Virus record (IMG/VR): IMGVR_UViG_3300044533_000706
Coordinates: 1-40,561 of that record
Length of the DNA stretch: 40,561 nucleotides
Source of the DNA: a virus
Reading direction: 5' to 3' (one strand)
Shown here: in pieces, positions 1-40,561 of the stretch
Layout: each line of letters starts with the position of its first letter
Numbering within the stretch: the stretch's first letter is position 1
The notes under the pieces: generated by a model
What the model saw: the letters and a program-made list of their open reading frames with translations, nothing else
Told to the model about the DNA's origin: nothing
The model's database searches: none
Program-made: the position numbers and the translations under genes

Positions 1-478
1 CCCAGGCCCAAAATCTATTCTTACTACAACAATTTATTTAAATGATGACTACGAAGGCGGAGAAGTTGCATTTCTAAAAGAAGGTGATGATGAGGTAATT
101 GTTTACAAGCCAAAAGCTGGTGACATAGTTATTTTCCCTTCATGCGAACCGTTCCACCACGCTGCTATGCCAATAAATTCTAGTTCGTCAAAATATTTTA
201 TTAGAAATTTTTTAACTTGGTCATATGAGGGAAGTAAAGAGTGGATTGAATCTGCAAAAAAATTTGGAATAGATGAATGGATACAGATGGAGCACCAAAG
301 GGTTCAGTCAGAAAATATTTCTGGGAAAGGAAGAAAGCATGTTGTTCTTCCAGGGGGAATAAATAAAAAAGAAAAATGGTCACTGGCTGATCCATATTAT
401 TCAGAGTCTCAGGTAAATGCAGAAGACTATTACATAAAAGAAGTTATATATATGGATGGAAAGTCTTTACAAAAATAA
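1..478 (+). CDS. 2OG-Fe(II) dioxygenase, C-terminal part (5' end outside window)
   Basis: The frame is open from base 2 to the TAA at 476-478, so the gene is cut by the window edge. The visible part starts inside the double-stranded beta-helix typical of prolyl-4-hydroxylase-like Fe(II)/2-oxoglutarate oxygenases: YLNDDYEGGEVAF, then KPKAGDIVIFPS, then a histidine pair (FHHA) that would carry the distal iron ligand. The same YLNxDYEGG signature recurs in the genes at 27928 and 30996, so this is one member of a paralogous set. The upstream HxD pair is not visible. Substrate is unknown; phage relatives could act on protein side chains, glycans or nucleobases. Downstream of the core is a roughly 85-residue charged extension with no recognised domain. 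Confidence 0.85.
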   Translation, partial: PGPKSILTTTIYLNDDYEGGEVAFLKEGDDEVIVYKPKAGDIVIFPSCEPFHHAAMPINSSSSKYFIRNFLTWSYEGSKEWIESAKKFGIDEWIQMEHQRVQSENISGKGRKHVVLPGGINKKEKWSLADPYYSESQVNAEDYYIKEVIYMDGKSLQK

Positions 479-494
479 AAAAATTTACTATACT
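466..494 (+). promoter_or_regulatory. Promoter for ssb, with palindrome over the -10
   Basis: TTTACA (466-471), a 17-base spacer and TATACT (489-494) make a good sigma-A-type promoter overlapping the end of the dioxygenase gene. A 6-bp inverted repeat TTACTA/TAGTAA (485-490 and 495-500, four-base loop) sits on the -10 and could be an operator. The predicted start near 501 leaves a leader of about 40 bases ending in the ssb ribosome binding site. The TTTACA element recurs in both minus-strand promoters near 38.6 and 38.9 kb. Confidence 0.65.
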
Positions 495-542
495 TAGTAA
501 TGAGCAATTTAAAATAAATTTCTCACCTTCATAAGGAGTATA

Positions 543-935
543 ATGGCTAATCCAACAATTACAATAGTAGGAAGAGTTGGCAGCGACCCAGAATCAGTAG
601 GCTCTAATGGTCTTCGTTTCAGAGTTGCCACAAATGATCGAGTTAAGAATGATGTAACTGGTGCGTGGGAAGATAAAAACACATCCTGGTGGACAGTAAA
701 AGCATGGCGTACATTAGCAGATCAATCAAAATCAGTAATTCGGAAGGGCATGGAAGTCACAATAGTTGGTAAAATTTATGAAGATACTTGGACAGATAAA
801 GACGGTATCAAAAAGAGTTCTTACGAAATTAATGCTGATTCTATTTCTGTAACCACCTACACCTTGTCTAAGGATAAAGTACCAAGCAATGAAGAATTCC
901 CATCTTACAAGACATATGCAGAGGTTCCATTTTAA
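543..935 (+). CDS. ssb: Single-stranded DNA-binding protein
   Basis: 130 residues. Residues 1-105 form a bacterial-type SSB OB fold: a start like NPTITIVGRVGSDPE, the aromatic/basic strand with SWWTVKAWRTLADQ, and the KGMEVTIVGKIYEDTW strand. It coats single-stranded DNA in phage replication and recombination. The C-terminus (residues 106-130) is short and lacks the acidic DDDIPF-type tail that recruits host partners, ending in AEVPF instead. The start has an AAGGAG ribosome binding site at 533-538. It leads a compact replication/recombination group (nuclease, zinc protein, RuvC-like resolvase) with overlapping stops and starts, so those genes probably share its promoter. Confidence 0.93.
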   Translation: MANPTITIVGRVGSDPESVGSNGLRFRVATNDRVKNDVTGAWEDKNTSWWTVKAWRTLADQSKSVIRKGMEVTIVGKIYEDTWTDKDGIKKSSYEINADSISVTTYTLSKDKVPSNEEFPSYKTYAEVPF

Positions 936-1039
936 TGCTATCTTTTTTGTTTGGTCTAATGGTTGGATTTTTAGTTGGCTATGGAATGGGATTGCTTATG
1001 GATAGATGGGACAAAAAGATTAAAAATGACAGAAGATAA
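935..1039 (+). CDS. Small single-pass membrane protein (34 aa)
   Basis: The ATG overlaps the ssb stop (TAATG), a common translational-coupling arrangement in this window. The 34-residue product is one hydrophobic glycine-rich helix (LSFLFGLMVGFLVGYGMG) followed by a basic tail ending DRR. It overlaps the start of the next gene by 14 bases. Function unknown; tiny membrane peptides like this are frequent in phage early regions. The call rests on coupling and the clean membrane segment only. Confidence 0.5.
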   Translation: MLSFLFGLMVGFLVGYGMGLLMDRWDKKIKNDRR

Positions 1040-1364
1040 AAATACATTAGAGCTTATTAACTCTATAACAGAGTTTAATGATCTTCATGAGTATATGAAT
1101 GATGCTCAGCTAGATAGAGCGTTAGCTGTCATTGTAAAACTACTTTTAAACCCAGATGTTCCTGCAGCCAAAGCGCCACAGCTTATTATTGAGCTGCAGG
1201 CTATGTCTACAAAATTTGCCATGATGGCTTCATACTATTCTACAATAGCAAAAGATAAAGCTGGCACAGCAAATAATAATAAGAAAAATATATATTACTC
1301 AGCAAAGGAGTCCATAGACAAACTTGTAGATGCACTTAAGTATGTCGTTAGGTATAATTTGTAA
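1026..1364 (+). CDS. Hypothetical protein, helical
   Basis: 112 residues, predicted largely alpha-helical, beginning MTEDKNTLELINS. I prefer the ATG at 1026 over an in-frame one at 975, because the upstream codons overlap the small membrane-protein gene and look like out-of-frame sequence. It lies between ssb and the Cas4-like nuclease and its stop overlaps the nuclease start (TAATG), so it probably belongs to the same DNA-processing transcript. I recognise no family; methionine- and alanine-rich helices suggest an oligomeric or adaptor protein. Confidence 0.75.
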   Translation: MTEDKNTLELINSITEFNDLHEYMNDAQLDRALAVIVKLLLNPDVPAAKAPQLIIELQAMSTKFAMMASYYSTIAKDKAGTANNNKKNIYYSAKESIDKLVDALKYVVRYNL

Positions 1365-2152
1365 TGGGAAGAAACATAGTTAAAAATTTAAAGTTTAAAA
1401 AGCATACGGGTAAGTTCTTTGACCCAGAGCTTTTTGCATCAATGCTTGATGAGTCATATAAAAATACTAAAAGAGCAGATGGGGAAATGACAAAAAAATC
1501 TTTTAGCCCAAGCTCTTTGGGTTACGGTCATGGAACATGCCCAAGGTACTGGTACATGGCTTTTTCTGGTGCTGTTTTTATTGACAATAATGATGCAGTT
1601 GCAGTTGCAAACATGGCTCAGGGTACTCAGGCTCATGAAAGACTTCAAAACTTAATTAAAACTATGCCGCAGTGGATTGCAGAAGAAGAAGAGATTATAA
1701 ATGAGTATCCACCAATCCGTGGCTTTATTGATCTTATTATGGAGTACGACAATGAAATTGTAATCGGTGAAATAAAGACAGCAAAGCAAGAGGTGTGGGA
1801 TACAAGGCAGGCAGAGATGAGCCCATCACCAAACCACCTACTACAGTTGTTGACATACATGAAGCTTAAGAATGCTAAAGAGGGATTTTTTCTTTATGAG
1901 AATAAAAACACTCAGGAGATATTAATTATTCCAGTATCTATGAATGAGAAGAACACAAGGATTATCGAGGACACATTTTTGTGGATGAGAGAAGTCTGGG
2001 ACAATTTTAAAGACGGTGACCTGCCGATGAAACCAGAGGGGGCAACAAAGACCAAGATGCCTTGCACTTACTGCCCAATTAAAAAAGAATGTTATTCAAA
2101 GGATACACCTACTGGAACCGTACAGATAGAACGATTTAAGGTTGCTCTGTAA
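1364..2152 (+). CDS. PD-(D/E)XK exonuclease, Cas4/RecB family, with iron-sulfur cysteines
   Basis: 262 residues. The RecB-type nuclease core is visible: H91 in HERLQ, D123 in GFIDLI, E136 and K138 in GEIKTA, and Q161 in QLLTYM. Four cysteines fit the Cas4/AddB iron-sulfur arrangement: C59 (GTCPRYWY) near the N-terminus, then C234, C237 and C243 (CTYCPIKKEC). Family members cleave or resect DNA ends from single-stranded tails. In this setting, next to SSB and a RuvC-like resolvase, recombination-dependent replication is the likely role. There is no CRISPR array or cas gene nearby, so a spacer-acquisition role is not indicated. Confidence 0.88.
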   Translation: MGRNIVKNLKFKKHTGKFFDPELFASMLDESYKNTKRADGEMTKKSFSPSSLGYGHGTCPRYWYMAFSGAVFIDNNDAVAVANMAQGTQAHERLQNLIKTMPQWIAEEEEIINEYPPIRGFIDLIMEYDNEIVIGEIKTAKQEVWDTRQAEMSPSPNHLLQLLTYMKLKNAKEGFFLYENKNTQEILIIPVSMNEKNTRIIEDTFLWMREVWDNFKDGDLPMKPEGATKTKMPCTYCPIKKECYSKDTPTGTVQIERFKVAL

Positions 2153-2436
2153 TGATCTGTGCAAATTCAGACTGTATTAATGAAAAAAATTTTGAGCCAA
2201 AAACACACAATCAGAAGTATTGTTGTGATGAGTGTTGCAGAATTGCAACTAATAAAAAGATTATGGAAAAGTATTATGAGAAAAAAGCAATTAGGTCTGG
2301 CCAAAAAAGATACTGCAAGTCATGCAAATCACCTTTAAGTAGGTATAACACTTTAAGTATTTGTGCAAAATGTGAAAAGAATAACTCTACTTCAGATAGA
2401 GATAAGATAATTGGTATGATAAATGACGCTTGCTAA
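2152..2436 (+). CDS. Zinc-ribbon protein
   Basis: 94 residues starting at an ATG that overlaps the nuclease stop (TAATG). Two zinc-binding modules are apparent: an N-terminal one (C3, C8, then KYCCDECC) with a helix rich in lysine and tyrosine, and a C-terminal ribbon YCKSCKSP...CAKCEK. The arrangement suggests a DNA- or protein-binding adaptor. Its end overlaps the RuvC-like gene by 14 bases, which points to joint expression and perhaps a joint task in DNA processing. No enzymatic motif is seen. Confidence 0.75.
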   Translation: MICANSDCINEKNFEPKTHNQKYCCDECCRIATNKKIMEKYYEKKAIRSGQKRYCKSCKSPLSRYNTLSICAKCEKNNSTSDRDKIIGMINDAC

Positions 2437-2989
2437 ACTGTCTAGGACAAAAGCCTCTAGAGTTTTAGGAATAGATGCGTCCACATCGTCTGTTGCGTTT
2501 TGTTTAATTGAAGATAATAAGCCAGTTAAATGGGGTAAGATTAATTTAGTTGGTAATGATATTTATGAAAAAATTCATGATGCTAAGATAAAAACACACT
2601 CTATTCTAAATGAAATAAAATCAGACTACATTGCAGTTGAAGGAGCAGTACTTGTCAGATCACCCGATGCTGTGATAAAATTATCTTATGTGTATGGAGT
2701 TGTTATTGCCGAGCTTATGTCAACTGGCGCAAAGGTGATTACAATAAGCCCATCTGCTTGGCAGTCACACATTGGAAATAAGAACCCAACTAAAGATGAA
2801 AAGTCTGCTATTAGATTATTAAATCCAGGTTATGCAGATTCTTGGTACAAAAATAAGTTGCGTAATATGAGAAAGCAAAGAACTGCAGATTATTTTAACA
2901 AAAAATATAATTTAAATGTTGAAGATTATGATGTTGCAGATTCTTTTGGAATTGCTTACTATGCTAATGAAGTGTTAACAAAGAGGTGA
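2423..2989 (+). CDS. RuvC-like Holliday junction resolvase (RNase H fold)
   Basis: 188 residues. The RuvC acidic triad is in order: D18 in the first strand (VLGIDASTSS), E73 after the third (YIAVEG), and D170/D173 in the C-terminal helix (YDVADSFGIAYY). The segment around SPSAWQ and the lysine-rich GNKNPTKDEK loop also fit RuvC relatives. It would resolve branched DNA before packaging or act as a structure-specific nuclease. It directly follows the zinc protein and precedes a tiny HTH gene. Confidence 0.87.
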   Translation: MTLAKLSRTKASRVLGIDASTSSVAFCLIEDNKPVKWGKINLVGNDIYEKIHDAKIKTHSILNEIKSDYIAVEGAVLVRSPDAVIKLSYVYGVVIAELMSTGAKVITISPSAWQSHIGNKNPTKDEKSAIRLLNPGYADSWYKNKLRNMRKQRTADYFNKKYNLNVEDYDVADSFGIAYYANEVLTKR

Positions 2990-2991
2990 AA

Positions 2992-3126
2992 TTGTATAAA
3001 AATAAAGATTGGCTACATAGAAGATATGTTATCCAAAGAAAAACAATGTCGGAGATTGCAGAAGAATGTGGCGTAAGCATTATGACCATACATAGAGCCC
3101 TAAAAGAAAAAGGTTTAATTAAATGA
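2992..3126 (+). CDS. Tiny helix-turn-helix protein (44 aa, TTG start)
   Basis: Not preceded by an ATG in frame. A TTG at 2992 has an AAAGAGG ribosome binding site five bases upstream; a GTG at 2986 is in frame but too close to that site. The product is nearly one HTH unit: RKTMSEIAEECGVSIMTIHRALKEKG, where the two helices and the turn at CGVS are clear. Such stand-alone HTH peptides resemble the DNA-binding part of resolvases or sigma-like regulators. The stop overlaps the next ATG by four bases (ATGA). Confidence 0.65.
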   Translation: MYKNKDWLHRRYVIQRKTMSEIAEECGVSIMTIHRALKEKGLIK

Positions 3127-3464
3127 AGCTAGATCCAGTTTTTAAAGATTCAAAAGAATTTAGATACGATGACCTATACTTGCTTACAGTTGGAACTGAA
3201 GCTGGGAATGAAATTCTAACAACATGTTTGGACATTGCTCATATGCTAATTAAAAAGAATATATCGTATGGAAATTCAGCCCTAGACCCAGTTCGTATAT
3301 TTTCAAAGGCGGGACCAAAAGAGCAGCTATACGTTAGAATTGATGATAAACTAAATAGACTTATTAAAGGTGAAGAATACCCAGGAGATAATGATATTGA
3401 TGATCTAATTGGATACCTAATATTGTTAAAGGTAGCTAAGGAATTTGCTATTTCAGTCGACTAG
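3123..3464 (+). CDS. DUF1599-like (nucleotide-modification-associated) protein
   Basis: 113 residues, all-alpha. The signature YGNSALDPVRIFSK followed by VRIDDKLNRLIKG and DNDIDDLIGYLILLK matches my memory of the DUF1599 family, found in many phages and thought to be MazG/dUTPase-like or linked to nucleotide modification. The repeated acidic residues in DDKLNR and DIDDLIGY could bind magnesium. Assignment is from pattern memory. It closes the replication cluster; a promoter for the terminase genes lies over its last codons. Confidence 0.7.
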   Translation: MKLDPVFKDSKEFRYDDLYLLTVGTEAGNEILTTCLDIAHMLIKKNISYGNSALDPVRIFSKAGPKEQLYVRIDDKLNRLIKGEEYPGDNDIDDLIGYLILLKVAKEFAISVD

Positions 3465-3473
3465 AAGTATAAT
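3445..3473 (+). promoter_or_regulatory. Near-leaderless promoter for the terminase-small-like gene
   Basis: TTGCTA (3445-3450), a 17-base spacer and TATAAT (3468-3473). The -10 ends eight bases before the ATG at 3482 and no purine-rich ribosome binding site fits between them, so the transcript should start at or next to the start codon. Confidence 0.6.
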
Positions 3474-3481
3474 ATAACTAT

Positions 3482-4018
3482 ATGGAAATTGAATTATCTG
3501 ATCATTTTGATCGCATGAACATGGTAGTTGAAGAACTTCTTAAGGGAAGCACTCCAACTCAAATTGCTACAATCACTGGACTCAAAAGGGCAGAGGTTTT
3601 AGAGCATATTGATGAATGGAAAGAAGTTGTAAGAAACGACTCTGGTGCTCGTGACAAAGCAAAAGAAGCTATATCTGCAGCTGACCAACACTATGCAATG
3701 CTTATAAGAGAAGCTCACGACCTGGCAAAAGAAGCCAAGATGCAGGGCCAGCTTAGTGTACAAGCAACAGCTATTAAATTAGCTTTGGACATTCAAGGCA
3801 AAAAGGTTACAATGCTTCAAGATGTGGGCTTGCTTGAAAATAATGAGTTAGCTTCACAGATATCAGATACAGAAAGAAAGCAGGAGATACTTGTAAAAAT
3901 ATTAAAAGAGGTTTCTGCGACATGTCCAAAATGTAAACTTGAAGTATCAAAGAGACTATCACAAATAAATGGAATAGTAGAGCCGATAGAAATCATAGAG
4001 GCGGCATCAAATGAGTAA
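3482..4018 (+). CDS. Probable terminase small subunit (HTH DNA-binding)
   Basis: 178 residues. An N-terminal HTH is visible (TPTQIATITGLKRAEVLEHIDEW, roughly residues 25-46), followed by a long helical middle and a C-terminal pair of cysteines (CPKCKLE, about residue 143). Small terminase subunits bind the packaging site through an N-terminal HTH and oligomerise through helices, and this gene sits one gene upstream of the large terminase. The identity is from position and architecture. The CPKC pair is unusual for a terminase small subunit. It overlaps the next gene by eight bases. Confidence 0.65.
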   Translation: MEIELSDHFDRMNMVVEELLKGSTPTQIATITGLKRAEVLEHIDEWKEVVRNDSGARDKAKEAISAADQHYAMLIREAHDLAKEAKMQGQLSVQATAIKLALDIQGKKVTMLQDVGLLENNELASQISDTERKQEILVKILKEVSATCPKCKLEVSKRLSQINGIVEPIEIIEAASNE

Positions 4019-4598
4019 TAGCCCAATTGATCTGACTAACCTAGAGATACTTGGTGAAAGAATCTATGTATATAAAAATTTTATATCACAGGATGAGATT
4101 GATAAGGTTCTTTTGGAAGTAAAAAATGTAGAAGATTGGCATGTTGGTGAATACTTTACAAATACAATGGGTACATACAACACAAGAACAGTTGATTACC
4201 TTAAGGAAAGAATTCAAAATTTATTAGACGACAAACACTATGCTTCAGATTCATCACATGTTGTTAGAATGGTTAAAGGAAATATGTGGGGAGCCCACTC
4301 AGACGTACACGACTTTGAAGAAATTGAAAAGCTAGCTAAAGAGTATAAAGAAGGAGACGACTTTATTGACAAGCAGCTTTCAGTTTTTGGAACGATTGTA
4401 TACTATCAATTGCCAATCAATGGCGGCGGGCTTTTTTATAGCAAACAAAACTTAAAATACAAGCCTTCCCCAGGAGACCTTGTTATTCATGGATCAGATG
4501 ATTACTGTGAGCATGGCGTTGAAGAAGTTTTAGATGGAGAAAGATACGCTACTTCTGGCTATATATATAAGAATGTAAAGATTAAAAATGGACATTGA
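4011..4598 (+). CDS. 2OG-Fe(II) dioxygenase between the terminase genes
   Basis: 195 residues. Iron ligands are seen as H96-x-D98 (GAHSDVHD) and H168 (CEHGV), with R178 placed to bind the 2-oxoglutarate carboxylate. The NFISQDEID start is typical of prolyl-4-hydroxylase-like enzymes. The gene overlaps both neighbours: eight bases with the terminase-small-like gene and eleven with the large terminase, so it is co-translated with the packaging genes. Substrate unknown. An enzyme embedded between packaging genes could modify a virion protein or simply be an insertion at a tolerant site. Confidence 0.88.
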   Translation: MSNSPIDLTNLEILGERIYVYKNFISQDEIDKVLLEVKNVEDWHVGEYFTNTMGTYNTRTVDYLKERIQNLLDDKHYASDSSHVVRMVKGNMWGAHSDVHDFEEIEKLAKEYKEGDDFIDKQLSVFGTIVYYQLPINGGGLFYSKQNLKYKPSPGDLVIHGSDDYCEHGVEEVLDGERYATSGYIYKNVKIKNGH

Positions 4599-6378
4599 TT
4601 TTAATGACATTATTGATATTCTAGATGGCGAAGAGTTTGATGAAAGACCAGTCGATCTAGAAACATTTGTAACTGATAAAAACTATTTAGGATTGCCAGA
4701 ACTATCTAAGCACCAGTACACATTGATAGAAAAATCATCTCAGATATATAAAGAATCAACTCTTATAAAACTTTTTGGTGAAGAAGAAGGATCATTAAGA
4801 TATAGGCAAACATGCAATGAAGTTGTTGCTCAGTTAGGAAAAGGAAGCGGTAAAGATTATTGCTCGACAATATCTGTTGCCTACATAGTATATTTGCTTT
4901 TATGTTTAAGAGACCCAGCTGCGTACTATGGTAAGCCACCTGGTGACTCAATTGATATTATTAACATTGCTATTAACGCACAGCAAGCGAACAACGTATT
5001 TTTTAAAGGATTTAAAAATAGAGTAACTCATTCCCCGTGGTTTGCTGGTAAGTACTTTGAAAAAGCTTCAGAAATAAAGTTTGATAAAAATGTTACAGTG
5101 TATTCTGGGCACTCAGAAAGAGAAGCATTTGAGGGTTACAACGTTCTTGTAGCAGTACTTGATGAAATCTCTGGCTTTGCTCTAGACAGTACAAGCGGGC
5201 ATGACCAGGCAAAAACTGCTAGTGGAATTTATGACATGTACAGGGCATCTGTTGACTCACGTTTTCCAGACTACGGCAAAGTTATATTGCTTTCTTTCCC
5301 TAGATTTAAAAACGATTACATCCAGCAAAGATACGATGATATTGTATCTGAAAAAGAAGTAATATCAATGTCTCACAAATTTAAGCTTGATCCAGAACTT
5401 CCTGATAATACCGTAGGTAATGAATTTGAAATATTTTGGGACCAGGATGAAATAATATCTTACAAGTATCCAAAAGTGTATGCAATAAGAAGGCCAACAT
5501 GGGAAGTTAATCCTACTAGAACAATAGAAGACTTTAAAATTGCATTTTATAGAGATGTTACCGATGCCCTAGGAAGATTTGCTTGCATGCCACCAGAAGC
5601 AATTGATGCTTTTTTTAAGTCACGTGAAAAAATTGAAATGGCTTTCAACGACCTATCTTTAGCTGTAGACGGATTCGGAAGATTTGAAGAATGGTTTATT
5701 CCAGAAGAAGATAAAGACTACTACATCCATGTGGACTTGGCTCAAAAGCATGACCACTGCGCCGTGTCAATGGCTCATATTGAAAAGTTTGTTAGCGTAA
5801 AAGTAACTGATACATATTCTCAGCCAGCACCAATTGTTAAAGTGGATGCCGTAATGTATTGGACTCCTACATCAGACAAGTCTGTAGACTTCGGAGAGGT
5901 AAGAGATTATATATTGTCATTAAGATCTAGAGGATTTAATATTAGAATATGTACTTTTGACCGATGGAACTCTCACGACATGATGCAGCAGCTAAAACAA
6001 TATGGAATCAATACCGAAACTTTATCTGTAGCTAAAAAACATTATGACGATATGGCTATGGTTGTTTTGGAAGAGAGATTAAATGGTCCTCACATACCAC
6101 TTCTTATTGATGAATTGCTGGAGCTAAGAATTATGAGAGACAAAGTGGATCACCCCAGAAAAGGCTCTAAGGACTTAGCTGACGCAGTATGTGGATCTAT
6201 TTACAATGCAATTAGTTTAACTAGAGCAGCTTTTGGTGACATAGAGGTACACGATTACTCATCTGTTAAAAAACAATATAGAGAGTCTTTGGTTGTAGAT
6301 AGTCCTAATTTAATTAGAGCCCCATCTACAATGCCAAGAGATCTTTCTGATGCACTGAGTGGAATGGAAATAGTATGA
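4588..6378 (+). CDS. terL: Terminase large subunit
   Basis: 596 residues. The N-terminal ATPase has a P-loop GKGSGKD (84-90) with a deviant Walker A, and a Walker B ending LDE (191-193; AVLDEISGF). The C-terminal RNase H-like nuclease shows D383 (YIHVDLAQ), D458 (CTFDRW) and D529/D532 (KDLADAVCGSIYNA). The protein powers DNA translocation into the prohead and makes the packaging cuts. It has the usual full length. It starts inside the preceding dioxygenase gene and its stop overlaps the next ATG by four bases. Confidence 0.95.
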   Translation: MDIDFNDIIDILDGEEFDERPVDLETFVTDKNYLGLPELSKHQYTLIEKSSQIYKESTLIKLFGEEEGSLRYRQTCNEVVAQLGKGSGKDYCSTISVAYIVYLLLCLRDPAAYYGKPPGDSIDIINIAINAQQANNVFFKGFKNRVTHSPWFAGKYFEKASEIKFDKNVTVYSGHSEREAFEGYNVLVAVLDEISGFALDSTSGHDQAKTASGIYDMYRASVDSRFPDYGKVILLSFPRFKNDYIQQRYDDIVSEKEVISMSHKFKLDPELPDNTVGNEFEIFWDQDEIISYKYPKVYAIRRPTWEVNPTRTIEDFKIAFYRDVTDALGRFACMPPEAIDAFFKSREKIEMAFNDLSLAVDGFGRFEEWFIPEEDKDYYIHVDLAQKHDHCAVSMAHIEKFVSVKVTDTYSQPAPIVKVDAVMYWTPTSDKSVDFGEVRDYILSLRSRGFNIRICTFDRWNSHDMMQQLKQYGINTETLSVAKKHYDDMAMVVLEERLNGPHIPLLIDELLELRIMRDKVDHPRKGSKDLADAVCGSIYNAISLTRAAFGDIEVHDYSSVKKQYRESLVVDSPNLIRAPSTMPRDLSDALSGMEIV

Positions 6379-6623
6379 GTATATATCAAGAAAAAGCAAA
6401 AGCATGTGTCTGCTGCAGCAAGCATGTACCTTTGCCAACTAGATTAAAAGAATACAATGGAGTATTGCTTTGCCCAACAACTTTTGACAACATACATGAG
6501 TATAAAAGAGTTTGGACGGAAATGGGCAAAAGGCCTCCAGGAAGTATAAGAAAACATTTTTCTGAGTATGTTCAAAAGGTTGTAGAGCAATCCCTTGACA
6601 AAAATGATGATAAAATAATATAA
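6375..6623 (+). CDS. Hypothetical cysteine-containing small protein
   Basis: 82 residues, translationally coupled to terL by an ATGA overlap. An N-terminal CVCC motif with a further cysteine in LLCPTTFDN suggests a half zinc ribbon; the C-terminal half is a basic amphipathic helix (SIRKHFSEYVQKVVEQSL). No family recognised. Coupling to terL suggests a packaging or head-assembly accessory, but that is only position. The promoter for the following tRNA overlaps its last codons. Confidence 0.65.
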   Translation: MSIYQEKAKACVCCSKHVPLPTRLKEYNGVLLCPTTFDNIHEYKRVWTEMGKRPPGSIRKHFSEYVQKVVEQSLDKNDDKII

Positions 6624-6624
6624 T
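6595..6624 (+). promoter_or_regulatory. Consensus promoter for the CAU tRNA
   Basis: TTGACA (6595-6600), 18-base spacer, TATAAT (6619-6624). Start of transcription would fall near 6631, two bases before the mature tRNA 5' end, which strongly supports a dedicated tRNA promoter. Confidence 0.75.
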
Positions 6625-6632
6625 TAGGCTAA

Positions 6633-6706
6633 GCAACAATAGCTTAGTCGGTTAAAGCCCCGAACTCATAATTCGGTAATCGTAGGTTCAAGTCCTACTT
6701 GTTGCA
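6633..6706 (+). tRNA. tRNA with CAU anticodon (Met, or Ile2 if lysidine-modified)
   Basis: 74 bases. Acceptor stem GCAACAA pairs perfectly with TTGTTGC (6699-6705), discriminator A. D stem GCTT/AAGC, anticodon stem CCGAA/TTCGG with the loop giving CAT at 6667-6669, T stem GTAGG/CCTAC. CCA is not encoded. The G1-C72 pair argues against an initiator tRNA. Elongator Met and Ile(CAU) cannot be separated by eye. A strong AGGAGG ribosome binding site for the next gene begins two bases after the tRNA. Confidence 0.93.
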
Positions 6707-6717
6707 CAGGAGGCATA

Positions 6718-7059
6718 ATGTTTGATGAGCATGATGACGAAGAGGAAATGATGTTGAAGATTCAACACTATTTAGATATTGGAGCAATAAAGATCGCTGG
6801 CTTTACTGATGACGGAGAAGCAATATTTGAACTAAATGAAGAAACTACCTCACTTCTGGCACCAGACTTATGGAAAGCCCATGAAGAGTATGTTGACTCA
6901 GAGCTTATTGATCTTATGAATAATGGTCTTATGGAGGTAGAATATGATGAAGAGCTTAATGCTACTTTTAATTTTACTAAAGAAGGATTTGAAATTGCAG
7001 AATCTAAAGGGATTATACCCATGCAAGACCTAGAAAGGTTTTATACAGATGAAGATTAA
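6718..7059 (+). CDS. Hypothetical acidic protein
   Basis: 113 residues, very acidic (starts MFDEHDDEEEMM, ends YTDED). The middle reads like a small winged-helix repeat: ELIDLMNNGLMEVEYDEELNATFNFTKEGFEIAESKG has helix, strand, turn, strand, helix character. The AGGAGG ribosome binding site at 6708-6713 is among the best in the window. It is transcribed behind the CAU tRNA. Function unknown; acidic winged-helix-like proteins in phages can bind host polymerase or mimic DNA, which is speculation here. Confidence 0.75.
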   Translation: MFDEHDDEEEMMLKIQHYLDIGAIKIAGFTDDGEAIFELNEETTSLLAPDLWKAHEEYVDSELIDLMNNGLMEVEYDEELNATFNFTKEGFEIAESKGIIPMQDLERFYTDED

Positions 7060-7147
7060 GATACAATATTATGTATATAAAATTTATTTAAAGTTAAAGA
7101 AAAAAATATTAAAGCCTAAAACAGACAGAGAAAAGTTTATCTACTAA
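7049..7147 (+). CDS. Small basic peptide (32 aa)
   Basis: A short frame overlapping the acidic protein's end by 11 bases and ending in TAATG shared with the carbamoyltransferase start. The product is a lysine-rich amphipathic peptide (KIYLKLKKKILKPK) of 32 residues. The double coupling is the only support, plus the strongly biased composition. It could be a translational bridge rather than a functional peptide. Confidence 0.4.
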   Translation: MKIKIQYYVYKIYLKLKKKILKPKTDREKFIY

Positions 7148-8583
7148 TGATTATACTTGGAATAAATGAAACATCTCACGATGCATCAGTATCTTTAATT
7201 AAAGACGGAGAGATATTGTTTGCTGGCCATTCAGAAAGATATAGTAAAAAGAAAAACGATTGGTATAACAACAAAGATATTATCCTGGATGCACTAAATT
7301 ATGGTACGCCAAATGCAATTGCATACTACGAAAAGCCCCTGCTTAAAAAATCTAGAATGATTTTGCATGGTGGATCCAGCGACTGGAAGCCAAATTTTCC
7401 AATAGACGTTCCAGTGCATTACTTTAAACACCACTACTCACATGCATCTGCTGGATATTACACAAGCCTATTTAATGATGCCGCAATTGTTGTTTTAGAT
7501 GCAATTGGAGAGTATAACACTTCAACAATATGGGTTGGAGAAGGAAATAAAATTAAATTGAAATATAAGCAAAACTACCCAGTTAGCTTTGGATTATTTT
7601 ATTCCGCATTTACAAAACTAATTGGCCTTATGCCAAATCAAGAAGAATACATAATGATGGGAATGGCTGCCTATGGCGATTGGAAAAGATATTACAAAGA
7701 GGTAGATGAGTATTTTCCTTCATACGATAAACAAAAGTATAACTTTCATAAAGGAATTAATGACTGGGGAATTATAATTACAGAGCAAGATAGATTTGAT
7801 ATTGCAGCAGCAGTTCAAATGGTATACGAGCAAAGACTAAATCAGTTTATGCGTATGGCAAAGTCTATAACTGGTAAAAACAATCTAGTTTTTATGGGTG
7901 GTTGCGCTCTCAACTCTTCTGCAAATACGATTCTGTGGAAGATATTTGACATGATTTGGATTATGCCAAACCCAGGAGATGCTGGCAGCTCTTTGGGTGC
8001 TGCGGCAGCTTTATATGGAAAGCATATTGATTGGAAGACTCCCTACCTTGGCTACGATCTTGGGGGAGAGTATCCTGTTCAGCAAATTCTGGACGGTATA
8101 TTAAAAGATGGCATAGTAGCAGTAGCAGCAGGCAGAGCAGAATACGGACCAAGAGCCCTAGGGAATAGAAGTATTCTTGCAGATCCAAGAGATCCAAACA
8201 TTAAAGACAAGGTAAATATAATTAAACAGAGAGAGATGTTCAGGCCCTTTGCACCTGTGGTAATGTCAGAGCATGCATCTAAATGGTTTGATATGGACTT
8301 TGAAAGCCCTTATATGCAATACACAGTTAAATGTTTACAGCCAGAAAAAATACCGTCCGTTGTTCATGCTGATGGAACATCTAGAGTTCAAACTGTTACA
8401 AAAGAACAGAATCCTGGACTGTATAGAGCTTTAAATAAATTTTATTTACAAACTGGAGTTCCAATACTTTTAAACACAAGTTTAAATATAAAGGGTCAGC
8501 CTTTATTAAATGACGAAAATGACATAGTTAATTGGGAAAATGAATATAATTTTAAAATTCTTAGGGGAGTAACTGGTGAATAA
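7147..8583 (+). CDS. Carbamoyltransferase (NodU/TobZ-like)
   Basis: 478 residues. The N-terminal Kae1-like half begins ILGINETSHDASVSLIKDG and carries the HHYSHA metal-site motif (residues 95-100), then DAIGEYNTSTIW and MGGCALNSSAN. The C-terminal YrdC-like carbamoyltransferase half shows AAGRAEYGPRALGNRSILADPRD and FRPFAPVV, ending near LLNTSLNIKGQP. Enzymes of this family transfer a carbamoyl group from carbamoyl phosphate via carbamoyl-AMP to hydroxyls of sugars, antibiotics or other small molecules; some phage versions are thought to modify nucleotides or glycans. It overlaps an SGNH-like gene by eight bases. The family is usually somewhat longer than this copy. Confidence 0.92.
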   Translation: MIILGINETSHDASVSLIKDGEILFAGHSERYSKKKNDWYNNKDIILDALNYGTPNAIAYYEKPLLKKSRMILHGGSSDWKPNFPIDVPVHYFKHHYSHASAGYYTSLFNDAAIVVLDAIGEYNTSTIWVGEGNKIKLKYKQNYPVSFGLFYSAFTKLIGLMPNQEEYIMMGMAAYGDWKRYYKEVDEYFPSYDKQKYNFHKGINDWGIIITEQDRFDIAAAVQMVYEQRLNQFMRMAKSITGKNNLVFMGGCALNSSANTILWKIFDMIWIMPNPGDAGSSLGAAAALYGKHIDWKTPYLGYDLGGEYPVQQILDGILKDGIVAVAAGRAEYGPRALGNRSILADPRDPNIKDKVNIIKQREMFRPFAPVVMSEHASKWFDMDFESPYMQYTVKCLQPEKIPSVVHADGTSRVQTVTKEQNPGLYRALNKFYLQTGVPILLNTSLNIKGQPLLNDENDIVNWENEYNFKILRGVTGE

Positions 8584-9628
8584 AAATGTTATCCAAGTTA
8601 GTTATGATTCAGATCCTATAATTTTTACAATAATATCAGCTTTTAGAAGTTTGTTGCGTAGAAGCGTACTCTTTGATATAAATGCAAAAGAGAATCAGCG
8701 GTATATGTACTGTCCAGATTACAATTTATCTATCGATGATGATAATGAAATGATCAACCAGATGAATCTAGTTAAAAAAAATTTTGATGTACACAAAGAT
8801 TATAGAAAAAGGCATAAGTATATTCTTGAAGGAAAAGAAAAAGAAATAGAATACAGATACAATCAAATTGGTTATCGAGGAAAAAAAGTTTTGGGGACAG
8901 AAAAATTTATAGCAATTGGATGCTCTCAAACATTTGGAAGTTCCTTAGAAGAAGAGTTTACTTGGCCTACTCAACTCGAAAAACTCTTAGGATCAAGTGT
9001 TGTAAATTTAGGAACTCCTGGCGACAGCGCAAGAGGATCAATATTAAAAGCAATGGCTTATATAAAGCAATTTGGAAAACCAGATGCCATATTTGCTTGT
9101 TTTCCAATATCTAGATCTGAAAAATTTTCAGTCCCAGGGAAAACAGTAAATAAAAGAAGCAACCTGTCAGGTCCATTCAATTCCATGCATTTAAAAGATA
9201 GCTTTAAGTTAATTGCTAAAGCTCCATATGATTACGAAGACGTAACTCCATTAGAGGATTATATCCTAGATACATTTTCTTTTATTAATATTTTTGATGC
9301 ATACTGCAAAGAGGCTGGAATTAAATTAATATGGACTGGTTGGGAGGCACAGTTTGCATCAAATAGAGTAGAGGATGTGCTAAATGAACACACATCTGGA
9401 TTCTTTTTTGATACCAGCATGAATGATTTTAATTTTGTTAAAGAGAACCCCGAATGCCATACAGAGTATTTAGAACACCCACTCTTCGATTATGCGGCAG
9501 ATGTGGTTGTTAATCCTGATGGTCGTAAAAGTGGGCATAAGGGAATACACTGGAATATTCATATGGCTGAAAGATGCTATCTAGAGTATTTAAAATATAA
9601 ACCTATTGATTATTCCGCAGATAAATAG
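8576..9628 (+). CDS. SGNH/GDSL-type hydrolase or acyltransferase-like protein
   Basis: 350 residues. From about residue 100: IAIGCSQTFGSSLEEEFTWP replaces the usual GDSxT block I with GCSQT, then VVNLGTPGDSARG fits the block containing the oxyanion glycine. Near the C-terminus GHKGIHWNIHMAE supplies the DxxH-like histidine region. SGNH proteins cleave or transfer acyl groups on glycans. The aligned features NQIGYRGKK and GCSQTFG recur in the gene at 13572 (NSQGFRGKD, GCSQTLG), so the two are paralogues. Coupled to the carbamoyltransferase, it could be part of a sugar decoration pathway. Confidence 0.75.
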   Translation: MNKNVIQVSYDSDPIIFTIISAFRSLLRRSVLFDINAKENQRYMYCPDYNLSIDDDNEMINQMNLVKKNFDVHKDYRKRHKYILEGKEKEIEYRYNQIGYRGKKVLGTEKFIAIGCSQTFGSSLEEEFTWPTQLEKLLGSSVVNLGTPGDSARGSILKAMAYIKQFGKPDAIFACFPISRSEKFSVPGKTVNKRSNLSGPFNSMHLKDSFKLIAKAPYDYEDVTPLEDYILDTFSFINIFDAYCKEAGIKLIWTGWEAQFASNRVEDVLNEHTSGFFFDTSMNDFNFVKENPECHTEYLEHPLFDYAADVVVNPDGRKSGHKGIHWNIHMAERCYLEYLKYKPIDYSADK

Positions 9629-9634
9629 TATACT
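9606..9634 (+). promoter_or_regulatory. Promoter for tRNA-Arg(UCU) and the ahpC-ahpD operon
   Basis: TTGATT (9606-9611), 17-base spacer, TATACT (9629-9634), predicted start about 9641, two bases before the tRNA. The same layout (start two bases upstream) is seen at the CAU tRNA. Readthrough into ahpC is likely because no other promoter is evident before 9752. Confidence 0.6.
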
Positions 9635-9642
9635 GATGTTAT

Positions 9643-9714
9643 ACCTCTGTAGCTCAGAGGAAGAGCAACAGACTTCTAATCTGTTGGCCGCTGGTTCGAA
9701 TCCAGCCAGGGGTG
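9643..9714 (+). tRNA. tRNA-Arg (UCU)
   Basis: 72 bases. Acceptor ACCTCTG pairs with CAGGGGT (9707-9713) with one G-T wobble; discriminator G. Anticodon stem ACAGA/TCTGT, loop CTTCTAA with TCT at 9675-9677. T arm has the standard GGTTCGAATCC loop. CCA not encoded. It decodes AGA, a codon favoured by this AT-rich phage. A short inverted repeat GATAC/GTATC (9716-9728) follows it and may be a processing or pausing hairpin. Confidence 0.93.
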
Positions 9715-9751
9715 CGATACGTAGTATCACCACTTATATATAAGGAGAAAA

Positions 9752-10288
9752 ATGAAAACCGTAGGAGATAAGCTTGGTAACTTTGCTGTTACTGGAGTTA
9801 AGCCAGGGGCTTTGTCGTATGATGAATCCTCTTTCGAAATAATTACGCAGGAATCTTTTCCAGGAAAATGGAAAGTTATTGCTTTCTATCCCAAGGACTT
9901 TACGTTTGTATGCCCAACCGAAATTGTTGCATACGATGCTTTAGTAAATGATTTTAATGATAGAGATACAGTTCTAATGACTGGTTCTGTTGATAATGAA
10001 TTTTGCAAAATTGCATGGAGAAATGCACATGATGATCTCAAGAAGACAAACTCATGGTCATTTGCAGATACAGCGCACCAACTAGCTAGCGACCTTGGAG
10101 TACATCACTCTTCTGGAGTTACATACCGTGCTACATTTATTGTTGACCCAGAAAATATTATTCAGCATGTAACTGTAAACAATCTAGATGTAGGAAGAAA
10201 CCCAGACGAAACACTTCGCATACTAGATGCACTGCAAACAGGAGAGCTTTGTGCATGCAATAGGTCATTAGGCGGAGAAACTCTTTAA
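9752..10288 (+). CDS. ahpC: Peroxiredoxin AhpC
   Basis: 178 residues, a complete AhpC/Prx1-type peroxiredoxin. The peroxidatic cysteine is C54 in FYPKDFTFVCPTE; resolving cysteines are C167/C169 in ELCACN near the C-terminus, as in mycobacterial AhpC. It reduces hydrogen peroxide, organic peroxides and peroxynitrite. An AAGGAG site precedes the ATG. The TAATG overlap with ahpD makes a two-gene operon as in actinobacterial chromosomes, where AhpD recycles AhpC. This implies capture of a host operon. Finding it in a phage suggests protection of the infected cell from oxidative stress. Confidence 0.95.
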   Translation: MKTVGDKLGNFAVTGVKPGALSYDESSFEIITQESFPGKWKVIAFYPKDFTFVCPTEIVAYDALVNDFNDRDTVLMTGSVDNEFCKIAWRNAHDDLKKTNSWSFADTAHQLASDLGVHHSSGVTYRATFIVDPENIIQHVTVNNLDVGRNPDETLRILDALQTGELCACNRSLGGETL

Positions 10289-10800
10289 TGACATGGGTAG
10301 ACCAACTTAAAGAATCTCTTCCAGAGTATGCTAAAGATATAAAATTAAACCTGGATGCTGTTATTAATAGGTCTACTATTGATCCAGAGCATGCTACATA
10401 CCTTTCAATTTCAGCAGCATTTGCAACTGGAAACGCCAAGCTGCTTGCATTTATAGTTGCAAGCGCAACGGATGAAGTCGAAAAGAATGCAGCCCTTACA
10501 GCAGGCGCTATAATGGCACAAAATAATACCTGGTATCCTTTTATTGAAATGGCTGACGATGCTAATCTTAAAGGATTACCAGCACAACTTAGAATGAATG
10601 CTATATCATCTCACGGCGGTACAACAAAGGGCAAGTTTGAAGCATACTCATTAGCATCATCAATAGTTGGCAAGTGTCATTTTTGTGTTAAAGCACACTA
10701 TGATACATTGAAAGAAGAAGGATATAGTGTTGAGCAATTACGTGATATCGGAAGAATTGCAGCAACAATTAATGCGCTGTCTAAGATCTTGTCAGCTTAA
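10288..10800 (+). CDS. ahpD: Alkylhydroperoxidase AhpD
   Basis: 170 residues, close in length to the mycobacterial protein of about 177. The start (LKESLPEYAKDIKLNLDAV) and the catalytic GKCHFCVKAHYDTL match AhpD: C130, C133 and H137. In mycobacteria AhpD is the reductant of AhpC, coupling it to dihydrolipoamide systems. The gene starts within the ahpC stop codon. It is followed by two tRNA genes. A thioredoxin is encoded at 24770 and could provide an alternative electron source. Confidence 0.93.
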   Translation: MTWVDQLKESLPEYAKDIKLNLDAVINRSTIDPEHATYLSISAAFATGNAKLLAFIVASATDEVEKNAALTAGAIMAQNNTWYPFIEMADDANLKGLPAQLRMNAISSHGGTTKGKFEAYSLASSIVGKCHFCVKAHYDTLKEEGYSVEQLRDIGRIAATINALSKILSA

Positions 10801-10837
10801 ATTGATTTCCTTGGTATGAATTAAAACTGCCAGCATT

Positions 10838-10910
10838 GTTCCTATAGCTCAGCTGGTAGAGCAGCAGACTTTTAATCTGCGGGTCGATGGTTCGATACCA
10901 TCTGGGGACA
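10838..10910 (+). tRNA. tRNA-Lys (UUU)
   Basis: 73 bases. Acceptor GTTCCTA pairs with TGGGGAC (10903-10909) through G-T wobbles, discriminator A. D stem GCTC/GAGC, anticodon stem GCAGA/TCTGC, loop CTTTTAA with TTT at 10871-10873, T arm GATGG-TTCGATA-CCATC. CCA not encoded. AAA is probably the main lysine codon here, so the tRNA supports phage translation. Confidence 0.93.
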
Positions 10911-10914
10911 CGCT

Positions 10915-10987
10915 TGGGGATTAGCTCAGCTGGCAGAGCGGGAAACTGTTAATTTCTAGGTCATAGGTTCGATCCCTATATCCCCAG
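10915..10987 (+). tRNA. tRNA-Asn (GUU)
   Basis: 73 bases, four bases after tRNA-Lys and probably cut from the same transcript. Acceptor TGGGGAT/ATCCCCA is a perfect seven-pair stem, discriminator G. D stem GCTC/GAGC, anticodon stem GGAAA/TTTCT (one wobble), loop CTGTTAA with GTT at 10948-10950, T arm ATAGG/CCTAT. CCA not encoded. Confidence 0.93.
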
Positions 10988-10992
10988 CAATA

Positions 10993-11001
10993 TGATATAA
11001 T
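10993..11001 (+). promoter_or_regulatory. Extended -10 promoter and 5' hairpin leader of hsp20
   Basis: TGATATAAT gives an extended -10 (TATAAT 10996-11001) just after tRNA-Asn. The predicted start near 11008 coincides with a small hairpin AGGTC/GGCCT (11008-11012 and 11022-11026). The -10 ends 58 bases before the ATG. The promoter at 28755 has exactly the same extended -10, 58-base distance and terminal hairpin, so the two look like one promoter class. Confidence 0.6.
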
Positions 11002-11058
11002 TAAAACAGGTCGCCAAACGGGGCCTAAATTAAACTATTCGCTTGAAAGGGGAATAAA

Positions 11059-11475
11059 ATGGTAACACAATTTGCTATGGATCTATTTAAGGATCCATTT
11101 TTTATTGGCTTCAACAGAGAGTTGGAGCGTTTCAATAGTCTTAGTAAGGTAAACAATACGGCATTCCCGCCATATGATTTGCTAAAGCTAGACGAAGATA
11201 ACTATCAGTTAACTCTGGCAGTTGCTGGATTCACAAGAGAAGATCTGACTGTGTCAATTGAAGACGGAAGTCTTTGGATCACAGGTGAAATTACAGAGGT
11301 AACAGATGCAGAAATTGTCCACAAGGGAATCGCTGCACGTAAGTTCACAAGAATCTTTGAACTAAGTGAATACATGGAAGTTTCTAGTGTAGAGCTAAAG
11401 GATGGCATGTTGCATATCCGTGTAGTTAGAAATCTACCAAAAGAAAAACAACCAAAAATTCTAAAAATTAAATAA
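11059..11475 (+). CDS. Small heat-shock protein (Hsp20/IbpA type)
   Basis: 138 residues with an alpha-crystallin domain at about 38-125: PPYDLLKLDEDNYQLTLAVAGF, then DLTVSIEDGSLWITGE, and the C-terminal LKDGMLHIRVVRNLP. The C-terminal ILKIK gives an IxI-like anchoring motif. It holds unfolding proteins in an ATP-independent way; phage copies are thought to help virion protein folding under stress. An AAAGGGG ribosome binding site lies at 11046-11052. GroES is encoded at 33194, so the phage carries two chaperone functions. Confidence 0.92.
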   Translation: MVTQFAMDLFKDPFFIGFNRELERFNSLSKVNNTAFPPYDLLKLDEDNYQLTLAVAGFTREDLTVSIEDGSLWITGEITEVTDAEIVHKGIAARKFTRIFELSEYMEVSSVELKDGMLHIRVVRNLPKEKQPKILKIK

Positions 11476-11526
11476 CCGTGAGACCTGGGTATGTCCAAAA
11501 ACTGCCCTTCTAACAGAAAGATTAAA

Positions 11527-12288
11527 ATGATTATACAAATTATTGGATTACCAGGCTCTGGGAAAACAGAACTTGCAAAAGCCTTGAAAGAGCGCATTAA
11601 TGCTATTCACCTTAATGCTGACGAAGTTCGTGCAACAGTAAATTCTGATTTAGGGTTTAGTCTAGACGACAGGCTTGAGCAGGCTCGACGCATGGGAGAG
11701 ATGGCAAGGTTAATATCTAAACAAGGTGTTGCTCCAGTAGTTGTTGACTTCGTATGCCCAACGGAACTAACACGATCAGCTTTTGGTAAGCCAGACGTAC
11801 TTGTATTTATGGATACTCTTGCAGAAGGCCGTTTTGAAGACACCAATAAAATGTTTGAACGACCAACAGAGTTTGATGTATCATTTATTAGCCATAACCT
11901 AGATGCAGAAGCAAAGGCGTCTCACATAATTAATAAGTTTAATCTACATGATTGGTCTGCACCTACAACACTTATGCTGGGTAGGTACCAGCCTTGGCAC
12001 GAAGGCCACCACGCCCTTTACAAGGAGGCGGGTAAGAGAACAGATCAAGTACTACTTGGAGTACGTAATACATATAATACAAGTGAAAAAGATCCACTTA
12101 AGTTTGATCAGGTAAAGGAATATATTGCCAAAGATGAATTTATGGATGGGGCATTAGTATTAAGACTACCTAACATTACCAATATTGTATATGGTCGTGA
12201 TGTAGGATATAAAATTGAGCAAGTAGATTTGGGGGCAACTATACATGCTATTTCAGCTACTGAAAAACGTCGTGAATTGGGCATCTAG
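11527..12288 (+). CDS. APS kinase-like domain fused to HxGH nucleotidyltransferase
   Basis: 253 residues from the ATG at 11527; an in-frame ATG at 11491 would add 12 residues but has a weak ribosome site. Residues 1-135 match adenylylsulfate kinase: P-loop GLPGSGKT (7-14), then ADEVRATVNSDLGFSLDDR, the APS-binding signature. Residues 145-253 are a small nucleotidyltransferase: GRYQPWHEGH (HEGH 158-161) and the closing ISATEKRRELG, as in NMN or cytidylyl transferases. APS kinase makes PAPS, the sulfate donor for sulfotransferases, and a sulfotransferase lies at 30200. The second domain is too short for ATP sulfurylase. Alternative: a NadR-like kinase/adenylyltransferase of NAD salvage with domains in reverse order. 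Confidence 0.82.
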   Translation: MIIQIIGLPGSGKTELAKALKERINAIHLNADEVRATVNSDLGFSLDDRLEQARRMGEMARLISKQGVAPVVVDFVCPTELTRSAFGKPDVLVFMDTLAEGRFEDTNKMFERPTEFDVSFISHNLDAEAKASHIINKFNLHDWSAPTTLMLGRYQPWHEGHHALYKEAGKRTDQVLLGVRNTYNTSEKDPLKFDQVKEYIAKDEFMDGALVLRLPNITNIVYGRDVGYKIEQVDLGATIHAISATEKRRELGI

Positions 12289-12367
12289 TATCGGTAAAGG
12301 TATTGCAGATGCAGAAGAAAGAATGATAGAAGAGATGTATAGGAAAAAAGAAGATGAAAGTAACTAA
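12272..12367 (+). CDS. Possible small peptide (31 aa, GTG start)
   Basis: A GTG-started frame that begins inside the kinase/nucleotidyltransferase gene and runs past the DUF2061 start. The product reads as a charged helix (GIADAEERMIEEMYRKKEDE). It fills the 65-base gap between two genes and would couple them. No good ribosome binding site is visible, so confidence is low. Confidence 0.3.
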   Translation: MNWASSIGKGIADAEERMIEEMYRKKEDESN

Positions 12368-12557
12368 AGCCAGATCATTTGTTAAAGCATTAAGCTATCG
12401 CATATGGGGAACACTTTCTTCTGTAGCAGTTGCTTATGCTATTACAAAAAATGCTTCTCTATCTGTTACAATTGCATTTTGGGAAACGGTAGTTAAGGTA
12501 TTTATTTACTACGCACATGAGCGTGGATGGAACTATATACAATGGGGGAGAAAATAA
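12354..12557 (+). CDS. DUF2061 membrane protein
   Basis: 67 residues with two membrane segments. The sequence ARSFVKALSYRIWGTLSSVAVAYAITK followed by SVTIAFWETVVKVFIYYAHERGWNYI matches the DUF2061 family as I remember it. In bacteria this family is often found close to sulfate-assimilation genes such as cysC, and here it directly follows an APS-kinase-like gene. That suggests a role tied to sulfate or sulfonate metabolism, though the biochemical activity is not known. A second, more diverged copy lies at 26903. The stop overlaps the thermonuclease ATG (TAATG). Confidence 0.82.
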   Translation: MKVTKARSFVKALSYRIWGTLSSVAVAYAITKNASLSVTIAFWETVVKVFIYYAHERGWNYIQWGRK

Positions 12558-12964
12558 TGTTTGAATATTATGTAAAGAAAGTAAGCAAGGTTGTAGACGG
12601 AGATACTATTGATGTAGATATTGATCTTGGGTTTGATATATCATTTACTTCAAGAGTCAGGTTAGCTGGGATAGATACTCCAGAAAGTCGTACAACAGAT
12701 AAAATGGAAAAAGCATTAGGTCTTGAAGCCAAAGCTTACCTTAAGAGTGCAATTGACTCAGCTAAATCTGTTGTTATCAAAACAGAAAAGATGGACTCAT
12801 CTGAAAAGTATGGTCGCATTTTAGGATGGGTTTTCTTGGACGGATCAGATAAATCTATTAATCAAAAGATGATTGAGGACGGACATGCTTGGGGCTATAT
12901 GGGAGAAACAAAGATTAAAGACTTTGACGCATTAGCAAAAGCTAGGAAGAAAAGCGGTAAGTAA
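12557..12964 (+). CDS. Thermonuclease (SNase-like)
   Basis: 135 residues from the ATG at 12557, which has a GGGGGAG ribosome site; upstream in-frame codons overlap the DUF2061 gene. The staphylococcal-nuclease OB fold is clear: VVDGDTIDVD (D14/D16), RVRLAGIDTPES (R35, E43) and KYGRILGWVF (R87), then QKMIEDGHAW. These are the calcium-binding and catalytic residues. No signal peptide, so it acts in the cytoplasm, perhaps degrading host DNA to feed phage synthesis. Its stop overlaps the next start by TAATG. Confidence 0.92.
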   Translation: MFEYYVKKVSKVVDGDTIDVDIDLGFDISFTSRVRLAGIDTPESRTTDKMEKALGLEAKAYLKSAIDSAKSVVIKTEKMDSSEKYGRILGWVFLDGSDKSINQKMIEDGHAWGYMGETKIKDFDALAKARKKSGK

Positions 12965-13566
12965 TGACTTCTGTATTAGATCAAATTAAGTCTGCTAAAA
13001 AAAATAATACATTTCTGCATATAAAAAATTTTAATAGCGATGTGCCGTCATGGGATAATTTTATTAATAACCTAAACTATAAGTATAATAACAACTACGA
13101 AAATAAAAAAAATGAGGATAGAAGATTTTTTACAAATAATGATGTCAAGACTGAAATTTTTTCTCAGTATGACAAACTAGATGCATTTGCACACTACTCT
13201 TATGTATTTAAAAACAATGAGAGTTTTTTTAAAGAAAACTACCTACCTGGCTGTGAAGACATAGCAAAAATGCTATATGAATCATTAGAAGAAGATAAGC
13301 AATTTATACATGCAACTGCAATAACAAATTTTATTAAGCATGATAAGGAGTATGAAATTCATTTTGATGGAACTGAGGTAATTAATTGGCATTGTATTGG
13401 GAAAATAGAATGGAAAGTCTATGACGAAAATGATAATTGTTCTGTTTTGCAAATAGATCCAGGCGATTTAGTTTTTATTCCTGCTAAAATGAAGCATCAG
13501 GTTATAATATATGAGCCTAGAGCTTCAATAATATTTGATTTCTTTTTAAAAGAAGATGCAGCATAA
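12964..13566 (+). CDS. Cupin/JmjC-like Fe(II)-dependent dioxygenase
   Basis: 200 residues. The iron site is H133-x-D135 (EIHFDGTEVINWHCIG) with H178 (AKMKHQVII) and a candidate 2OG-binding R186. IDPGDLVFIPAKMKHQV is the characteristic cupin C-terminal strand pair. It resembles the gene at 14664 in overall layout, with a different N-terminal half. JmjC/ROXA-like enzymes often hydroxylate protein residues. Coupled to the thermonuclease by TAATG. The asparagine- and lysine-rich N-terminus has no recognised domain. Confidence 0.75.
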   Translation: MTSVLDQIKSAKKNNTFLHIKNFNSDVPSWDNFINNLNYKYNNNYENKKNEDRRFFTNNDVKTEIFSQYDKLDAFAHYSYVFKNNESFFKENYLPGCEDIAKMLYESLEEDKQFIHATAITNFIKHDKEYEIHFDGTEVINWHCIGKIEWKVYDENDNCSVLQIDPGDLVFIPAKMKHQVIIYEPRASIIFDFFLKEDAA

Positions 13567-13571
13567 TCTTT

Positions 13572-14474
13572 ATGAAAAATAAATACAGTCATATAGAAAA
13601 AGATTTGTCTCCTGATAATTTTATTTCAAAAAATGTTAGAAAAGGAATTAAATTTTATAAAAAAGATGGATATTTTTACAGCGATATTTTATTTTTTTAT
13701 GAAACTTCATTAACCAGCGGTGAGGCATTTGAATATCAAATAAACTCTCAGGGGTTTAGGGGAAAAGACTTTAGCGAATTTAATGACAATAACATCAATA
13801 TATTATTTGGTGGATGCTCACAAACACTTGGAGTTGGACTGCCAGAAAAAAATACATGGTATTCAAAGCTATCTAATAAAATAAAATTATTGCATGAAGG
13901 CAGAGACGTTGATTTTTATAATGTTGGTGTAAATGGAGGAGGCATTGATCTTACTATAAAAAATGTTATTGCTTTTATAAGAAGTGGCAAAATCCCAGAT
14001 TATTTATTTTTATTCCTACCAGAATCTTCTAGAACTATTTGTTTTGAAGAAAAAACAAAAAAATTTCAACCCTACTTGTTAACTAATCCTCGTGATGAAG
14101 ATAAAGATTACTATTCTAATAAATATATACACGAGAATAAACTACTTACAAATTTTATGTTATTGTCAATGCTAGAAGAAATATGTAAATTCTCAGGTAT
14201 AAAGTTATTGTGGACAACATGGTGGCTTGATGACAATAGCCTATATTCTAACTCATCATTTAATAATTTCTTTGCTATGAGCAAAGAATTGCCTTATCAT
14301 GTTGTTCTTGAAAAAGAAGGTAATGAGTTTAATGTTGCATACTTTAATGAAGAGTTTGAAAATAATGACAATGAATCATATTGGCATGTTGCAAGGGATG
14401 GAAGTCACTATGGTTCGGCTGCAAGCAACTTTATTGCTGAAAGTTTTATGAAAGAATTAAATAGGGTTAAGTAA
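13572..14474 (+). CDS. SGNH/GDSL-type hydrolase-like protein (paralogue of 8576)
   Basis: 300 residues. ILFGGCSQTLGVGLPEKNTWYSKL replaces the GDS block with GCSQT, the same substitution as in the paralogue at 8576, followed by FYNVGVNGGGIDLT. The C-terminal DGSHYGSAASN provides the DxxH catalytic region. NSQGFRGKD upstream corresponds to NQIGYRGKK in the paralogue. Activity on acyl or glycan esters is inferred from the fold. It overlaps the FmdB-like gene by one base (TAATG). Confidence 0.75.
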   Translation: MKNKYSHIEKDLSPDNFISKNVRKGIKFYKKDGYFYSDILFFYETSLTSGEAFEYQINSQGFRGKDFSEFNDNNINILFGGCSQTLGVGLPEKNTWYSKLSNKIKLLHEGRDVDFYNVGVNGGGIDLTIKNVIAFIRSGKIPDYLFLFLPESSRTICFEEKTKKFQPYLLTNPRDEDKDYYSNKYIHENKLLTNFMLLSMLEEICKFSGIKLLWTTWWLDDNSLYSNSSFNNFFAMSKELPYHVVLEKEGNEFNVAYFNEEFENNDNESYWHVARDGSHYGSAASNFIAESFMKELNRVK

Positions 14475-14662
14475 TGCCAGTATACGAATATAAATGCTCA
14501 TACGACGAAGCCCATCCATTAATGTCAGTACATAGATCAATTGTAGATAGTGATCCTGGATACACCTGTGTTGAATGCGAATCTAATATGATTAGACATT
14601 TTACACCATTTGGAATACAATTTAAGGGTAGTGGATTTTACAAGACAGATAACGGGGGATAG
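14474..14662 (+). CDS. FmdB-like zinc-ribbon protein
   Basis: 62 residues beginning MPVYEYKCSYDEAHPL, the hallmark start of the FmdB-type zinc ribbon, and with FTPFGIQFKGSGFYKTD at the end. The second metal pair is intact (CVEC), but the first is CSYDEAH, so a histidine may replace the usual second cysteine. Family members are small putative regulatory or structural proteins. The GGGGGA near its end is also the ribosome binding site of the next gene. Confidence 0.82.
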   Translation: MPVYEYKCSYDEAHPLMSVHRSIVDSDPGYTCVECESNMIRHFTPFGIQFKGSGFYKTDNGG

Positions 14663-14663
14663 A

Positions 14664-15314
14664 ATGCAAAGAGATACTATAGAAGAGTTTATGAAATTAA
14701 TAAAAAAATCTATAGAGTTAAATAAACCACTTTTTATAAAATCTTACATGGATTATAGTTTTACATGGGAACACATAATAGATGCAATTGATATTTCTTA
14801 CAACACCAAGATCCCTTTGCCAAAAGACGTCGTAGTGGATGACCCAGATCATCTGATTGATCTTCAAATGGCACAGCCAAATAAACTTAAAACATCTTTT
14901 GATAAGCCTGTTACATTTCACGCTTTAGACCTTTTGTCAGCAAACAATAAATTTGATTCAAAAGAGTATGATGAGGTTAAAGAAATGAAAGAAATTCTTC
15001 AAAAAACAGATATCGGGCGATACGTTTATGACAAGTTTGCAATAAATATGGCAAAAAATGGATATTACGTGCTGCCACACAGAGACTCGCATCACGTTTT
15101 GTTGACTCAGGTAATTGGCAAATCAAAATATGTAATACATGAATCATTAGAGTCTGATCCGTATAGCGAGCTTATTGATGTGTCTGAAAGAAAATTTACA
15201 GAGTATGATATGGAAAAAAATGATATTCTTTTTATGCCCAAAGGAACAATCCATTCAATAGAAAATTCAAGCCCACGTGTTAGCTGTATATTTGATATAA
15301 AAGATACTGTTTAA
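14664..15314 (+). CDS. Cupin/JmjC-like Fe(II)-dependent dioxygenase
   Basis: 216 residues from the ATG at 14664, which has GGGGGA at 14654-14659; upstream in-frame codons lie in the FmdB-like gene. Iron ligands H139-x-D141 (YVLPHRDSHHVLL) and H197 (GTIHSIEN) with R205, on a cupin core including NDILFMPKGTIHS. The layout parallels the gene at 12964, so the two bracket the SGNH and FmdB-like genes. Substrate unknown; the bulky N-terminal 80 residues may select it. Confidence 0.78.
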   Translation: MQRDTIEEFMKLIKKSIELNKPLFIKSYMDYSFTWEHIIDAIDISYNTKIPLPKDVVVDDPDHLIDLQMAQPNKLKTSFDKPVTFHALDLLSANNKFDSKEYDEVKEMKEILQKTDIGRYVYDKFAINMAKNGYYVLPHRDSHHVLLTQVIGKSKYVIHESLESDPYSELIDVSERKFTEYDMEKNDILFMPKGTIHSIENSSPRVSCIFDIKDTV

Positions 15315-15327
15315 CATAGTACTGCTA

Positions 15328-15350
15328 TATAATCCTAAGTAGGGTATAAT
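15328..15350 (+). promoter_or_regulatory. Tandem -10 elements before the 15387 gene
   Basis: Two TATAAT boxes, 15328-15333 and 15345-15350, with no good -35. The second, GGTATAATT followed by CTAAGTAA, is matched by the promoter at 16146 (GGTATAATT then CTAAGTAA), and in both cases the -10 ends 36 bases before the start codon. This looks like a phage-specific promoter class, perhaps late. Confidence 0.5.
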
Positions 15351-15386
15351 TAACTAAGTAAAAAATAGTTTGTCAGGGAGCATTTT

Positions 15387-16124
15387 ATGGTAACACCACT
15401 TTTCTCCACCTACCCAGAAAAAAGTACATCAGGAACTTGGGATGCTAAGTTTGCATTTCACAGTGGAATAGATGTTTCAGTTCAAAATTCTGGATATGAA
15501 GCAAACAAGATAGGTTATTATCACTGTGTTGGGGATTTAGTTCATTGGGAGTTTAGAATGTTAATGGGCAATCCAGTATCTTGGGGATCTGCAGGAACTT
15601 GGGCTTTTGAATTGCCATTTCCACCATATTTTGCAAATGATTCCGTCACAGGAAGTCCAATTAAAAATGCTTATAATAGAACCATTGCTCATGGATGGTT
15701 TAGAGTTCTAGCAGATGTAGATCCAACTCCAGAGTACGGCCTTCTGACGGCAGAAAATACTTGGCAAGATGATGAATCGCATTTTCTAAATGCAAATGCA
15801 ATATTAAGAACTTACGCAAGAACAGAAACTGGAAACTATATTAATAGTGTTCCTGGATATCCATATCCAGCAACATGGCCTACCAGCGCTGATTTGGTTG
15901 GAATGGCATTCCTTACTGCACTAAATCAACAGCCAGAAACACCAGAAAACACAAAAACAATAGGATATAAAAGTATAAATTCAACTTGGCCAGCAAATCT
16001 TGTTCAGGCTTTGGCTGACAACACTGACGAAATTCCTGCAAATAACGCAAGTGAATTGACACCACAAGGAAGAAACGAAAACGTAATACAGTTTAACTTT
16101 TCTGGCGTATATAGAAAAGCATAA
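15387..16124 (+). CDS. Probable virion or surface-binding protein (unknown family)
   Basis: 245 residues, rich in aromatic residues, glycine and asparagine, with a beta-strand pattern (GYYHCVGDLVHWEFRMLMG, GTWAFELPFPPYF, HGWFRVLADVD) and no signal peptide. It ends with FNFSGVYRKA. These features fit a phage head-decoration, fibre or receptor-binding module, but I do not recognise a family. It has an AGGGAG ribosome site (15375-15380) and the same promoter type as the following PA14 protein, so the two may be expressed together late in infection. Confidence 0.6.
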   Translation: MVTPLFSTYPEKSTSGTWDAKFAFHSGIDVSVQNSGYEANKIGYYHCVGDLVHWEFRMLMGNPVSWGSAGTWAFELPFPPYFANDSVTGSPIKNAYNRTIAHGWFRVLADVDPTPEYGLLTAENTWQDDESHFLNANAILRTYARTETGNYINSVPGYPYPATWPTSADLVGMAFLTALNQQPETPENTKTIGYKSINSTWPANLVQALADNTDEIPANNASELTPQGRNENVIQFNFSGVYRKA

Positions 16125-16145
16125 TATAGTGAGATAATAATGCGG

Positions 16146-16151
16146 TATAAT
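16146..16151 (+). promoter_or_regulatory. -10 of the PA14-protein promoter
   Basis: TATAAT in the context GGTATAATT..CTAAGTAA, like the promoter at 15345-15350, and like it ending 36 bases before the start codon. No -35 match at the usual distance. Confidence 0.5.
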
Positions 16152-16187
16152 TGCTAAGTAACAATATATGTTATGTAGGAGTTATCA

Positions 16188-18293
16188 TTGAAGAGAGAAA
16201 AGTTATTTAGAATAACAGCGTCCATAATGCTTGCATTTGGATGGCTTTTTATGTCCCCCGCTTATTCTGATGACCCACTAAGCTTGGCAGCTCAAGAAAT
16301 TCAAGAGCTAAATAACAGCATAGATGACCTTGGATACAAGGATGAATTCATATCCTTAATTGAACAGGCAGAAGATAAGTACGCCCTTGCGGTATCTGCA
16401 CAATCAACTCAGTCTCAAACCTCTGACCTATATGATGATTCTCTTGACGCAGAATCCACGGCACTTGAAGAAAAAGACTTAGCCCAATCAGCAGTAGACG
16501 GACAAACAGTAACAGTAGCCACTGCTTTAGACAATAAGAATGATGCCTACGATGCCCTTGAAGTAGCAAACATCAATCTGTCAAACGCTCAGCAAGCATT
16601 AGACAGTGCTGGTTCTGCTGGTCTGGCATATGATGTTTATAGTTTAATTAGGGTTGATGGCCTTGCAGCCACAGATGAATTCTTATGTAGTGGAACACTA
16701 AATGGAAACTATATGACTCGCCCAGTTTGTGGTAATAGATATGAAAACTTTATAGTTAAATTTACTGGAAAAATAACAGTACCATCATGGTTTACACAAA
16801 CATATTTTGCAGGTTATACAGATGATGGTTTTAGAATGTATGTCGATGGTCAACTTGCTGTTGATAACTGGGTGGAGCAAGGAACAATTTGGAGTGATTA
16901 CTCTCCCGTATATGATGTTAGTGAAGACAAAACTTTAGATGTAGAAATATGGTGGTACAACGGAGGAGGCCCTGGATCCTACCTTCTTGGCTGGGGAATC
17001 CCTGGAGGGTGGACTAGTGCAGGTTGTGACTATGCTGGCAACCCAAGAGTATGGGGACAAGACTTTAGTTGCAATCTTAATACATTTTCTCATGGATCTG
17101 GAGCAACCCAAGAACAAACAAACGCCTACAACAACGCACTTGCTGCAAAGAACTCAGCACAAGATGTATATAATGACAAACTAAATGTTTATAATCAAGC
17201 AGTTTCAACATTAAATGGTTACAATCAAACACTAACTAATAAAACAAATGAATATAACAACTCAGTTTTAAATGTTGCAACGGCACTCCAAAATAAAAAT
17301 AATGCAATCAGCGCATACAATCAAGCAATTAGTAATGTTAACAGTGCAATTGATGACGCATGGCGTTACTATGATGAGCAGTCACAAAGAGAAATTCAAT
17401 CTGCCATTGCTCAAGCAGCAGCAAACGCTGCAGCCAATCAGCCTACCCCAGAGCCAAGTCCTGAACCAACTGCTGAAGAGCCACCTACTCCTGAGCCAAG
17501 TCCAGAGCCAACACCAGAAGAGCCTCCTACACCAGAACCAAGCCCTGAACCTACACCAGAAGAGCCTCCTACACCAGAGCCTTCTCCAGAGCCAACAGTG
17601 GACCCTACAGACCAGCCTACACCTGAGCCTACCCCAGAGGAGCCACCAACACCTGAACCTACCCCAGAACCAACTGAGGAGCCTGCCCCAGAACCATCTC
17701 CAGAACCTGGACCAGAACCAACGCCAGAAGAAAACCCCTGGAATGAACCAGATGTAGAAATTACTGATGAAGTATTAGCAGCACTTGTTCCTGAAAAAGG
17801 AACGGGAACGGAAGAGGATCTATCTAATGTTATTGCTAACCTTACAAGCATAGATAATAAGTTAGTTACTCTTTCCCCTGAACAAGTAACAGCAGTTAGC
17901 CAAACACTTAGATCCTTGACTCAAGAAGCAAAGGCTGAGGTTGCAGAAGACCTTGGCATTAAGCCTTCAGAGGTTGCACAAATTGCTGAGCAGATGAAGT
18001 CTAACCCAGCACTGGCAGAAGCATTCGTTGAGTTTACAGATAGAGAGGCGGAGGCAGGAGAAACTCCAATGCCATTTACATTAGCAGATGCGGTAACAGA
18101 AGTACAAACAGAAGCATTCTTAGCAGACCCACTTGGAGCGGTATTTGAAGTGGATGTTACAGAACTCCTATCTAATTTCTCTGAATTAGGTATGGATATG
18201 ACAGATGATCAGAGAGAAAAAGCACAGGAAGTAATTGTCCCAGTGGTCATTGCATCACAAATTGCAGGGGCAATGATAAGGAGGAATAAATGA
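16188..18293 (+). CDS. Secreted PA14-domain protein with proline-rich spacer
   Basis: 701 residues from TTG at 16188, with AGGAG six bases upstream. Residues 1-27 are a signal peptide (charged start, hydrophobic core, cleavage after AYS). Then comes a helical, alanine/asparagine-rich coiled region (about 28-145) and a PA14/GLEYA-like carbohydrate-binding domain (about 148-300; AGYTDDGFRMYVDGQLAVDNW and LLGWGIPGGW). A second coiled region follows (about 305-415), then PEPTPEEP repeats (about 417-516) and a helical C-terminal domain. A hydrophobic stretch ends the protein (VIVPVVIASQIAGAMI). It could be an exported surface adhesin, a modifier of the host envelope, or a lysis-linked protein, as it precedes the lysis block. 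Confidence 0.75.
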   Translation: MKREKLFRITASIMLAFGWLFMSPAYSDDPLSLAAQEIQELNNSIDDLGYKDEFISLIEQAEDKYALAVSAQSTQSQTSDLYDDSLDAESTALEEKDLAQSAVDGQTVTVATALDNKNDAYDALEVANINLSNAQQALDSAGSAGLAYDVYSLIRVDGLAATDEFLCSGTLNGNYMTRPVCGNRYENFIVKFTGKITVPSWFTQTYFAGYTDDGFRMYVDGQLAVDNWVEQGTIWSDYSPVYDVSEDKTLDVEIWWYNGGGPGSYLLGWGIPGGWTSAGCDYAGNPRVWGQDFSCNLNTFSHGSGATQEQTNAYNNALAAKNSAQDVYNDKLNVYNQAVSTLNGYNQTLTNKTNEYNNSVLNVATALQNKNNAISAYNQAISNVNSAIDDAWRYYDEQSQREIQSAIAQAAANAAANQPTPEPSPEPTAEEPPTPEPSPEPTPEEPPTPEPSPEPTPEEPPTPEPSPEPTVDPTDQPTPEPTPEEPPTPEPTPEPTEEPAPEPSPEPGPEPTPEENPWNEPDVEITDEVLAALVPEKGTGTEEDLSNVIANLTSIDNKLVTLSPEQVTAVSQTLRSLTQEAKAEVAEDLGIKPSEVAQIAEQMKSNPALAEAFVEFTDREAEAGETPMPFTLADAVTEVQTEAFLADPLGAVFEVDVTELLSNFSELGMDMTDDQREKAQEVIVPVVIASQIAGAMIRRNK
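17440..17735 (+). repeat. Imperfect tandem repeat coding PEPTPEEPPT units
   Basis: Roughly 36-45-base imperfect units of CCAGAGCCAACACC type code Pro-Glu-Pro-(Ser/Thr)-Pro-Glu-Glu stretches. They form a stiff spacer in the secreted protein. Third-position variation between units indicates age or selection on protein sequence. Confidence 0.85.
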
Positions 18294-18520
18294 AAATAAT
18301 CAAAAAGGCATTTAATCTAATAGGCAAGGCTATTAGGGGCTTGGCTAAGTGGTTTAAAGATGCAGGAATGGAGCTAATTGCCCAGGCATTCACCCTCCTT
18401 GGATTCTTTATTGCATGGTTAACTTTGACTGGCTCAGCTAGAGATATCGTTGGTATAGCAGTATTAATAACTACTGTAATTTGGCTAGTAACTATACCAC
18501 TTAGAAAAGACGATAAATAG
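18290..18520 (+). CDS. Holin-like small membrane protein
   Basis: 76 residues: an amphipathic basic N-terminus (KIIKKAFNLIGKAIRGLAKWFK), two hydrophobic helices (about 29-49 and 53-68), and a charged tail LRKDDK. Coupled to the PA14 gene (ATGA). The size, charge pattern and position before the endolysin fit a holin or antiholin. A second holin-like gene lies at 18749, so one of the two may be regulatory. Confidence 0.6.
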   Translation: MKIIKKAFNLIGKAIRGLAKWFKDAGMELIAQAFTLLGFFIAWLTLTGSARDIVGIAVLITTVIWLVTIPLRKDDK

Positions 18521-18522
18521 TG

Positions 18523-18528
18523 TATAAT
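18523..18528 (+). promoter_or_regulatory. Near-leaderless -10 for the lipoprotein gene
   Basis: TATAAT at 18523-18528 ends six bases before the ATG at 18535, with no ribosome binding site between. The -35 region is weak. It may give the lipoprotein and endolysin their own transcript. Confidence 0.5.
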
Positions 18529-18534
18529 TGTACT

Positions 18535-18756
18535 ATGAGGAAAATATTTTCTATTGCTTTAGCAGGCTTACTAATGATATCATTAAGTGCATGTTCACCA
18601 GAATCTTTAAATAGATACCGATATCCATGCCAAGATCCTAAAAATTGGGAAATTGCAGAATGTAATCCTCCAGAATGCGAAGCTACGCAGACTTGCACAA
18701 AAGATGTAATAAAAATTACACCTAACACACCAGAACAGGAAATAACAAATGGCTAA
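18535..18756 (+). CDS. Small lipoprotein
   Basis: 73 residues. MRKIFSIALAGLLMISLSAC is a lipoprotein signal with lipobox LSAC, so cysteine 20 is probably lipidated. The mature part is short and has several more cysteines (PCQDP, ECNPPECEATQTC). I take the ATG at 18535; an earlier in-frame start would put five residues inside the -10 region. In Gram-negative phages such a gene would be an outer spanin, but an actinobacterial host has no classical outer membrane. Superinfection exclusion or envelope anchoring is an alternative. Confidence 0.75.
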   Translation: MRKIFSIALAGLLMISLSACSPESLNRYRYPCQDPKNWEIAECNPPECEATQTCTKDVIKITPNTPEQEITNG

Positions 18757-19159
18757 ACAAAAACTAACGCCCGCAGACTTAGATGCTCGATTAAAGTTTA
18801 TTCTAGGAATAACTCTTGGAAGTATTCTTTTTATGACAGCTCTTGGAATTATCTATGGGCTGTTGTTTGTAACACAACCTATTGGAGCTCAGTCAGAAAA
18901 TGACAAAATGTTTTTCAATGTTCTAGGTAGCATTGCAACATTTATTACAGGAACACTTGCAGGAATTCTAATTGGTAACTCAGGCGCTAAAGATATTATG
19001 GCAGCACAGATACAAAATAAAGAAGTAGATGCAAAAAATACACAGGCAGATAAAAAATTAGAAGCAGAAATTGATGCAACTGCAGCTCGTTTGGCAGCAA
19101 AGCCAGATGGAGCAATGCCAGAAGAGCAACCAGTTGATCTAGATTGGGATAAAGACTAA
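18749..19159 (+). CDS. Holin candidate with two membrane helices
   Basis: 136 residues. Two membrane segments (about 17-40 and 54-75: GSILFMTALGIIYGLLFV and VLGSIATFITGTLAGILIG), then a long charged helical tail (KEVDAKNTQADKKLEAEIDATAARLAAK) ending in acidic residues. This is the layout of actinophage holins, and the gene overlaps the endolysin start (TAATG). Its job would be to open the membrane so the endolysin can reach the cell wall. Confidence 0.68.
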   Translation: MAKQKLTPADLDARLKFILGITLGSILFMTALGIIYGLLFVTQPIGAQSENDKMFFNVLGSIATFITGTLAGILIGNSGAKDIMAAQIQNKEVDAKNTQADKKLEAEIDATAARLAAKPDGAMPEEQPVDLDWDKD

Positions 19160-19788
19160 TGGCAGAACAAGGTACAGCAGCTCGTCTAATAGAAGTTGCT
19201 ACAGCAGAGCTAGGAACTATTGAAGGTCCTAAAGACAACGAAACTAAATACGGTGCTTTTATGAAAGCAAACTTCCAACCATGGTGCGGAAGTTTCGTAA
19301 ACTGGTGCGGGTCAGAATCTGGCGTAAAGATTCCTAATACTGTTTACACACCAGGAGGTGCAGCAGCATTTAAAAAAGCTGGTGCTTGGATTGATGTAGA
19401 TGTTGCAGATCCAGAGCCAGGAGATATAGCGTATTTTGATTTCCCTTCAGATGGCGTCGATAGAATTTCTCATGTAGGTATTGTTGTTAAAGACAATGAG
19501 GATGGAACTGTTTGGTGTATAGAAGGAAACACATCTTCAAAAAAGTCTGGAAGCCAAAGAAATGGCGGAGAAGTTTGCAAACAACTTCGTGCTTACAAGA
19601 AAAATAAAGCTGGTGTTCTTATTTCAATCGTAGGATTTGGAAGACCAAAGTTTGGTGGATCAGCAAAGATTGAAACAAAGCCTTCATCAAAGCCATCTAC
19701 ATCACAAAAGATACCAGCAAAGGTAGATCCTAAAGTTAAAGCGGCAATTGATTTATTAACTAAAAACGGATACACTGTATCAAAGTAA
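19159..19788 (+). CDS. Endolysin with CHAP amidase/endopeptidase domain
   Basis: 209 residues. The CHAP domain spans about 1-155, with nucleophile C43 in PWCGSFVNWCG, H105 in ISHVGIV and the acidic/amide partner in CIEGNTSS (about 122-124). A serine/lysine linker (KPSSKPSTSQK) leads to a short C-terminal helix ending KAAIDLLTKNGYTVSK, a minimal wall-binding or oligomerising tail. It cuts peptidoglycan peptide or amide bonds. It starts inside the holin gene and has no signal peptide, so it needs the holin. Confidence 0.9.
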   Translation: MAEQGTAARLIEVATAELGTIEGPKDNETKYGAFMKANFQPWCGSFVNWCGSESGVKIPNTVYTPGGAAAFKKAGAWIDVDVADPEPGDIAYFDFPSDGVDRISHVGIVVKDNEDGTVWCIEGNTSSKKSGSQRNGGEVCKQLRAYKKNKAGVLISIVGFGRPKFGGSAKIETKPSSKPSTSQKIPAKVDPKVKAAIDLLTKNGYTVSK

Positions 19789-19935
19789 ATGAATAAATAT
19801 TTGATTAAGCTAGAAATCTCAGTAGAGGTTGAAGCTTTTGATGAAGAGGACGCAAAGGAATATGTATCAGACATATTTGGTGTTGATGATGAAGTCAAAT
19901 CTGTTAAGATATTGACTGTAAAACAAAAGAGTTAG
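19789..19935 (+). CDS. Hypothetical acidic small protein
   Basis: 48 residues, beginning one base after the endolysin stop. MNKYLIKLEISVEVEAFDEEDAKEYVSDIF reads as a beta-alpha-beta half of a small ferredoxin-like fold often seen in phage proteins. The stop lies nine bases before the ATT of the next gene. No function assigned. Confidence 0.6.
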   Translation: MNKYLIKLEISVEVEAFDEEDAKEYVSDIFGVDDEVKSVKILTVKQKS

Positions 19936-19943
19936 GCTAAAAA

Positions 19944-20633
19944 ATTAAAGTTGTTGTTGTAACTGGAGCAAGTTTTGGTATTGGTAGGGCCGCAGCCCTA
20001 GGATTTGCAAAACTTGGGTACAAGGTTTTTGCTTGCGCTAGAAGGAAAACGCTTTTAGAACAATTAGTAAATGAAGGCGGGGATAATATTATCCCAGTTG
20101 TTATCGATATAACCTCATCAAACTGCTCAGAAATATTAAATAGCGTAATTGGAGAATTAGGCGTAGATGTATTAATAAATTCTGCTGGCGGTGATTTTAC
20201 TGGACCCAAGAAAGAAGGATTTGTTGGCTTTGATGTAAAAGAGTTTAAAGAATCTTTTAATTTAAATGTATTTGGAACTTTTGAAGTCATTAAAACAATT
20301 ATTCCCAAAATGAAGAAATCTGAAAGCCCAATAATATTTACATTAACTTCTGTGGCTGGTTATACTGGACTTGATAATGTTGGCCTACCTTATCATTTAG
20401 CTAAAAATTCAGAGGGCAAAATGCTTGACTTTTTATCAAAGAAGATCTATTCTATACGTAGTACAGATTTAATAATTTCTACAGTAAATAGCTTTAAAAA
20501 AGAAAATATGGAAGATTCATCAATGACACCTGAAGATATCTTTAGTGTTATTAAATTTATTTGTGAGTCACCAAAATATTTAACAGTTGATAAAATTCAT
20601 CTGAGACACATTAATTCTGGAGGAGCAATTTAG
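19944..20633 (+). CDS. Short-chain dehydrogenase/reductase, apparent ATT start
   Basis: 229 residues of a complete classical SDR: cofactor loop TGASFGIG (7-14), NSAG (79-82), catalytic S136, Y150 and K154 (YHLAK). A conventional start does not exist: the frame is closed by TAA at 19938-19940, and no ATG, GTG or TTG occurs before the cofactor motif. ATT at 19944 places the glycine motif seven residues from the start, exactly where SDRs have it. AGG at 19934-19936 gives a weak ribosome site. The first canonical ATG (20310) would remove half the enzyme. Substrate unknown. The stop overlaps the next GTG. Confidence 0.82.
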   Translation: MKVVVVTGASFGIGRAAALGFAKLGYKVFACARRKTLLEQLVNEGGDNIIPVVIDITSSNCSEILNSVIGELGVDVLINSAGGDFTGPKKEGFVGFDVKEFKESFNLNVFGTFEVIKTIIPKMKKSESPIIFTLTSVAGYTGLDNVGLPYHLAKNSEGKMLDFLSKKIYSIRSTDLIISTVNSFKKENMEDSSMTPEDIFSVIKFICESPKYLTVDKIHLRHINSGGAI

Positions 20634-20866
20634 TGATATGCCTTAATGAATCTGGAATAAATGTTTTAAAAAAGAGGGCTGAATCAAATAGCATAGAGAT
20701 TAGATGGAATAATTATGATGTTATTCTCTGGCAAAAAAATTCTTCTGGGTTTTTTAATGTAAATGGAGAATATAGAAAAAACAATTGGGGCATTAGTAGC
20801 AAATTTGCTGTTAATAAAGATGGAGTTTGGGTATTGCCAACAAAGTATGTCAAATATTTTAAATGA
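20633..20866 (+). CDS. Hypothetical protein (77 aa, GTG start)
   Basis: GTG start overlapping the SDR stop, with a strong GGAGGAG site at 20619-20625. The product is a compact beta-rich protein with many aromatic residues (VILWQKNSSGFFNVNGEYRKNNWG...GVWVLPTKYVKYF). No family recognised. It overlaps the WhiB gene by 20 bases. Confidence 0.65.
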   Translation: MICLNESGINVLKKRAESNSIEIRWNNYDVILWQKNSSGFFNVNGEYRKNNWGISSKFAVNKDGVWVLPTKYVKYFK

Positions 20867-21158
20867 ATTAGATTCAGACGAACAGTCAATTAGATGGTGG
20901 CACCTGGCTGCATGTAGCGGCATGGACACTAATCTATTTTTTGATAAATACGAATCTGATATAAATATGGCAAAGGCTATAGATCAATGCTGCCTGTCTT
21001 GCCCAGTTATGAAAATATGCCACAAGTCTGGGATTGAAAATAATGAGTACGGTGTTTGGGGCGGAGTATATTTATCTTCAGGATTAATTGATAAAATGAA
21101 AAATGTTCATAAGACAAAAGATATATGGAAACAGATTAGAGCAAAACAAAATGTCTAA
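20847..21158 (+). CDS. WhiB-family transcription regulator
   Basis: 103 residues from the ATG at 20847; upstream in-frame codons lie inside the preceding gene. Four cysteines bind the WhiB [4Fe-4S] cluster: C23 (AACSGMD), then C49, C52 and C58 (CLSCPVMKIC), followed by the turn EYGVWGGV (GVWGG 69-73) and a short basic tail (KTKDIWKQIRAK). WhiB proteins are restricted to actinobacteria and their phages; they bind the primary sigma factor and alter promoter choice or respond to redox. It probably redirects host transcription and supports the host assignment. Confidence 0.92.
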   Translation: MSNILNELDSDEQSIRWWHLAACSGMDTNLFFDKYESDINMAKAIDQCCLSCPVMKICHKSGIENNEYGVWGGVYLSSGLIDKMKNVHKTKDIWKQIRAKQNV

Positions 21159-21456
21159 TGTGTATGACAATAAGCATTTTAAATATGGAATGAACCAATG
21201 GACTGGTGAGCCAAACAAACCAGTTTTTTACAATCTAGAAATGAAAAATAGATTAAGAGAGCTTAAGAAGCCAATGTTTTTATTAATGGATGTTGTTCAG
21301 TATCCAGAGTTTTTAGCATTAAGATTGTATGAAGATAACTTTATTCAATTTGATGGAATTGAAAAAGAAAAGGTTATTGATTATGTTTCAAGGGCAAAGA
21401 AGCTCCTTGAATCTTACGGCGTTAGAGTCGAGTTAGAAGGAAAACCACATGGGTAA
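21151..21456 (+). CDS. Hypothetical protein
   Basis: 101 residues, start at the ATG that overlaps the WhiB stop by eight bases. The sequence has a helical/beta pattern (PMFLLMDVVQYPEFLALRLYEDNFIQFDGIEKEKVIDYVSRAKKLLESYGVRVE) of the alpha/beta kind found in small phage regulators. No family recognised. Co-translated with WhiB and with the next gene (eight-base overlap), so it may act with WhiB. Confidence 0.7.
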   Translation: MSNVYDNKHFKYGMNQWTGEPNKPVFYNLEMKNRLRELKKPMFLLMDVVQYPEFLALRLYEDNFIQFDGIEKEKVIDYVSRAKKLLESYGVRVELEGKPHG

Positions 21457-21961
21457 CCAAAAACAATATCTAGAGGATTATCGGACGGCCAGCGAGCAGC
21501 AGCTTAATAAGACACACTTTCAAGTTGTAGATGAATTTGTAGAGGCTAGTAAAAACCAGTTTGATAAGTACATGTTGACAATTGCAAGAGACGGGGAACA
21601 GCCAGTTAGATCGATCCGTGAGTTTAACAATGCGGTTGACGCTGTAAACGTTTATAACTCATACACTGACTGGGGATTTGCAAAGGACTACCTTACTGTT
21701 CGCTTATATCAACCAGGTGGATTTATGTCAGAAAAGGTATTAAGAAGAGTTCATATTGGAGGATCCAGCGGCGACTGTACTTTTATTAAAGAAGACTATA
21801 TTCAAGCTGCAAAGATTATGCTAAAATATAAGGATACGATGGAGTATGATAACTACCAGCAGATTGTTAAAGATTTTGCTGGACTATTTTCAAGAGACAA
21901 CATCAGGTTTGATGTAAGTCGTTTTTTTAAAGCAACAGAATGCGAAGAGGTTTTTGAATGA
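21449..21961 (+). CDS. Hypothetical protein
   Basis: 170 residues, mainly helical with a central beta part (YLTVRLYQPGGFMSEKVLRRVHIGGSSGDCTFIKEDYIQAAKIML). No known domain identified. It overlaps its neighbours on both sides (eight and four bases), so it belongs to the whiB transcript. Confidence 0.7.
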   Translation: MGNQKQYLEDYRTASEQQLNKTHFQVVDEFVEASKNQFDKYMLTIARDGEQPVRSIREFNNAVDAVNVYNSYTDWGFAKDYLTVRLYQPGGFMSEKVLRRVHIGGSSGDCTFIKEDYIQAAKIMLKYKDTMEYDNYQQIVKDFAGLFSRDNIRFDVSRFFKATECEEVFE

Positions 21962-22197
21962 GTGAAAAGATATTTTGTTATTCATGTAACAAAACAAAGA
22001 ACAGTCTGAACTTAAAAAAATCATCATTATTGACAATCAATTTGTTCTTATGTCAGACATGTATAGACAACAAGTTTGAGCCTAGATGGGTAGTATTAAT
22101 TGCTGGCAGACAAAATGGTCACGAGCATGTTAAAGATTTTATACAGAAAAAAAGATATGTTGGTGCAGAAATTTCAGCTTCAGAGCTATTAGTTTAA
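21958..22197 (+). CDS. Zinc-ribbon small protein
   Basis: 79 residues with a two-part zinc ribbon CYSC...CQTC at about residues 7-34 and a C-terminal helix. ATGA coupling to the preceding gene. Similar single zinc-ribbon genes are scattered over this window, suggesting a lineage expansion of small nucleic-acid or protein binders. Confidence 0.7.
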   Translation: MSEKIFCYSCNKTKNSLNLKKSSLLTINLFLCQTCIDNKFEPRWVVLIAGRQNGHEHVKDFIQKKRYVGAEISASELLV

Positions 22198-22210
22198 ACT
22201 AATTATAAGG

Positions 22211-22216
22211 TATAAT
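22211..22216 (+). promoter_or_regulatory. -10 element before the 22227 gene
   Basis: TATAAT at 22211-22216, ten bases before the ATG at 22227; a second TATAAT overlaps the ATG. No SD sequence lies at a suitable distance from the ATG, so the message would be leaderless or nearly so. Confidence 0.4.
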
Positions 22217-22226
22217 ATGATATATA

Positions 22227-22541
22227 ATGGAAATATCATATATAACAATATTAATATCAATATTAGCAGCCACCCTCAGCGGTTTTGGAACTGCAATAGT
22301 TGCTGGAGTTAGAGACGCCAAAAAGGAAAGAAATAGGCGGGAAGAAAAAGAAAAAGACCAGCTTAGATTAGATATGAAAGACCTTAAAATTGAGTTATAT
22401 CAATTAGAAAAAGAATTAACTGAGTGGAAAGACAAATATTATAAAGCTATCCAGGATTTAATTGAAATGAAATCTGAATTAGATAGTGTAATCAGCCAAT
22501 TAAATCACTTAGAATATCATGAGATCCTGGACACAGAATAA
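22227..22541 (+). CDS. Membrane-anchored coiled-coil protein
   Basis: 104 residues: one N-terminal membrane helix (ISYITILISILAATLSGFGTAIVAG, about 3-27), then a long charged coiled coil (KKERNRREEKEKDQLRLDMKDLKIELYQLEKELTEWKDK, and onward). This is the layout of inner spanin-like or phage anchor proteins; in an actinobacterial host a role in lysis timing or membrane organisation is plausible but unproven. It is monocistronic or leads into the Ntn-hydrolase through a separate promoter. Confidence 0.68.
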   Translation: MEISYITILISILAATLSGFGTAIVAGVRDAKKERNRREEKEKDQLRLDMKDLKIELYQLEKELTEWKDKYYKAIQDLIEMKSELDSVISQLNHLEYHEILDTE

Positions 22542-22556
22542 TTAAAATAGTACAAT
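22528..22556 (+). promoter_or_regulatory. Near-leaderless promoter for the Ntn-hydrolase gene
   Basis: TGGACA (22528-22533), 17-base spacer, TACAAT (22551-22556), then six bases to the ATG at 22563. No ribosome binding site fits. Confidence 0.68.
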
Positions 22557-22562
22557 AGTATT

Positions 22563-23120
22563 ATGACTTGTATTGTTGCAATTGCCCAAGGTGGTGTCGT
22601 TTATATGGCATCAGATCATGCTGCATCAGATGATAAAACTGGATGGATACTATCAAGAAAAGAACCAAAGTGTTTTAAAGTTGGTCAGTATGCTATTGCA
22701 TTTACAGATTCATTTCGCATGGGGCAAATTCTTCAGTACATGTGGACGCCTCCAAAATATACACCAACAAAAACTAATTCTGGTTTAGATAAGTTTATGA
22801 GAACTAAGTTTGTTGATTCAGTTAAGCTTGCGTTTAAAGAGCATGGGTATGGAAGCATTGGGTCATCTTCAGAAGAAGATACTGGTGGTATTTTTATAGT
22901 TGGTCTTGAAGGTAGAATCTTTACTATAGATGAAGACTTTCATGTTGGAGAAAATATTGTAAACTACATGGCAGAAGGAAGCGGCGGACAGATAGCACTT
23001 GGAGCACTGCATGCAACAAAAAATCAAAAGAACCCTAGACTTAGATTAAAAGCAGCATTAGAAGCAGCAACTGAGTTTAATATGAGCGTGGCAGCCCCCT
23101 ATACATACATTCAAGTTTAG
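22563..23120 (+). CDS. Ntn-hydrolase (HslV/proteasome-beta-like)
   Basis: 185 residues. MTCIVAIAQGGVVYMASDHAASDD is the proteasome-subunit start, with Thr2 (or Cys3) as the likely nucleophile after Met removal; the later MAEGSGGQIALGALHATK and KAALEAATEFN match the conserved GSG loop and helix. The size is that of HslV (about 175). An unfoldase partner was not seen in this window, so it may use a host ATPase, act on its own, or serve another N-terminal hydrolase role. It has its own promoter. Confidence 0.78.
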   Translation: MTCIVAIAQGGVVYMASDHAASDDKTGWILSRKEPKCFKVGQYAIAFTDSFRMGQILQYMWTPPKYTPTKTNSGLDKFMRTKFVDSVKLAFKEHGYGSIGSSSEEDTGGIFIVGLEGRIFTIDEDFHVGENIVNYMAEGSGGQIALGALHATKNQKNPRLRLKAALEAATEFNMSVAAPYTYIQV

Positions 23121-23122
23121 TG

Positions 23123-23128
23123 TATACT
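23123..23128 (+). promoter_or_regulatory. Near-leaderless -10 before the zinc-ribbon gene at 23135
   Basis: TATACT at 23123-23128, six bases before the ATG. No SD. The -35 region is not consensus. Confidence 0.5.
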
Positions 23129-23134
23129 TAGACA

Positions 23135-23347
23135 ATGGACATCAATGACCTAAGACCAGATTACTCTCAGTCAATGGACGTAAGAGGTGTACCAACACAT
23201 GTATGCCCATGTGGTTGTGAAATATGGAACCTTAAAGTTATTTTTGATAATTGCGAAATTGCAACTTATTTTTTAGATATGGAGTGTGCTAATTGTGGCA
23301 CACTGGCAACTGCACCAACGCCACTTGATAGAGAAGAAGAAGAATGA
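23135..23347 (+). CDS. Zinc-ribbon protein
   Basis: 70 residues. THVCPCGCEIW (about 23-29) and MECANCGTLATAPTP (about 50-56) form a zinc ribbon with beta strands between. The C-terminus is acidic (DREEEE). No catalytic motif. Leaderless promoter upstream; the stop overlaps the next ATG by four bases. Confidence 0.75.
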   Translation: MDINDLRPDYSQSMDVRGVPTHVCPCGCEIWNLKVIFDNCEIATYFLDMECANCGTLATAPTPLDREEEE

Positions 23348-23520
23348 GATCACAAAGAAGAATAGATTTGTTAGAACTTGAACTATATAAGCTTAGAATT
23401 GAATTAGATATAATGCACGAAATCATGAGTAATATTATTAACACACAAACTCAGGCAGCTGAGCTTAAAAATATGGATTCTGGTAAATGGTATCCACGCA
23501 AGAACCCAACACAAAACTAA
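23344..23520 (+). CDS. Small helical protein
   Basis: 58 residues, ATGA-coupled to the zinc-ribbon gene. A heptad pattern (RIDLLELELYKLRIELDIMHEIMSNIINTQ) indicates a coiled coil in the N-terminal half, with a basic, proline-containing tail. No function assigned. The subtilase promoter follows directly. Confidence 0.65.
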   Translation: MRSQRRIDLLELELYKLRIELDIMHEIMSNIINTQTQAAELKNMDSGKWYPRKNPTQN

Positions 23521-23526
23521 AAACTA

Positions 23527-23555
23527 TTGACAAGCAGCACTTTATTTAGTAAAAT
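23527..23555 (+). promoter_or_regulatory. Near-leaderless consensus promoter for the subtilase gene
   Basis: TTGACA (23527-23532), 17-base spacer, TAAAAT (23550-23555), then seven bases to the ATG at 23563. The -35 contains a TTG in frame with the gene, which can be mistaken for a start codon. No SD is present. Confidence 0.75.
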
Positions 23556-23562
23556 TAGTCTT

Positions 23563-24537
23563 ATGAAAAAACTAATTGCAGTTGGTCTTATTTCCGTTTC
23601 AATTTCAATTATGGCAACGCCTGCACAGGCAAATTTAAAGACACGGACTTTAGTTCCAACTCTAGCCATTTTAGACACCGCCTTGGATACATCAATACCA
23701 TTAATTAAATCAAGATTATCTGGAGAAGTTTGCATACTTGATTGGCCATCTTGTCCCAATGGTAGTTCTTTTATGGAAGGCGAAGGGTCCACCACTCTTC
23801 CAATGAACATTCTTTCTAATATAAACTTTAGTCACGGTACTCAAATGGCTTCAGTAGCATTGCAAAGTAACCCAGATTTAAATATAGTTTTTGTTAGAAT
23901 CTTTGGGAACACTTCATCAGGAGAAAGAGAAAGAACTGGGATTAGTACTTTAGTAAATGCATTAAATTGGGTTAGTGTTAATAGGGAAAAATATAACATA
24001 GTTGCGGTATCTGCATCGCAGGGAGCATCTGGGCCTGTTATTAATAAGCCATCAAACTCAAGCTATTGTGCAGTAACACCTTTAGATAAAGTAGTTACTG
24101 ATTTGAGCAACTCTGGTATTCCAGTATTCTTTCCATCTGGAAACAGTGGTGCAGATCCTAGAATGAAAAACAAAATTGAATGGCCATCGTGCATAAGTCA
24201 GTCCATTGCAGTTGGTGGAGTTTTTGTTAATGATGAAATAGGAAAATCAATTAAGCCAAAGCTTAACATACAAAGTAATTATGACAAAAATCTTGTTGAT
24301 ATCTGGGGGGAATGGAATAGTAAGTCTATTTACCCTGGTAATATAAATGGAATTTCTATTGGAACTTCTGTTTCAACTCAAGTTATTGCCGCAAAATATG
24401 TGGCTTTAAAGGCTGCAAAGCCAAACTTTTCTTCTGTACAGATAATTACGTTGATGAAATCATCTTCTGATATAGTGGTTAATTCAGCAAAACAAAGGGT
24501 TTATTTATTTAATCTAAGAAAGGCTATCAATGGATAA
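23563..24537 (+). CDS. Secreted subtilisin-like serine protease (S8)
   Basis: 324 residues. A signal peptide (MKKLIAVGLISVSISIM, cleavage after AQA at 23) is followed by a subtilase core: D38 in LAILDTALD, H91 in FSHGTQMASV, the oxyanion asparagine N194 in PSGNSGAD, and nucleophile S269 in SIGTSVSTQVIAA. All catalytic residues are present. Four cysteines (CILDWPSC, YC, SC) may form disulfides outside the cell. No propeptide of typical length is seen, so it may be a minimal enzyme. Secreted proteases in phages are rare; cell-surface processing or release of nutrients or receptors is possible. The stop overlaps the next gene. Confidence 0.9.
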   Translation: MKKLIAVGLISVSISIMATPAQANLKTRTLVPTLAILDTALDTSIPLIKSRLSGEVCILDWPSCPNGSSFMEGEGSTTLPMNILSNINFSHGTQMASVALQSNPDLNIVFVRIFGNTSSGERERTGISTLVNALNWVSVNREKYNIVAVSASQGASGPVINKPSNSSYCAVTPLDKVVTDLSNSGIPVFFPSGNSGADPRMKNKIEWPSCISQSIAVGGVFVNDEIGKSIKPKLNIQSNYDKNLVDIWGEWNSKSIYPGNINGISIGTSVSTQVIAAKYVALKAAKPNFSSVQIITLMKSSSDIVVNSAKQRVYLFNLRKAING

Positions 24538-24757
24538 AAATGTAACCGTAATGCAAGCAATAGTTGAAGATGTTGCAACAGAGCTATATCAGTTGTGGTA
24601 CAACTCAGTTCCAGCCGAACAGAGAACAGAAGAATCTTCTAAGGCAATGGCAAAAAATGCTTCAGAGACAACATTCTTTGTAGTACAAAAGTTTATGGAT
24701 AAATTTAATGCAGAAGCAGAAAATCTGAAATCTGTTGACAAAGGCTCTGAAATTTAG
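24530..24757 (+). CDS. Hypothetical helical protein
   Basis: 75 residues, entirely helical and acidic (TVMQAIVEDVATELYQLWYNSVPAEQ...FVVQKFMDKFNAEAENL). It overlaps the subtilase stop by eight bases, so it is translated with it. It could be a protease-associated factor, but it has no signal peptide and so stays in the cytoplasm. Family not recognised. Confidence 0.65.
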   Translation: MDKNVTVMQAIVEDVATELYQLWYNSVPAEQRTEESSKAMAKNASETTFFVVQKFMDKFNAEAENLKSVDKGSEI

Positions 24758-24763
24758 TATTAT
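24735..24763 (+). promoter_or_regulatory. Near-leaderless promoter for the thioredoxin gene
   Basis: TTGACA (24735-24740), 17-base spacer, TATTAT (24758-24763), then six bases to the ATG at 24770. The promoter overlaps the previous gene's end. No SD. Confidence 0.7.
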
Positions 24764-24769
24764 ACTTAT

Positions 24770-25078
24770 ATGATAGTAACTGATGAGAATTTCGATAGCG
24801 TAGTATCTAGTCATAAAACTATACTTATCGATTTTTGGGCACCCTGGTGTGGCCCATGCAAAAAGGTGTCTCCAATATTAGATGAGATATCTTCAGAGAG
24901 TGGATTATGGGTTGGAAAGTTAAATGTTGATGAGAATCCTATCAAATCAGCGGAATACTCAATAACCTCAATCCCATACATGGTACTATTTAGATCTGGA
25001 AAGCCAGTTAAAACTATTACTGGTGCAAAACCTAAGCATATTATGCTGGAAGAGCTTTCAGAATGGATCTCAGAATGA
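24770..25078 (+). CDS. Thioredoxin
   Basis: 102 residues with the active site WCGPC at 26-30 (DFWAPWCGPCKKVSP) and the cis-proline loop SIPYMVLF. This is a standard-length thioredoxin with all functional residues. It may reduce ribonucleotide reductase, AhpC or the phage redoxins, or be a processivity factor, as in T7 where the host thioredoxin plays that role. Own leaderless promoter; its stop is overlapped by the next ATG. Confidence 0.95.
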   Translation: MIVTDENFDSVVSSHKTILIDFWAPWCGPCKKVSPILDEISSESGLWVGKLNVDENPIKSAEYSITSIPYMVLFRSGKPVKTITGAKPKHIMLEELSEWISE

Positions 25079-25248
25079 AAATGAAACTATTTAATTTCTG
25101 GATTAAATTTGGATATCGTAAGGGTTGGGTTTCGGATGTATTTTGCGATACACACGATGGTCCGCCTTTAACGGATGAAGAAATGCAAGAATGGGAAGAA
25201 GGAGGAGATCCCTGCTCTTTCCATGTAAAAATAAATGCACTACATTAA
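25075..25248 (+). CDS. Small phage protein with CDTHDGPPLT motif
   Basis: 57 residues starting at the ATG that overlaps the thioredoxin stop (ATGA). The pattern KFGYRKGWVSDVFCDTHDGPPLTDEEMQEW followed by EEGGDPCSFHVK suggests metal ligands C, H, D and a further C, H. I recall similar short proteins in actinophages without known function. Coupled to thioredoxin, it may be a redox or metal partner. Confidence 0.65.
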   Translation: MKMKLFNFWIKFGYRKGWVSDVFCDTHDGPPLTDEEMQEWEEGGDPCSFHVKINALH

Positions 25249-25251
25249 ATT

Positions 25252-25274
25252 TCTGTAATCGCAAAGGTTACAGA
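25252..25274 (+). other. Hairpin in the leader of the alanine-rich secreted protein gene
   Basis: TCTGTAA and TTACAGA form a perfect 7-bp inverted repeat with a nine-base loop between the preceding gene and the AAGGAG ribosome site at about 25281-25286. A TACATT (25241-25246) upstream could be a -10, which would put the hairpin near the 5' end of the message, as in the leaders at 11008 and 28771. It may stabilise the mRNA or bind a regulator. Confidence 0.45.
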
Positions 25275-25296
25275 GGAAATAAGGAGAATAAATTAA

Positions 25297-26457
25297 ATGA
25301 ACTCATTTAAGAAAATCGCACTAGCCATGGTTGCAGCCATGACTTTGGGCACAATGGTAGCAACACCTGCAAGTGCTGCTGTAATGACAGTCGCTGTCGA
25401 TCTCGCTGGAACGGCTAACACAACTGCCTCAGCAATCGCAACACCTGCATCATTGCCAGTCCCAGCAGACAACACAGTTGACGCTGCTGACGCACTTAAG
25501 TTCGTCGCAACAGTTGACACAGGAACAGTCGTTTCTGTAGTAACAACAAACGCAACAATCGTTTCTGCACTACACACAACCGCTGCACCAGTAACATCGG
25601 CATCAGGCTCTTCAAGCCTAAGCATTGCAACTGGTACAGGAACAACTGCAACATTCTATGTCTACACAAAGACAACAGCAATCGGTACAGTTGTAATTAC
25701 CAATGGTGGAACACAACTTACATACTACGTACAGGGAACTGCTGGTAAGATTAATAACCTAACAGTTTCTGCTCCAGCATCTGGTGCTGCAGGAACAAAG
25801 CAGGATATTCTAGTCACAGCAACAGACGTATTTGGAAACAAGGTTTCTGCTAAGTCTCTTACTGCAACAGTATTTGCTGCTACAGCAACACTAGATTCAG
25901 CAACAGCAACAACTGGTGCTACACTTTCAGACTTTGGAGTTGCAAAGTTTACCGCAACACTTCCAACAACTGGAACACGAGCACTAATTATGTTTGCTCC
26001 AACTACATCAACTGACGCAAATTCAGCAGATGTCGTTGGCCTAACTGCTCGCACACTTGCACCATTTGCTGAGGTAACAGTTCGTGATCTAGTATCAGAA
26101 CTTGCAGCACAAACTGCTGCTAAGGATGCAGCACTTGCTGCTAAGGCAATCTCAGATGCTGCAGTCGTAAAGGCTGCTTCAGATGCTGTTGCTGCTAAGG
26201 CTGCTTCAGATGCTGCTCTCGCAGCAGAGAAGGCTGCTTCTGCAACTGCACTTGCTGCCGAGAAGGCTGCTTCTGCTAAGGCACTTGCTGATGCAAAGGC
26301 TGCTTCGGATGCAGTTGTACTTGCTAAGGATGCAACCATCGCTAAGCTAACAGCAGATAATGCTGCTGCACTTAAGTCAATCAAGACCGCTTTCAATGCA
26401 CTTGCAAAGAAGTGGAATGCAAAGAATCCAAATGCAAAGGTTACTTACCTAAAGTAA
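25297..26457 (+). CDS. Secreted alanine/threonine-rich surface protein, host-like
   Basis: 386 residues. Signal peptide with cleavage after ATPASA (about 27), then beta-sandwich-like threonine/alanine repeats (TATVFAATATLDSATATTGATLSD), then an alanine/lysine helical coiled coil (about 262-365; AAEKAASATALAAEKAASAKALADAK), and a basic end (AKKWNAKNPNAKVTYLK). Composition is strikingly different from neighbours: many GCT, GCA, GTC and GAC codons and higher GC. Strong ribosome site AAGGAG. It resembles secreted S-layer or surface proteins of planktonic actinobacteria, so recent transfer from a host or selection for very high expression is likely. Function as envelope decoy, adhesin or virion component unproven. 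Confidence 0.75.
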   Translation: MNSFKKIALAMVAAMTLGTMVATPASAAVMTVAVDLAGTANTTASAIATPASLPVPADNTVDAADALKFVATVDTGTVVSVVTTNATIVSALHTTAAPVTSASGSSSLSIATGTGTTATFYVYTKTTAIGTVVITNGGTQLTYYVQGTAGKINNLTVSAPASGAAGTKQDILVTATDVFGNKVSAKSLTATVFAATATLDSATATTGATLSDFGVAKFTATLPTTGTRALIMFAPTTSTDANSADVVGLTARTLAPFAEVTVRDLVSELAAQTAAKDAALAAKAISDAAVVKAASDAVAAKAASDAALAAEKAASATALAAEKAASAKALADAKAASDAVVLAKDATIAKLTADNAAALKSIKTAFNALAKKWNAKNPNAKVTYLK

Positions 26458-26467
26458 TTAGTTAAAT

Positions 26468-26497
26468 AATGGGGCAGGTGCACGTGCCTGCCCCATT
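26468..26497 (+). terminator. Hairpin terminator after the alanine-rich protein gene
   Basis: A perfect 11-bp stem AATGGGGCAGG/CCTGCCCCATT with an eight-base loop that itself contains CACGTG. It starts 11 bases after the stop codon. The run after the stem is only moderately T-rich (ACTACTATT). Confidence 0.8.
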
Positions 26498-26510
26498 ACT
26501 ACTATTATGA

Positions 26511-26516
26511 TAAAAT
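26511..26516 (+). promoter_or_regulatory. Near-leaderless -10 before the 26524 gene
   Basis: TAAAAT at 26511-26516, seven bases before the ATG at 26524, immediately after the terminator. The -35 is weak. Confidence 0.45.
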
Positions 26517-26523
26517 AGATATT

Positions 26524-26676
26524 ATGGAATGGGATCATTTTCACACAATTAAAAAAAAAGTTTTAAACGAATTAATTAATGAAATAGAAAATTTAGAATT
26601 TCCGCCAGACTGGAGACCTAAAGATGTTTTAGCTCTCGTACTTAGAAAATTAAAAGAAAAAGAGGAATCATGTTAA
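26524..26676 (+). CDS. Small basic helical protein (50 aa)
   Basis: 50 residues: MEWDHFHTIKKKVLNELINE then FPPDWRPKDVLALVLRKLKEKEE. Two helices joined by a proline turn. First gene after the terminator, and overlapping the KAPAK-repeat gene by seven bases. Function unknown. Confidence 0.6.
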   Translation: MEWDHFHTIKKKVLNELINEIENLEFPPDWRPKDVLALVLRKLKEKEESC

Positions 26677-26903
26677 CTAAATTAAAAATAAATATTCTGG
26701 GTTGGCTCGGTGTCACACCAAAAGAAGTTGTGTTTGAAAAAATTGACACTGTTGTTATTAAGAAAGCTGCCAAGAAGGCACCAGCCAAGAAGGCACCAGC
26801 CAAGAAGGCACCAGCCAAGAAGGCACCAGCCAAGAAGGCACCAGCCAAGAAGGCACCAGCCAAGAAGTCTTCAGGCGGAGGAAAAGGATCTGCAGTACTA
26901 TAA
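26670..26903 (+). CDS. Lys/Ala/Pro-repeat DNA-binding-like protein
   Basis: 77 residues. The first 33 have a short helical part (LKINILGWLGVTPKEVVFEKIDTVVIKK). The rest is the unit AKKAP repeated six times, ending KKSSGGGKGSAVL. This is the composition of histone H1-like tails and of the basic tails of actinobacterial HU proteins, which bind and compact DNA. Here the tail is attached to a tiny N-terminal part with no HU fold, so it may bind DNA or polyphosphate/RNA non-specifically. Coupled to both neighbours. Confidence 0.75.
   Translation: MLTKLKINILGWLGVTPKEVVFEKIDTVVIKKAAKKAPAKKAPAKKAPAKKAPAKKAPAKKAPAKKSSGGGKGSAVL
26769..26867 (+). repeat. Tandem 15-bp repeat (six perfect copies)
   Basis: GCCAAGAAGGCACCA repeated six times without a change from 26769 to 26858, then a partial copy to 26867. 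The perfect identity at third codon positions implies recent expansion by slippage, so copy number probably varies between relatives or within a population. Confidence 0.97.
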
Positions 26904-27133
26904 TGGAATCTAAAAAGAGAAGTTCTATTAAGGCAATAAGCTATACTGCATTTCACGTAGGTGTTGCTAGCTTACTATTCTCGTATTTAATATATGTTAT
27001 TACTGGTGAATGGGAAAACGAATACTTAGAGCCCATAACTATAGGTTTTCTAGTATACGTTGCTTGGGAAATTGTTGGATACTTTATATTTGAAAGAATT
27101 TGGAATAATCGCTGGCTCAGGAAGATCAAATAA
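26903..27133 (+). CDS. DUF2061-like membrane protein (second copy)
   Basis: 76 residues: SIKAISYTAFHVGVASLLFSYLIYVITG then ITIGFLVYVAWEIVGYFIFERIWNNRW. Two membrane segments and the same KAxSY start and W-E/I-F-I-Y pattern as the copy at 12354, with more divergence. It comes before a luciferase-like monooxygenase gene. DUF2061 is commonly linked to sulfur assimilation in bacteria, so this pairing may hint at sulfonate metabolism, which is inference. Confidence 0.7.
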   Translation: MESKKRSSIKAISYTAFHVGVASLLFSYLIYVITGEWENEYLEPITIGFLVYVAWEIVGYFIFERIWNNRWLRKIK

Positions 27134-27140
27134 TTAAACA

Positions 27141-27935
27141 ATGAAATTTCATTGGATGATCAGGCATGAAGATACAAGCCCAGATGGTTTAAAAAAAGCT
27201 TTTAACTATATTAATAGCTTTGGGTATAACTCATGCATGTTAACTTACCATTCAAGAGAAAATGACATGTTTATTAAGCTTGCTAGGGCAATAGACCCAA
27301 GCATAGCGTTAAAATATATTATAGCAATGAGAACCTATGCCATAAGCCCAGAGTACCTTGGGCTTATGGTAAAAGGCTTTGAAGAGATTGCAAAAGATAA
27401 GATTATGTTTAATATAGTTGCTGGGGACCTACATGCAAATGAAACTAGTGTAGAGGATATGGTTGATTCTACTATGTTGGCCACATCCCAGGATAGAGTT
27501 AAATACACTGGGTTATGGTTAGAAAAATTCGTTAACTTGGAAATTTTAAAAGGCCGCATTCCGAAGATGTTTATGAGCGGAACTTCAAAAGCCACATTTG
27601 AAAACTGCAAAAAATTTAATGGCGGTGCCATGGTAATGGTTGATTATTATATGGAAAATAAAGAGTTCCTATCTCAATTTGATACCAGGTGTGTAAGTCT
27701 ACAGATATGTATTAGAGATACAGATGAAGAAGCTAATGAAGTAAAGCATGCAAATTATGATGGGGACAAGCTAAAGTGGTGCTATTTTTATTCAGAAAAG
27801 ACTTTATTGGAAAAGCTAATTGATCTGAAAAAAAATGGAGTAACTGATATAATGGTTACTGGACTACCATTTGACCCTGAAGTTTATAGGGTTCATGAAT
27901 TTATAAAGAAAAATATGGAGATTTTTAATGGATGA
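27141..27935 (+). CDS. Luciferase-like flavin monooxygenase (short)
   Basis: 264 residues. MIRHEDTSPDGLKKAFNYINSFGYN at the start, and RTYAISPEYLGLMVKGFEEIAKDKIMFNIVAG (about 64-95) match the TIM-barrel luciferase-like family, where SsuD has the same ISPxxxxxM...FNxVxG stretch. Such enzymes use reduced FMN and oxygen on sulfonates, alkanes or heterocycles. The protein is about 100 residues shorter than SsuD, so the C-terminal barrel part is abbreviated. No flavin reductase is seen nearby. Coupled to the following 2OG dioxygenase (eight-base overlap). Confidence 0.8.
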   Translation: MKFHWMIRHEDTSPDGLKKAFNYINSFGYNSCMLTYHSRENDMFIKLARAIDPSIALKYIIAMRTYAISPEYLGLMVKGFEEIAKDKIMFNIVAGDLHANETSVEDMVDSTMLATSQDRVKYTGLWLEKFVNLEILKGRIPKMFMSGTSKATFENCKKFNGGAMVMVDYYMENKEFLSQFDTRCVSLQICIRDTDEEANEVKHANYDGDKLKWCYFYSEKTLLEKLIDLKKNGVTDIMVTGLPFDPEVYRVHEFIKKNMEIFNG

Positions 27936-28608
27936 TGTAAAGATAATTAATAATTTTATATCTAAAGAAGATATTGATATATTTAGAAAATACATAGACA
28001 ACAATTGGGAAGATCAGACCTTGTTTAGACATAGGGTTGGGTTAGCATTCAATAAAGGATTAGCAGTGAGAGCTGTTTTCCCAGACGAGAAGCCAGCATC
28101 ATTATTTAAAGAGCTAGAAGACATAGTGTATAAACATTCTGAAAAATTTTTAAACCTATCTAAAGATCTTTTTTCTGACGATAGAGAGGTTTATTTTTAT
28201 GGCGTATCTATTACTAGATTGAGCAAAGATATTCAAATAAGAATTCACGCAGACATCCATGAAGACTTTAGTGATTTAGTTTATTCTGGAGTAATGTATT
28301 TAAATGATGATTATGAGGGTGGAGAGATAACATTTGTTGATAGCCACGAGTTTACCGAAAAAGATATAAAGATGGATTACTCTAAAGGATTGCTGGTTCC
28401 ATTTCCTATTTATGAAGACTCATTAGGAGGATTTTCCTATAAGCCTGTAGCTGGAGATATTGTTATATTCCCAGCTAATAAGTTGCACGGAGGTAAGGTG
28501 GTAATTGATGGAACTAGGGACGCAATAGTCTTTTGGTCTACGTTATCAAAAGAGTACGCATTTGAAGGTTTTGACTCAGACAGAGTCTTAAAAAAGATAA
28601 GAAGCTGA
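27928..28608 (+). CDS. 2OG-Fe(II) dioxygenase, prolyl-4-hydroxylase-like
   Basis: 226 residues. NNFISKEDIDIF is the usual N-terminal element. Iron ligands H107-x-D109 (IRIHADIHED) and H187 (NKLHGGKV), with R197 for 2-oxoglutarate; VMYLNDDYEGGEITF and KPVAGDIVIFPA complete the beta-helix. Close to the partial gene at the left edge and to the C-terminal half of the fusion at 30996. Coupled to the flavin monooxygenase, suggesting two oxidations on one substrate. Confidence 0.9.
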   Translation: MDDVKIINNFISKEDIDIFRKYIDNNWEDQTLFRHRVGLAFNKGLAVRAVFPDEKPASLFKELEDIVYKHSEKFLNLSKDLFSDDREVYFYGVSITRLSKDIQIRIHADIHEDFSDLVYSGVMYLNDDYEGGEITFVDSHEFTEKDIKMDYSKGLLVPFPIYEDSLGGFSYKPVAGDIVIFPANKLHGGKVVIDGTRDAIVFWSTLSKEYAFEGFDSDRVLKKIRS

Positions 28609-28622
28609 TAGGTTGAATATGC

Positions 28623-28745
28623 ATGTTTAGTGGATTTTGTGAAATAAAAGGCTGTGGGAAAAAAGCAACAAGACTTTCAGGGCACCAATCTGGCCCAATA
28701 ATTGATATATGTGATGATTGCTGGCATGAGCAATATAAGTCCTAA
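28623..28745 (+). CDS. Small zinc-finger peptide (40 aa)
   Basis: 40 residues with C6 (GFCEIKGCGKK), C11 and a second pair CDDCWHEQY near the end, giving a compact four-cysteine zinc site. It starts 15 bases after the dioxygenase stop. It is the first of a run of very short genes from 28.6 to 29.7 kb. Confidence 0.55.
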   Translation: MFSGFCEIKGCGKKATRLSGHQSGPIIDICDDCWHEQYKS

Positions 28746-28754
28746 TCAACTAAA

Positions 28755-28763
28755 TGCTATAAT
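28755..28763 (+). promoter_or_regulatory. Extended -10 promoter for the small-peptide cluster
   Basis: TGCTATAAT (extended -10; TATAAT 28758-28763). The -10 ends 58 bases before the ATG at 28821, the same spacing as the hsp20 promoter, with a hairpin beginning at the predicted start site. Confidence 0.62.
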
Positions 28764-28770
28764 AGTTCTA

Positions 28771-28794
28771 TAAGCGGAATACTAGTCCCGCTTA
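28771..28794 (+). other. 5'-terminal hairpin in the leader of the small-peptide cluster
   Basis: TAAGCGG and CCGCTTA form a 7-bp stem with a ten-base loop, starting at or one base after the predicted first transcribed base. A hairpin at the very 5' end often protects mRNA from degradation. The ribosome site AGGAG lies downstream and is left exposed. Confidence 0.6.
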
Positions 28795-28820
28795 AATAAA
28801 TAACCTATAGGAGTAATAAC

Positions 28821-28973
28821 ATGTCAGACGGAAAAGATTTAAACGGATTTACATCACCAAAGGTAAACGATTCAACCGTATGGGGCAATAACGAGCAGTA
28901 TGCAGCTGATCCAAAGGCAGCATTCCCATCAACAGACGTTTCAAACCAAGCGCAGGCTCAGGGACCTAAGTAA
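28821..28973 (+). CDS. Small hydrophilic protein, strongly expressed
   Basis: 50 residues, polar and without hydrophobic core (SDGKDLNGFTSPKVNDSTVW then ADPKAAFPSTDVSNQAQAQGPK). It has the best expression signals in the cluster: extended -10, 5' hairpin, and TAGGAG ribosome site. High-level synthesis of a disordered small protein suggests a structural or sequestering role, or a peptide substrate. No family recognised. Confidence 0.7.
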   Translation: MSDGKDLNGFTSPKVNDSTVWGNNEQYAADPKAAFPSTDVSNQAQAQGPK

Positions 28974-28974
28974 C

Positions 28975-29067
28975 ATGTGCTTTGAGTGCGGTTGCGAAAG
29001 CGTAGGAAGTGAAACTGGAGTTAAAGAAGTTAGCATCCAGGATGTATCAGATCAAAGGAATCAATAA
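28975..29067 (+). CDS. Cysteine-rich micro-peptide (30 aa, CxxCxC)
   Basis: 30 residues beginning MCFECGCESVG. One base after the previous stop; the stop shares a base with the next ATG (TAATG). The CFECGC block is shared in form with the next gene (CKDCSC), so they are tandem relatives. Metal binding or a modified peptide product are both possible. Confidence 0.55.
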   Translation: MCFECGCESVGSETGVKEVSIQDVSDQRNQ

Positions 29068-29174
29068 TGTGTAAAGATTGTTCATGTGGAAAAGATGAGC
29101 AGATTCAAAATGAATCAGGTCCATCACCAGCTAGTAACAATGTTGTGACTATATCACAAATTAAAGGTGCATAG
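29067..29174 (+). CDS. Cysteine-rich micro-peptide (35 aa, CxxCxC)
   Basis: 35 residues beginning MCKDCSCGKDEQ, then a serine/proline/asparagine tail. TAATG coupled with the previous gene and its TAG overlaps the next GTG. The N-terminal cysteine motif is the only conserved-looking part between the two micro-peptides. Confidence 0.55.
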   Translation: MCKDCSCGKDEQIQNESGPSPASNNVVTISQIKGA

Positions 29175-29350
29175 TGTCAGAAAATGTTGTAAACTCTGGA
29201 GAGGCAACTAAAAAAAATCCTTCTCAGGGTAAATTTAAATCTGGTATTCATGAAAAAAGACCTCCAATGAAAGTGGATGTTAATAAACATGGCATAAGGA
29301 GAGAAACTCCTGCAGTTCCACCTAAAAAGGTGGGCAGGAAAAAAATATAA
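29174..29350 (+). CDS. Small basic protein (58 aa, GTG start)
   Basis: GTG start overlapping the previous stop, with AAAGG six bases upstream. Product is basic and proline/lysine-rich (SGIHEKRPPMKVDVNKHGIRRETPAVPPKKVGRKK) and likely disordered, fitting nucleic-acid binding. The stop shares a base with the next ATG (TAATG). Confidence 0.6.
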   Translation: MSENVVNSGEATKKNPSQGKFKSGIHEKRPPMKVDVNKHGIRRETPAVPPKKVGRKKI

Positions 29351-29520
29351 TGTCTCCAAAAAAATTTGGTAAACACCCATCTTTTAATGATACTATCATA
29401 AAAGATGGAAAGATTATAAAAATTAGAAAAGACGGTAGAATTAAATCTATTGTAGATGATTATCATCCAAATCATAAAGGGGATAAAAAATTAGAAAACT
29501 TCAAGACGGAACAGAAGTAG
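29350..29520 (+). CDS. Small basic protein (56 aa), possible frameshift donor
   Basis: 56 residues starting MSPKKFGKHPSFNDTIIKDG then KIIKIRKDGRIKSIV. TAATG coupled. The frame contains a run of six A at 29485-29490 read as AAA AAA; a -1 shift there would continue into the frame of the next gene (KLQDGTEVEEF), which otherwise begins at ATT. So this and the 29490 gene may make one fused product of about 123 residues. Confidence 0.6.
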   Translation: MSPKKFGKHPSFNDTIIKDGKIIKIRKDGRIKSIVDDYHPNHKGDKKLENFKTEQK

Positions 29521-29720
29521 AAGAATTTTCACACCCCATAGATTTAATAATACATACTAAAGCGCCAGCTAAATGGAAAATTATTGATATGGAAACTGGT
29601 CAAGAATACATTGGAAACCAAGATCCTCATGAAACTTTTTCTGAAGTATTGAGATCTAAGGTTTTTAATGGTAAAATTGGACAATGGAAGAAAATAAAAG
29701 GGAGAATTAAAAATGAATGA
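29490..29720 (+). CDS. Hypothetical protein with ATT start or reached by -1 frameshift
   Basis: The 76-codon frame has a stop (TAA) just upstream and no ATG, GTG or TTG before its conserved-looking beginning (RKLQDGTEVEEFSHPID). ATT at 29490 follows AAAGGGG with a seven-base gap, an excellent ribosome site. The context TAAAAAATTA is identical to that at the ATT of the SDR gene (19938-19947). The alternative is -1 slippage on the A run in the upstream gene. The C-terminal half (DPHETFSEVLRSKVFNGKIGQWKKIKGRI) is basic. The stop overlaps the next ATG. Confidence 0.55.
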   Translation: MRKLQDGTEVEEFSHPIDLIIHTKAPAKWKIIDMETGQEYIGNQDPHETFSEVLRSKVFNGKIGQWKKIKGRIKNE

Positions 29721-30195
29721 AGATTTAAAGCCAGCTGGGTGGATAGACGAAGATTTAATTGAAGAAGCTGTAAGTTTTCTTTTTAAAGATTTAAATTTAG
29801 AAGACTATAAATATTTAAATATTCATTTTATACCCAATATTCTTAGCGACATGTGCTCTGTTGAAGTAAAAGAATTAAGAGATGGCTATCAGATGATTGA
29901 TGGAATAGCATTGGTAATAGTAACCTGTAATTCTAATGAGGAAAAAGATCAGTGGATAAAGGAAAATGATATTCCAGATTCCTGGAATGTATTTTTAGAT
30001 CACGATAGAGATATATCTAAGAAGTTTTCTAATTTAAATATAGAGTATGATATCCCAGACAGGCTTTCCTGTCTAGTTGATATAGATGGCCATTTACTTT
30101 GGTCAATGAAAAGTGGATTAGCAGAAAAAAGAGATATGCTTCTTTCAAATAAATTTAATAAGAGTTTTGAAAATTTAATAGATATAGCAGAATAG
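29713..30195 (+). CDS. Redoxin-like protein (thioredoxin fold, weak)
   Basis: 160 residues. The stretch from about 65 on (DGIALVIVTCNSNEEKDQWIKEN, then NVFLDHDRDISKKFSNLNI, then RLSCLVDIDGHLLWSMKSGLAEKRDMLL) follows the beta-alpha order of AhpC/TSA redoxins, including the R-x-x-x-LVDxDG strand. The normal peroxidatic cysteine position is not clear (a C lies in VTCNS), so activity is doubtful. It may be a non-catalytic partner or chaperone for the neighbouring oxygenases. Precedes the sulfotransferase gene. Confidence 0.5.
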   Translation: MNEDLKPAGWIDEDLIEEAVSFLFKDLNLEDYKYLNIHFIPNILSDMCSVEVKELRDGYQMIDGIALVIVTCNSNEEKDQWIKENDIPDSWNVFLDHDRDISKKFSNLNIEYDIPDRLSCLVDIDGHLLWSMKSGLAEKRDMLLSNKFNKSFENLIDIAE

Positions 30196-30199
30196 TTTT

Positions 30200-31003
30200 A
30201 TGAAGCAGTTGTATTTTTTGCATATTCCAAAAACTGCTGGTAAGTTTATTTCTAGTGAAATATTAAACTCTATACCAAATCATTCAGAATCTTTATATAT
30301 AAGCACTCATTTTCCTAATAACAAAGAGTTTATAAAAGATAAAATATACATATCTGCACATGCTGGAACATATATACCTGAAAATATAAAAGATATTGAT
30401 GTGGCTACAGTTGTTAGAAATCCAATTGATGCAAGGGCAAGCTATTTTAATTTTATATATCATATGTATTTAGACACAAGAAAAGAATATATTGATCTTG
30501 GTACAATGCGTGAAAAGTTCCTGTATTATTTATTTGAAGATAAAAATTTTTTAATTCACAACAATTATCAAAGCAGATTTTTATGCAATCCTTCCGATGA
30601 AAGATCCTGGGACAGAAAAGCATTTTTTGAAATTCATTCACCTGACATTTTTAAAAAATATCAAGAAGGGCTTGCTTTTGACTGGTTTGTTGGTAATGAA
30701 AATACATCATTGGATTTAGCTATTAAGAATATATCTAATTTTAAAATAAAAAATACTGTAGACAGATTAGATTTATTTTTAAATAGCATATCTAAATGGT
30801 TTTTATTAAACCATGGGTTGCAAATAAAATTTAATCAAAATGAAAAAACAAATGAAAGCCTATCCACTCATAACGGCGTAGAGTATTCATCTAAAGATTT
30901 AATAGATTTGCTTACCGAAGAAGAGATTTCTAGCATTTTATATTTAAATAGCATAGACTATGCTGTTTATAATTTTGTAAGGGAGCAAGAAAAAGATGAT
31001 TAG
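30200..31003 (+). CDS. PAPS-dependent sulfotransferase
   Basis: 267 residues. The phosphosulfate-binding loop is HIPKTAGKFISSE (residues 8-20), and the 3'-phosphate site is ATVVRNPIDARASYFNF with R73 and S81. The overall order and length match the family of small cytosolic-type sulfotransferases. It transfers sulfate from PAPS to a hydroxyl or amine on a glycan, peptide or small molecule. The likely donor maker is the APS-kinase-like gene at 11527, 18 kb upstream. It is coupled to the double dioxygenase gene by an eight-base overlap, so hydroxylation followed by sulfation is an attractive idea. Confidence 0.87.
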   Translation: MKQLYFLHIPKTAGKFISSEILNSIPNHSESLYISTHFPNNKEFIKDKIYISAHAGTYIPENIKDIDVATVVRNPIDARASYFNFIYHMYLDTRKEYIDLGTMREKFLYYLFEDKNFLIHNNYQSRFLCNPSDERSWDRKAFFEIHSPDIFKKYQEGLAFDWFVGNENTSLDLAIKNISNFKIKNTVDRLDLFLNSISKWFLLNHGLQIKFNQNEKTNESLSTHNGVEYSSKDLIDLLTEEEISSILYLNSIDYAVYNFVREQEKDD

Positions 31004-32297
31004 TGTAAGTCCCAATAGACCAATGAAAGAGCTAGAAGATTTCAATTTTAGGCTTGCAGGATTTTACGATGTAAGCAATATTTTAGATATAACTAATTCA
31101 TTTATAGACGAGTGGAATATATACACTTCAAGACAAAATGAGGTATACGATAATAGAGTTAATCCGCACTTGCATACAAATACATATATTATACAGGACC
31201 ACCCGCTAGATTGGGTATTTGGTCAGCCAATTAAATCTGAGGCAAAAGATAAAAAGTGCTTAGAATCAATATCTCACATAATAAAAAATCTTGAGGAAGA
31301 GATTGTTGGAAAAGCGGCAAGGGTTCTTTTGATAAAGCTTGGATCTAAAAAAGATGTTGCTGTGCACATGGACGGTGGTGACTATTTGTCAACAGTTAGA
31401 AGATTCCATATACCCTTAATAACAAACGATTCAGTGTCATATACTGTTGATAATGAAACTATACACATGAAAGCATCTGAATGTTGGGAAATAAACAATC
31501 TAAAATACCATTCTGTTAAAAATGATGGCGAAGAAGATAGAATACATCTGCTTGTAGACATATTACCAGAGTATTCTTTTAAGGTGTATAGTCCTGAATT
31601 AGATAAAAAAATAAGAATTGTTGAAAATTTTATATCAGAAGATGAAGCCAACTTTTTTATAGATTACATAAATAAAAATAAAGATGATAAATCTAAGTTT
31701 CCCTTAACAAAAGGTGAGGTAAGGGGAAAAATTAGAAGCGAGGCTAACATACCAGAGCTCGTACCTTTAAAAAAACATGAAGAGATACTAGATGCTATAA
31801 AAAATATTTCAAAAAGAACAATGGCCGAGTTTAAAGATATTAGTGGGCAGGAAGACCTATGCACCTCAGCTTTTTGGATGACAAGGCTGGGACCAAAAAC
31901 TATACTTCCTATGCACCCAGATGATCATAAGTATGCCACACACCTGTACATGAGCTCAGTTATATACCTAAATGAAGATTATGAAGGAGGCTACTTAAAG
32001 TTTGGAGATGTTGATTTAACATATAAGCCTAAAAAGTATAGTGCAGTTTTTTTCCCATCTTCCTATTTGCATGAAGTTACTAGAATAATTAGCGGGATAA
32101 GGATGACTTTGCCAAATTGGGTATCAATCGGTCAAGAAAGAGACATATTCAGAGATAACCCTATAGTGTACGATCCAAGAACTTTGTTTGGAAGTAATTC
32201 TGACGATCCAGCGTTGCCAGCTTTATTTCAAAGTTGGGCTAATGCCAATAACACTACCATTACTGGTTATGACGGAACAGTTTATTCTGCAAAATAA
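30996..32297 (+). CDS. Fusion of aspartyl/asparaginyl hydroxylase-like and prolyl-4-hydroxylase-like dioxygenases
   Basis: 433 residues with two complete 2OG domains. Residues 1-195: aspartyl/asparaginyl beta-hydroxylase type, with VLLIKLGSKKDVAVHMDGG (H124-x-D126), RRFHIPLIT (136-143), WEINNLKYHSV (H172) and R182. Residues 200-380: prolyl-4-hydroxylase type, with NFISEDEANFF, MHPDDHK (H307, D309), VIYLNEDYEGG, H359 and R369. Residues 381-433 are an additional tail. Two dioxygenase domains of different families in one chain suggest sequential oxidation of one substrate. It overlaps the sulfotransferase start. Confidence 0.88.
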   Translation: MISVSPNRPMKELEDFNFRLAGFYDVSNILDITNSFIDEWNIYTSRQNEVYDNRVNPHLHTNTYIIQDHPLDWVFGQPIKSEAKDKKCLESISHIIKNLEEEIVGKAARVLLIKLGSKKDVAVHMDGGDYLSTVRRFHIPLITNDSVSYTVDNETIHMKASECWEINNLKYHSVKNDGEEDRIHLLVDILPEYSFKVYSPELDKKIRIVENFISEDEANFFIDYINKNKDDKSKFPLTKGEVRGKIRSEANIPELVPLKKHEEILDAIKNISKRTMAEFKDISGQEDLCTSAFWMTRLGPKTILPMHPDDHKYATHLYMSSVIYLNEDYEGGYLKFGDVDLTYKPKKYSAVFFPSSYLHEVTRIISGIRMTLPNWVSIGQERDIFRDNPIVYDPRTLFGSNSDDPALPALFQSWANANNTTITGYDGTVYSAK

Positions 32298-33017
32298 ATG
32301 ATTGTAGATAAAAATCAGATTGATTTAATTGGATACAGTGTAACACCTGTTCCAGTAAGCGAGCTTATTTGGTTAAATAAAGATGTACACTTAAGTTTTT
32401 ACTTAAAGGTTCACAATGATCCTTTAGAGTACGCAGCAGTCGTCGATATTGATTTCTTTACCAGTAATAAAAAAGAAATTATAGAAAAAGAAACTGCTAA
32501 ATCCTTTGCCTCAATAGTTTTAAATGGTAAAGATGTTTTATTACATTTTAAAGACTTTCACATTAATAATACTAATGTTCGTAATTTATTTCAGTATGAT
32601 AACGAATGGCATAGATTTGACATAAAAATTTTTAGGGACAATTTGTGGTGCCCAAATAAAAGATGTAAGTTTGAAGACTGCTTACATGTGGAAGCAAAAT
32701 CATTGGGAGATTCGTACTTGTCATGGAACCCGAAACATATTAAAAATCATATAAAAGTTTCAATAAGCATAGATGGTTCAAAAGAAATTTATTCAAATTA
32801 CATGAGCGGGGCCACACACTCCATCATTAGTTTTAGTAATAACAATGTAAATAATACAAAAGATAGCATATTGCTTAATCAAATAACAGAATCATCTTTA
32901 GCTAATCGGCCCTCAATATCACTGAAAGAAATAAATGCATTATATGACGAAGATGAAATAGAATTTGTTTTAAAAAATTATGTTACTCCAACACCGACTA
33001 TTGACATGAACCAGTAG
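32298..33017 (+). CDS. Hypothetical protein (239 aa)
   Basis: Starts directly after the double-dioxygenase stop. Beta-rich (LIWLNKDVHLSFYLKVHNDPLEYAAVVDIDF) with a cysteine cluster (WCPNKRCKFEDC) in the middle that could bind zinc. No family recognised. The final codons contain the TTGACA of the next promoter. It may be part of the modification cluster as its last member, or its substrate. Confidence 0.7.
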   Translation: MIVDKNQIDLIGYSVTPVPVSELIWLNKDVHLSFYLKVHNDPLEYAAVVDIDFFTSNKKEIIEKETAKSFASIVLNGKDVLLHFKDFHINNTNVRNLFQYDNEWHRFDIKIFRDNLWCPNKRCKFEDCLHVEAKSLGDSYLSWNPKHIKNHIKVSISIDGSKEIYSNYMSGATHSIISFSNNNVNNTKDSILLNQITESSLANRPSISLKEINALYDEDEIEFVLKNYVTPTPTIDMNQ

Positions 33018-33029
33018 ATATTGTATAAT
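33001..33029 (+). promoter_or_regulatory. Perfect consensus near-leaderless promoter before 33036
   Basis: TTGACA (33001-33006), 17-base spacer and TATAAT (33024-33029): a perfect sigma-A consensus. Six bases later comes the ATG at 33036, with no SD. This is the strongest promoter in the window by sequence. Confidence 0.85.
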
Positions 33030-33035
33030 TAAATC

Positions 33036-33191
33036 ATGAAAACTTTATTTACATTAATTTTACTACCGCTCATTGGGTATTTTACCTTTACTGCTTATAG
33101 AGATATGAGAAATGCTATAGATGCAACTAAAATTCACGATAAGTATAAGCGTGATAAATTTTGGGAGTCACAAAGAGATTTTGAGGAATAG
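33036..33191 (+). CDS. Small membrane-anchored protein (51 aa)
   Basis: One N-terminal membrane helix (TLFTLILLPLIGYFTFTAY), then a charged amphipathic region (DMRNAIDATKIHDKYKRDKFW) ending in acidic residues. Expressed from a perfect leaderless promoter, so early and strong expression is likely; could alter the host membrane. The next gene (groES-like) starts three bases after its stop. Confidence 0.68.
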   Translation: MKTLFTLILLPLIGYFTFTAYRDMRNAIDATKIHDKYKRDKFWESQRDFEE

Positions 33192-33193
33192 AA

Positions 33194-33490
33194 ATGATTA
33201 AGCCGTATGGAAACTTATTATTAATTAAAGAGAATAGGGTTGAAGATAGGACTACATCATCTGGTATAGTTCTAATGGCTTCACTTAATGATTCCGCCTT
33301 AAGAGTTGGCAACATTGTTGACCTTGGGGATGGTGAGCATAACTATAAAGGTGAGCTTATACCAATCAAGGGATTAGCAATTGGTAACAACGTTTACTAC
33401 AACCAAAACAGCGGTATAGACATTGAAGACGAAAGCGGAGAAAAGTATTTACTTTTAAATACAAAAAGTGTCCTGGCAATAAAAGTATAA
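33194..33490 (+). CDS. GroES-like co-chaperonin
   Basis: 98 residues with the Cpn10 layout: IKPYGNLLLIKE, the mobile loop region (VEDRTTSSGIVL), GNIVDLGDGEHN, GNNVYYNQNSGIDIE and KYLLLNTKSVLAIKV. The SGIVL loop is the GroEL-contacting hydrophobic tripeptide (IVL). Phage GroES homologues such as T4 gp31 replace the host cofactor to allow large capsid proteins to fold in GroEL. A GroEL is not encoded here, so the host chaperonin would be used. Confidence 0.9.
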   Translation: MIKPYGNLLLIKENRVEDRTTSSGIVLMASLNDSALRVGNIVDLGDGEHNYKGELIPIKGLAIGNNVYYNQNSGIDIEDESGEKYLLLNTKSVLAIKV

Positions 33491-33495
33491 AGGCA

Positions 33496-33627
33496 ATGAT
33501 AAATAAGATTATATGCATCATAAAGAAGCACACACTCGTAGAAGCAGGGACGTGCCCATATACTGGATCAACATATCAGTATTGTGAAAGATGCGGGGCA
33601 ATGATTCCAATACAGGTGGCGGTATGA
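33496..33627 (+). CDS. Small zinc-ribbon protein (43 aa)
   Basis: 43 residues: C7 and CPYTG (C20), then YQYCERCGAMIP (CERC) supply a zinc site. Resembles the short DUF1660-type phage proteins in pattern (C...C...YCxxCG). Overlaps the next ATG (ATGA). Confidence 0.6.
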   Translation: MINKIICIIKKHTLVEAGTCPYTGSTYQYCERCGAMIPIQVAV

Positions 33628-33728
33628 AAGAACCAAAGATAATGAAAATGGATTGGCGTCCATTAGGATATTGGCCAGTTTATAAAGATGGAAAACTAAC
33701 ATGGGAAAAGGATCCAAAAGATGATTGA
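33624..33728 (+). CDS. Small basic peptide (34 aa)
   Basis: 34 residues, MKEPKIMKMDWRPLGYWPVY then KDGKLTWEKDPKDD. ATGA-coupled to the zinc protein and overlapping the next ATG by eight bases. The composition (W and P rich) resembles other phage micro-proteins, with no known function. Confidence 0.5.
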   Translation: MKEPKIMKMDWRPLGYWPVYKDGKLTWEKDPKDD

Positions 33729-33990
33729 ATGGTTAGCAAGGCGTATATTTAGCTGGACGAGCCTAAGAGAATATATCGTTGATGAAGTTCATCTCTATGA
33801 TCATCTGGATACAATTATTAATGATCCAGAAGGAATGAAAATAGCATCTTCTAGCTGGATGGAAGGTGACACGTGGTATGGCTGGAACTATGATAGTAAC
33901 GCCAAGCGTTACTACTTTGATGATGTTGGAAATAAATCTCTAATAGGTTTATGGGAAGATCAATGGTTAAGTAAGGCAGATAGTAATTAG
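33721..33990 (+). CDS. Hypothetical protein (89 aa)
   Basis: 89 residues, tryptophan-rich (WLARRIFSWTSLREYIVDEVHLYDHLD then SWMEGDTWYGWNYD and LIGLWEDQWLSK). Seven tryptophans suggest binding to a nucleotide, sugar or another protein. Precedes tRNA-Arg(CCG) by four bases. Family not recognised. Confidence 0.65.
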   Translation: MIEWLARRIFSWTSLREYIVDEVHLYDHLDTIINDPEGMKIASSSWMEGDTWYGWNYDSNAKRYYFDDVGNKSLIGLWEDQWLSKADSN

Positions 33991-33993
33991 AAT

Positions 33994-34064
33994 TTCAGGT
34001 TCCTATAATGGTCGTAGAGCGGTTTCCGAAACCGATAATGAAGGTCCGATTCCTTCACCTGGAG
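33994..34064 (+). tRNA. tRNA-Arg (CCG), slightly unusual
   Basis: 71 bases. Acceptor TTCAGGT pairs with ACCTGGA (34057-34063), discriminator G. Anticodon stem GCGGT/ACCGA has a G-A mismatch at its base, loop TTCCGAA with CCG at 34026-34028. The T arm is GAAGG-TCCGATT-CCTTC, where C replaces the usual second T of the loop; the variable loop is only four bases. These deviations leave a recognisable cloverleaf but make function less certain than the other four tRNAs. It decodes CGG. Confidence 0.78.
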
Positions 34065-34068
34065 CTTA

Positions 34069-34260
34069 ATGCCTAAACAATGGTCAGATAAATCTCAATG
34101 GATTACACATTGCCCAATATGTTTTTGTGCAACTACACATCAATTATTAGATTTTCATTTACAATATCATGAAAATAAGATCCCAATTAGTGAGCCCGCC
34201 GAAAATAGAGAGCTTCCAGTCAACTACGTTGACACAACTAATGGTATAATAGATATCTAA
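34069..34260 (+). CDS. C2H2-type zinc-finger protein
   Basis: 63 residues. HCPICFCATTHQLLDFHLQYHEN has C-x2-C and H-x4-H spacing of a C2H2 finger (about 14-36), followed by an acidic region. Phage C2H2 or mixed fingers often bind DNA or partner proteins. Starts five bases after the tRNA. Confidence 0.65.
   Translation: MPKQWSDKSQWITHCPICFCATTHQLLDFHLQYHENKIPISEPAENRELPVNYVDTTNGIIDI
34245..34250 (+). promoter_or_regulatory. -10-like element before the 34276 gene
   Basis: TATAAT at 34245-34250; a TTGACA at 34229 is too close to serve as its -35. A second TATAAT (34270-34275) lies directly before the ATG, together with AAGGG as ribosome site. Weak evidence only. Confidence 0.35.
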
Positions 34261-34275
34261 CGATAAGGGTATAAT

Positions 34276-34506
34276 ATGTGGTGGTCTTGGCTATTAGCAG
34301 CTATTGGTGTAACAGGAATATTTTTTGTAGGACGAAAGGTCATATGGGCCTGGCTCCTATTGTTATTTAATGAGTTCTTGTGGATTGTTTATGCAGTTAC
34401 AACTAAGCAGTATGGGTTTATTTTTGCAGCTGTAGCATACGCAGTTGTCTATATTAGATCCTATATACACTGGTCTAAAGAACCAGTAAACAAAATACAT
34501 TTATGA
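34276..34506 (+). CDS. Small membrane protein (76 aa, two to three helices)
   Basis: Hydrophobic segments WWSWLLAAIGVTGIFFVG, AWLLLLFNEFLWIVYAVTT and QYGFIFAAVAYAVVYIRS. The W-rich pattern is reminiscent of part of a PnuC-type transporter but is too short to be one. May be a holin-like or membrane regulator. Overlaps the next ATG by four bases (ATGA). Confidence 0.65.
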   Translation: MWWSWLLAAIGVTGIFFVGRKVIWAWLLLLFNEFLWIVYAVTTKQYGFIFAAVAYAVVYIRSYIHWSKEPVNKIHL

Positions 34507-35282
34507 AAAACAAAATAAAGTTTCATTCTAAATCTAACAGTAATAACTCTGTTTCAATGCATAGCCCACAACCATCAAAAAACTTTATACCAGATTGGTA
34601 CTTATCTAAAGATAAATACATTACTGATGGTAAAAATAACAAGGCCATAGAGTTTTATAAGACTAAAGATGGTTCAACGAAATTAATTAGACAACGCACA
34701 TATAAAACTTGTCCAGCATTATTAGATTCGCTATCTTCTGGATACATACTGTCAACCCCATGTGATATAGAGATAAAACAAACAGATGGTTTAATTTCAG
34801 TAGTCCTTGATGATGCATTCACTACTGGCGTTAATGGAAAGAAGGGTGAGTTTTGTTTTGTAAGAGGGGCAAACGAGGGTTTCCCAACACCCAAAGGATA
34901 CAGCCTAGTTCACCTTGTCTGGAATGTTAACTGGTTTCCAGAGCTTCCAGATGGTTACATAGCACTGTTTGCACACCCAATAAATAGGTTTGATCTACCT
35001 TTTATAACAATATCTGGCATAATTGACTGCAGCGGGTATATAAATGGAGGTCAGATACCCTTCTTTATTAAAGACGACTTTGAGGGTATAATAGAGGCTG
35101 GCACACCATTTATCCAGATTATTCCATTTAAGAACGAAGCTTGGCAGCATGAGAACATATTTTATGATGAAGAAGAAACAGCAATTCATAGGCAAGAGAT
35201 GGATACAAAATACAGAGTTGTAGACCTTGATCACGATACTAATTACAAACAGAAATTTTGGAGTAAGAAAATATTCAAGTAA
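34503..35282 (+). CDS. DUF6065-like phage protein
   Basis: 259 residues. KTCPALLDSLSSGYILSTPCDIEI, then LVWNVNWFPELPDGYIALFAHPINRFDLPF, and GIIDCSGYINGGQIPFFIKDDFEGIIEAGTPFIQIIPFKNEAW closely resemble a family I know from marine phages (DUF6065 in my memory). Function is unknown; the beta-rich cupin-like core suggests a binding or enzymatic role. ATGA-coupled to the membrane protein. Confidence 0.72.
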   Translation: MKNKIKFHSKSNSNNSVSMHSPQPSKNFIPDWYLSKDKYITDGKNNKAIEFYKTKDGSTKLIRQRTYKTCPALLDSLSSGYILSTPCDIEIKQTDGLISVVLDDAFTTGVNGKKGEFCFVRGANEGFPTPKGYSLVHLVWNVNWFPELPDGYIALFAHPINRFDLPFITISGIIDCSGYINGGQIPFFIKDDFEGIIEAGTPFIQIIPFKNEAWQHENIFYDEEETAIHRQEMDTKYRVVDLDHDTNYKQKFWSKKIFK

Positions 35283-35293
35283 GGGGCAATTTA

Positions 35294-35542
35294 ATGGCAT
35301 ACAGCAGATTCTCTAATTCAGATATATATATTTATTCCCATGTAGGTGGATGGATTGAATGTGCAGCATGCTGGCTAAATGAAGGATCAGATGAATATTC
35401 TTTATTCTCAATGTCAGAAGAGATCCACGATGATGGTCACTTAATAGCACACGTTAGAGAACATATTAAAGCTGGCCACGATGTACCTCAAGGATTGCTT
35501 ATGGAGATACTTGCAGATGATGAGAGATATGGTAAAATATAA
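35294..35542 (+). CDS. Small metal-binding-like protein
   Basis: 82 residues starting MAYSRFSNSDIYIYSHVGGWIECAACWLNE. CAAC at about residue 24 with the later HLIAHVREHIKAGH would make a C2H2-like site. I recall similar proteins in actinophages. AAGGGG ribosome site. The next gene follows after three bases. Confidence 0.7.
   Translation: MAYSRFSNSDIYIYSHVGGWIECAACWLNEGSDEYSLFSMSEEIHDDGHLIAHVREHIKAGHDVPQGLLMEILADDERYGKI
35533..35538 (+). promoter_or_regulatory. Near-leaderless -10 before the 35545 gene
   Basis: TAAAAT at 35533-35538, six bases before the ATG. A poor TTGCAG lies 16 bases upstream of the -10. No SD. Confidence 0.4.
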
Positions 35543-35544
35543 AT

Positions 35545-35766
35545 ATGGATAACATTGAATTAACAGATGAAGAGATCTCAAAGGGGTATGAGTCAGAGAA
35601 CCCAGATGAAGATAAGTGGGATAATATTGAGAAAGCTTGCTGGAGCGGATATAAGCAGGTTGGTATGAAAGATAAGGGCGGAAGAAAAGTCCCTAACTGC
35701 GTACCAGTAAAGAAGTCTTTATTCGGCACAGAAGGCCCACAGAAGCTAATACCAAGGAACAAGTAA
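35545..35766 (+). CDS. Small phage protein with GYKQVGMKDKGGRKVPNCVP signature
   Basis: 73 residues. WDNIEKACWSGYKQVGMKDKGGRKVPNCVPVK is a short conserved block I have seen attached to phage head or protease proteins and as a stand-alone protein. The rest is acidic. It may be a capsid-related accessory. No SD; a possible leaderless start. Confidence 0.65.
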   Translation: MDNIELTDEEISKGYESENPDEDKWDNIEKACWSGYKQVGMKDKGGRKVPNCVPVKKSLFGTEGPQKLIPRNK

Positions 35767-35767
35767 T

Positions 35768-35935
35768 ATGGGTATACTAGATAACCTAGAATCATATCTA
35801 GAAAAGGCGGAACAGGCCGAAAAATGCCATTACTGTAATAACATAGCTAAGTACAATGACCTTGCTGAAATAGATCAAACATATGATGTAGTAGGCGTAT
35901 GTGAATGCCATTCATTTAAAGGACTATCTTCTTAA
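35768..35935 (+). CDS. Small zinc-ribbon protein (55 aa)
   Basis: One base after the preceding stop. CHYCNN (about 23-26) and CECHSF (about 46-48) give a zinc ribbon at both ends of a charged middle. Part of the cluster of zinc micro-proteins at 33-38 kb. Confidence 0.62.
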   Translation: MGILDNLESYLEKAEQAEKCHYCNNIAKYNDLAEIDQTYDVVGVCECHSFKGLSS

Positions 35936-35938
35936 CTA

Positions 35939-35968
35939 TTGACAATTCCTAGTCAACTAGGATATAAT
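35939..35968 (+). promoter_or_regulatory. Near-leaderless promoter for the trypsin-like protease gene
   Basis: TTGACA (35939-35944), 18-base spacer, TATAAT (35963-35968), then six bases to the ATG at 35975. As with the subtilase gene, TTG in the -35 lies in frame and can be misread as a start. No SD. Confidence 0.75.
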
Positions 35969-35974
35969 GTAAAT

Positions 35975-36940
35975 ATGATTAAATATCGCTTAGTAGCATC
36001 AATTGCTACATCAATTGTTATGTTCATTTCTCCTGCATATGCAGTTGAGAATGGCACACTATTAACTCAAGATGAGAATGCCGTATATCTATTAGATGGC
36101 TCAGTAAACGCTTTCTTGTATCAACCACAAATTGTATTCACATCCTCACATGGAATGGATCAGTGGGCTAAAGGTGAGCTATTTGTTAACAACAGCTCAG
36201 GCCAAAAGTCTAAGGTCGATAAGATACTTATGGCTCCAGGATTTAAAGATAGAATAATTACTAAAGAGGCTATTGCCGCTGGCAAAGCAGTTTTAAGTCG
36301 CTCCAATGACTTTGCAATTCTAATTCTTCAAGAGCCACTTCCAATGACTCAAAAGGTAGATCTAATTAAGAGTAATGATCTTTTAGATATAATCCGTAAT
36401 CAAGAGCCAGTGTATTCAATTGGATATAGCTCATACGACAACACTCGTAAAAAAGATCAGCGTCCAAGGCAACTCGAAGCAAAAATGATTGATAAAGAAT
36501 TAGCAAGGCAAATATACGAAGCTTATTACTCAGTTGGACATCCTAATTGGGGGCCAAAGGGATCTACCTTTGAGTTGATAGATATTCAATTAGTACACTC
36601 TGCAGCAACGGGTTCAGGATGTAACGGAGACTCAGGCAGCGGTTACTTCCTCAAAAGGGGTAACACTAAGGTTTACCTTGGTCCAGCAGGGGCACATGCT
36701 GTTGGTATACCAAACTGTGGGGAACCTGGATTCTGGGGAGACAAAGGTAATGCCTTTGCAGTTGAGCCTGTGTATAAGCACTTAGACCTAATAAAGCAGG
36801 CTGAGCTAATTGTTGATCAGATGAATGTAAAGCCAGTAGAGCCCACTGTAAAGCCCACACCACAGCCTACTGCAACACCAAAGGCGGGAAGAAAGAAAGC
36901 CTTCAGATATATACATAAAACATCTCATAGGTGTCTATAA
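35975..36940 (+). CDS. Secreted trypsin-like serine protease (S1)
   Basis: 321 residues. Signal peptide cleaved after AYA (23). The chymotrypsin-type triad is complete: H59 in FTSSHGM, D112 in NDFAILIL, S220 in GCNGDSGSGYF; C216 and C248 probably form the conserved disulfide. A proline/threonine-rich linker (about 290-307) leads to a basic C-terminus ending in HRCL, which could bind the cell wall. It is the second secreted protease of the window and has the same leaderless promoter type as the first. Its target may be host surface proteins. Confidence 0.88.
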   Translation: MIKYRLVASIATSIVMFISPAYAVENGTLLTQDENAVYLLDGSVNAFLYQPQIVFTSSHGMDQWAKGELFVNNSSGQKSKVDKILMAPGFKDRIITKEAIAAGKAVLSRSNDFAILILQEPLPMTQKVDLIKSNDLLDIIRNQEPVYSIGYSSYDNTRKKDQRPRQLEAKMIDKELARQIYEAYYSVGHPNWGPKGSTFELIDIQLVHSAATGSGCNGDSGSGYFLKRGNTKVYLGPAGAHAVGIPNCGEPGFWGDKGNAFAVEPVYKHLDLIKQAELIVDQMNVKPVEPTVKPTPQPTATPKAGRKKAFRYIHKTSHRCL

Positions 36941-36987
36941 TACCCATATAGATGGCGAAAAAAGTGAAGTCGAAAAGTAGAGACCCC

Positions 36988-37016
36988 TTGTCAGTACCTG
37001 ACATAAATGTTATAAT
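36988..37016 (+). promoter_or_regulatory. Near-leaderless promoter for the 37023 gene
   Basis: TTGTCA (36988-36993), 17-base spacer, TATAAT (37011-37016, with TGT before it), six bases to the ATG at 37023. No SD. Confidence 0.72.
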
Positions 37017-37022
37017 AAATAC

Positions 37023-37232
37023 ATGCTGCAGAACTTAGAGATACCTGATCCATTTGCTACATTTGTGGCACACAAGTACGCTAATTTTAAGGGTATGAAA
37101 TATGACTTCTTTAGCGGTGAATGGGATATGAAATGTGGATGCTGCTCAGAGCCATTAAACGCTCCAACTAAGAAAATATTAAATAAGATCAGGCTATATC
37201 ACACTCGTAATGAATGTCTTGGGGGGTACTGA
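37023..37232 (+). CDS. Small zinc-binding-like protein
   Basis: 69 residues: MKCGCCSEPLNAP then YHTRNECLGGY. C-x-C-C and H...C ligands suggest a zinc finger in the C-terminal half; the N-terminus (IPDPFATFVAHKYANFKGMKYDFFSGEWD) is aromatic-rich. Its stop shares bases with the next ATG (TGATG). Confidence 0.65.
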   Translation: MLQNLEIPDPFATFVAHKYANFKGMKYDFFSGEWDMKCGCCSEPLNAPTKKILNKIRLYHTRNECLGGY

Positions 37233-37375
37233 TGAGCGATATTGATACTGACAGATCAATGCGTCTTAAATTAGCTATAGAAGAGATGCTTAAAGATATT
37301 GATATGAGCGGTGAAGAGTGGAATGATCGTGATAAAAACGGGATCCCATATTGGGAAAAAGGCGGGGAGGCCTAA
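37232..37375 (+). CDS. Small acidic helical protein (47 aa)
   Basis: 47 residues, MSDIDTDRSMRLKLAIEEML then KDIDMSGEEWNDRDKNGIPY. GGGGGG ribosome site within the previous gene. Helical, acidic; function unknown. Confidence 0.6.
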   Translation: MSDIDTDRSMRLKLAIEEMLKDIDMSGEEWNDRDKNGIPYWEKGGEA

Positions 37376-37377
37376 TA

Positions 37378-37560
37378 ATGATAACAATACTAGCTATACT
37401 AATCACATGGTATGCAACTAAACTATACTATACAAGATCATTTACCTTTGATATAGAACAATCTAATCTAATTAAGGCCACATGCCATAAATGTGCTCGA
37501 ACAGGATATGTTCACCCAGAACATCTTCGTGCTCCATATTACTGCATCTCCTGTAAATAA
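37378..37560 (+). CDS. Membrane-anchored zinc-ribbon protein (60 aa)
   Basis: Start at ATG 37378, with GGCGGGGAGG upstream. A membrane helix (ITILAILITWYATKLYY) is followed by a zinc ribbon CHKC...CISC. The combination places a metal-binding domain at the membrane. The stop shares a base with the next ATG (TAATG). Confidence 0.65.
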   Translation: MITILAILITWYATKLYYTRSFTFDIEQSNLIKATCHKCARTGYVHPEHLRAPYYCISCK

Positions 37561-37703
37561 TGGATAAATTCGAATCATCTTGGAGCAAATTTGCCAAGGA
37601 ATATGAGCCATATAAGGTAGCATGTACTCAATGTAAGCAACTATATATCAAGCAAGATGATGACCCATTTATATGCCTTACATGCTCAGCAAGAAAGCTG
37701 TAG
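37560..37703 (+). CDS. Small zinc-ribbon protein (47 aa)
   Basis: CTQC (about 21-24) and CLTC (about 39-42) form a zinc ribbon after an N-terminal helix. TAATG coupled. It is the last plus-strand gene before the gene-free region and is followed by two hairpins. Confidence 0.62.
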   Translation: MDKFESSWSKFAKEYEPYKVACTQCKQLYIKQDDDPFICLTCSARKL

Positions 37704-37763
37704 AAATTTAAGCAATTGGGTCCTTACCCATTATATCCCCCCTCCCTTTATCTCCCTTGTATC

Positions 37764-37778
37764 AGCCTCCTAGAGGCT
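37764..37778 (+). terminator. Hairpin terminator of the plus-strand operon
   Basis: AGCCTC/GAGGCT six-base GC-rich stem with a CTA loop, followed by TATTTAG. It sits 60 bases past the last plus-strand gene. Confidence 0.65.
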
Positions 37779-37784
37779 TATTTA

Positions 37785-37810
37785 GTGGAGTATTGTGGAG
37801 TAAAGTGGAG
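37785..37810 (+). repeat. Three GTGGAG units with ten-base period
   Basis: GTGGAG at 37785-37790, 37795-37800 and 37805-37810, exactly ten bases apart, close to one DNA helical turn. Phased short repeats can be binding sites for a cooperative protein. Confidence 0.75.
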
Positions 37811-37959
37811 AATCATACTATCAATTTAGATCCAAATACTATCATTATATCTATCTAAACATACCTATGTAATGGAACCCTATCAATTAATGTTCGTAAT
37901 GTCAATAGGGCCCATATAAAGCATATTGGCCAATATTTGTCAATAGCTTTCATATAAAA

Positions 37960-38007
37960 TTCCAGGAAATTTTTTTATTTGGTCGTAAAGAGCAATTTTG
38001 GCCCATA
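37960..38007 (+). repeat. Direct repeat R1 (48 bases)
   Basis: TTCCAGG, an A/T run, then G-TCGTAAAGA, ending TTTTGGCCCATA. Aligns with R2 at 38107-38153 over its whole length with few differences. The CGTAAAG...TTTGGCCC core is also found, degenerate, at 38864-38911. Confidence 0.8.
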
Positions 38008-38106
38008 TTTATGGCAAAAAATTCTGTCAGATTCTGCATTATTTGTCTCATATAATGAGATATTCTATGCACATTTTGACAGATTATATTAGATTTATTA
38101 TACATT

Positions 38107-38153
38107 TTCCAGGGTTTTTTATATGTGATCGTAAAGAAGAAATTTGGCCCATA
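38107..38153 (+). repeat. Direct repeat R2 (47 bases)
   Basis: Second copy of the R1 repeat in the same orientation, 147 bases downstream. Variation is concentrated in the AT run, while TTCCAGG, TCGTAAAGA and TTTGGCCCATA are kept. Confidence 0.8.
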
Positions 38154-38218
38154 AGATGGGCATATAAAAATGGGACATATAGCTAATTAAAGCCATATGC
38201 CCCATAGGGGAAGTTATA

Positions 38219-38563
38219 TTAGAATGAATCTAAGTCCATTATGTATTTGCTATCTCTTACTCTTGTTTCTTTCAAGGAGTCTATTGTTAGGTTTCTATCC
38301 ACCGCTCCATATTTTGCTTCCAGCATATCATTGAGCGCATCTGCTAAAAGCAATCCTTCGGATGTATATCCTTTATCCCATTCTGACTTTAATCTAAGGG
38401 AATTGTATTGGATAATGTATCTAACTAGTTCCATTAGCCTGTCTTGGGTGTACAAGGTATGTTCAGTTGTTAATACATTTGCCATTACGGCAGGGGAGAA
38501 GTTAGCATTGTTTAGATAGTCTGTTAGTTTTTCTGCTGCTTTGAATTCGTTCGCTTTAGCCAT
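38219..38563 (-). CDS. Hypothetical helical protein
   Basis: 114 residues, helical (NEFKAAEKLTDYLNNANFSPAVMANVL, then LMELVRYIIQYNSLRLKSEWDKGY, then LLLADALNDMLEAKYGAVDR). An AAAGAGGTGG ribosome site and a good promoter (38587-38616) precede it. Its own transcription unit; nothing follows except the gene-free region. No family recognised. Possibly a regulator or an anti-host protein. Confidence 0.75.
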   Translation of the reverse strand: MAKANEFKAAEKLTDYLNNANFSPAVMANVLTTEHTLYTQDRLMELVRYIIQYNSLRLKSEWDKGYTSEGLLLADALNDMLEAKYGAVDRNLTIDSLKETRVRDSKYIMDLDSF

Positions 38564-38586
38564 TGAGTTCCACCTCTTTCGTTTTG

Positions 38587-38616
38587 ATTATACCATTGGG
38601 CACTGACATTTGTAAA
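38587..38616 (-). promoter_or_regulatory. Minus-strand promoter for the 38219-38563 gene
   Basis: On the minus strand: TTTACA (38616-38611), 18-base spacer, TATAAT (38592-38587). The TTTACAAAT sequence at the -35 is identical to that in the promoter at 38852-38880. Confidence 0.7.
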
Positions 38617-38621
38617 TGAAG

Positions 38622-38651
38622 GGGGACCTGCCTCCGAAGAGGAAGGTCCCC
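38622..38651 (-). terminator. Hairpin terminator after the Lsr2-like gene
   Basis: GGGGACCT/AGGTCCCC outer stem, with an inner CCTC/GAGG stem and CGAA-type loop. Starts twelve bases after the stop codon of the minus-strand Lsr2-like gene. Confidence 0.75.
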
Positions 38652-38662
38652 ACAGTTAGCTA

Positions 38663-38815
38663 TTACTTGACGTTCTTCTTGTCTGTGAAGACTACGCCTT
38701 CTTGTGCTGCCTTGCTGATAGCTCCTAGAGCTGCAGCTGAGAAGCGGCCACGCTTGCCCACAGAAATTCCCTGGGCCTTGAGGTACTCACGAGTTGTTGT
38801 TGGTGTTGATGTCAT
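38663..38815 (-). CDS. Lsr2-like DNA-binding mini-protein (50 aa)
   Basis: A short frame of 50 residues: TTTREYLKAQGISVGKRGRF then SAAALGAISKAAQ and a basic tail VVFTDKKNVK. The V-G-K-R-G-RFS segment matches the AT-hook-like RGR loop of the Lsr2 C-terminal domain, which binds the minor groove of AT-rich DNA. The N-terminal dimerisation domain of Lsr2 is missing. Actinophages often encode Lsr2-like proteins that counter host silencing. SD AAAGGA precedes the ATG; promoter and terminator flank it, so it is a stand-alone transcription unit. Confidence 0.75.
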   Translation of the reverse strand: MTSTPTTTREYLKAQGISVGKRGRFSAAALGAISKAAQEGVVFTDKKNVK

Positions 38816-38851
38816 TTGGTTTGATCCTTTCTAGATCGAGTTGTTATATAT

Positions 38852-38880
38852 ATTATATCCGAATTTCGGGGATTTGTAAA
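38852..38880 (-). promoter_or_regulatory. Minus-strand promoter with palindromic operator for the Lsr2-like gene
   Basis: Minus strand: TTTACA (38880-38875), 17-base spacer, TATAAT (38857-38852). The spacer holds an 11-base palindrome CCGAATTTCGG (38859-38869), placed where a repressor would block polymerase. The palindrome is GC-rich at its ends in AT-rich surroundings. Confidence 0.7.
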
Positions 38881-38911
38881 TAGGGGCCGTAAAGCAATAT
38901 TTTTGCCCGTG
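38864..38911 (+). repeat. Degenerate third copy (R3) of the R1/R2 repeat
   Basis: Shares the core CGTAAAG (38888-38894), then AATATTTTTGCCC, with R1 and R2; the first half differs and overlaps the Lsr2-like promoter. Similarity is partial, so homology is a suggestion. Confidence 0.5.
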
Positions 38912-38925
38912 CCCTTAGATTATGA

Positions 38926-38952
38926 CCGTTATGTCTGAATTGTCCATAACGG
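38926..38952 (-). terminator. Hairpin terminator of the minus-strand operon
   Basis: CCGTTATG/CATAACGG, eight-base arms with an 11-base loop, 20 bases beyond the stop of the last minus-strand operon gene (38973-39149). It separates that operon from the Lsr2-like unit. Confidence 0.68.
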
Positions 38953-38972
38953 CCCAACCTATCTTTATTTAG

Positions 38973-39149
38973 TTATACTTCTATTTCTTCGATGTTATAT
39001 GGTTCAATCGTGTCATCAGTTGAAACTTCTGTCCAGCCCTCTACAGGAATACGAAGGGCTGATTCCCAAGCAAGGTCGTGAGACTCTGCATTAATGACTA
39101 CAGAAAACTTCTGCGTTCGGTCCCCGTAGATTTTATAGTCTTGTCTCAT
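38973..39149 (-). CDS. Small hypothetical protein (58 aa)
   Basis: 58 residues: MRQDYKIYGDRTQKFSVVIN then AESHDLAWESALRIPVEGWT. Beta-alpha-beta pattern, acidic C-terminus. AGGTGG ribosome site, ATGA coupled to the upstream gene. Resembles short phage proteins of the same fold as the 19789 gene. Function unknown. Confidence 0.65.
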   Translation of the reverse strand: MRQDYKIYGDRTQKFSVVINAESHDLAWESALRIPVEGWTEVSTDDTIEPYNIEEIEV

Positions 39150-39283
39150 AGTTCCACCTGTTCTATCTTATCTTTAATTAACTTAGCAATGATGTTGTGT
39201 GCCTCGATGTTTTCTGTTTCGGACCCACCCCACAAAAGTTTTTGGGCTGTAATAAGTTGATCGTTTAAGTACTTATCACTCAT
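39146..39283 (-). CDS. Small helical protein (45 aa)
   Basis: 45 residues, MSDKYLNDQLITAQKLLWGG then helical to KIEQVEL. Its start overlaps the end of the upstream gene (39276) and its stop overlaps the next ATG (ATGA). Function unknown. Confidence 0.6.
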   Translation of the reverse strand: MSDKYLNDQLITAQKLLWGGSETENIEAHNIIAKLIKDKIEQVEL

Positions 39284-39608
39284 CTTCATCTTCGTCCTCC
39301 TCTTCTTCTTCATCAGGGTCTACGATGTAATCCCTGCTCATCATCCAATCTAAAACTTCTTCTTGATGTTGCTCGGCGCCCCACTCTAGAGAGAAGCCCA
39401 TACCAGCCTCTACAGCCTCACACAGGTGGTCCCACATCTCGTCTTGGGTTGCCTTGGCAACATAGGTGTCATCGTCTAGGATGTTATTAATAGTTGACCA
39501 TGTCCATAGCCAAACAAGCGATAGGCCAAGGTCGGTGGTGTCTAGAATTTCTAAACATTCATTTAGTTTATCTTTATCTTCAGGCTTCACCACGTGCTCC
39601 AATCGCAA
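39276..39608 (-). CDS. Acidic hypothetical protein
   Basis: 110 residues with a tryptophan-rich helical core (LGLSLVWLWTWSTINNIL, EMWDHLCEAVEAGMGFSLEWG) and an extremely acidic tail (VDPDEEEEEDEDEDE). An acidic tail of this kind can mimic DNA or bind basic proteins, which is a suggestion only. Overlaps its neighbours on both sides. Confidence 0.7.
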   Translation of the reverse strand: MRLEHVVKPEDKDKLNECLEILDTTDLGLSLVWLWTWSTINNILDDDTYVAKATQDEMWDHLCEAVEAGMGFSLEWGAEQHQEEVLDWMMSRDYIVDPDEEEEEDEDEDE

Positions 39609-39858
39609 ATGATAGTTGGTATGTTAGTTCATATAGTGCTACTAGGGCGTCAAGGTACCCTTCGCATTCAGTACGGACCATAGAGTCCATTGCTTCTTCT
39701 GATTCTTCTTCCCGTTCGATTGCGTCTGCTAGTTCCTGCTCGGCAATTAGCATTAGATTTTTTAGTTCACCGTGCATTATATCTAATCCACTAACACCTG
39801 CATTAACCAAACGTTGCAAATGGGGCGGGAGCCCAAGGTCTTCCATAGTCATATCCAT
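39580..39858 (-). CDS. Hypothetical acidic helical protein
   Basis: 92 residues, helical and rich in glutamate (LIAEQELADAIEREEESEEAMDSMVRTECEGYLDALVALYELTYQL). It overlaps the downstream gene by 29 bases and its start shares a base with the stop of the upstream gene. Coiled-coil likely in the centre. No function assigned. Confidence 0.7.
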   Translation of the reverse strand: MDMTMEDLGLPPHLQRLVNAGVSGLDIMHGELKNLMLIAEQELADAIEREEESEEAMDSMVRTECEGYLDALVALYELTYQLSFAIGARGEA

Positions 39859-40064
39859 TAATATACCCTTTCGTTATTATTCATTATATCAGTTGCCACT
39901 GACAATAAATGTTCGGTTGCTTCAATTGCTCCTTGGAAGTAATCATCTGAAGGGTCATATTCATCATCCTTCAAAGGCTCCCCATTTTTAGTAGCCTCCC
40001 AATCTTGATTAAGACTAATTAGATGTAACTTCATATACTCTAGGAAATAAGATGATTTAGTCAT
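39858..40064 (-). CDS. Hypothetical protein
   Basis: 68 residues with a helical pattern (SSYFLEYMKLHLISLNQDWEATKNGEPLKDDEYDPSDDYFQGAIEATEHLLSVATDIM). Shares single bases with neighbours at both ends, so co-translation is likely. Function unknown. Confidence 0.7.
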   Translation of the reverse strand: MTKSSYFLEYMKLHLISLNQDWEATKNGEPLKDDEYDPSDDYFQGAIEATEHLLSVATDIMNNNERVY

Positions 40065-40261
40065 TACTTAATTCCCTTCGTTTCAGCATAATGCTTAAGA
40101 GCCTTATTAATTAGTTCTCTGTTCTCTGCTTCTTCTTGTTCAACTTTTTGCTCATGTTCTCTAATTTTTTCTTCCATCTCAAGTTCGCTTTTAGCATTTT
40201 CCCATGCGCTAACTAGCATAAGCATACCAAATATAACAGCAAAAACCATCCATATTTCCAT
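40064..40261 (-). CDS. Membrane-anchored coiled-coil protein (65 aa)
   Basis: An N-terminal membrane helix (MEIWMVFAVIFGMLMLVSAW) and a long acidic coiled coil (NAKSELEMEEKIREHEQKVEQEEAENRELINKAL). I choose the ATG at 40261 because it overlaps the upstream stop (TAATG); an earlier in-frame ATG at 40285 lies inside the upstream gene. Layout resembles the 22227 gene. Confidence 0.68.
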   Translation of the reverse strand: MEIWMVFAVIFGMLMLVSAWENAKSELEMEEKIREHEQKVEQEEAENRELINKALKHYAETKGIK

Positions 40262-40419
40262 TAGTCGAAATACCCTTCTGCCCATAGTCCTTGTAAGAAA
40301 TCATGGGCGGTTACTAGATAGTTATGAATAGCAGGATTCTCATCAGGATTAATCAACAAGTCAGCTTGATATACTCCATATGTCATATCTGCTAAATCTT
40401 TTTGTGTATAACCTAGCAT
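40261..40419 (-). CDS. Small hypothetical protein (52 aa)
   Basis: 52 residues: MLGYTQKDLADMTYGVYQADLLIN then HNYLVTAHDFLQGLWAEGYFD. It starts one base into the upstream stop and ends in the next ATG, so it is one link in a fully coupled chain. Helical, function unknown. Confidence 0.65.
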   Translation of the reverse strand: MLGYTQKDLADMTYGVYQADLLINPDENPAIHNYLVTAHDFLQGLWAEGYFD

Positions 40420-40561
40420 TATTTCTCCTCATCATATTCTAAATAGTATTGGTCGCCTGGATTTAAATCATAGAATAGATTAAATCTACCCTTTAAGTAA
40501 TTGTTATCTGACATTTCTGCAAATCTAAAATCTGCAAACATTTGCCCTTCATCTAAATTAG
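40419..40561 (-). CDS. Hypothetical protein, C-terminal part (5' end outside window)
   Basis: The minus-strand frame is open to the window edge. The visible 46 residues (QMFADFRFAEMSDNNYLKGRF, then NLFYDLNPGDQYYLEYDEEK) are aromatic and acidic. It overlaps the next gene (TAATG). An internal ATG exists, so a start within the window cannot be excluded. Confidence 0.55.
   Translation of the reverse strand, partial: NLDEGQMFADFRFAEMSDNNYLKGRFNLFYDLNPGDQYYLEYDEEK

Follow-up and report, generated by a model that had tools for sequence, protein, structure and literature searches.

Why should eleven genes of one virus carry a promoter-like -10 box ending only a few bases before the initiation codon? 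The stretch analysed here (the window; 40,561 nt, IMGVR_UViG_3300044533_000706) raises this question repeatedly, and the answer we favour, at a probability of roughly 0.92, is that these boxes belong to sigma-A-type promoters which would make leaderless mRNAs and head transcription units whose downstream genes are mostly led by Shine-Dalgarno (SD) sites. An earlier note on this DNA had placed a -10 six to eight bases before eleven ATG codons. At all eleven coordinates a hexamer with no more than one mismatch to TATAAT does end at such a distance, counted as the bases from the end of the -10 to the ATG:

3468–3473, + strand: -10 TATAAT, 8 bases before ATG 3482, -35-like TTGCTA at 17; the gene is conserved and lies two places before TerL (phrog_9507)
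18523–18528, + strand: -10 TATAAT, 6 bases before ATG 18535; small lipoprotein-like protein with a weak spanin-like match (phrog_456, E 0.0011)
22528–22556, + strand: TGGACA-17-TACAAT, 6 bases before ATG 22563; HslV-family peptidase (phrog_1040)
23100–23128, + strand: TATACA-17-TATACT, 6 bases before ATG 23135; small protein, the promoter overlapping the end of the preceding gene
23527–23555, + strand: TTGACA-17-TAAAAT, 7 bases before ATG 23563; S8-family protease with a signal-peptide-like start (PF00082)
24735–24763, + strand: TTGACA-17-TATTAT, 6 bases before ATG 24770; thioredoxin (PF00085)
26508–26516, + strand: extended -10 TGA-TAAAAT, 7 bases before ATG 26524; 50-aa protein
33001–33029, + strand: TTGACA-17-TATAAT, both boxes perfect, 6 bases before ATG 33036; 51-aa protein
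35530–35538, + strand: extended -10 TGG-TAAAAT, 6 bases before ATG 35545; the previous gene is 2 bases away
35939–35968, + strand: TTGACA-18-TATAAT, both boxes perfect, spacer palindrome CTAGTCAACTAG, 6 bases before ATG 35975; trypsin-like protease (PF00089)
36988–37016, + strand: TTGTCA-17-TATAAT with TGn, 6 bases before ATG 37023; 69-aa protein

The distance is therefore 6 at eight sites and 7 at two, and at 3482, where it is 8, a TAATAT overlapping the box ends at 6. All eleven start codons are ATG, within the RTG class, and a filtered scan of the window for ATG or GTG sites bearing a -35 or TGn likewise returned ATG starts only. TTGACA-like -35 boxes at 17–18 bases were also claimed previously, for seven sites. 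They exist, but with at most one mismatch their number is six (22563, 23563, 24770, 33036, 35975 and 37023); allowing two mismatches adds 3482 and 23135, giving eight. The perfection of both boxes at 33036 was confirmed and is shared by 35975. An extended -10 (TGn) is present at 26524, 35545 and 37023, the last having a -35 as well. Among divergent upstreams with the box at 6–8 bases, a -35 (no more than one mismatch) or TGn accompanies 101 of 137, against 14 of 213 -10-like hexamers at other distances. From these sequences the promoters appear to be of two types, a -35 type and an extended -10 type.

Ribosome binding sites, for which the earlier note saw no room, are scarce at these genes: an SD site of at least 4 precedes one of nine in the window, versus 37 of the 73 other genes, and 4 of 39 box-bearing genes versus 278 of 475 in three relatives of 110–117 kb (G001–G003, of which G001 nearly duplicates the window over their shared part). 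We infer from the placement of the -10 that transcription would start on the A of the ATG or within about 2 bases of it, yielding an mRNA lacking a ribosome binding site, on whose 5'-terminal AUG the ribosome would start as it does in actinobacterial leaderless genes. Such promoters would be of the host primary-sigma type, read by host RNA polymerase, and would head units that follow closely on the preceding gene, with mostly SD-led genes downstream. Their strength would come from the -35 box in one set, which includes several accessory genes, and from the extended -10 in another, to which first genes of structural operons belong in the three close relatives.

Could the boxes simply be chance A+T-rich words before gene starts, the ATGs being misassigned? 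TATAAT-like words do occupy about 0.5% of positions, because the genome is 35–38% GC. Yet the excess is specific to position. In the window a -10 lies at 6–7 bases from 9 of 77 called gene starts versus 8 of 812 internal ATGs (Fisher 2.4e-6, a value that is indicative only, the related upstreams being non-independent and one contig supplying several of the loci). The nine starts exclude 3482, at distance 8, and 35545, which was displaced in gene calling by an overlapping minus-strand ORF and was restored by hand for the ortholog counts. The three relatives give 13/168, 13/161 and 10/147 starts versus 16/2268, 27/2227 and 23/2162 internal ATGs, and perfect TATAAT-N5-8-ATG occurs 112 times in five whole records versus 54 for the backwards pattern. 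A TATAAT-like signal whose first T lies about 12 bases ahead of the start codon thus stands above background. Across the 182 families that have two or more divergent upstreams, the box is found in at least half of the upstreams at distance 6 in 12 families and at other distances in 0–1; each of 19 other hexamers of three A and three T gave 0–1 families at distance 6. Ortholog alignments mostly begin at residue 1, and codon wobble starts at the ATG. As a general account chance is refuted, and we consider it extremely improbable.

Individual calls are another matter. Site 1364, within a gene overlap and with the distance 5 or 6 in 11 of 25 upstreams, was judged to be chance, and other single weak sites may be so too. 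In G002, 4 of 13 box-at-start genes fall within overlaps or gaps of 10 bases or fewer, so that some single calls there are chance. ORFs were taken in order of decreasing length, each starting at its first ATG; some genes and starts will consequently be wrong, and GTG and TTG starts are excluded. On the window's + strand, stricter criteria give 17 promoters versus 8.1 in shuffles; 6 of these end 6–7 bases before an ORF, and the remaining 11 sit at other distances, some of them perhaps leadered. A loose scan of 18001–38000 for promoters (81 found, 81.9 expected) and terminators showed no excess over shuffles.

The arrangement is kept by orthologs for ten of the eleven genes, in counts which, like the family-level test above, draw on 166 loci, several from one contig and including copies of the window's own genome. 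The box is retained in 44 of 46 distinct ortholog upstreams for 3482, 11 of 11 for 18535 and 38 of 38 for 22563, and in 26 of 30 ortholog upstreams for 23563, 9 of 9 for 26524, 10 of 10 for 33036, 4 of 4 for 35545 and 6 of 6 for 37023. For 23135 it is kept in 16 of 16, yet there the entire upstream is conserved; for 35975 it is kept in 2 of 2 distinct upstreams, one being a copy of the window's. The exception is 24770 (2 of 14). Where orthologs align from residue 1, column identity in the 3482 family is 0.99 at the -10 against 0.66 in its surroundings (n=35); at 23563 the signal is smeared, 11 of the orthologs having distance 6. In several families the bases between the -10 and the ATG drift.

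This leaves the exact start of transcription. Initiation 1–6 bases before the ATG would give a very short leader read by 70S initiation, and distances of 7, 8 and 9 do occur: the 3482 family is mostly at 8, as is the gene before the portal gene in the window's group, and a protease gene is at 9. Gene 22227, set aside because it would not count as strictly leaderless, has 31 distinct upstreams, 16 with the box at 10 and 15 with it at 9. The family-level peak at 6 is sharp, however, which with an ordinary 6-base discriminator makes the A of the ATG the +1 position, and we regard short leaders as a rather unlikely general explanation.

As to what sets leaderless genes apart, a switch separating them from SD genes, as proposed previously, is unsupported in that form, since the split largely tracks operon position. 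For the most part the leaderless genes would be the heads of units and the SD-led ones their interior, taking the operons as predicted. For 24770, 26903 and 33496, one relative may have the gene leaderless while in another it follows immediately on its neighbour. The suggestion that many products are secreted holds modestly in the three relatives together (signal-peptide-like N-termini in 12/48 versus 39/475) but not in G002 (2/16 versus 16/163). That of redox products holds for the thioredoxin, the sole one identified among the eleven. A redox or secreted class is accordingly weak, head genes of structural operons being leaderless too.

A temporal class had also been suggested. Leaderless promoters might mark middle and late genes at a time when leaderless translation is favoured, as reported for Thermus phage phiYS40 (PMC3594737), and by adjacency they do precede portal, tail and terminase genes, as well as accessory genes. 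The gene before the portal gene has the box at 6–8 bases in the window's group (where the distance is 8), in three Streptomyces phages and in one Rhodococcus phage. None of 22 genes in the G001 replication module is leaderless, but with 17 of 165 elsewhere this is not significant (p=0.23), and the idea that replication genes are spared was dropped. Moreover, several sites have consensus -35 and -10 boxes that host polymerase could read from the outset, and in the Streptomyces phages compared the counterpart of the 3482 gene lacks the leaderless arrangement. The initiation factor 3 C-terminal family (IF3_C) was found in none of seven records, an absence that tells us little, since phiYS40 is described as altering the levels of host factors (PMC3594737). 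A temporal class seems to us unlikely. A bolder version, in which the -35 set would serve accessory and secreted genes through early host polymerase, and the extended -10 set (TGn, poor -35) would serve structural operons later, has to contend with Gilson, where TGn is missing from three of the four sites that precede structural genes. We think it very doubtful; if true, a late programme largely initiated at 5'-AUG would be less sensitive to anything blocking SD-led initiation.

A shared operator and a phage sigma factor were also sought. AGTYRACY occurs in 45 of 46 upstreams of the 3482 family, its first copy in the window overlapping the last codons of gene 3123. The longer TAGTYRACTA is found once in the window, 2, 4 and 1 times in G001, G002 and G003 and once in Gilson (0.1, 1.2, 0.8, 1.0 and 0.6 in simple shuffles), and a looser search of the window gave 6 versus 4.5 expected. 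With the longer form so rare, it is a site of at most two of the eleven promoters, and an operator common to the whole set was rejected. So was a phage sigma factor: Sigma70_r2 (sigma region 2) was found in none of seven records, some possibly fragments, and Sigma70_r4 solely below its cut-off, in five of the seven.

The window is from an actinophage, a placement supported by its best 20 TerL matches, all Streptomyces phages (60.9–63.5%), and by a WhiB-like gene, present in 6 of 6 records:

20763–21158, + strand: WhiB-like gene (PF02467), no -10 at 5–8 bases

A phage AhpC (9752–10288) is no guide to the host, as its relatives (80 kept of 304) are nearly all Burkholderiales by title. The earlier note had asked for the -10-to-ATG distance across related phages, and the peak persists there, in Streptomyces and Rhodococcus relatives and in G001–G003; it is present also in phiYS40. 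It is absent from the tested Vibrio, Brevibacillus, Listeria, Rhizobium and Microcystis phages. Records were cut in 20-kb pieces (Gilson 50-kb), and covered whole for phiYS40, Gilson, Woes, GTE7, TIN2 and G001–G003 and in part for D4 (80/83 kb), L338C (100/110 kb) and the others (120 kb each). The peak tracks the kind of host in most phages compared, but two Gordonia phages and one Tsukamurella phage (57–59% GC), whose hosts are actinobacteria, show no peak with this motif.

The best reading is that a mechanism already known in actinobacteria and some phages probably operates in this group of actinobacterial viruses; a literature search listed no paper on the group's promoters. The rule can be applied from sequence: a -10 ending 6–8 bases before an ATG, with no SD site, helps to fix start codons and operon heads, which would serve uncultured actinophages, where SD-reliant annotation could misplace starts. 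It extends the actinobacterial leaderless layout to phages of Streptomyces, Rhodococcus and the window's group, with gain and loss visible among orthologs, and makes testable whether leaderless initiation is a timing or shut-off-resistant channel in phages of such hosts.

Zheng et al. (2011, PMC3160421) predicted actinobacterial leaderless genes from TANNNT. As described there, the signal lies about 12 bases upstream from its first T, equal to our distance 6, SD sites are lacking and the initiation mode varies among orthologs, all as here. Kasugamycin is described in that paper as sparing leaderless mRNAs. Theirs were cellular genomes, whereas this is a phage lineage of lower G+C with a sharper TATAAT, and many sites have a -35 or TGn; in Gilson the looser TANNNT shows no clear peak, with 7 at distance 6 but 7–8 at 17–18. 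For mycobacteria, Shell et al. (2015, PMC4633059) report from RNA-seq and ribosome profiling, rather than sequence alone, that an ATG or GTG opening the transcript is both necessary and sufficient, and that leaderless genes are not enriched for related functions. Closer are the predicted leaderless promoters PL1 and PR2 (PL2 being similar) of Cluster O mycobacteriophages (PMC4351075) and P90 of Adephagia (PMC11373665), likewise SigA-like actinophage promoters whose +1 is given as the first base of the start codon; these are few per phage, whereas here there are about ten in 115 kb, and the test spans families. With phiYS40, reviewed as having leaderless middle and late mRNAs (PMC3594737), the window's group shares a positional -10 peak in the phage genome (of 166 gene starts in phiYS40, the pipeline applied here puts 10 at exactly 6 and 12 at 6–7); a temporal class and initiation-factor changes are reported for that phage, whereas the present system is known from its sequence.

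All eleven positions at which the earlier note had placed a -10 closely before an ATG hold on re-check, taking as a box any hexamer with at most one mismatch to TATAAT and as its distance the bases between box and ATG. A -35, which had been claimed for seven of them, was recovered at six (at most one mismatch). A box lies 6–7 bases before the ATG at 9 of the window's 77 called gene starts versus 8 of its 812 internal ATGs; the nine exclude 3482, whose box is at distance 8, and 35545, which dropped out during gene calling.

Sites, named by ATG, with the distinct ortholog upstreams having the box at 5–8 bases
3482: 44 of 46
18535: 11 of 11
22563: 38 of 38
23135: 16 of 16
23563: 26 of 30
24770: 2 of 14
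26524: 9 of 9
33036: 10 of 10
35545: 4 of 4
35975: 2 of 2
37023: 6 of 6

Among 35 thinned orthologs of 3482, column identity is 0.99 in the -10 and 0.66 both between -10 and ATG and in the remaining upstream, and third-position variation starts at the ATG. The -10 columns of 23563 (0.65) and 33036 (0.69) are less clean because forms vary and, in 23563, distance as well, while the upstream of 23135 owes its conservation throughout (0.97) to an overlap with the preceding gene. Of 31 distinct ortholog upstreams of 22227, a gene outside this list, 16 have a conserved -10 at distance 10 and 15 at distance 9, which may leave an mRNA leader of 3–4 bases.

Since related sequences are not independent, families were counted as well. 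Among 569 families drawn from 166 viral loci, 182 had at least two divergent upstreams, and in 12 of these the box stood at distance 6 in at least half of the upstreams; every other distance from 0 to 39 gave 0–1 families, as did, at distance 6, each of the other 19 hexamers with three A and three T. Shifted words such as ATAATT reached up to 7 families at distance 5, counts which the TATAAT peak itself implies. A -35 or an extended -10 (TGn) accompanies the box at 6–8 bases in 101 of 137 divergent upstreams versus 14 of 213 for -10-like hexamers at other distances. All 3 divergent upstreams have the box in the case of a phage gene of locus L177 (2957–4081), whose product presumably resembles a PstS phosphate-binding protein.

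When six bases separate the -10 from the ATG, a sigma-70 promoter usually starts transcription at the A of that ATG. A transcript is described as undergoing leaderless translation in mycobacteria if, and only if, it begins with ATG or GTG (PMC4633059). The promoters look like those of a host primary sigma factor, and a search of 7 records for a sigma region 2 family gave no match. Of the divergent upstreams, 50 have a -35 without TGn, 42 have TGn without a -35, 9 have both and 36 have neither; -35 and TGn avoid each other (p=3e-6, the rows being related). In three relatives of 110–117 kb (G001–G003), promoters before virion genes (G001 54157, 55984, 77635 and counterparts) have TGn and no good -35; in Streptomyces phage Gilson 16024 is TGn, and 13657, 18955 and 33264 are not. 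A perfect TTGACA-18-TATAAT (6595–6633) ends 8 bases before tRNA-Met, and G001–G003 also carry one, 93–95 bases before an ORF.

The palindrome-like AGTYRACY in the promoter spacer of 3482 (3453–3464), a possible operator, occurs in 45 of 46 upstreams of that family, 5, 7 or 9 bases upstream of the -10; in the window it overlaps the end of gene 3123. The spacer of the 35975 promoter holds the palindrome as CTAGTCAACTAG (35949–35960). A candidate regulator lies two genes ahead of 3482 (2986–3126): a 46-aa helix-turn-helix-like protein with a GTG start, for which 5 of 7 records gave a Sigma70_r4 match that stayed below the cut-off.

In G001–G003 an SD run of at least 4 precedes 4 of 39 box genes versus 278 of 475 others. 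The median gap from the previous gene to box genes is 23–26 bases there and 21 in the window; of other genes in G001–G003, 42–51% overlap the previous gene or start within 10 bases of it, as do 4 of 13 box genes in G002. In some relatives the genes 24770, 26903 and 33496 appear leaderless, and in others they follow another gene directly, several 24770 relatives having GGAGG, which suggests that promoter gain or loss in front of a gene can switch its start mode. Immediately before the 26524 promoter lies a G+C-rich inverted repeat (26470–26495), kept in relatives with stem letters changing, which may terminate the unit upstream.

The window, 40,561 bases long and a separate virus record in its own right, has about 36% G+C and five tRNA genes. 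Its large terminase (4588–6378) matches 370 phage records, the best 20 of which are Streptomyces phages (60.9–63.5% identity); Gilson is classified in Stanwilliamsviridae. Among 80 of 599 relatives, near-identical or related genomes lie on viral contigs of 110–117 kb. WhiB, described in a paper on Nanopelagicales phages as a key indicator of actinophages (PMC10202952), is encoded in 6 of 6 records searched (20763–21158 in the window) and in 1 of 14 control genomes, that of Corynebacterium glutamicum. By terminase, relatives and WhiB the window is, on sequence grounds, a fragment of an actinophage, with a full genome of probably about 115 kb. Odd in an actinophage is a gene pair (9752–10800), presumably AhpC/AhpD-like, whose first protein is closest to Burkholderiales (63–69% identity, among the matches listed for the genome contigs searched).

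The distance profile, which the earlier note had proposed to compute for related phages, peaks in Streptomyces and Rhodococcus relatives and not in the Gordonia and Tsukamurella phages compared. Gene starts show an excess at 6–7 bases in the Streptomyces phages Gilson (7/216), Annadreamy (8/199) and Coruscant (9/220) and the Rhodococcus phage Peregrin (7/208). The same pipeline gives one in Thermus phage phiYS40 (12/166), which serves as a positive control: most of its middle and late mRNAs are described as leaderless (PMC3594737). No gene start had the box at that distance in Vibrio D4 (0/119), Brevibacillus Jenst (0/157), Rhizobium L338C (0/143) and Listeria LIS04 (0/133); counts in a Microcystis phage (1/120) and a Maribacter phage (5/184, p=0.13) were not significant. 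Gordonia Woes (0/86) and GTE7 (0/99) and Tsukamurella TIN2 (0/96) stand against a simple host-kind rule, the TATAAT-like motif being rare at their 57–59% G+C. For the gene preceding the portal, the box distance is 8 in three distinct upstreams of the window's group, 7 in both Gilson and Annadreamy, and 6 in Coruscant and Peregrin; these starts are less certain because the proteins align only from about residue 11–15. The box before the 3482 gene is present in the window's group and absent from Gilson, Annadreamy, Coruscant and Peregrin.

Our literature search found no account of such promoters for this phage group. Leaderless genes of this kind are already described in actinobacteria (PMC3160421), leaderless promoters have been predicted at a few mycobacteriophage promoters (PMC4351075; PMC11373665), and phage transcripts are often leaderless according to a paper on phage AR9 (PMC5312081). 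To these the present analysis adds a demonstration at the level of families, with phages of other hosts as controls; it also shows gain and loss and distinguishes two types of promoter.
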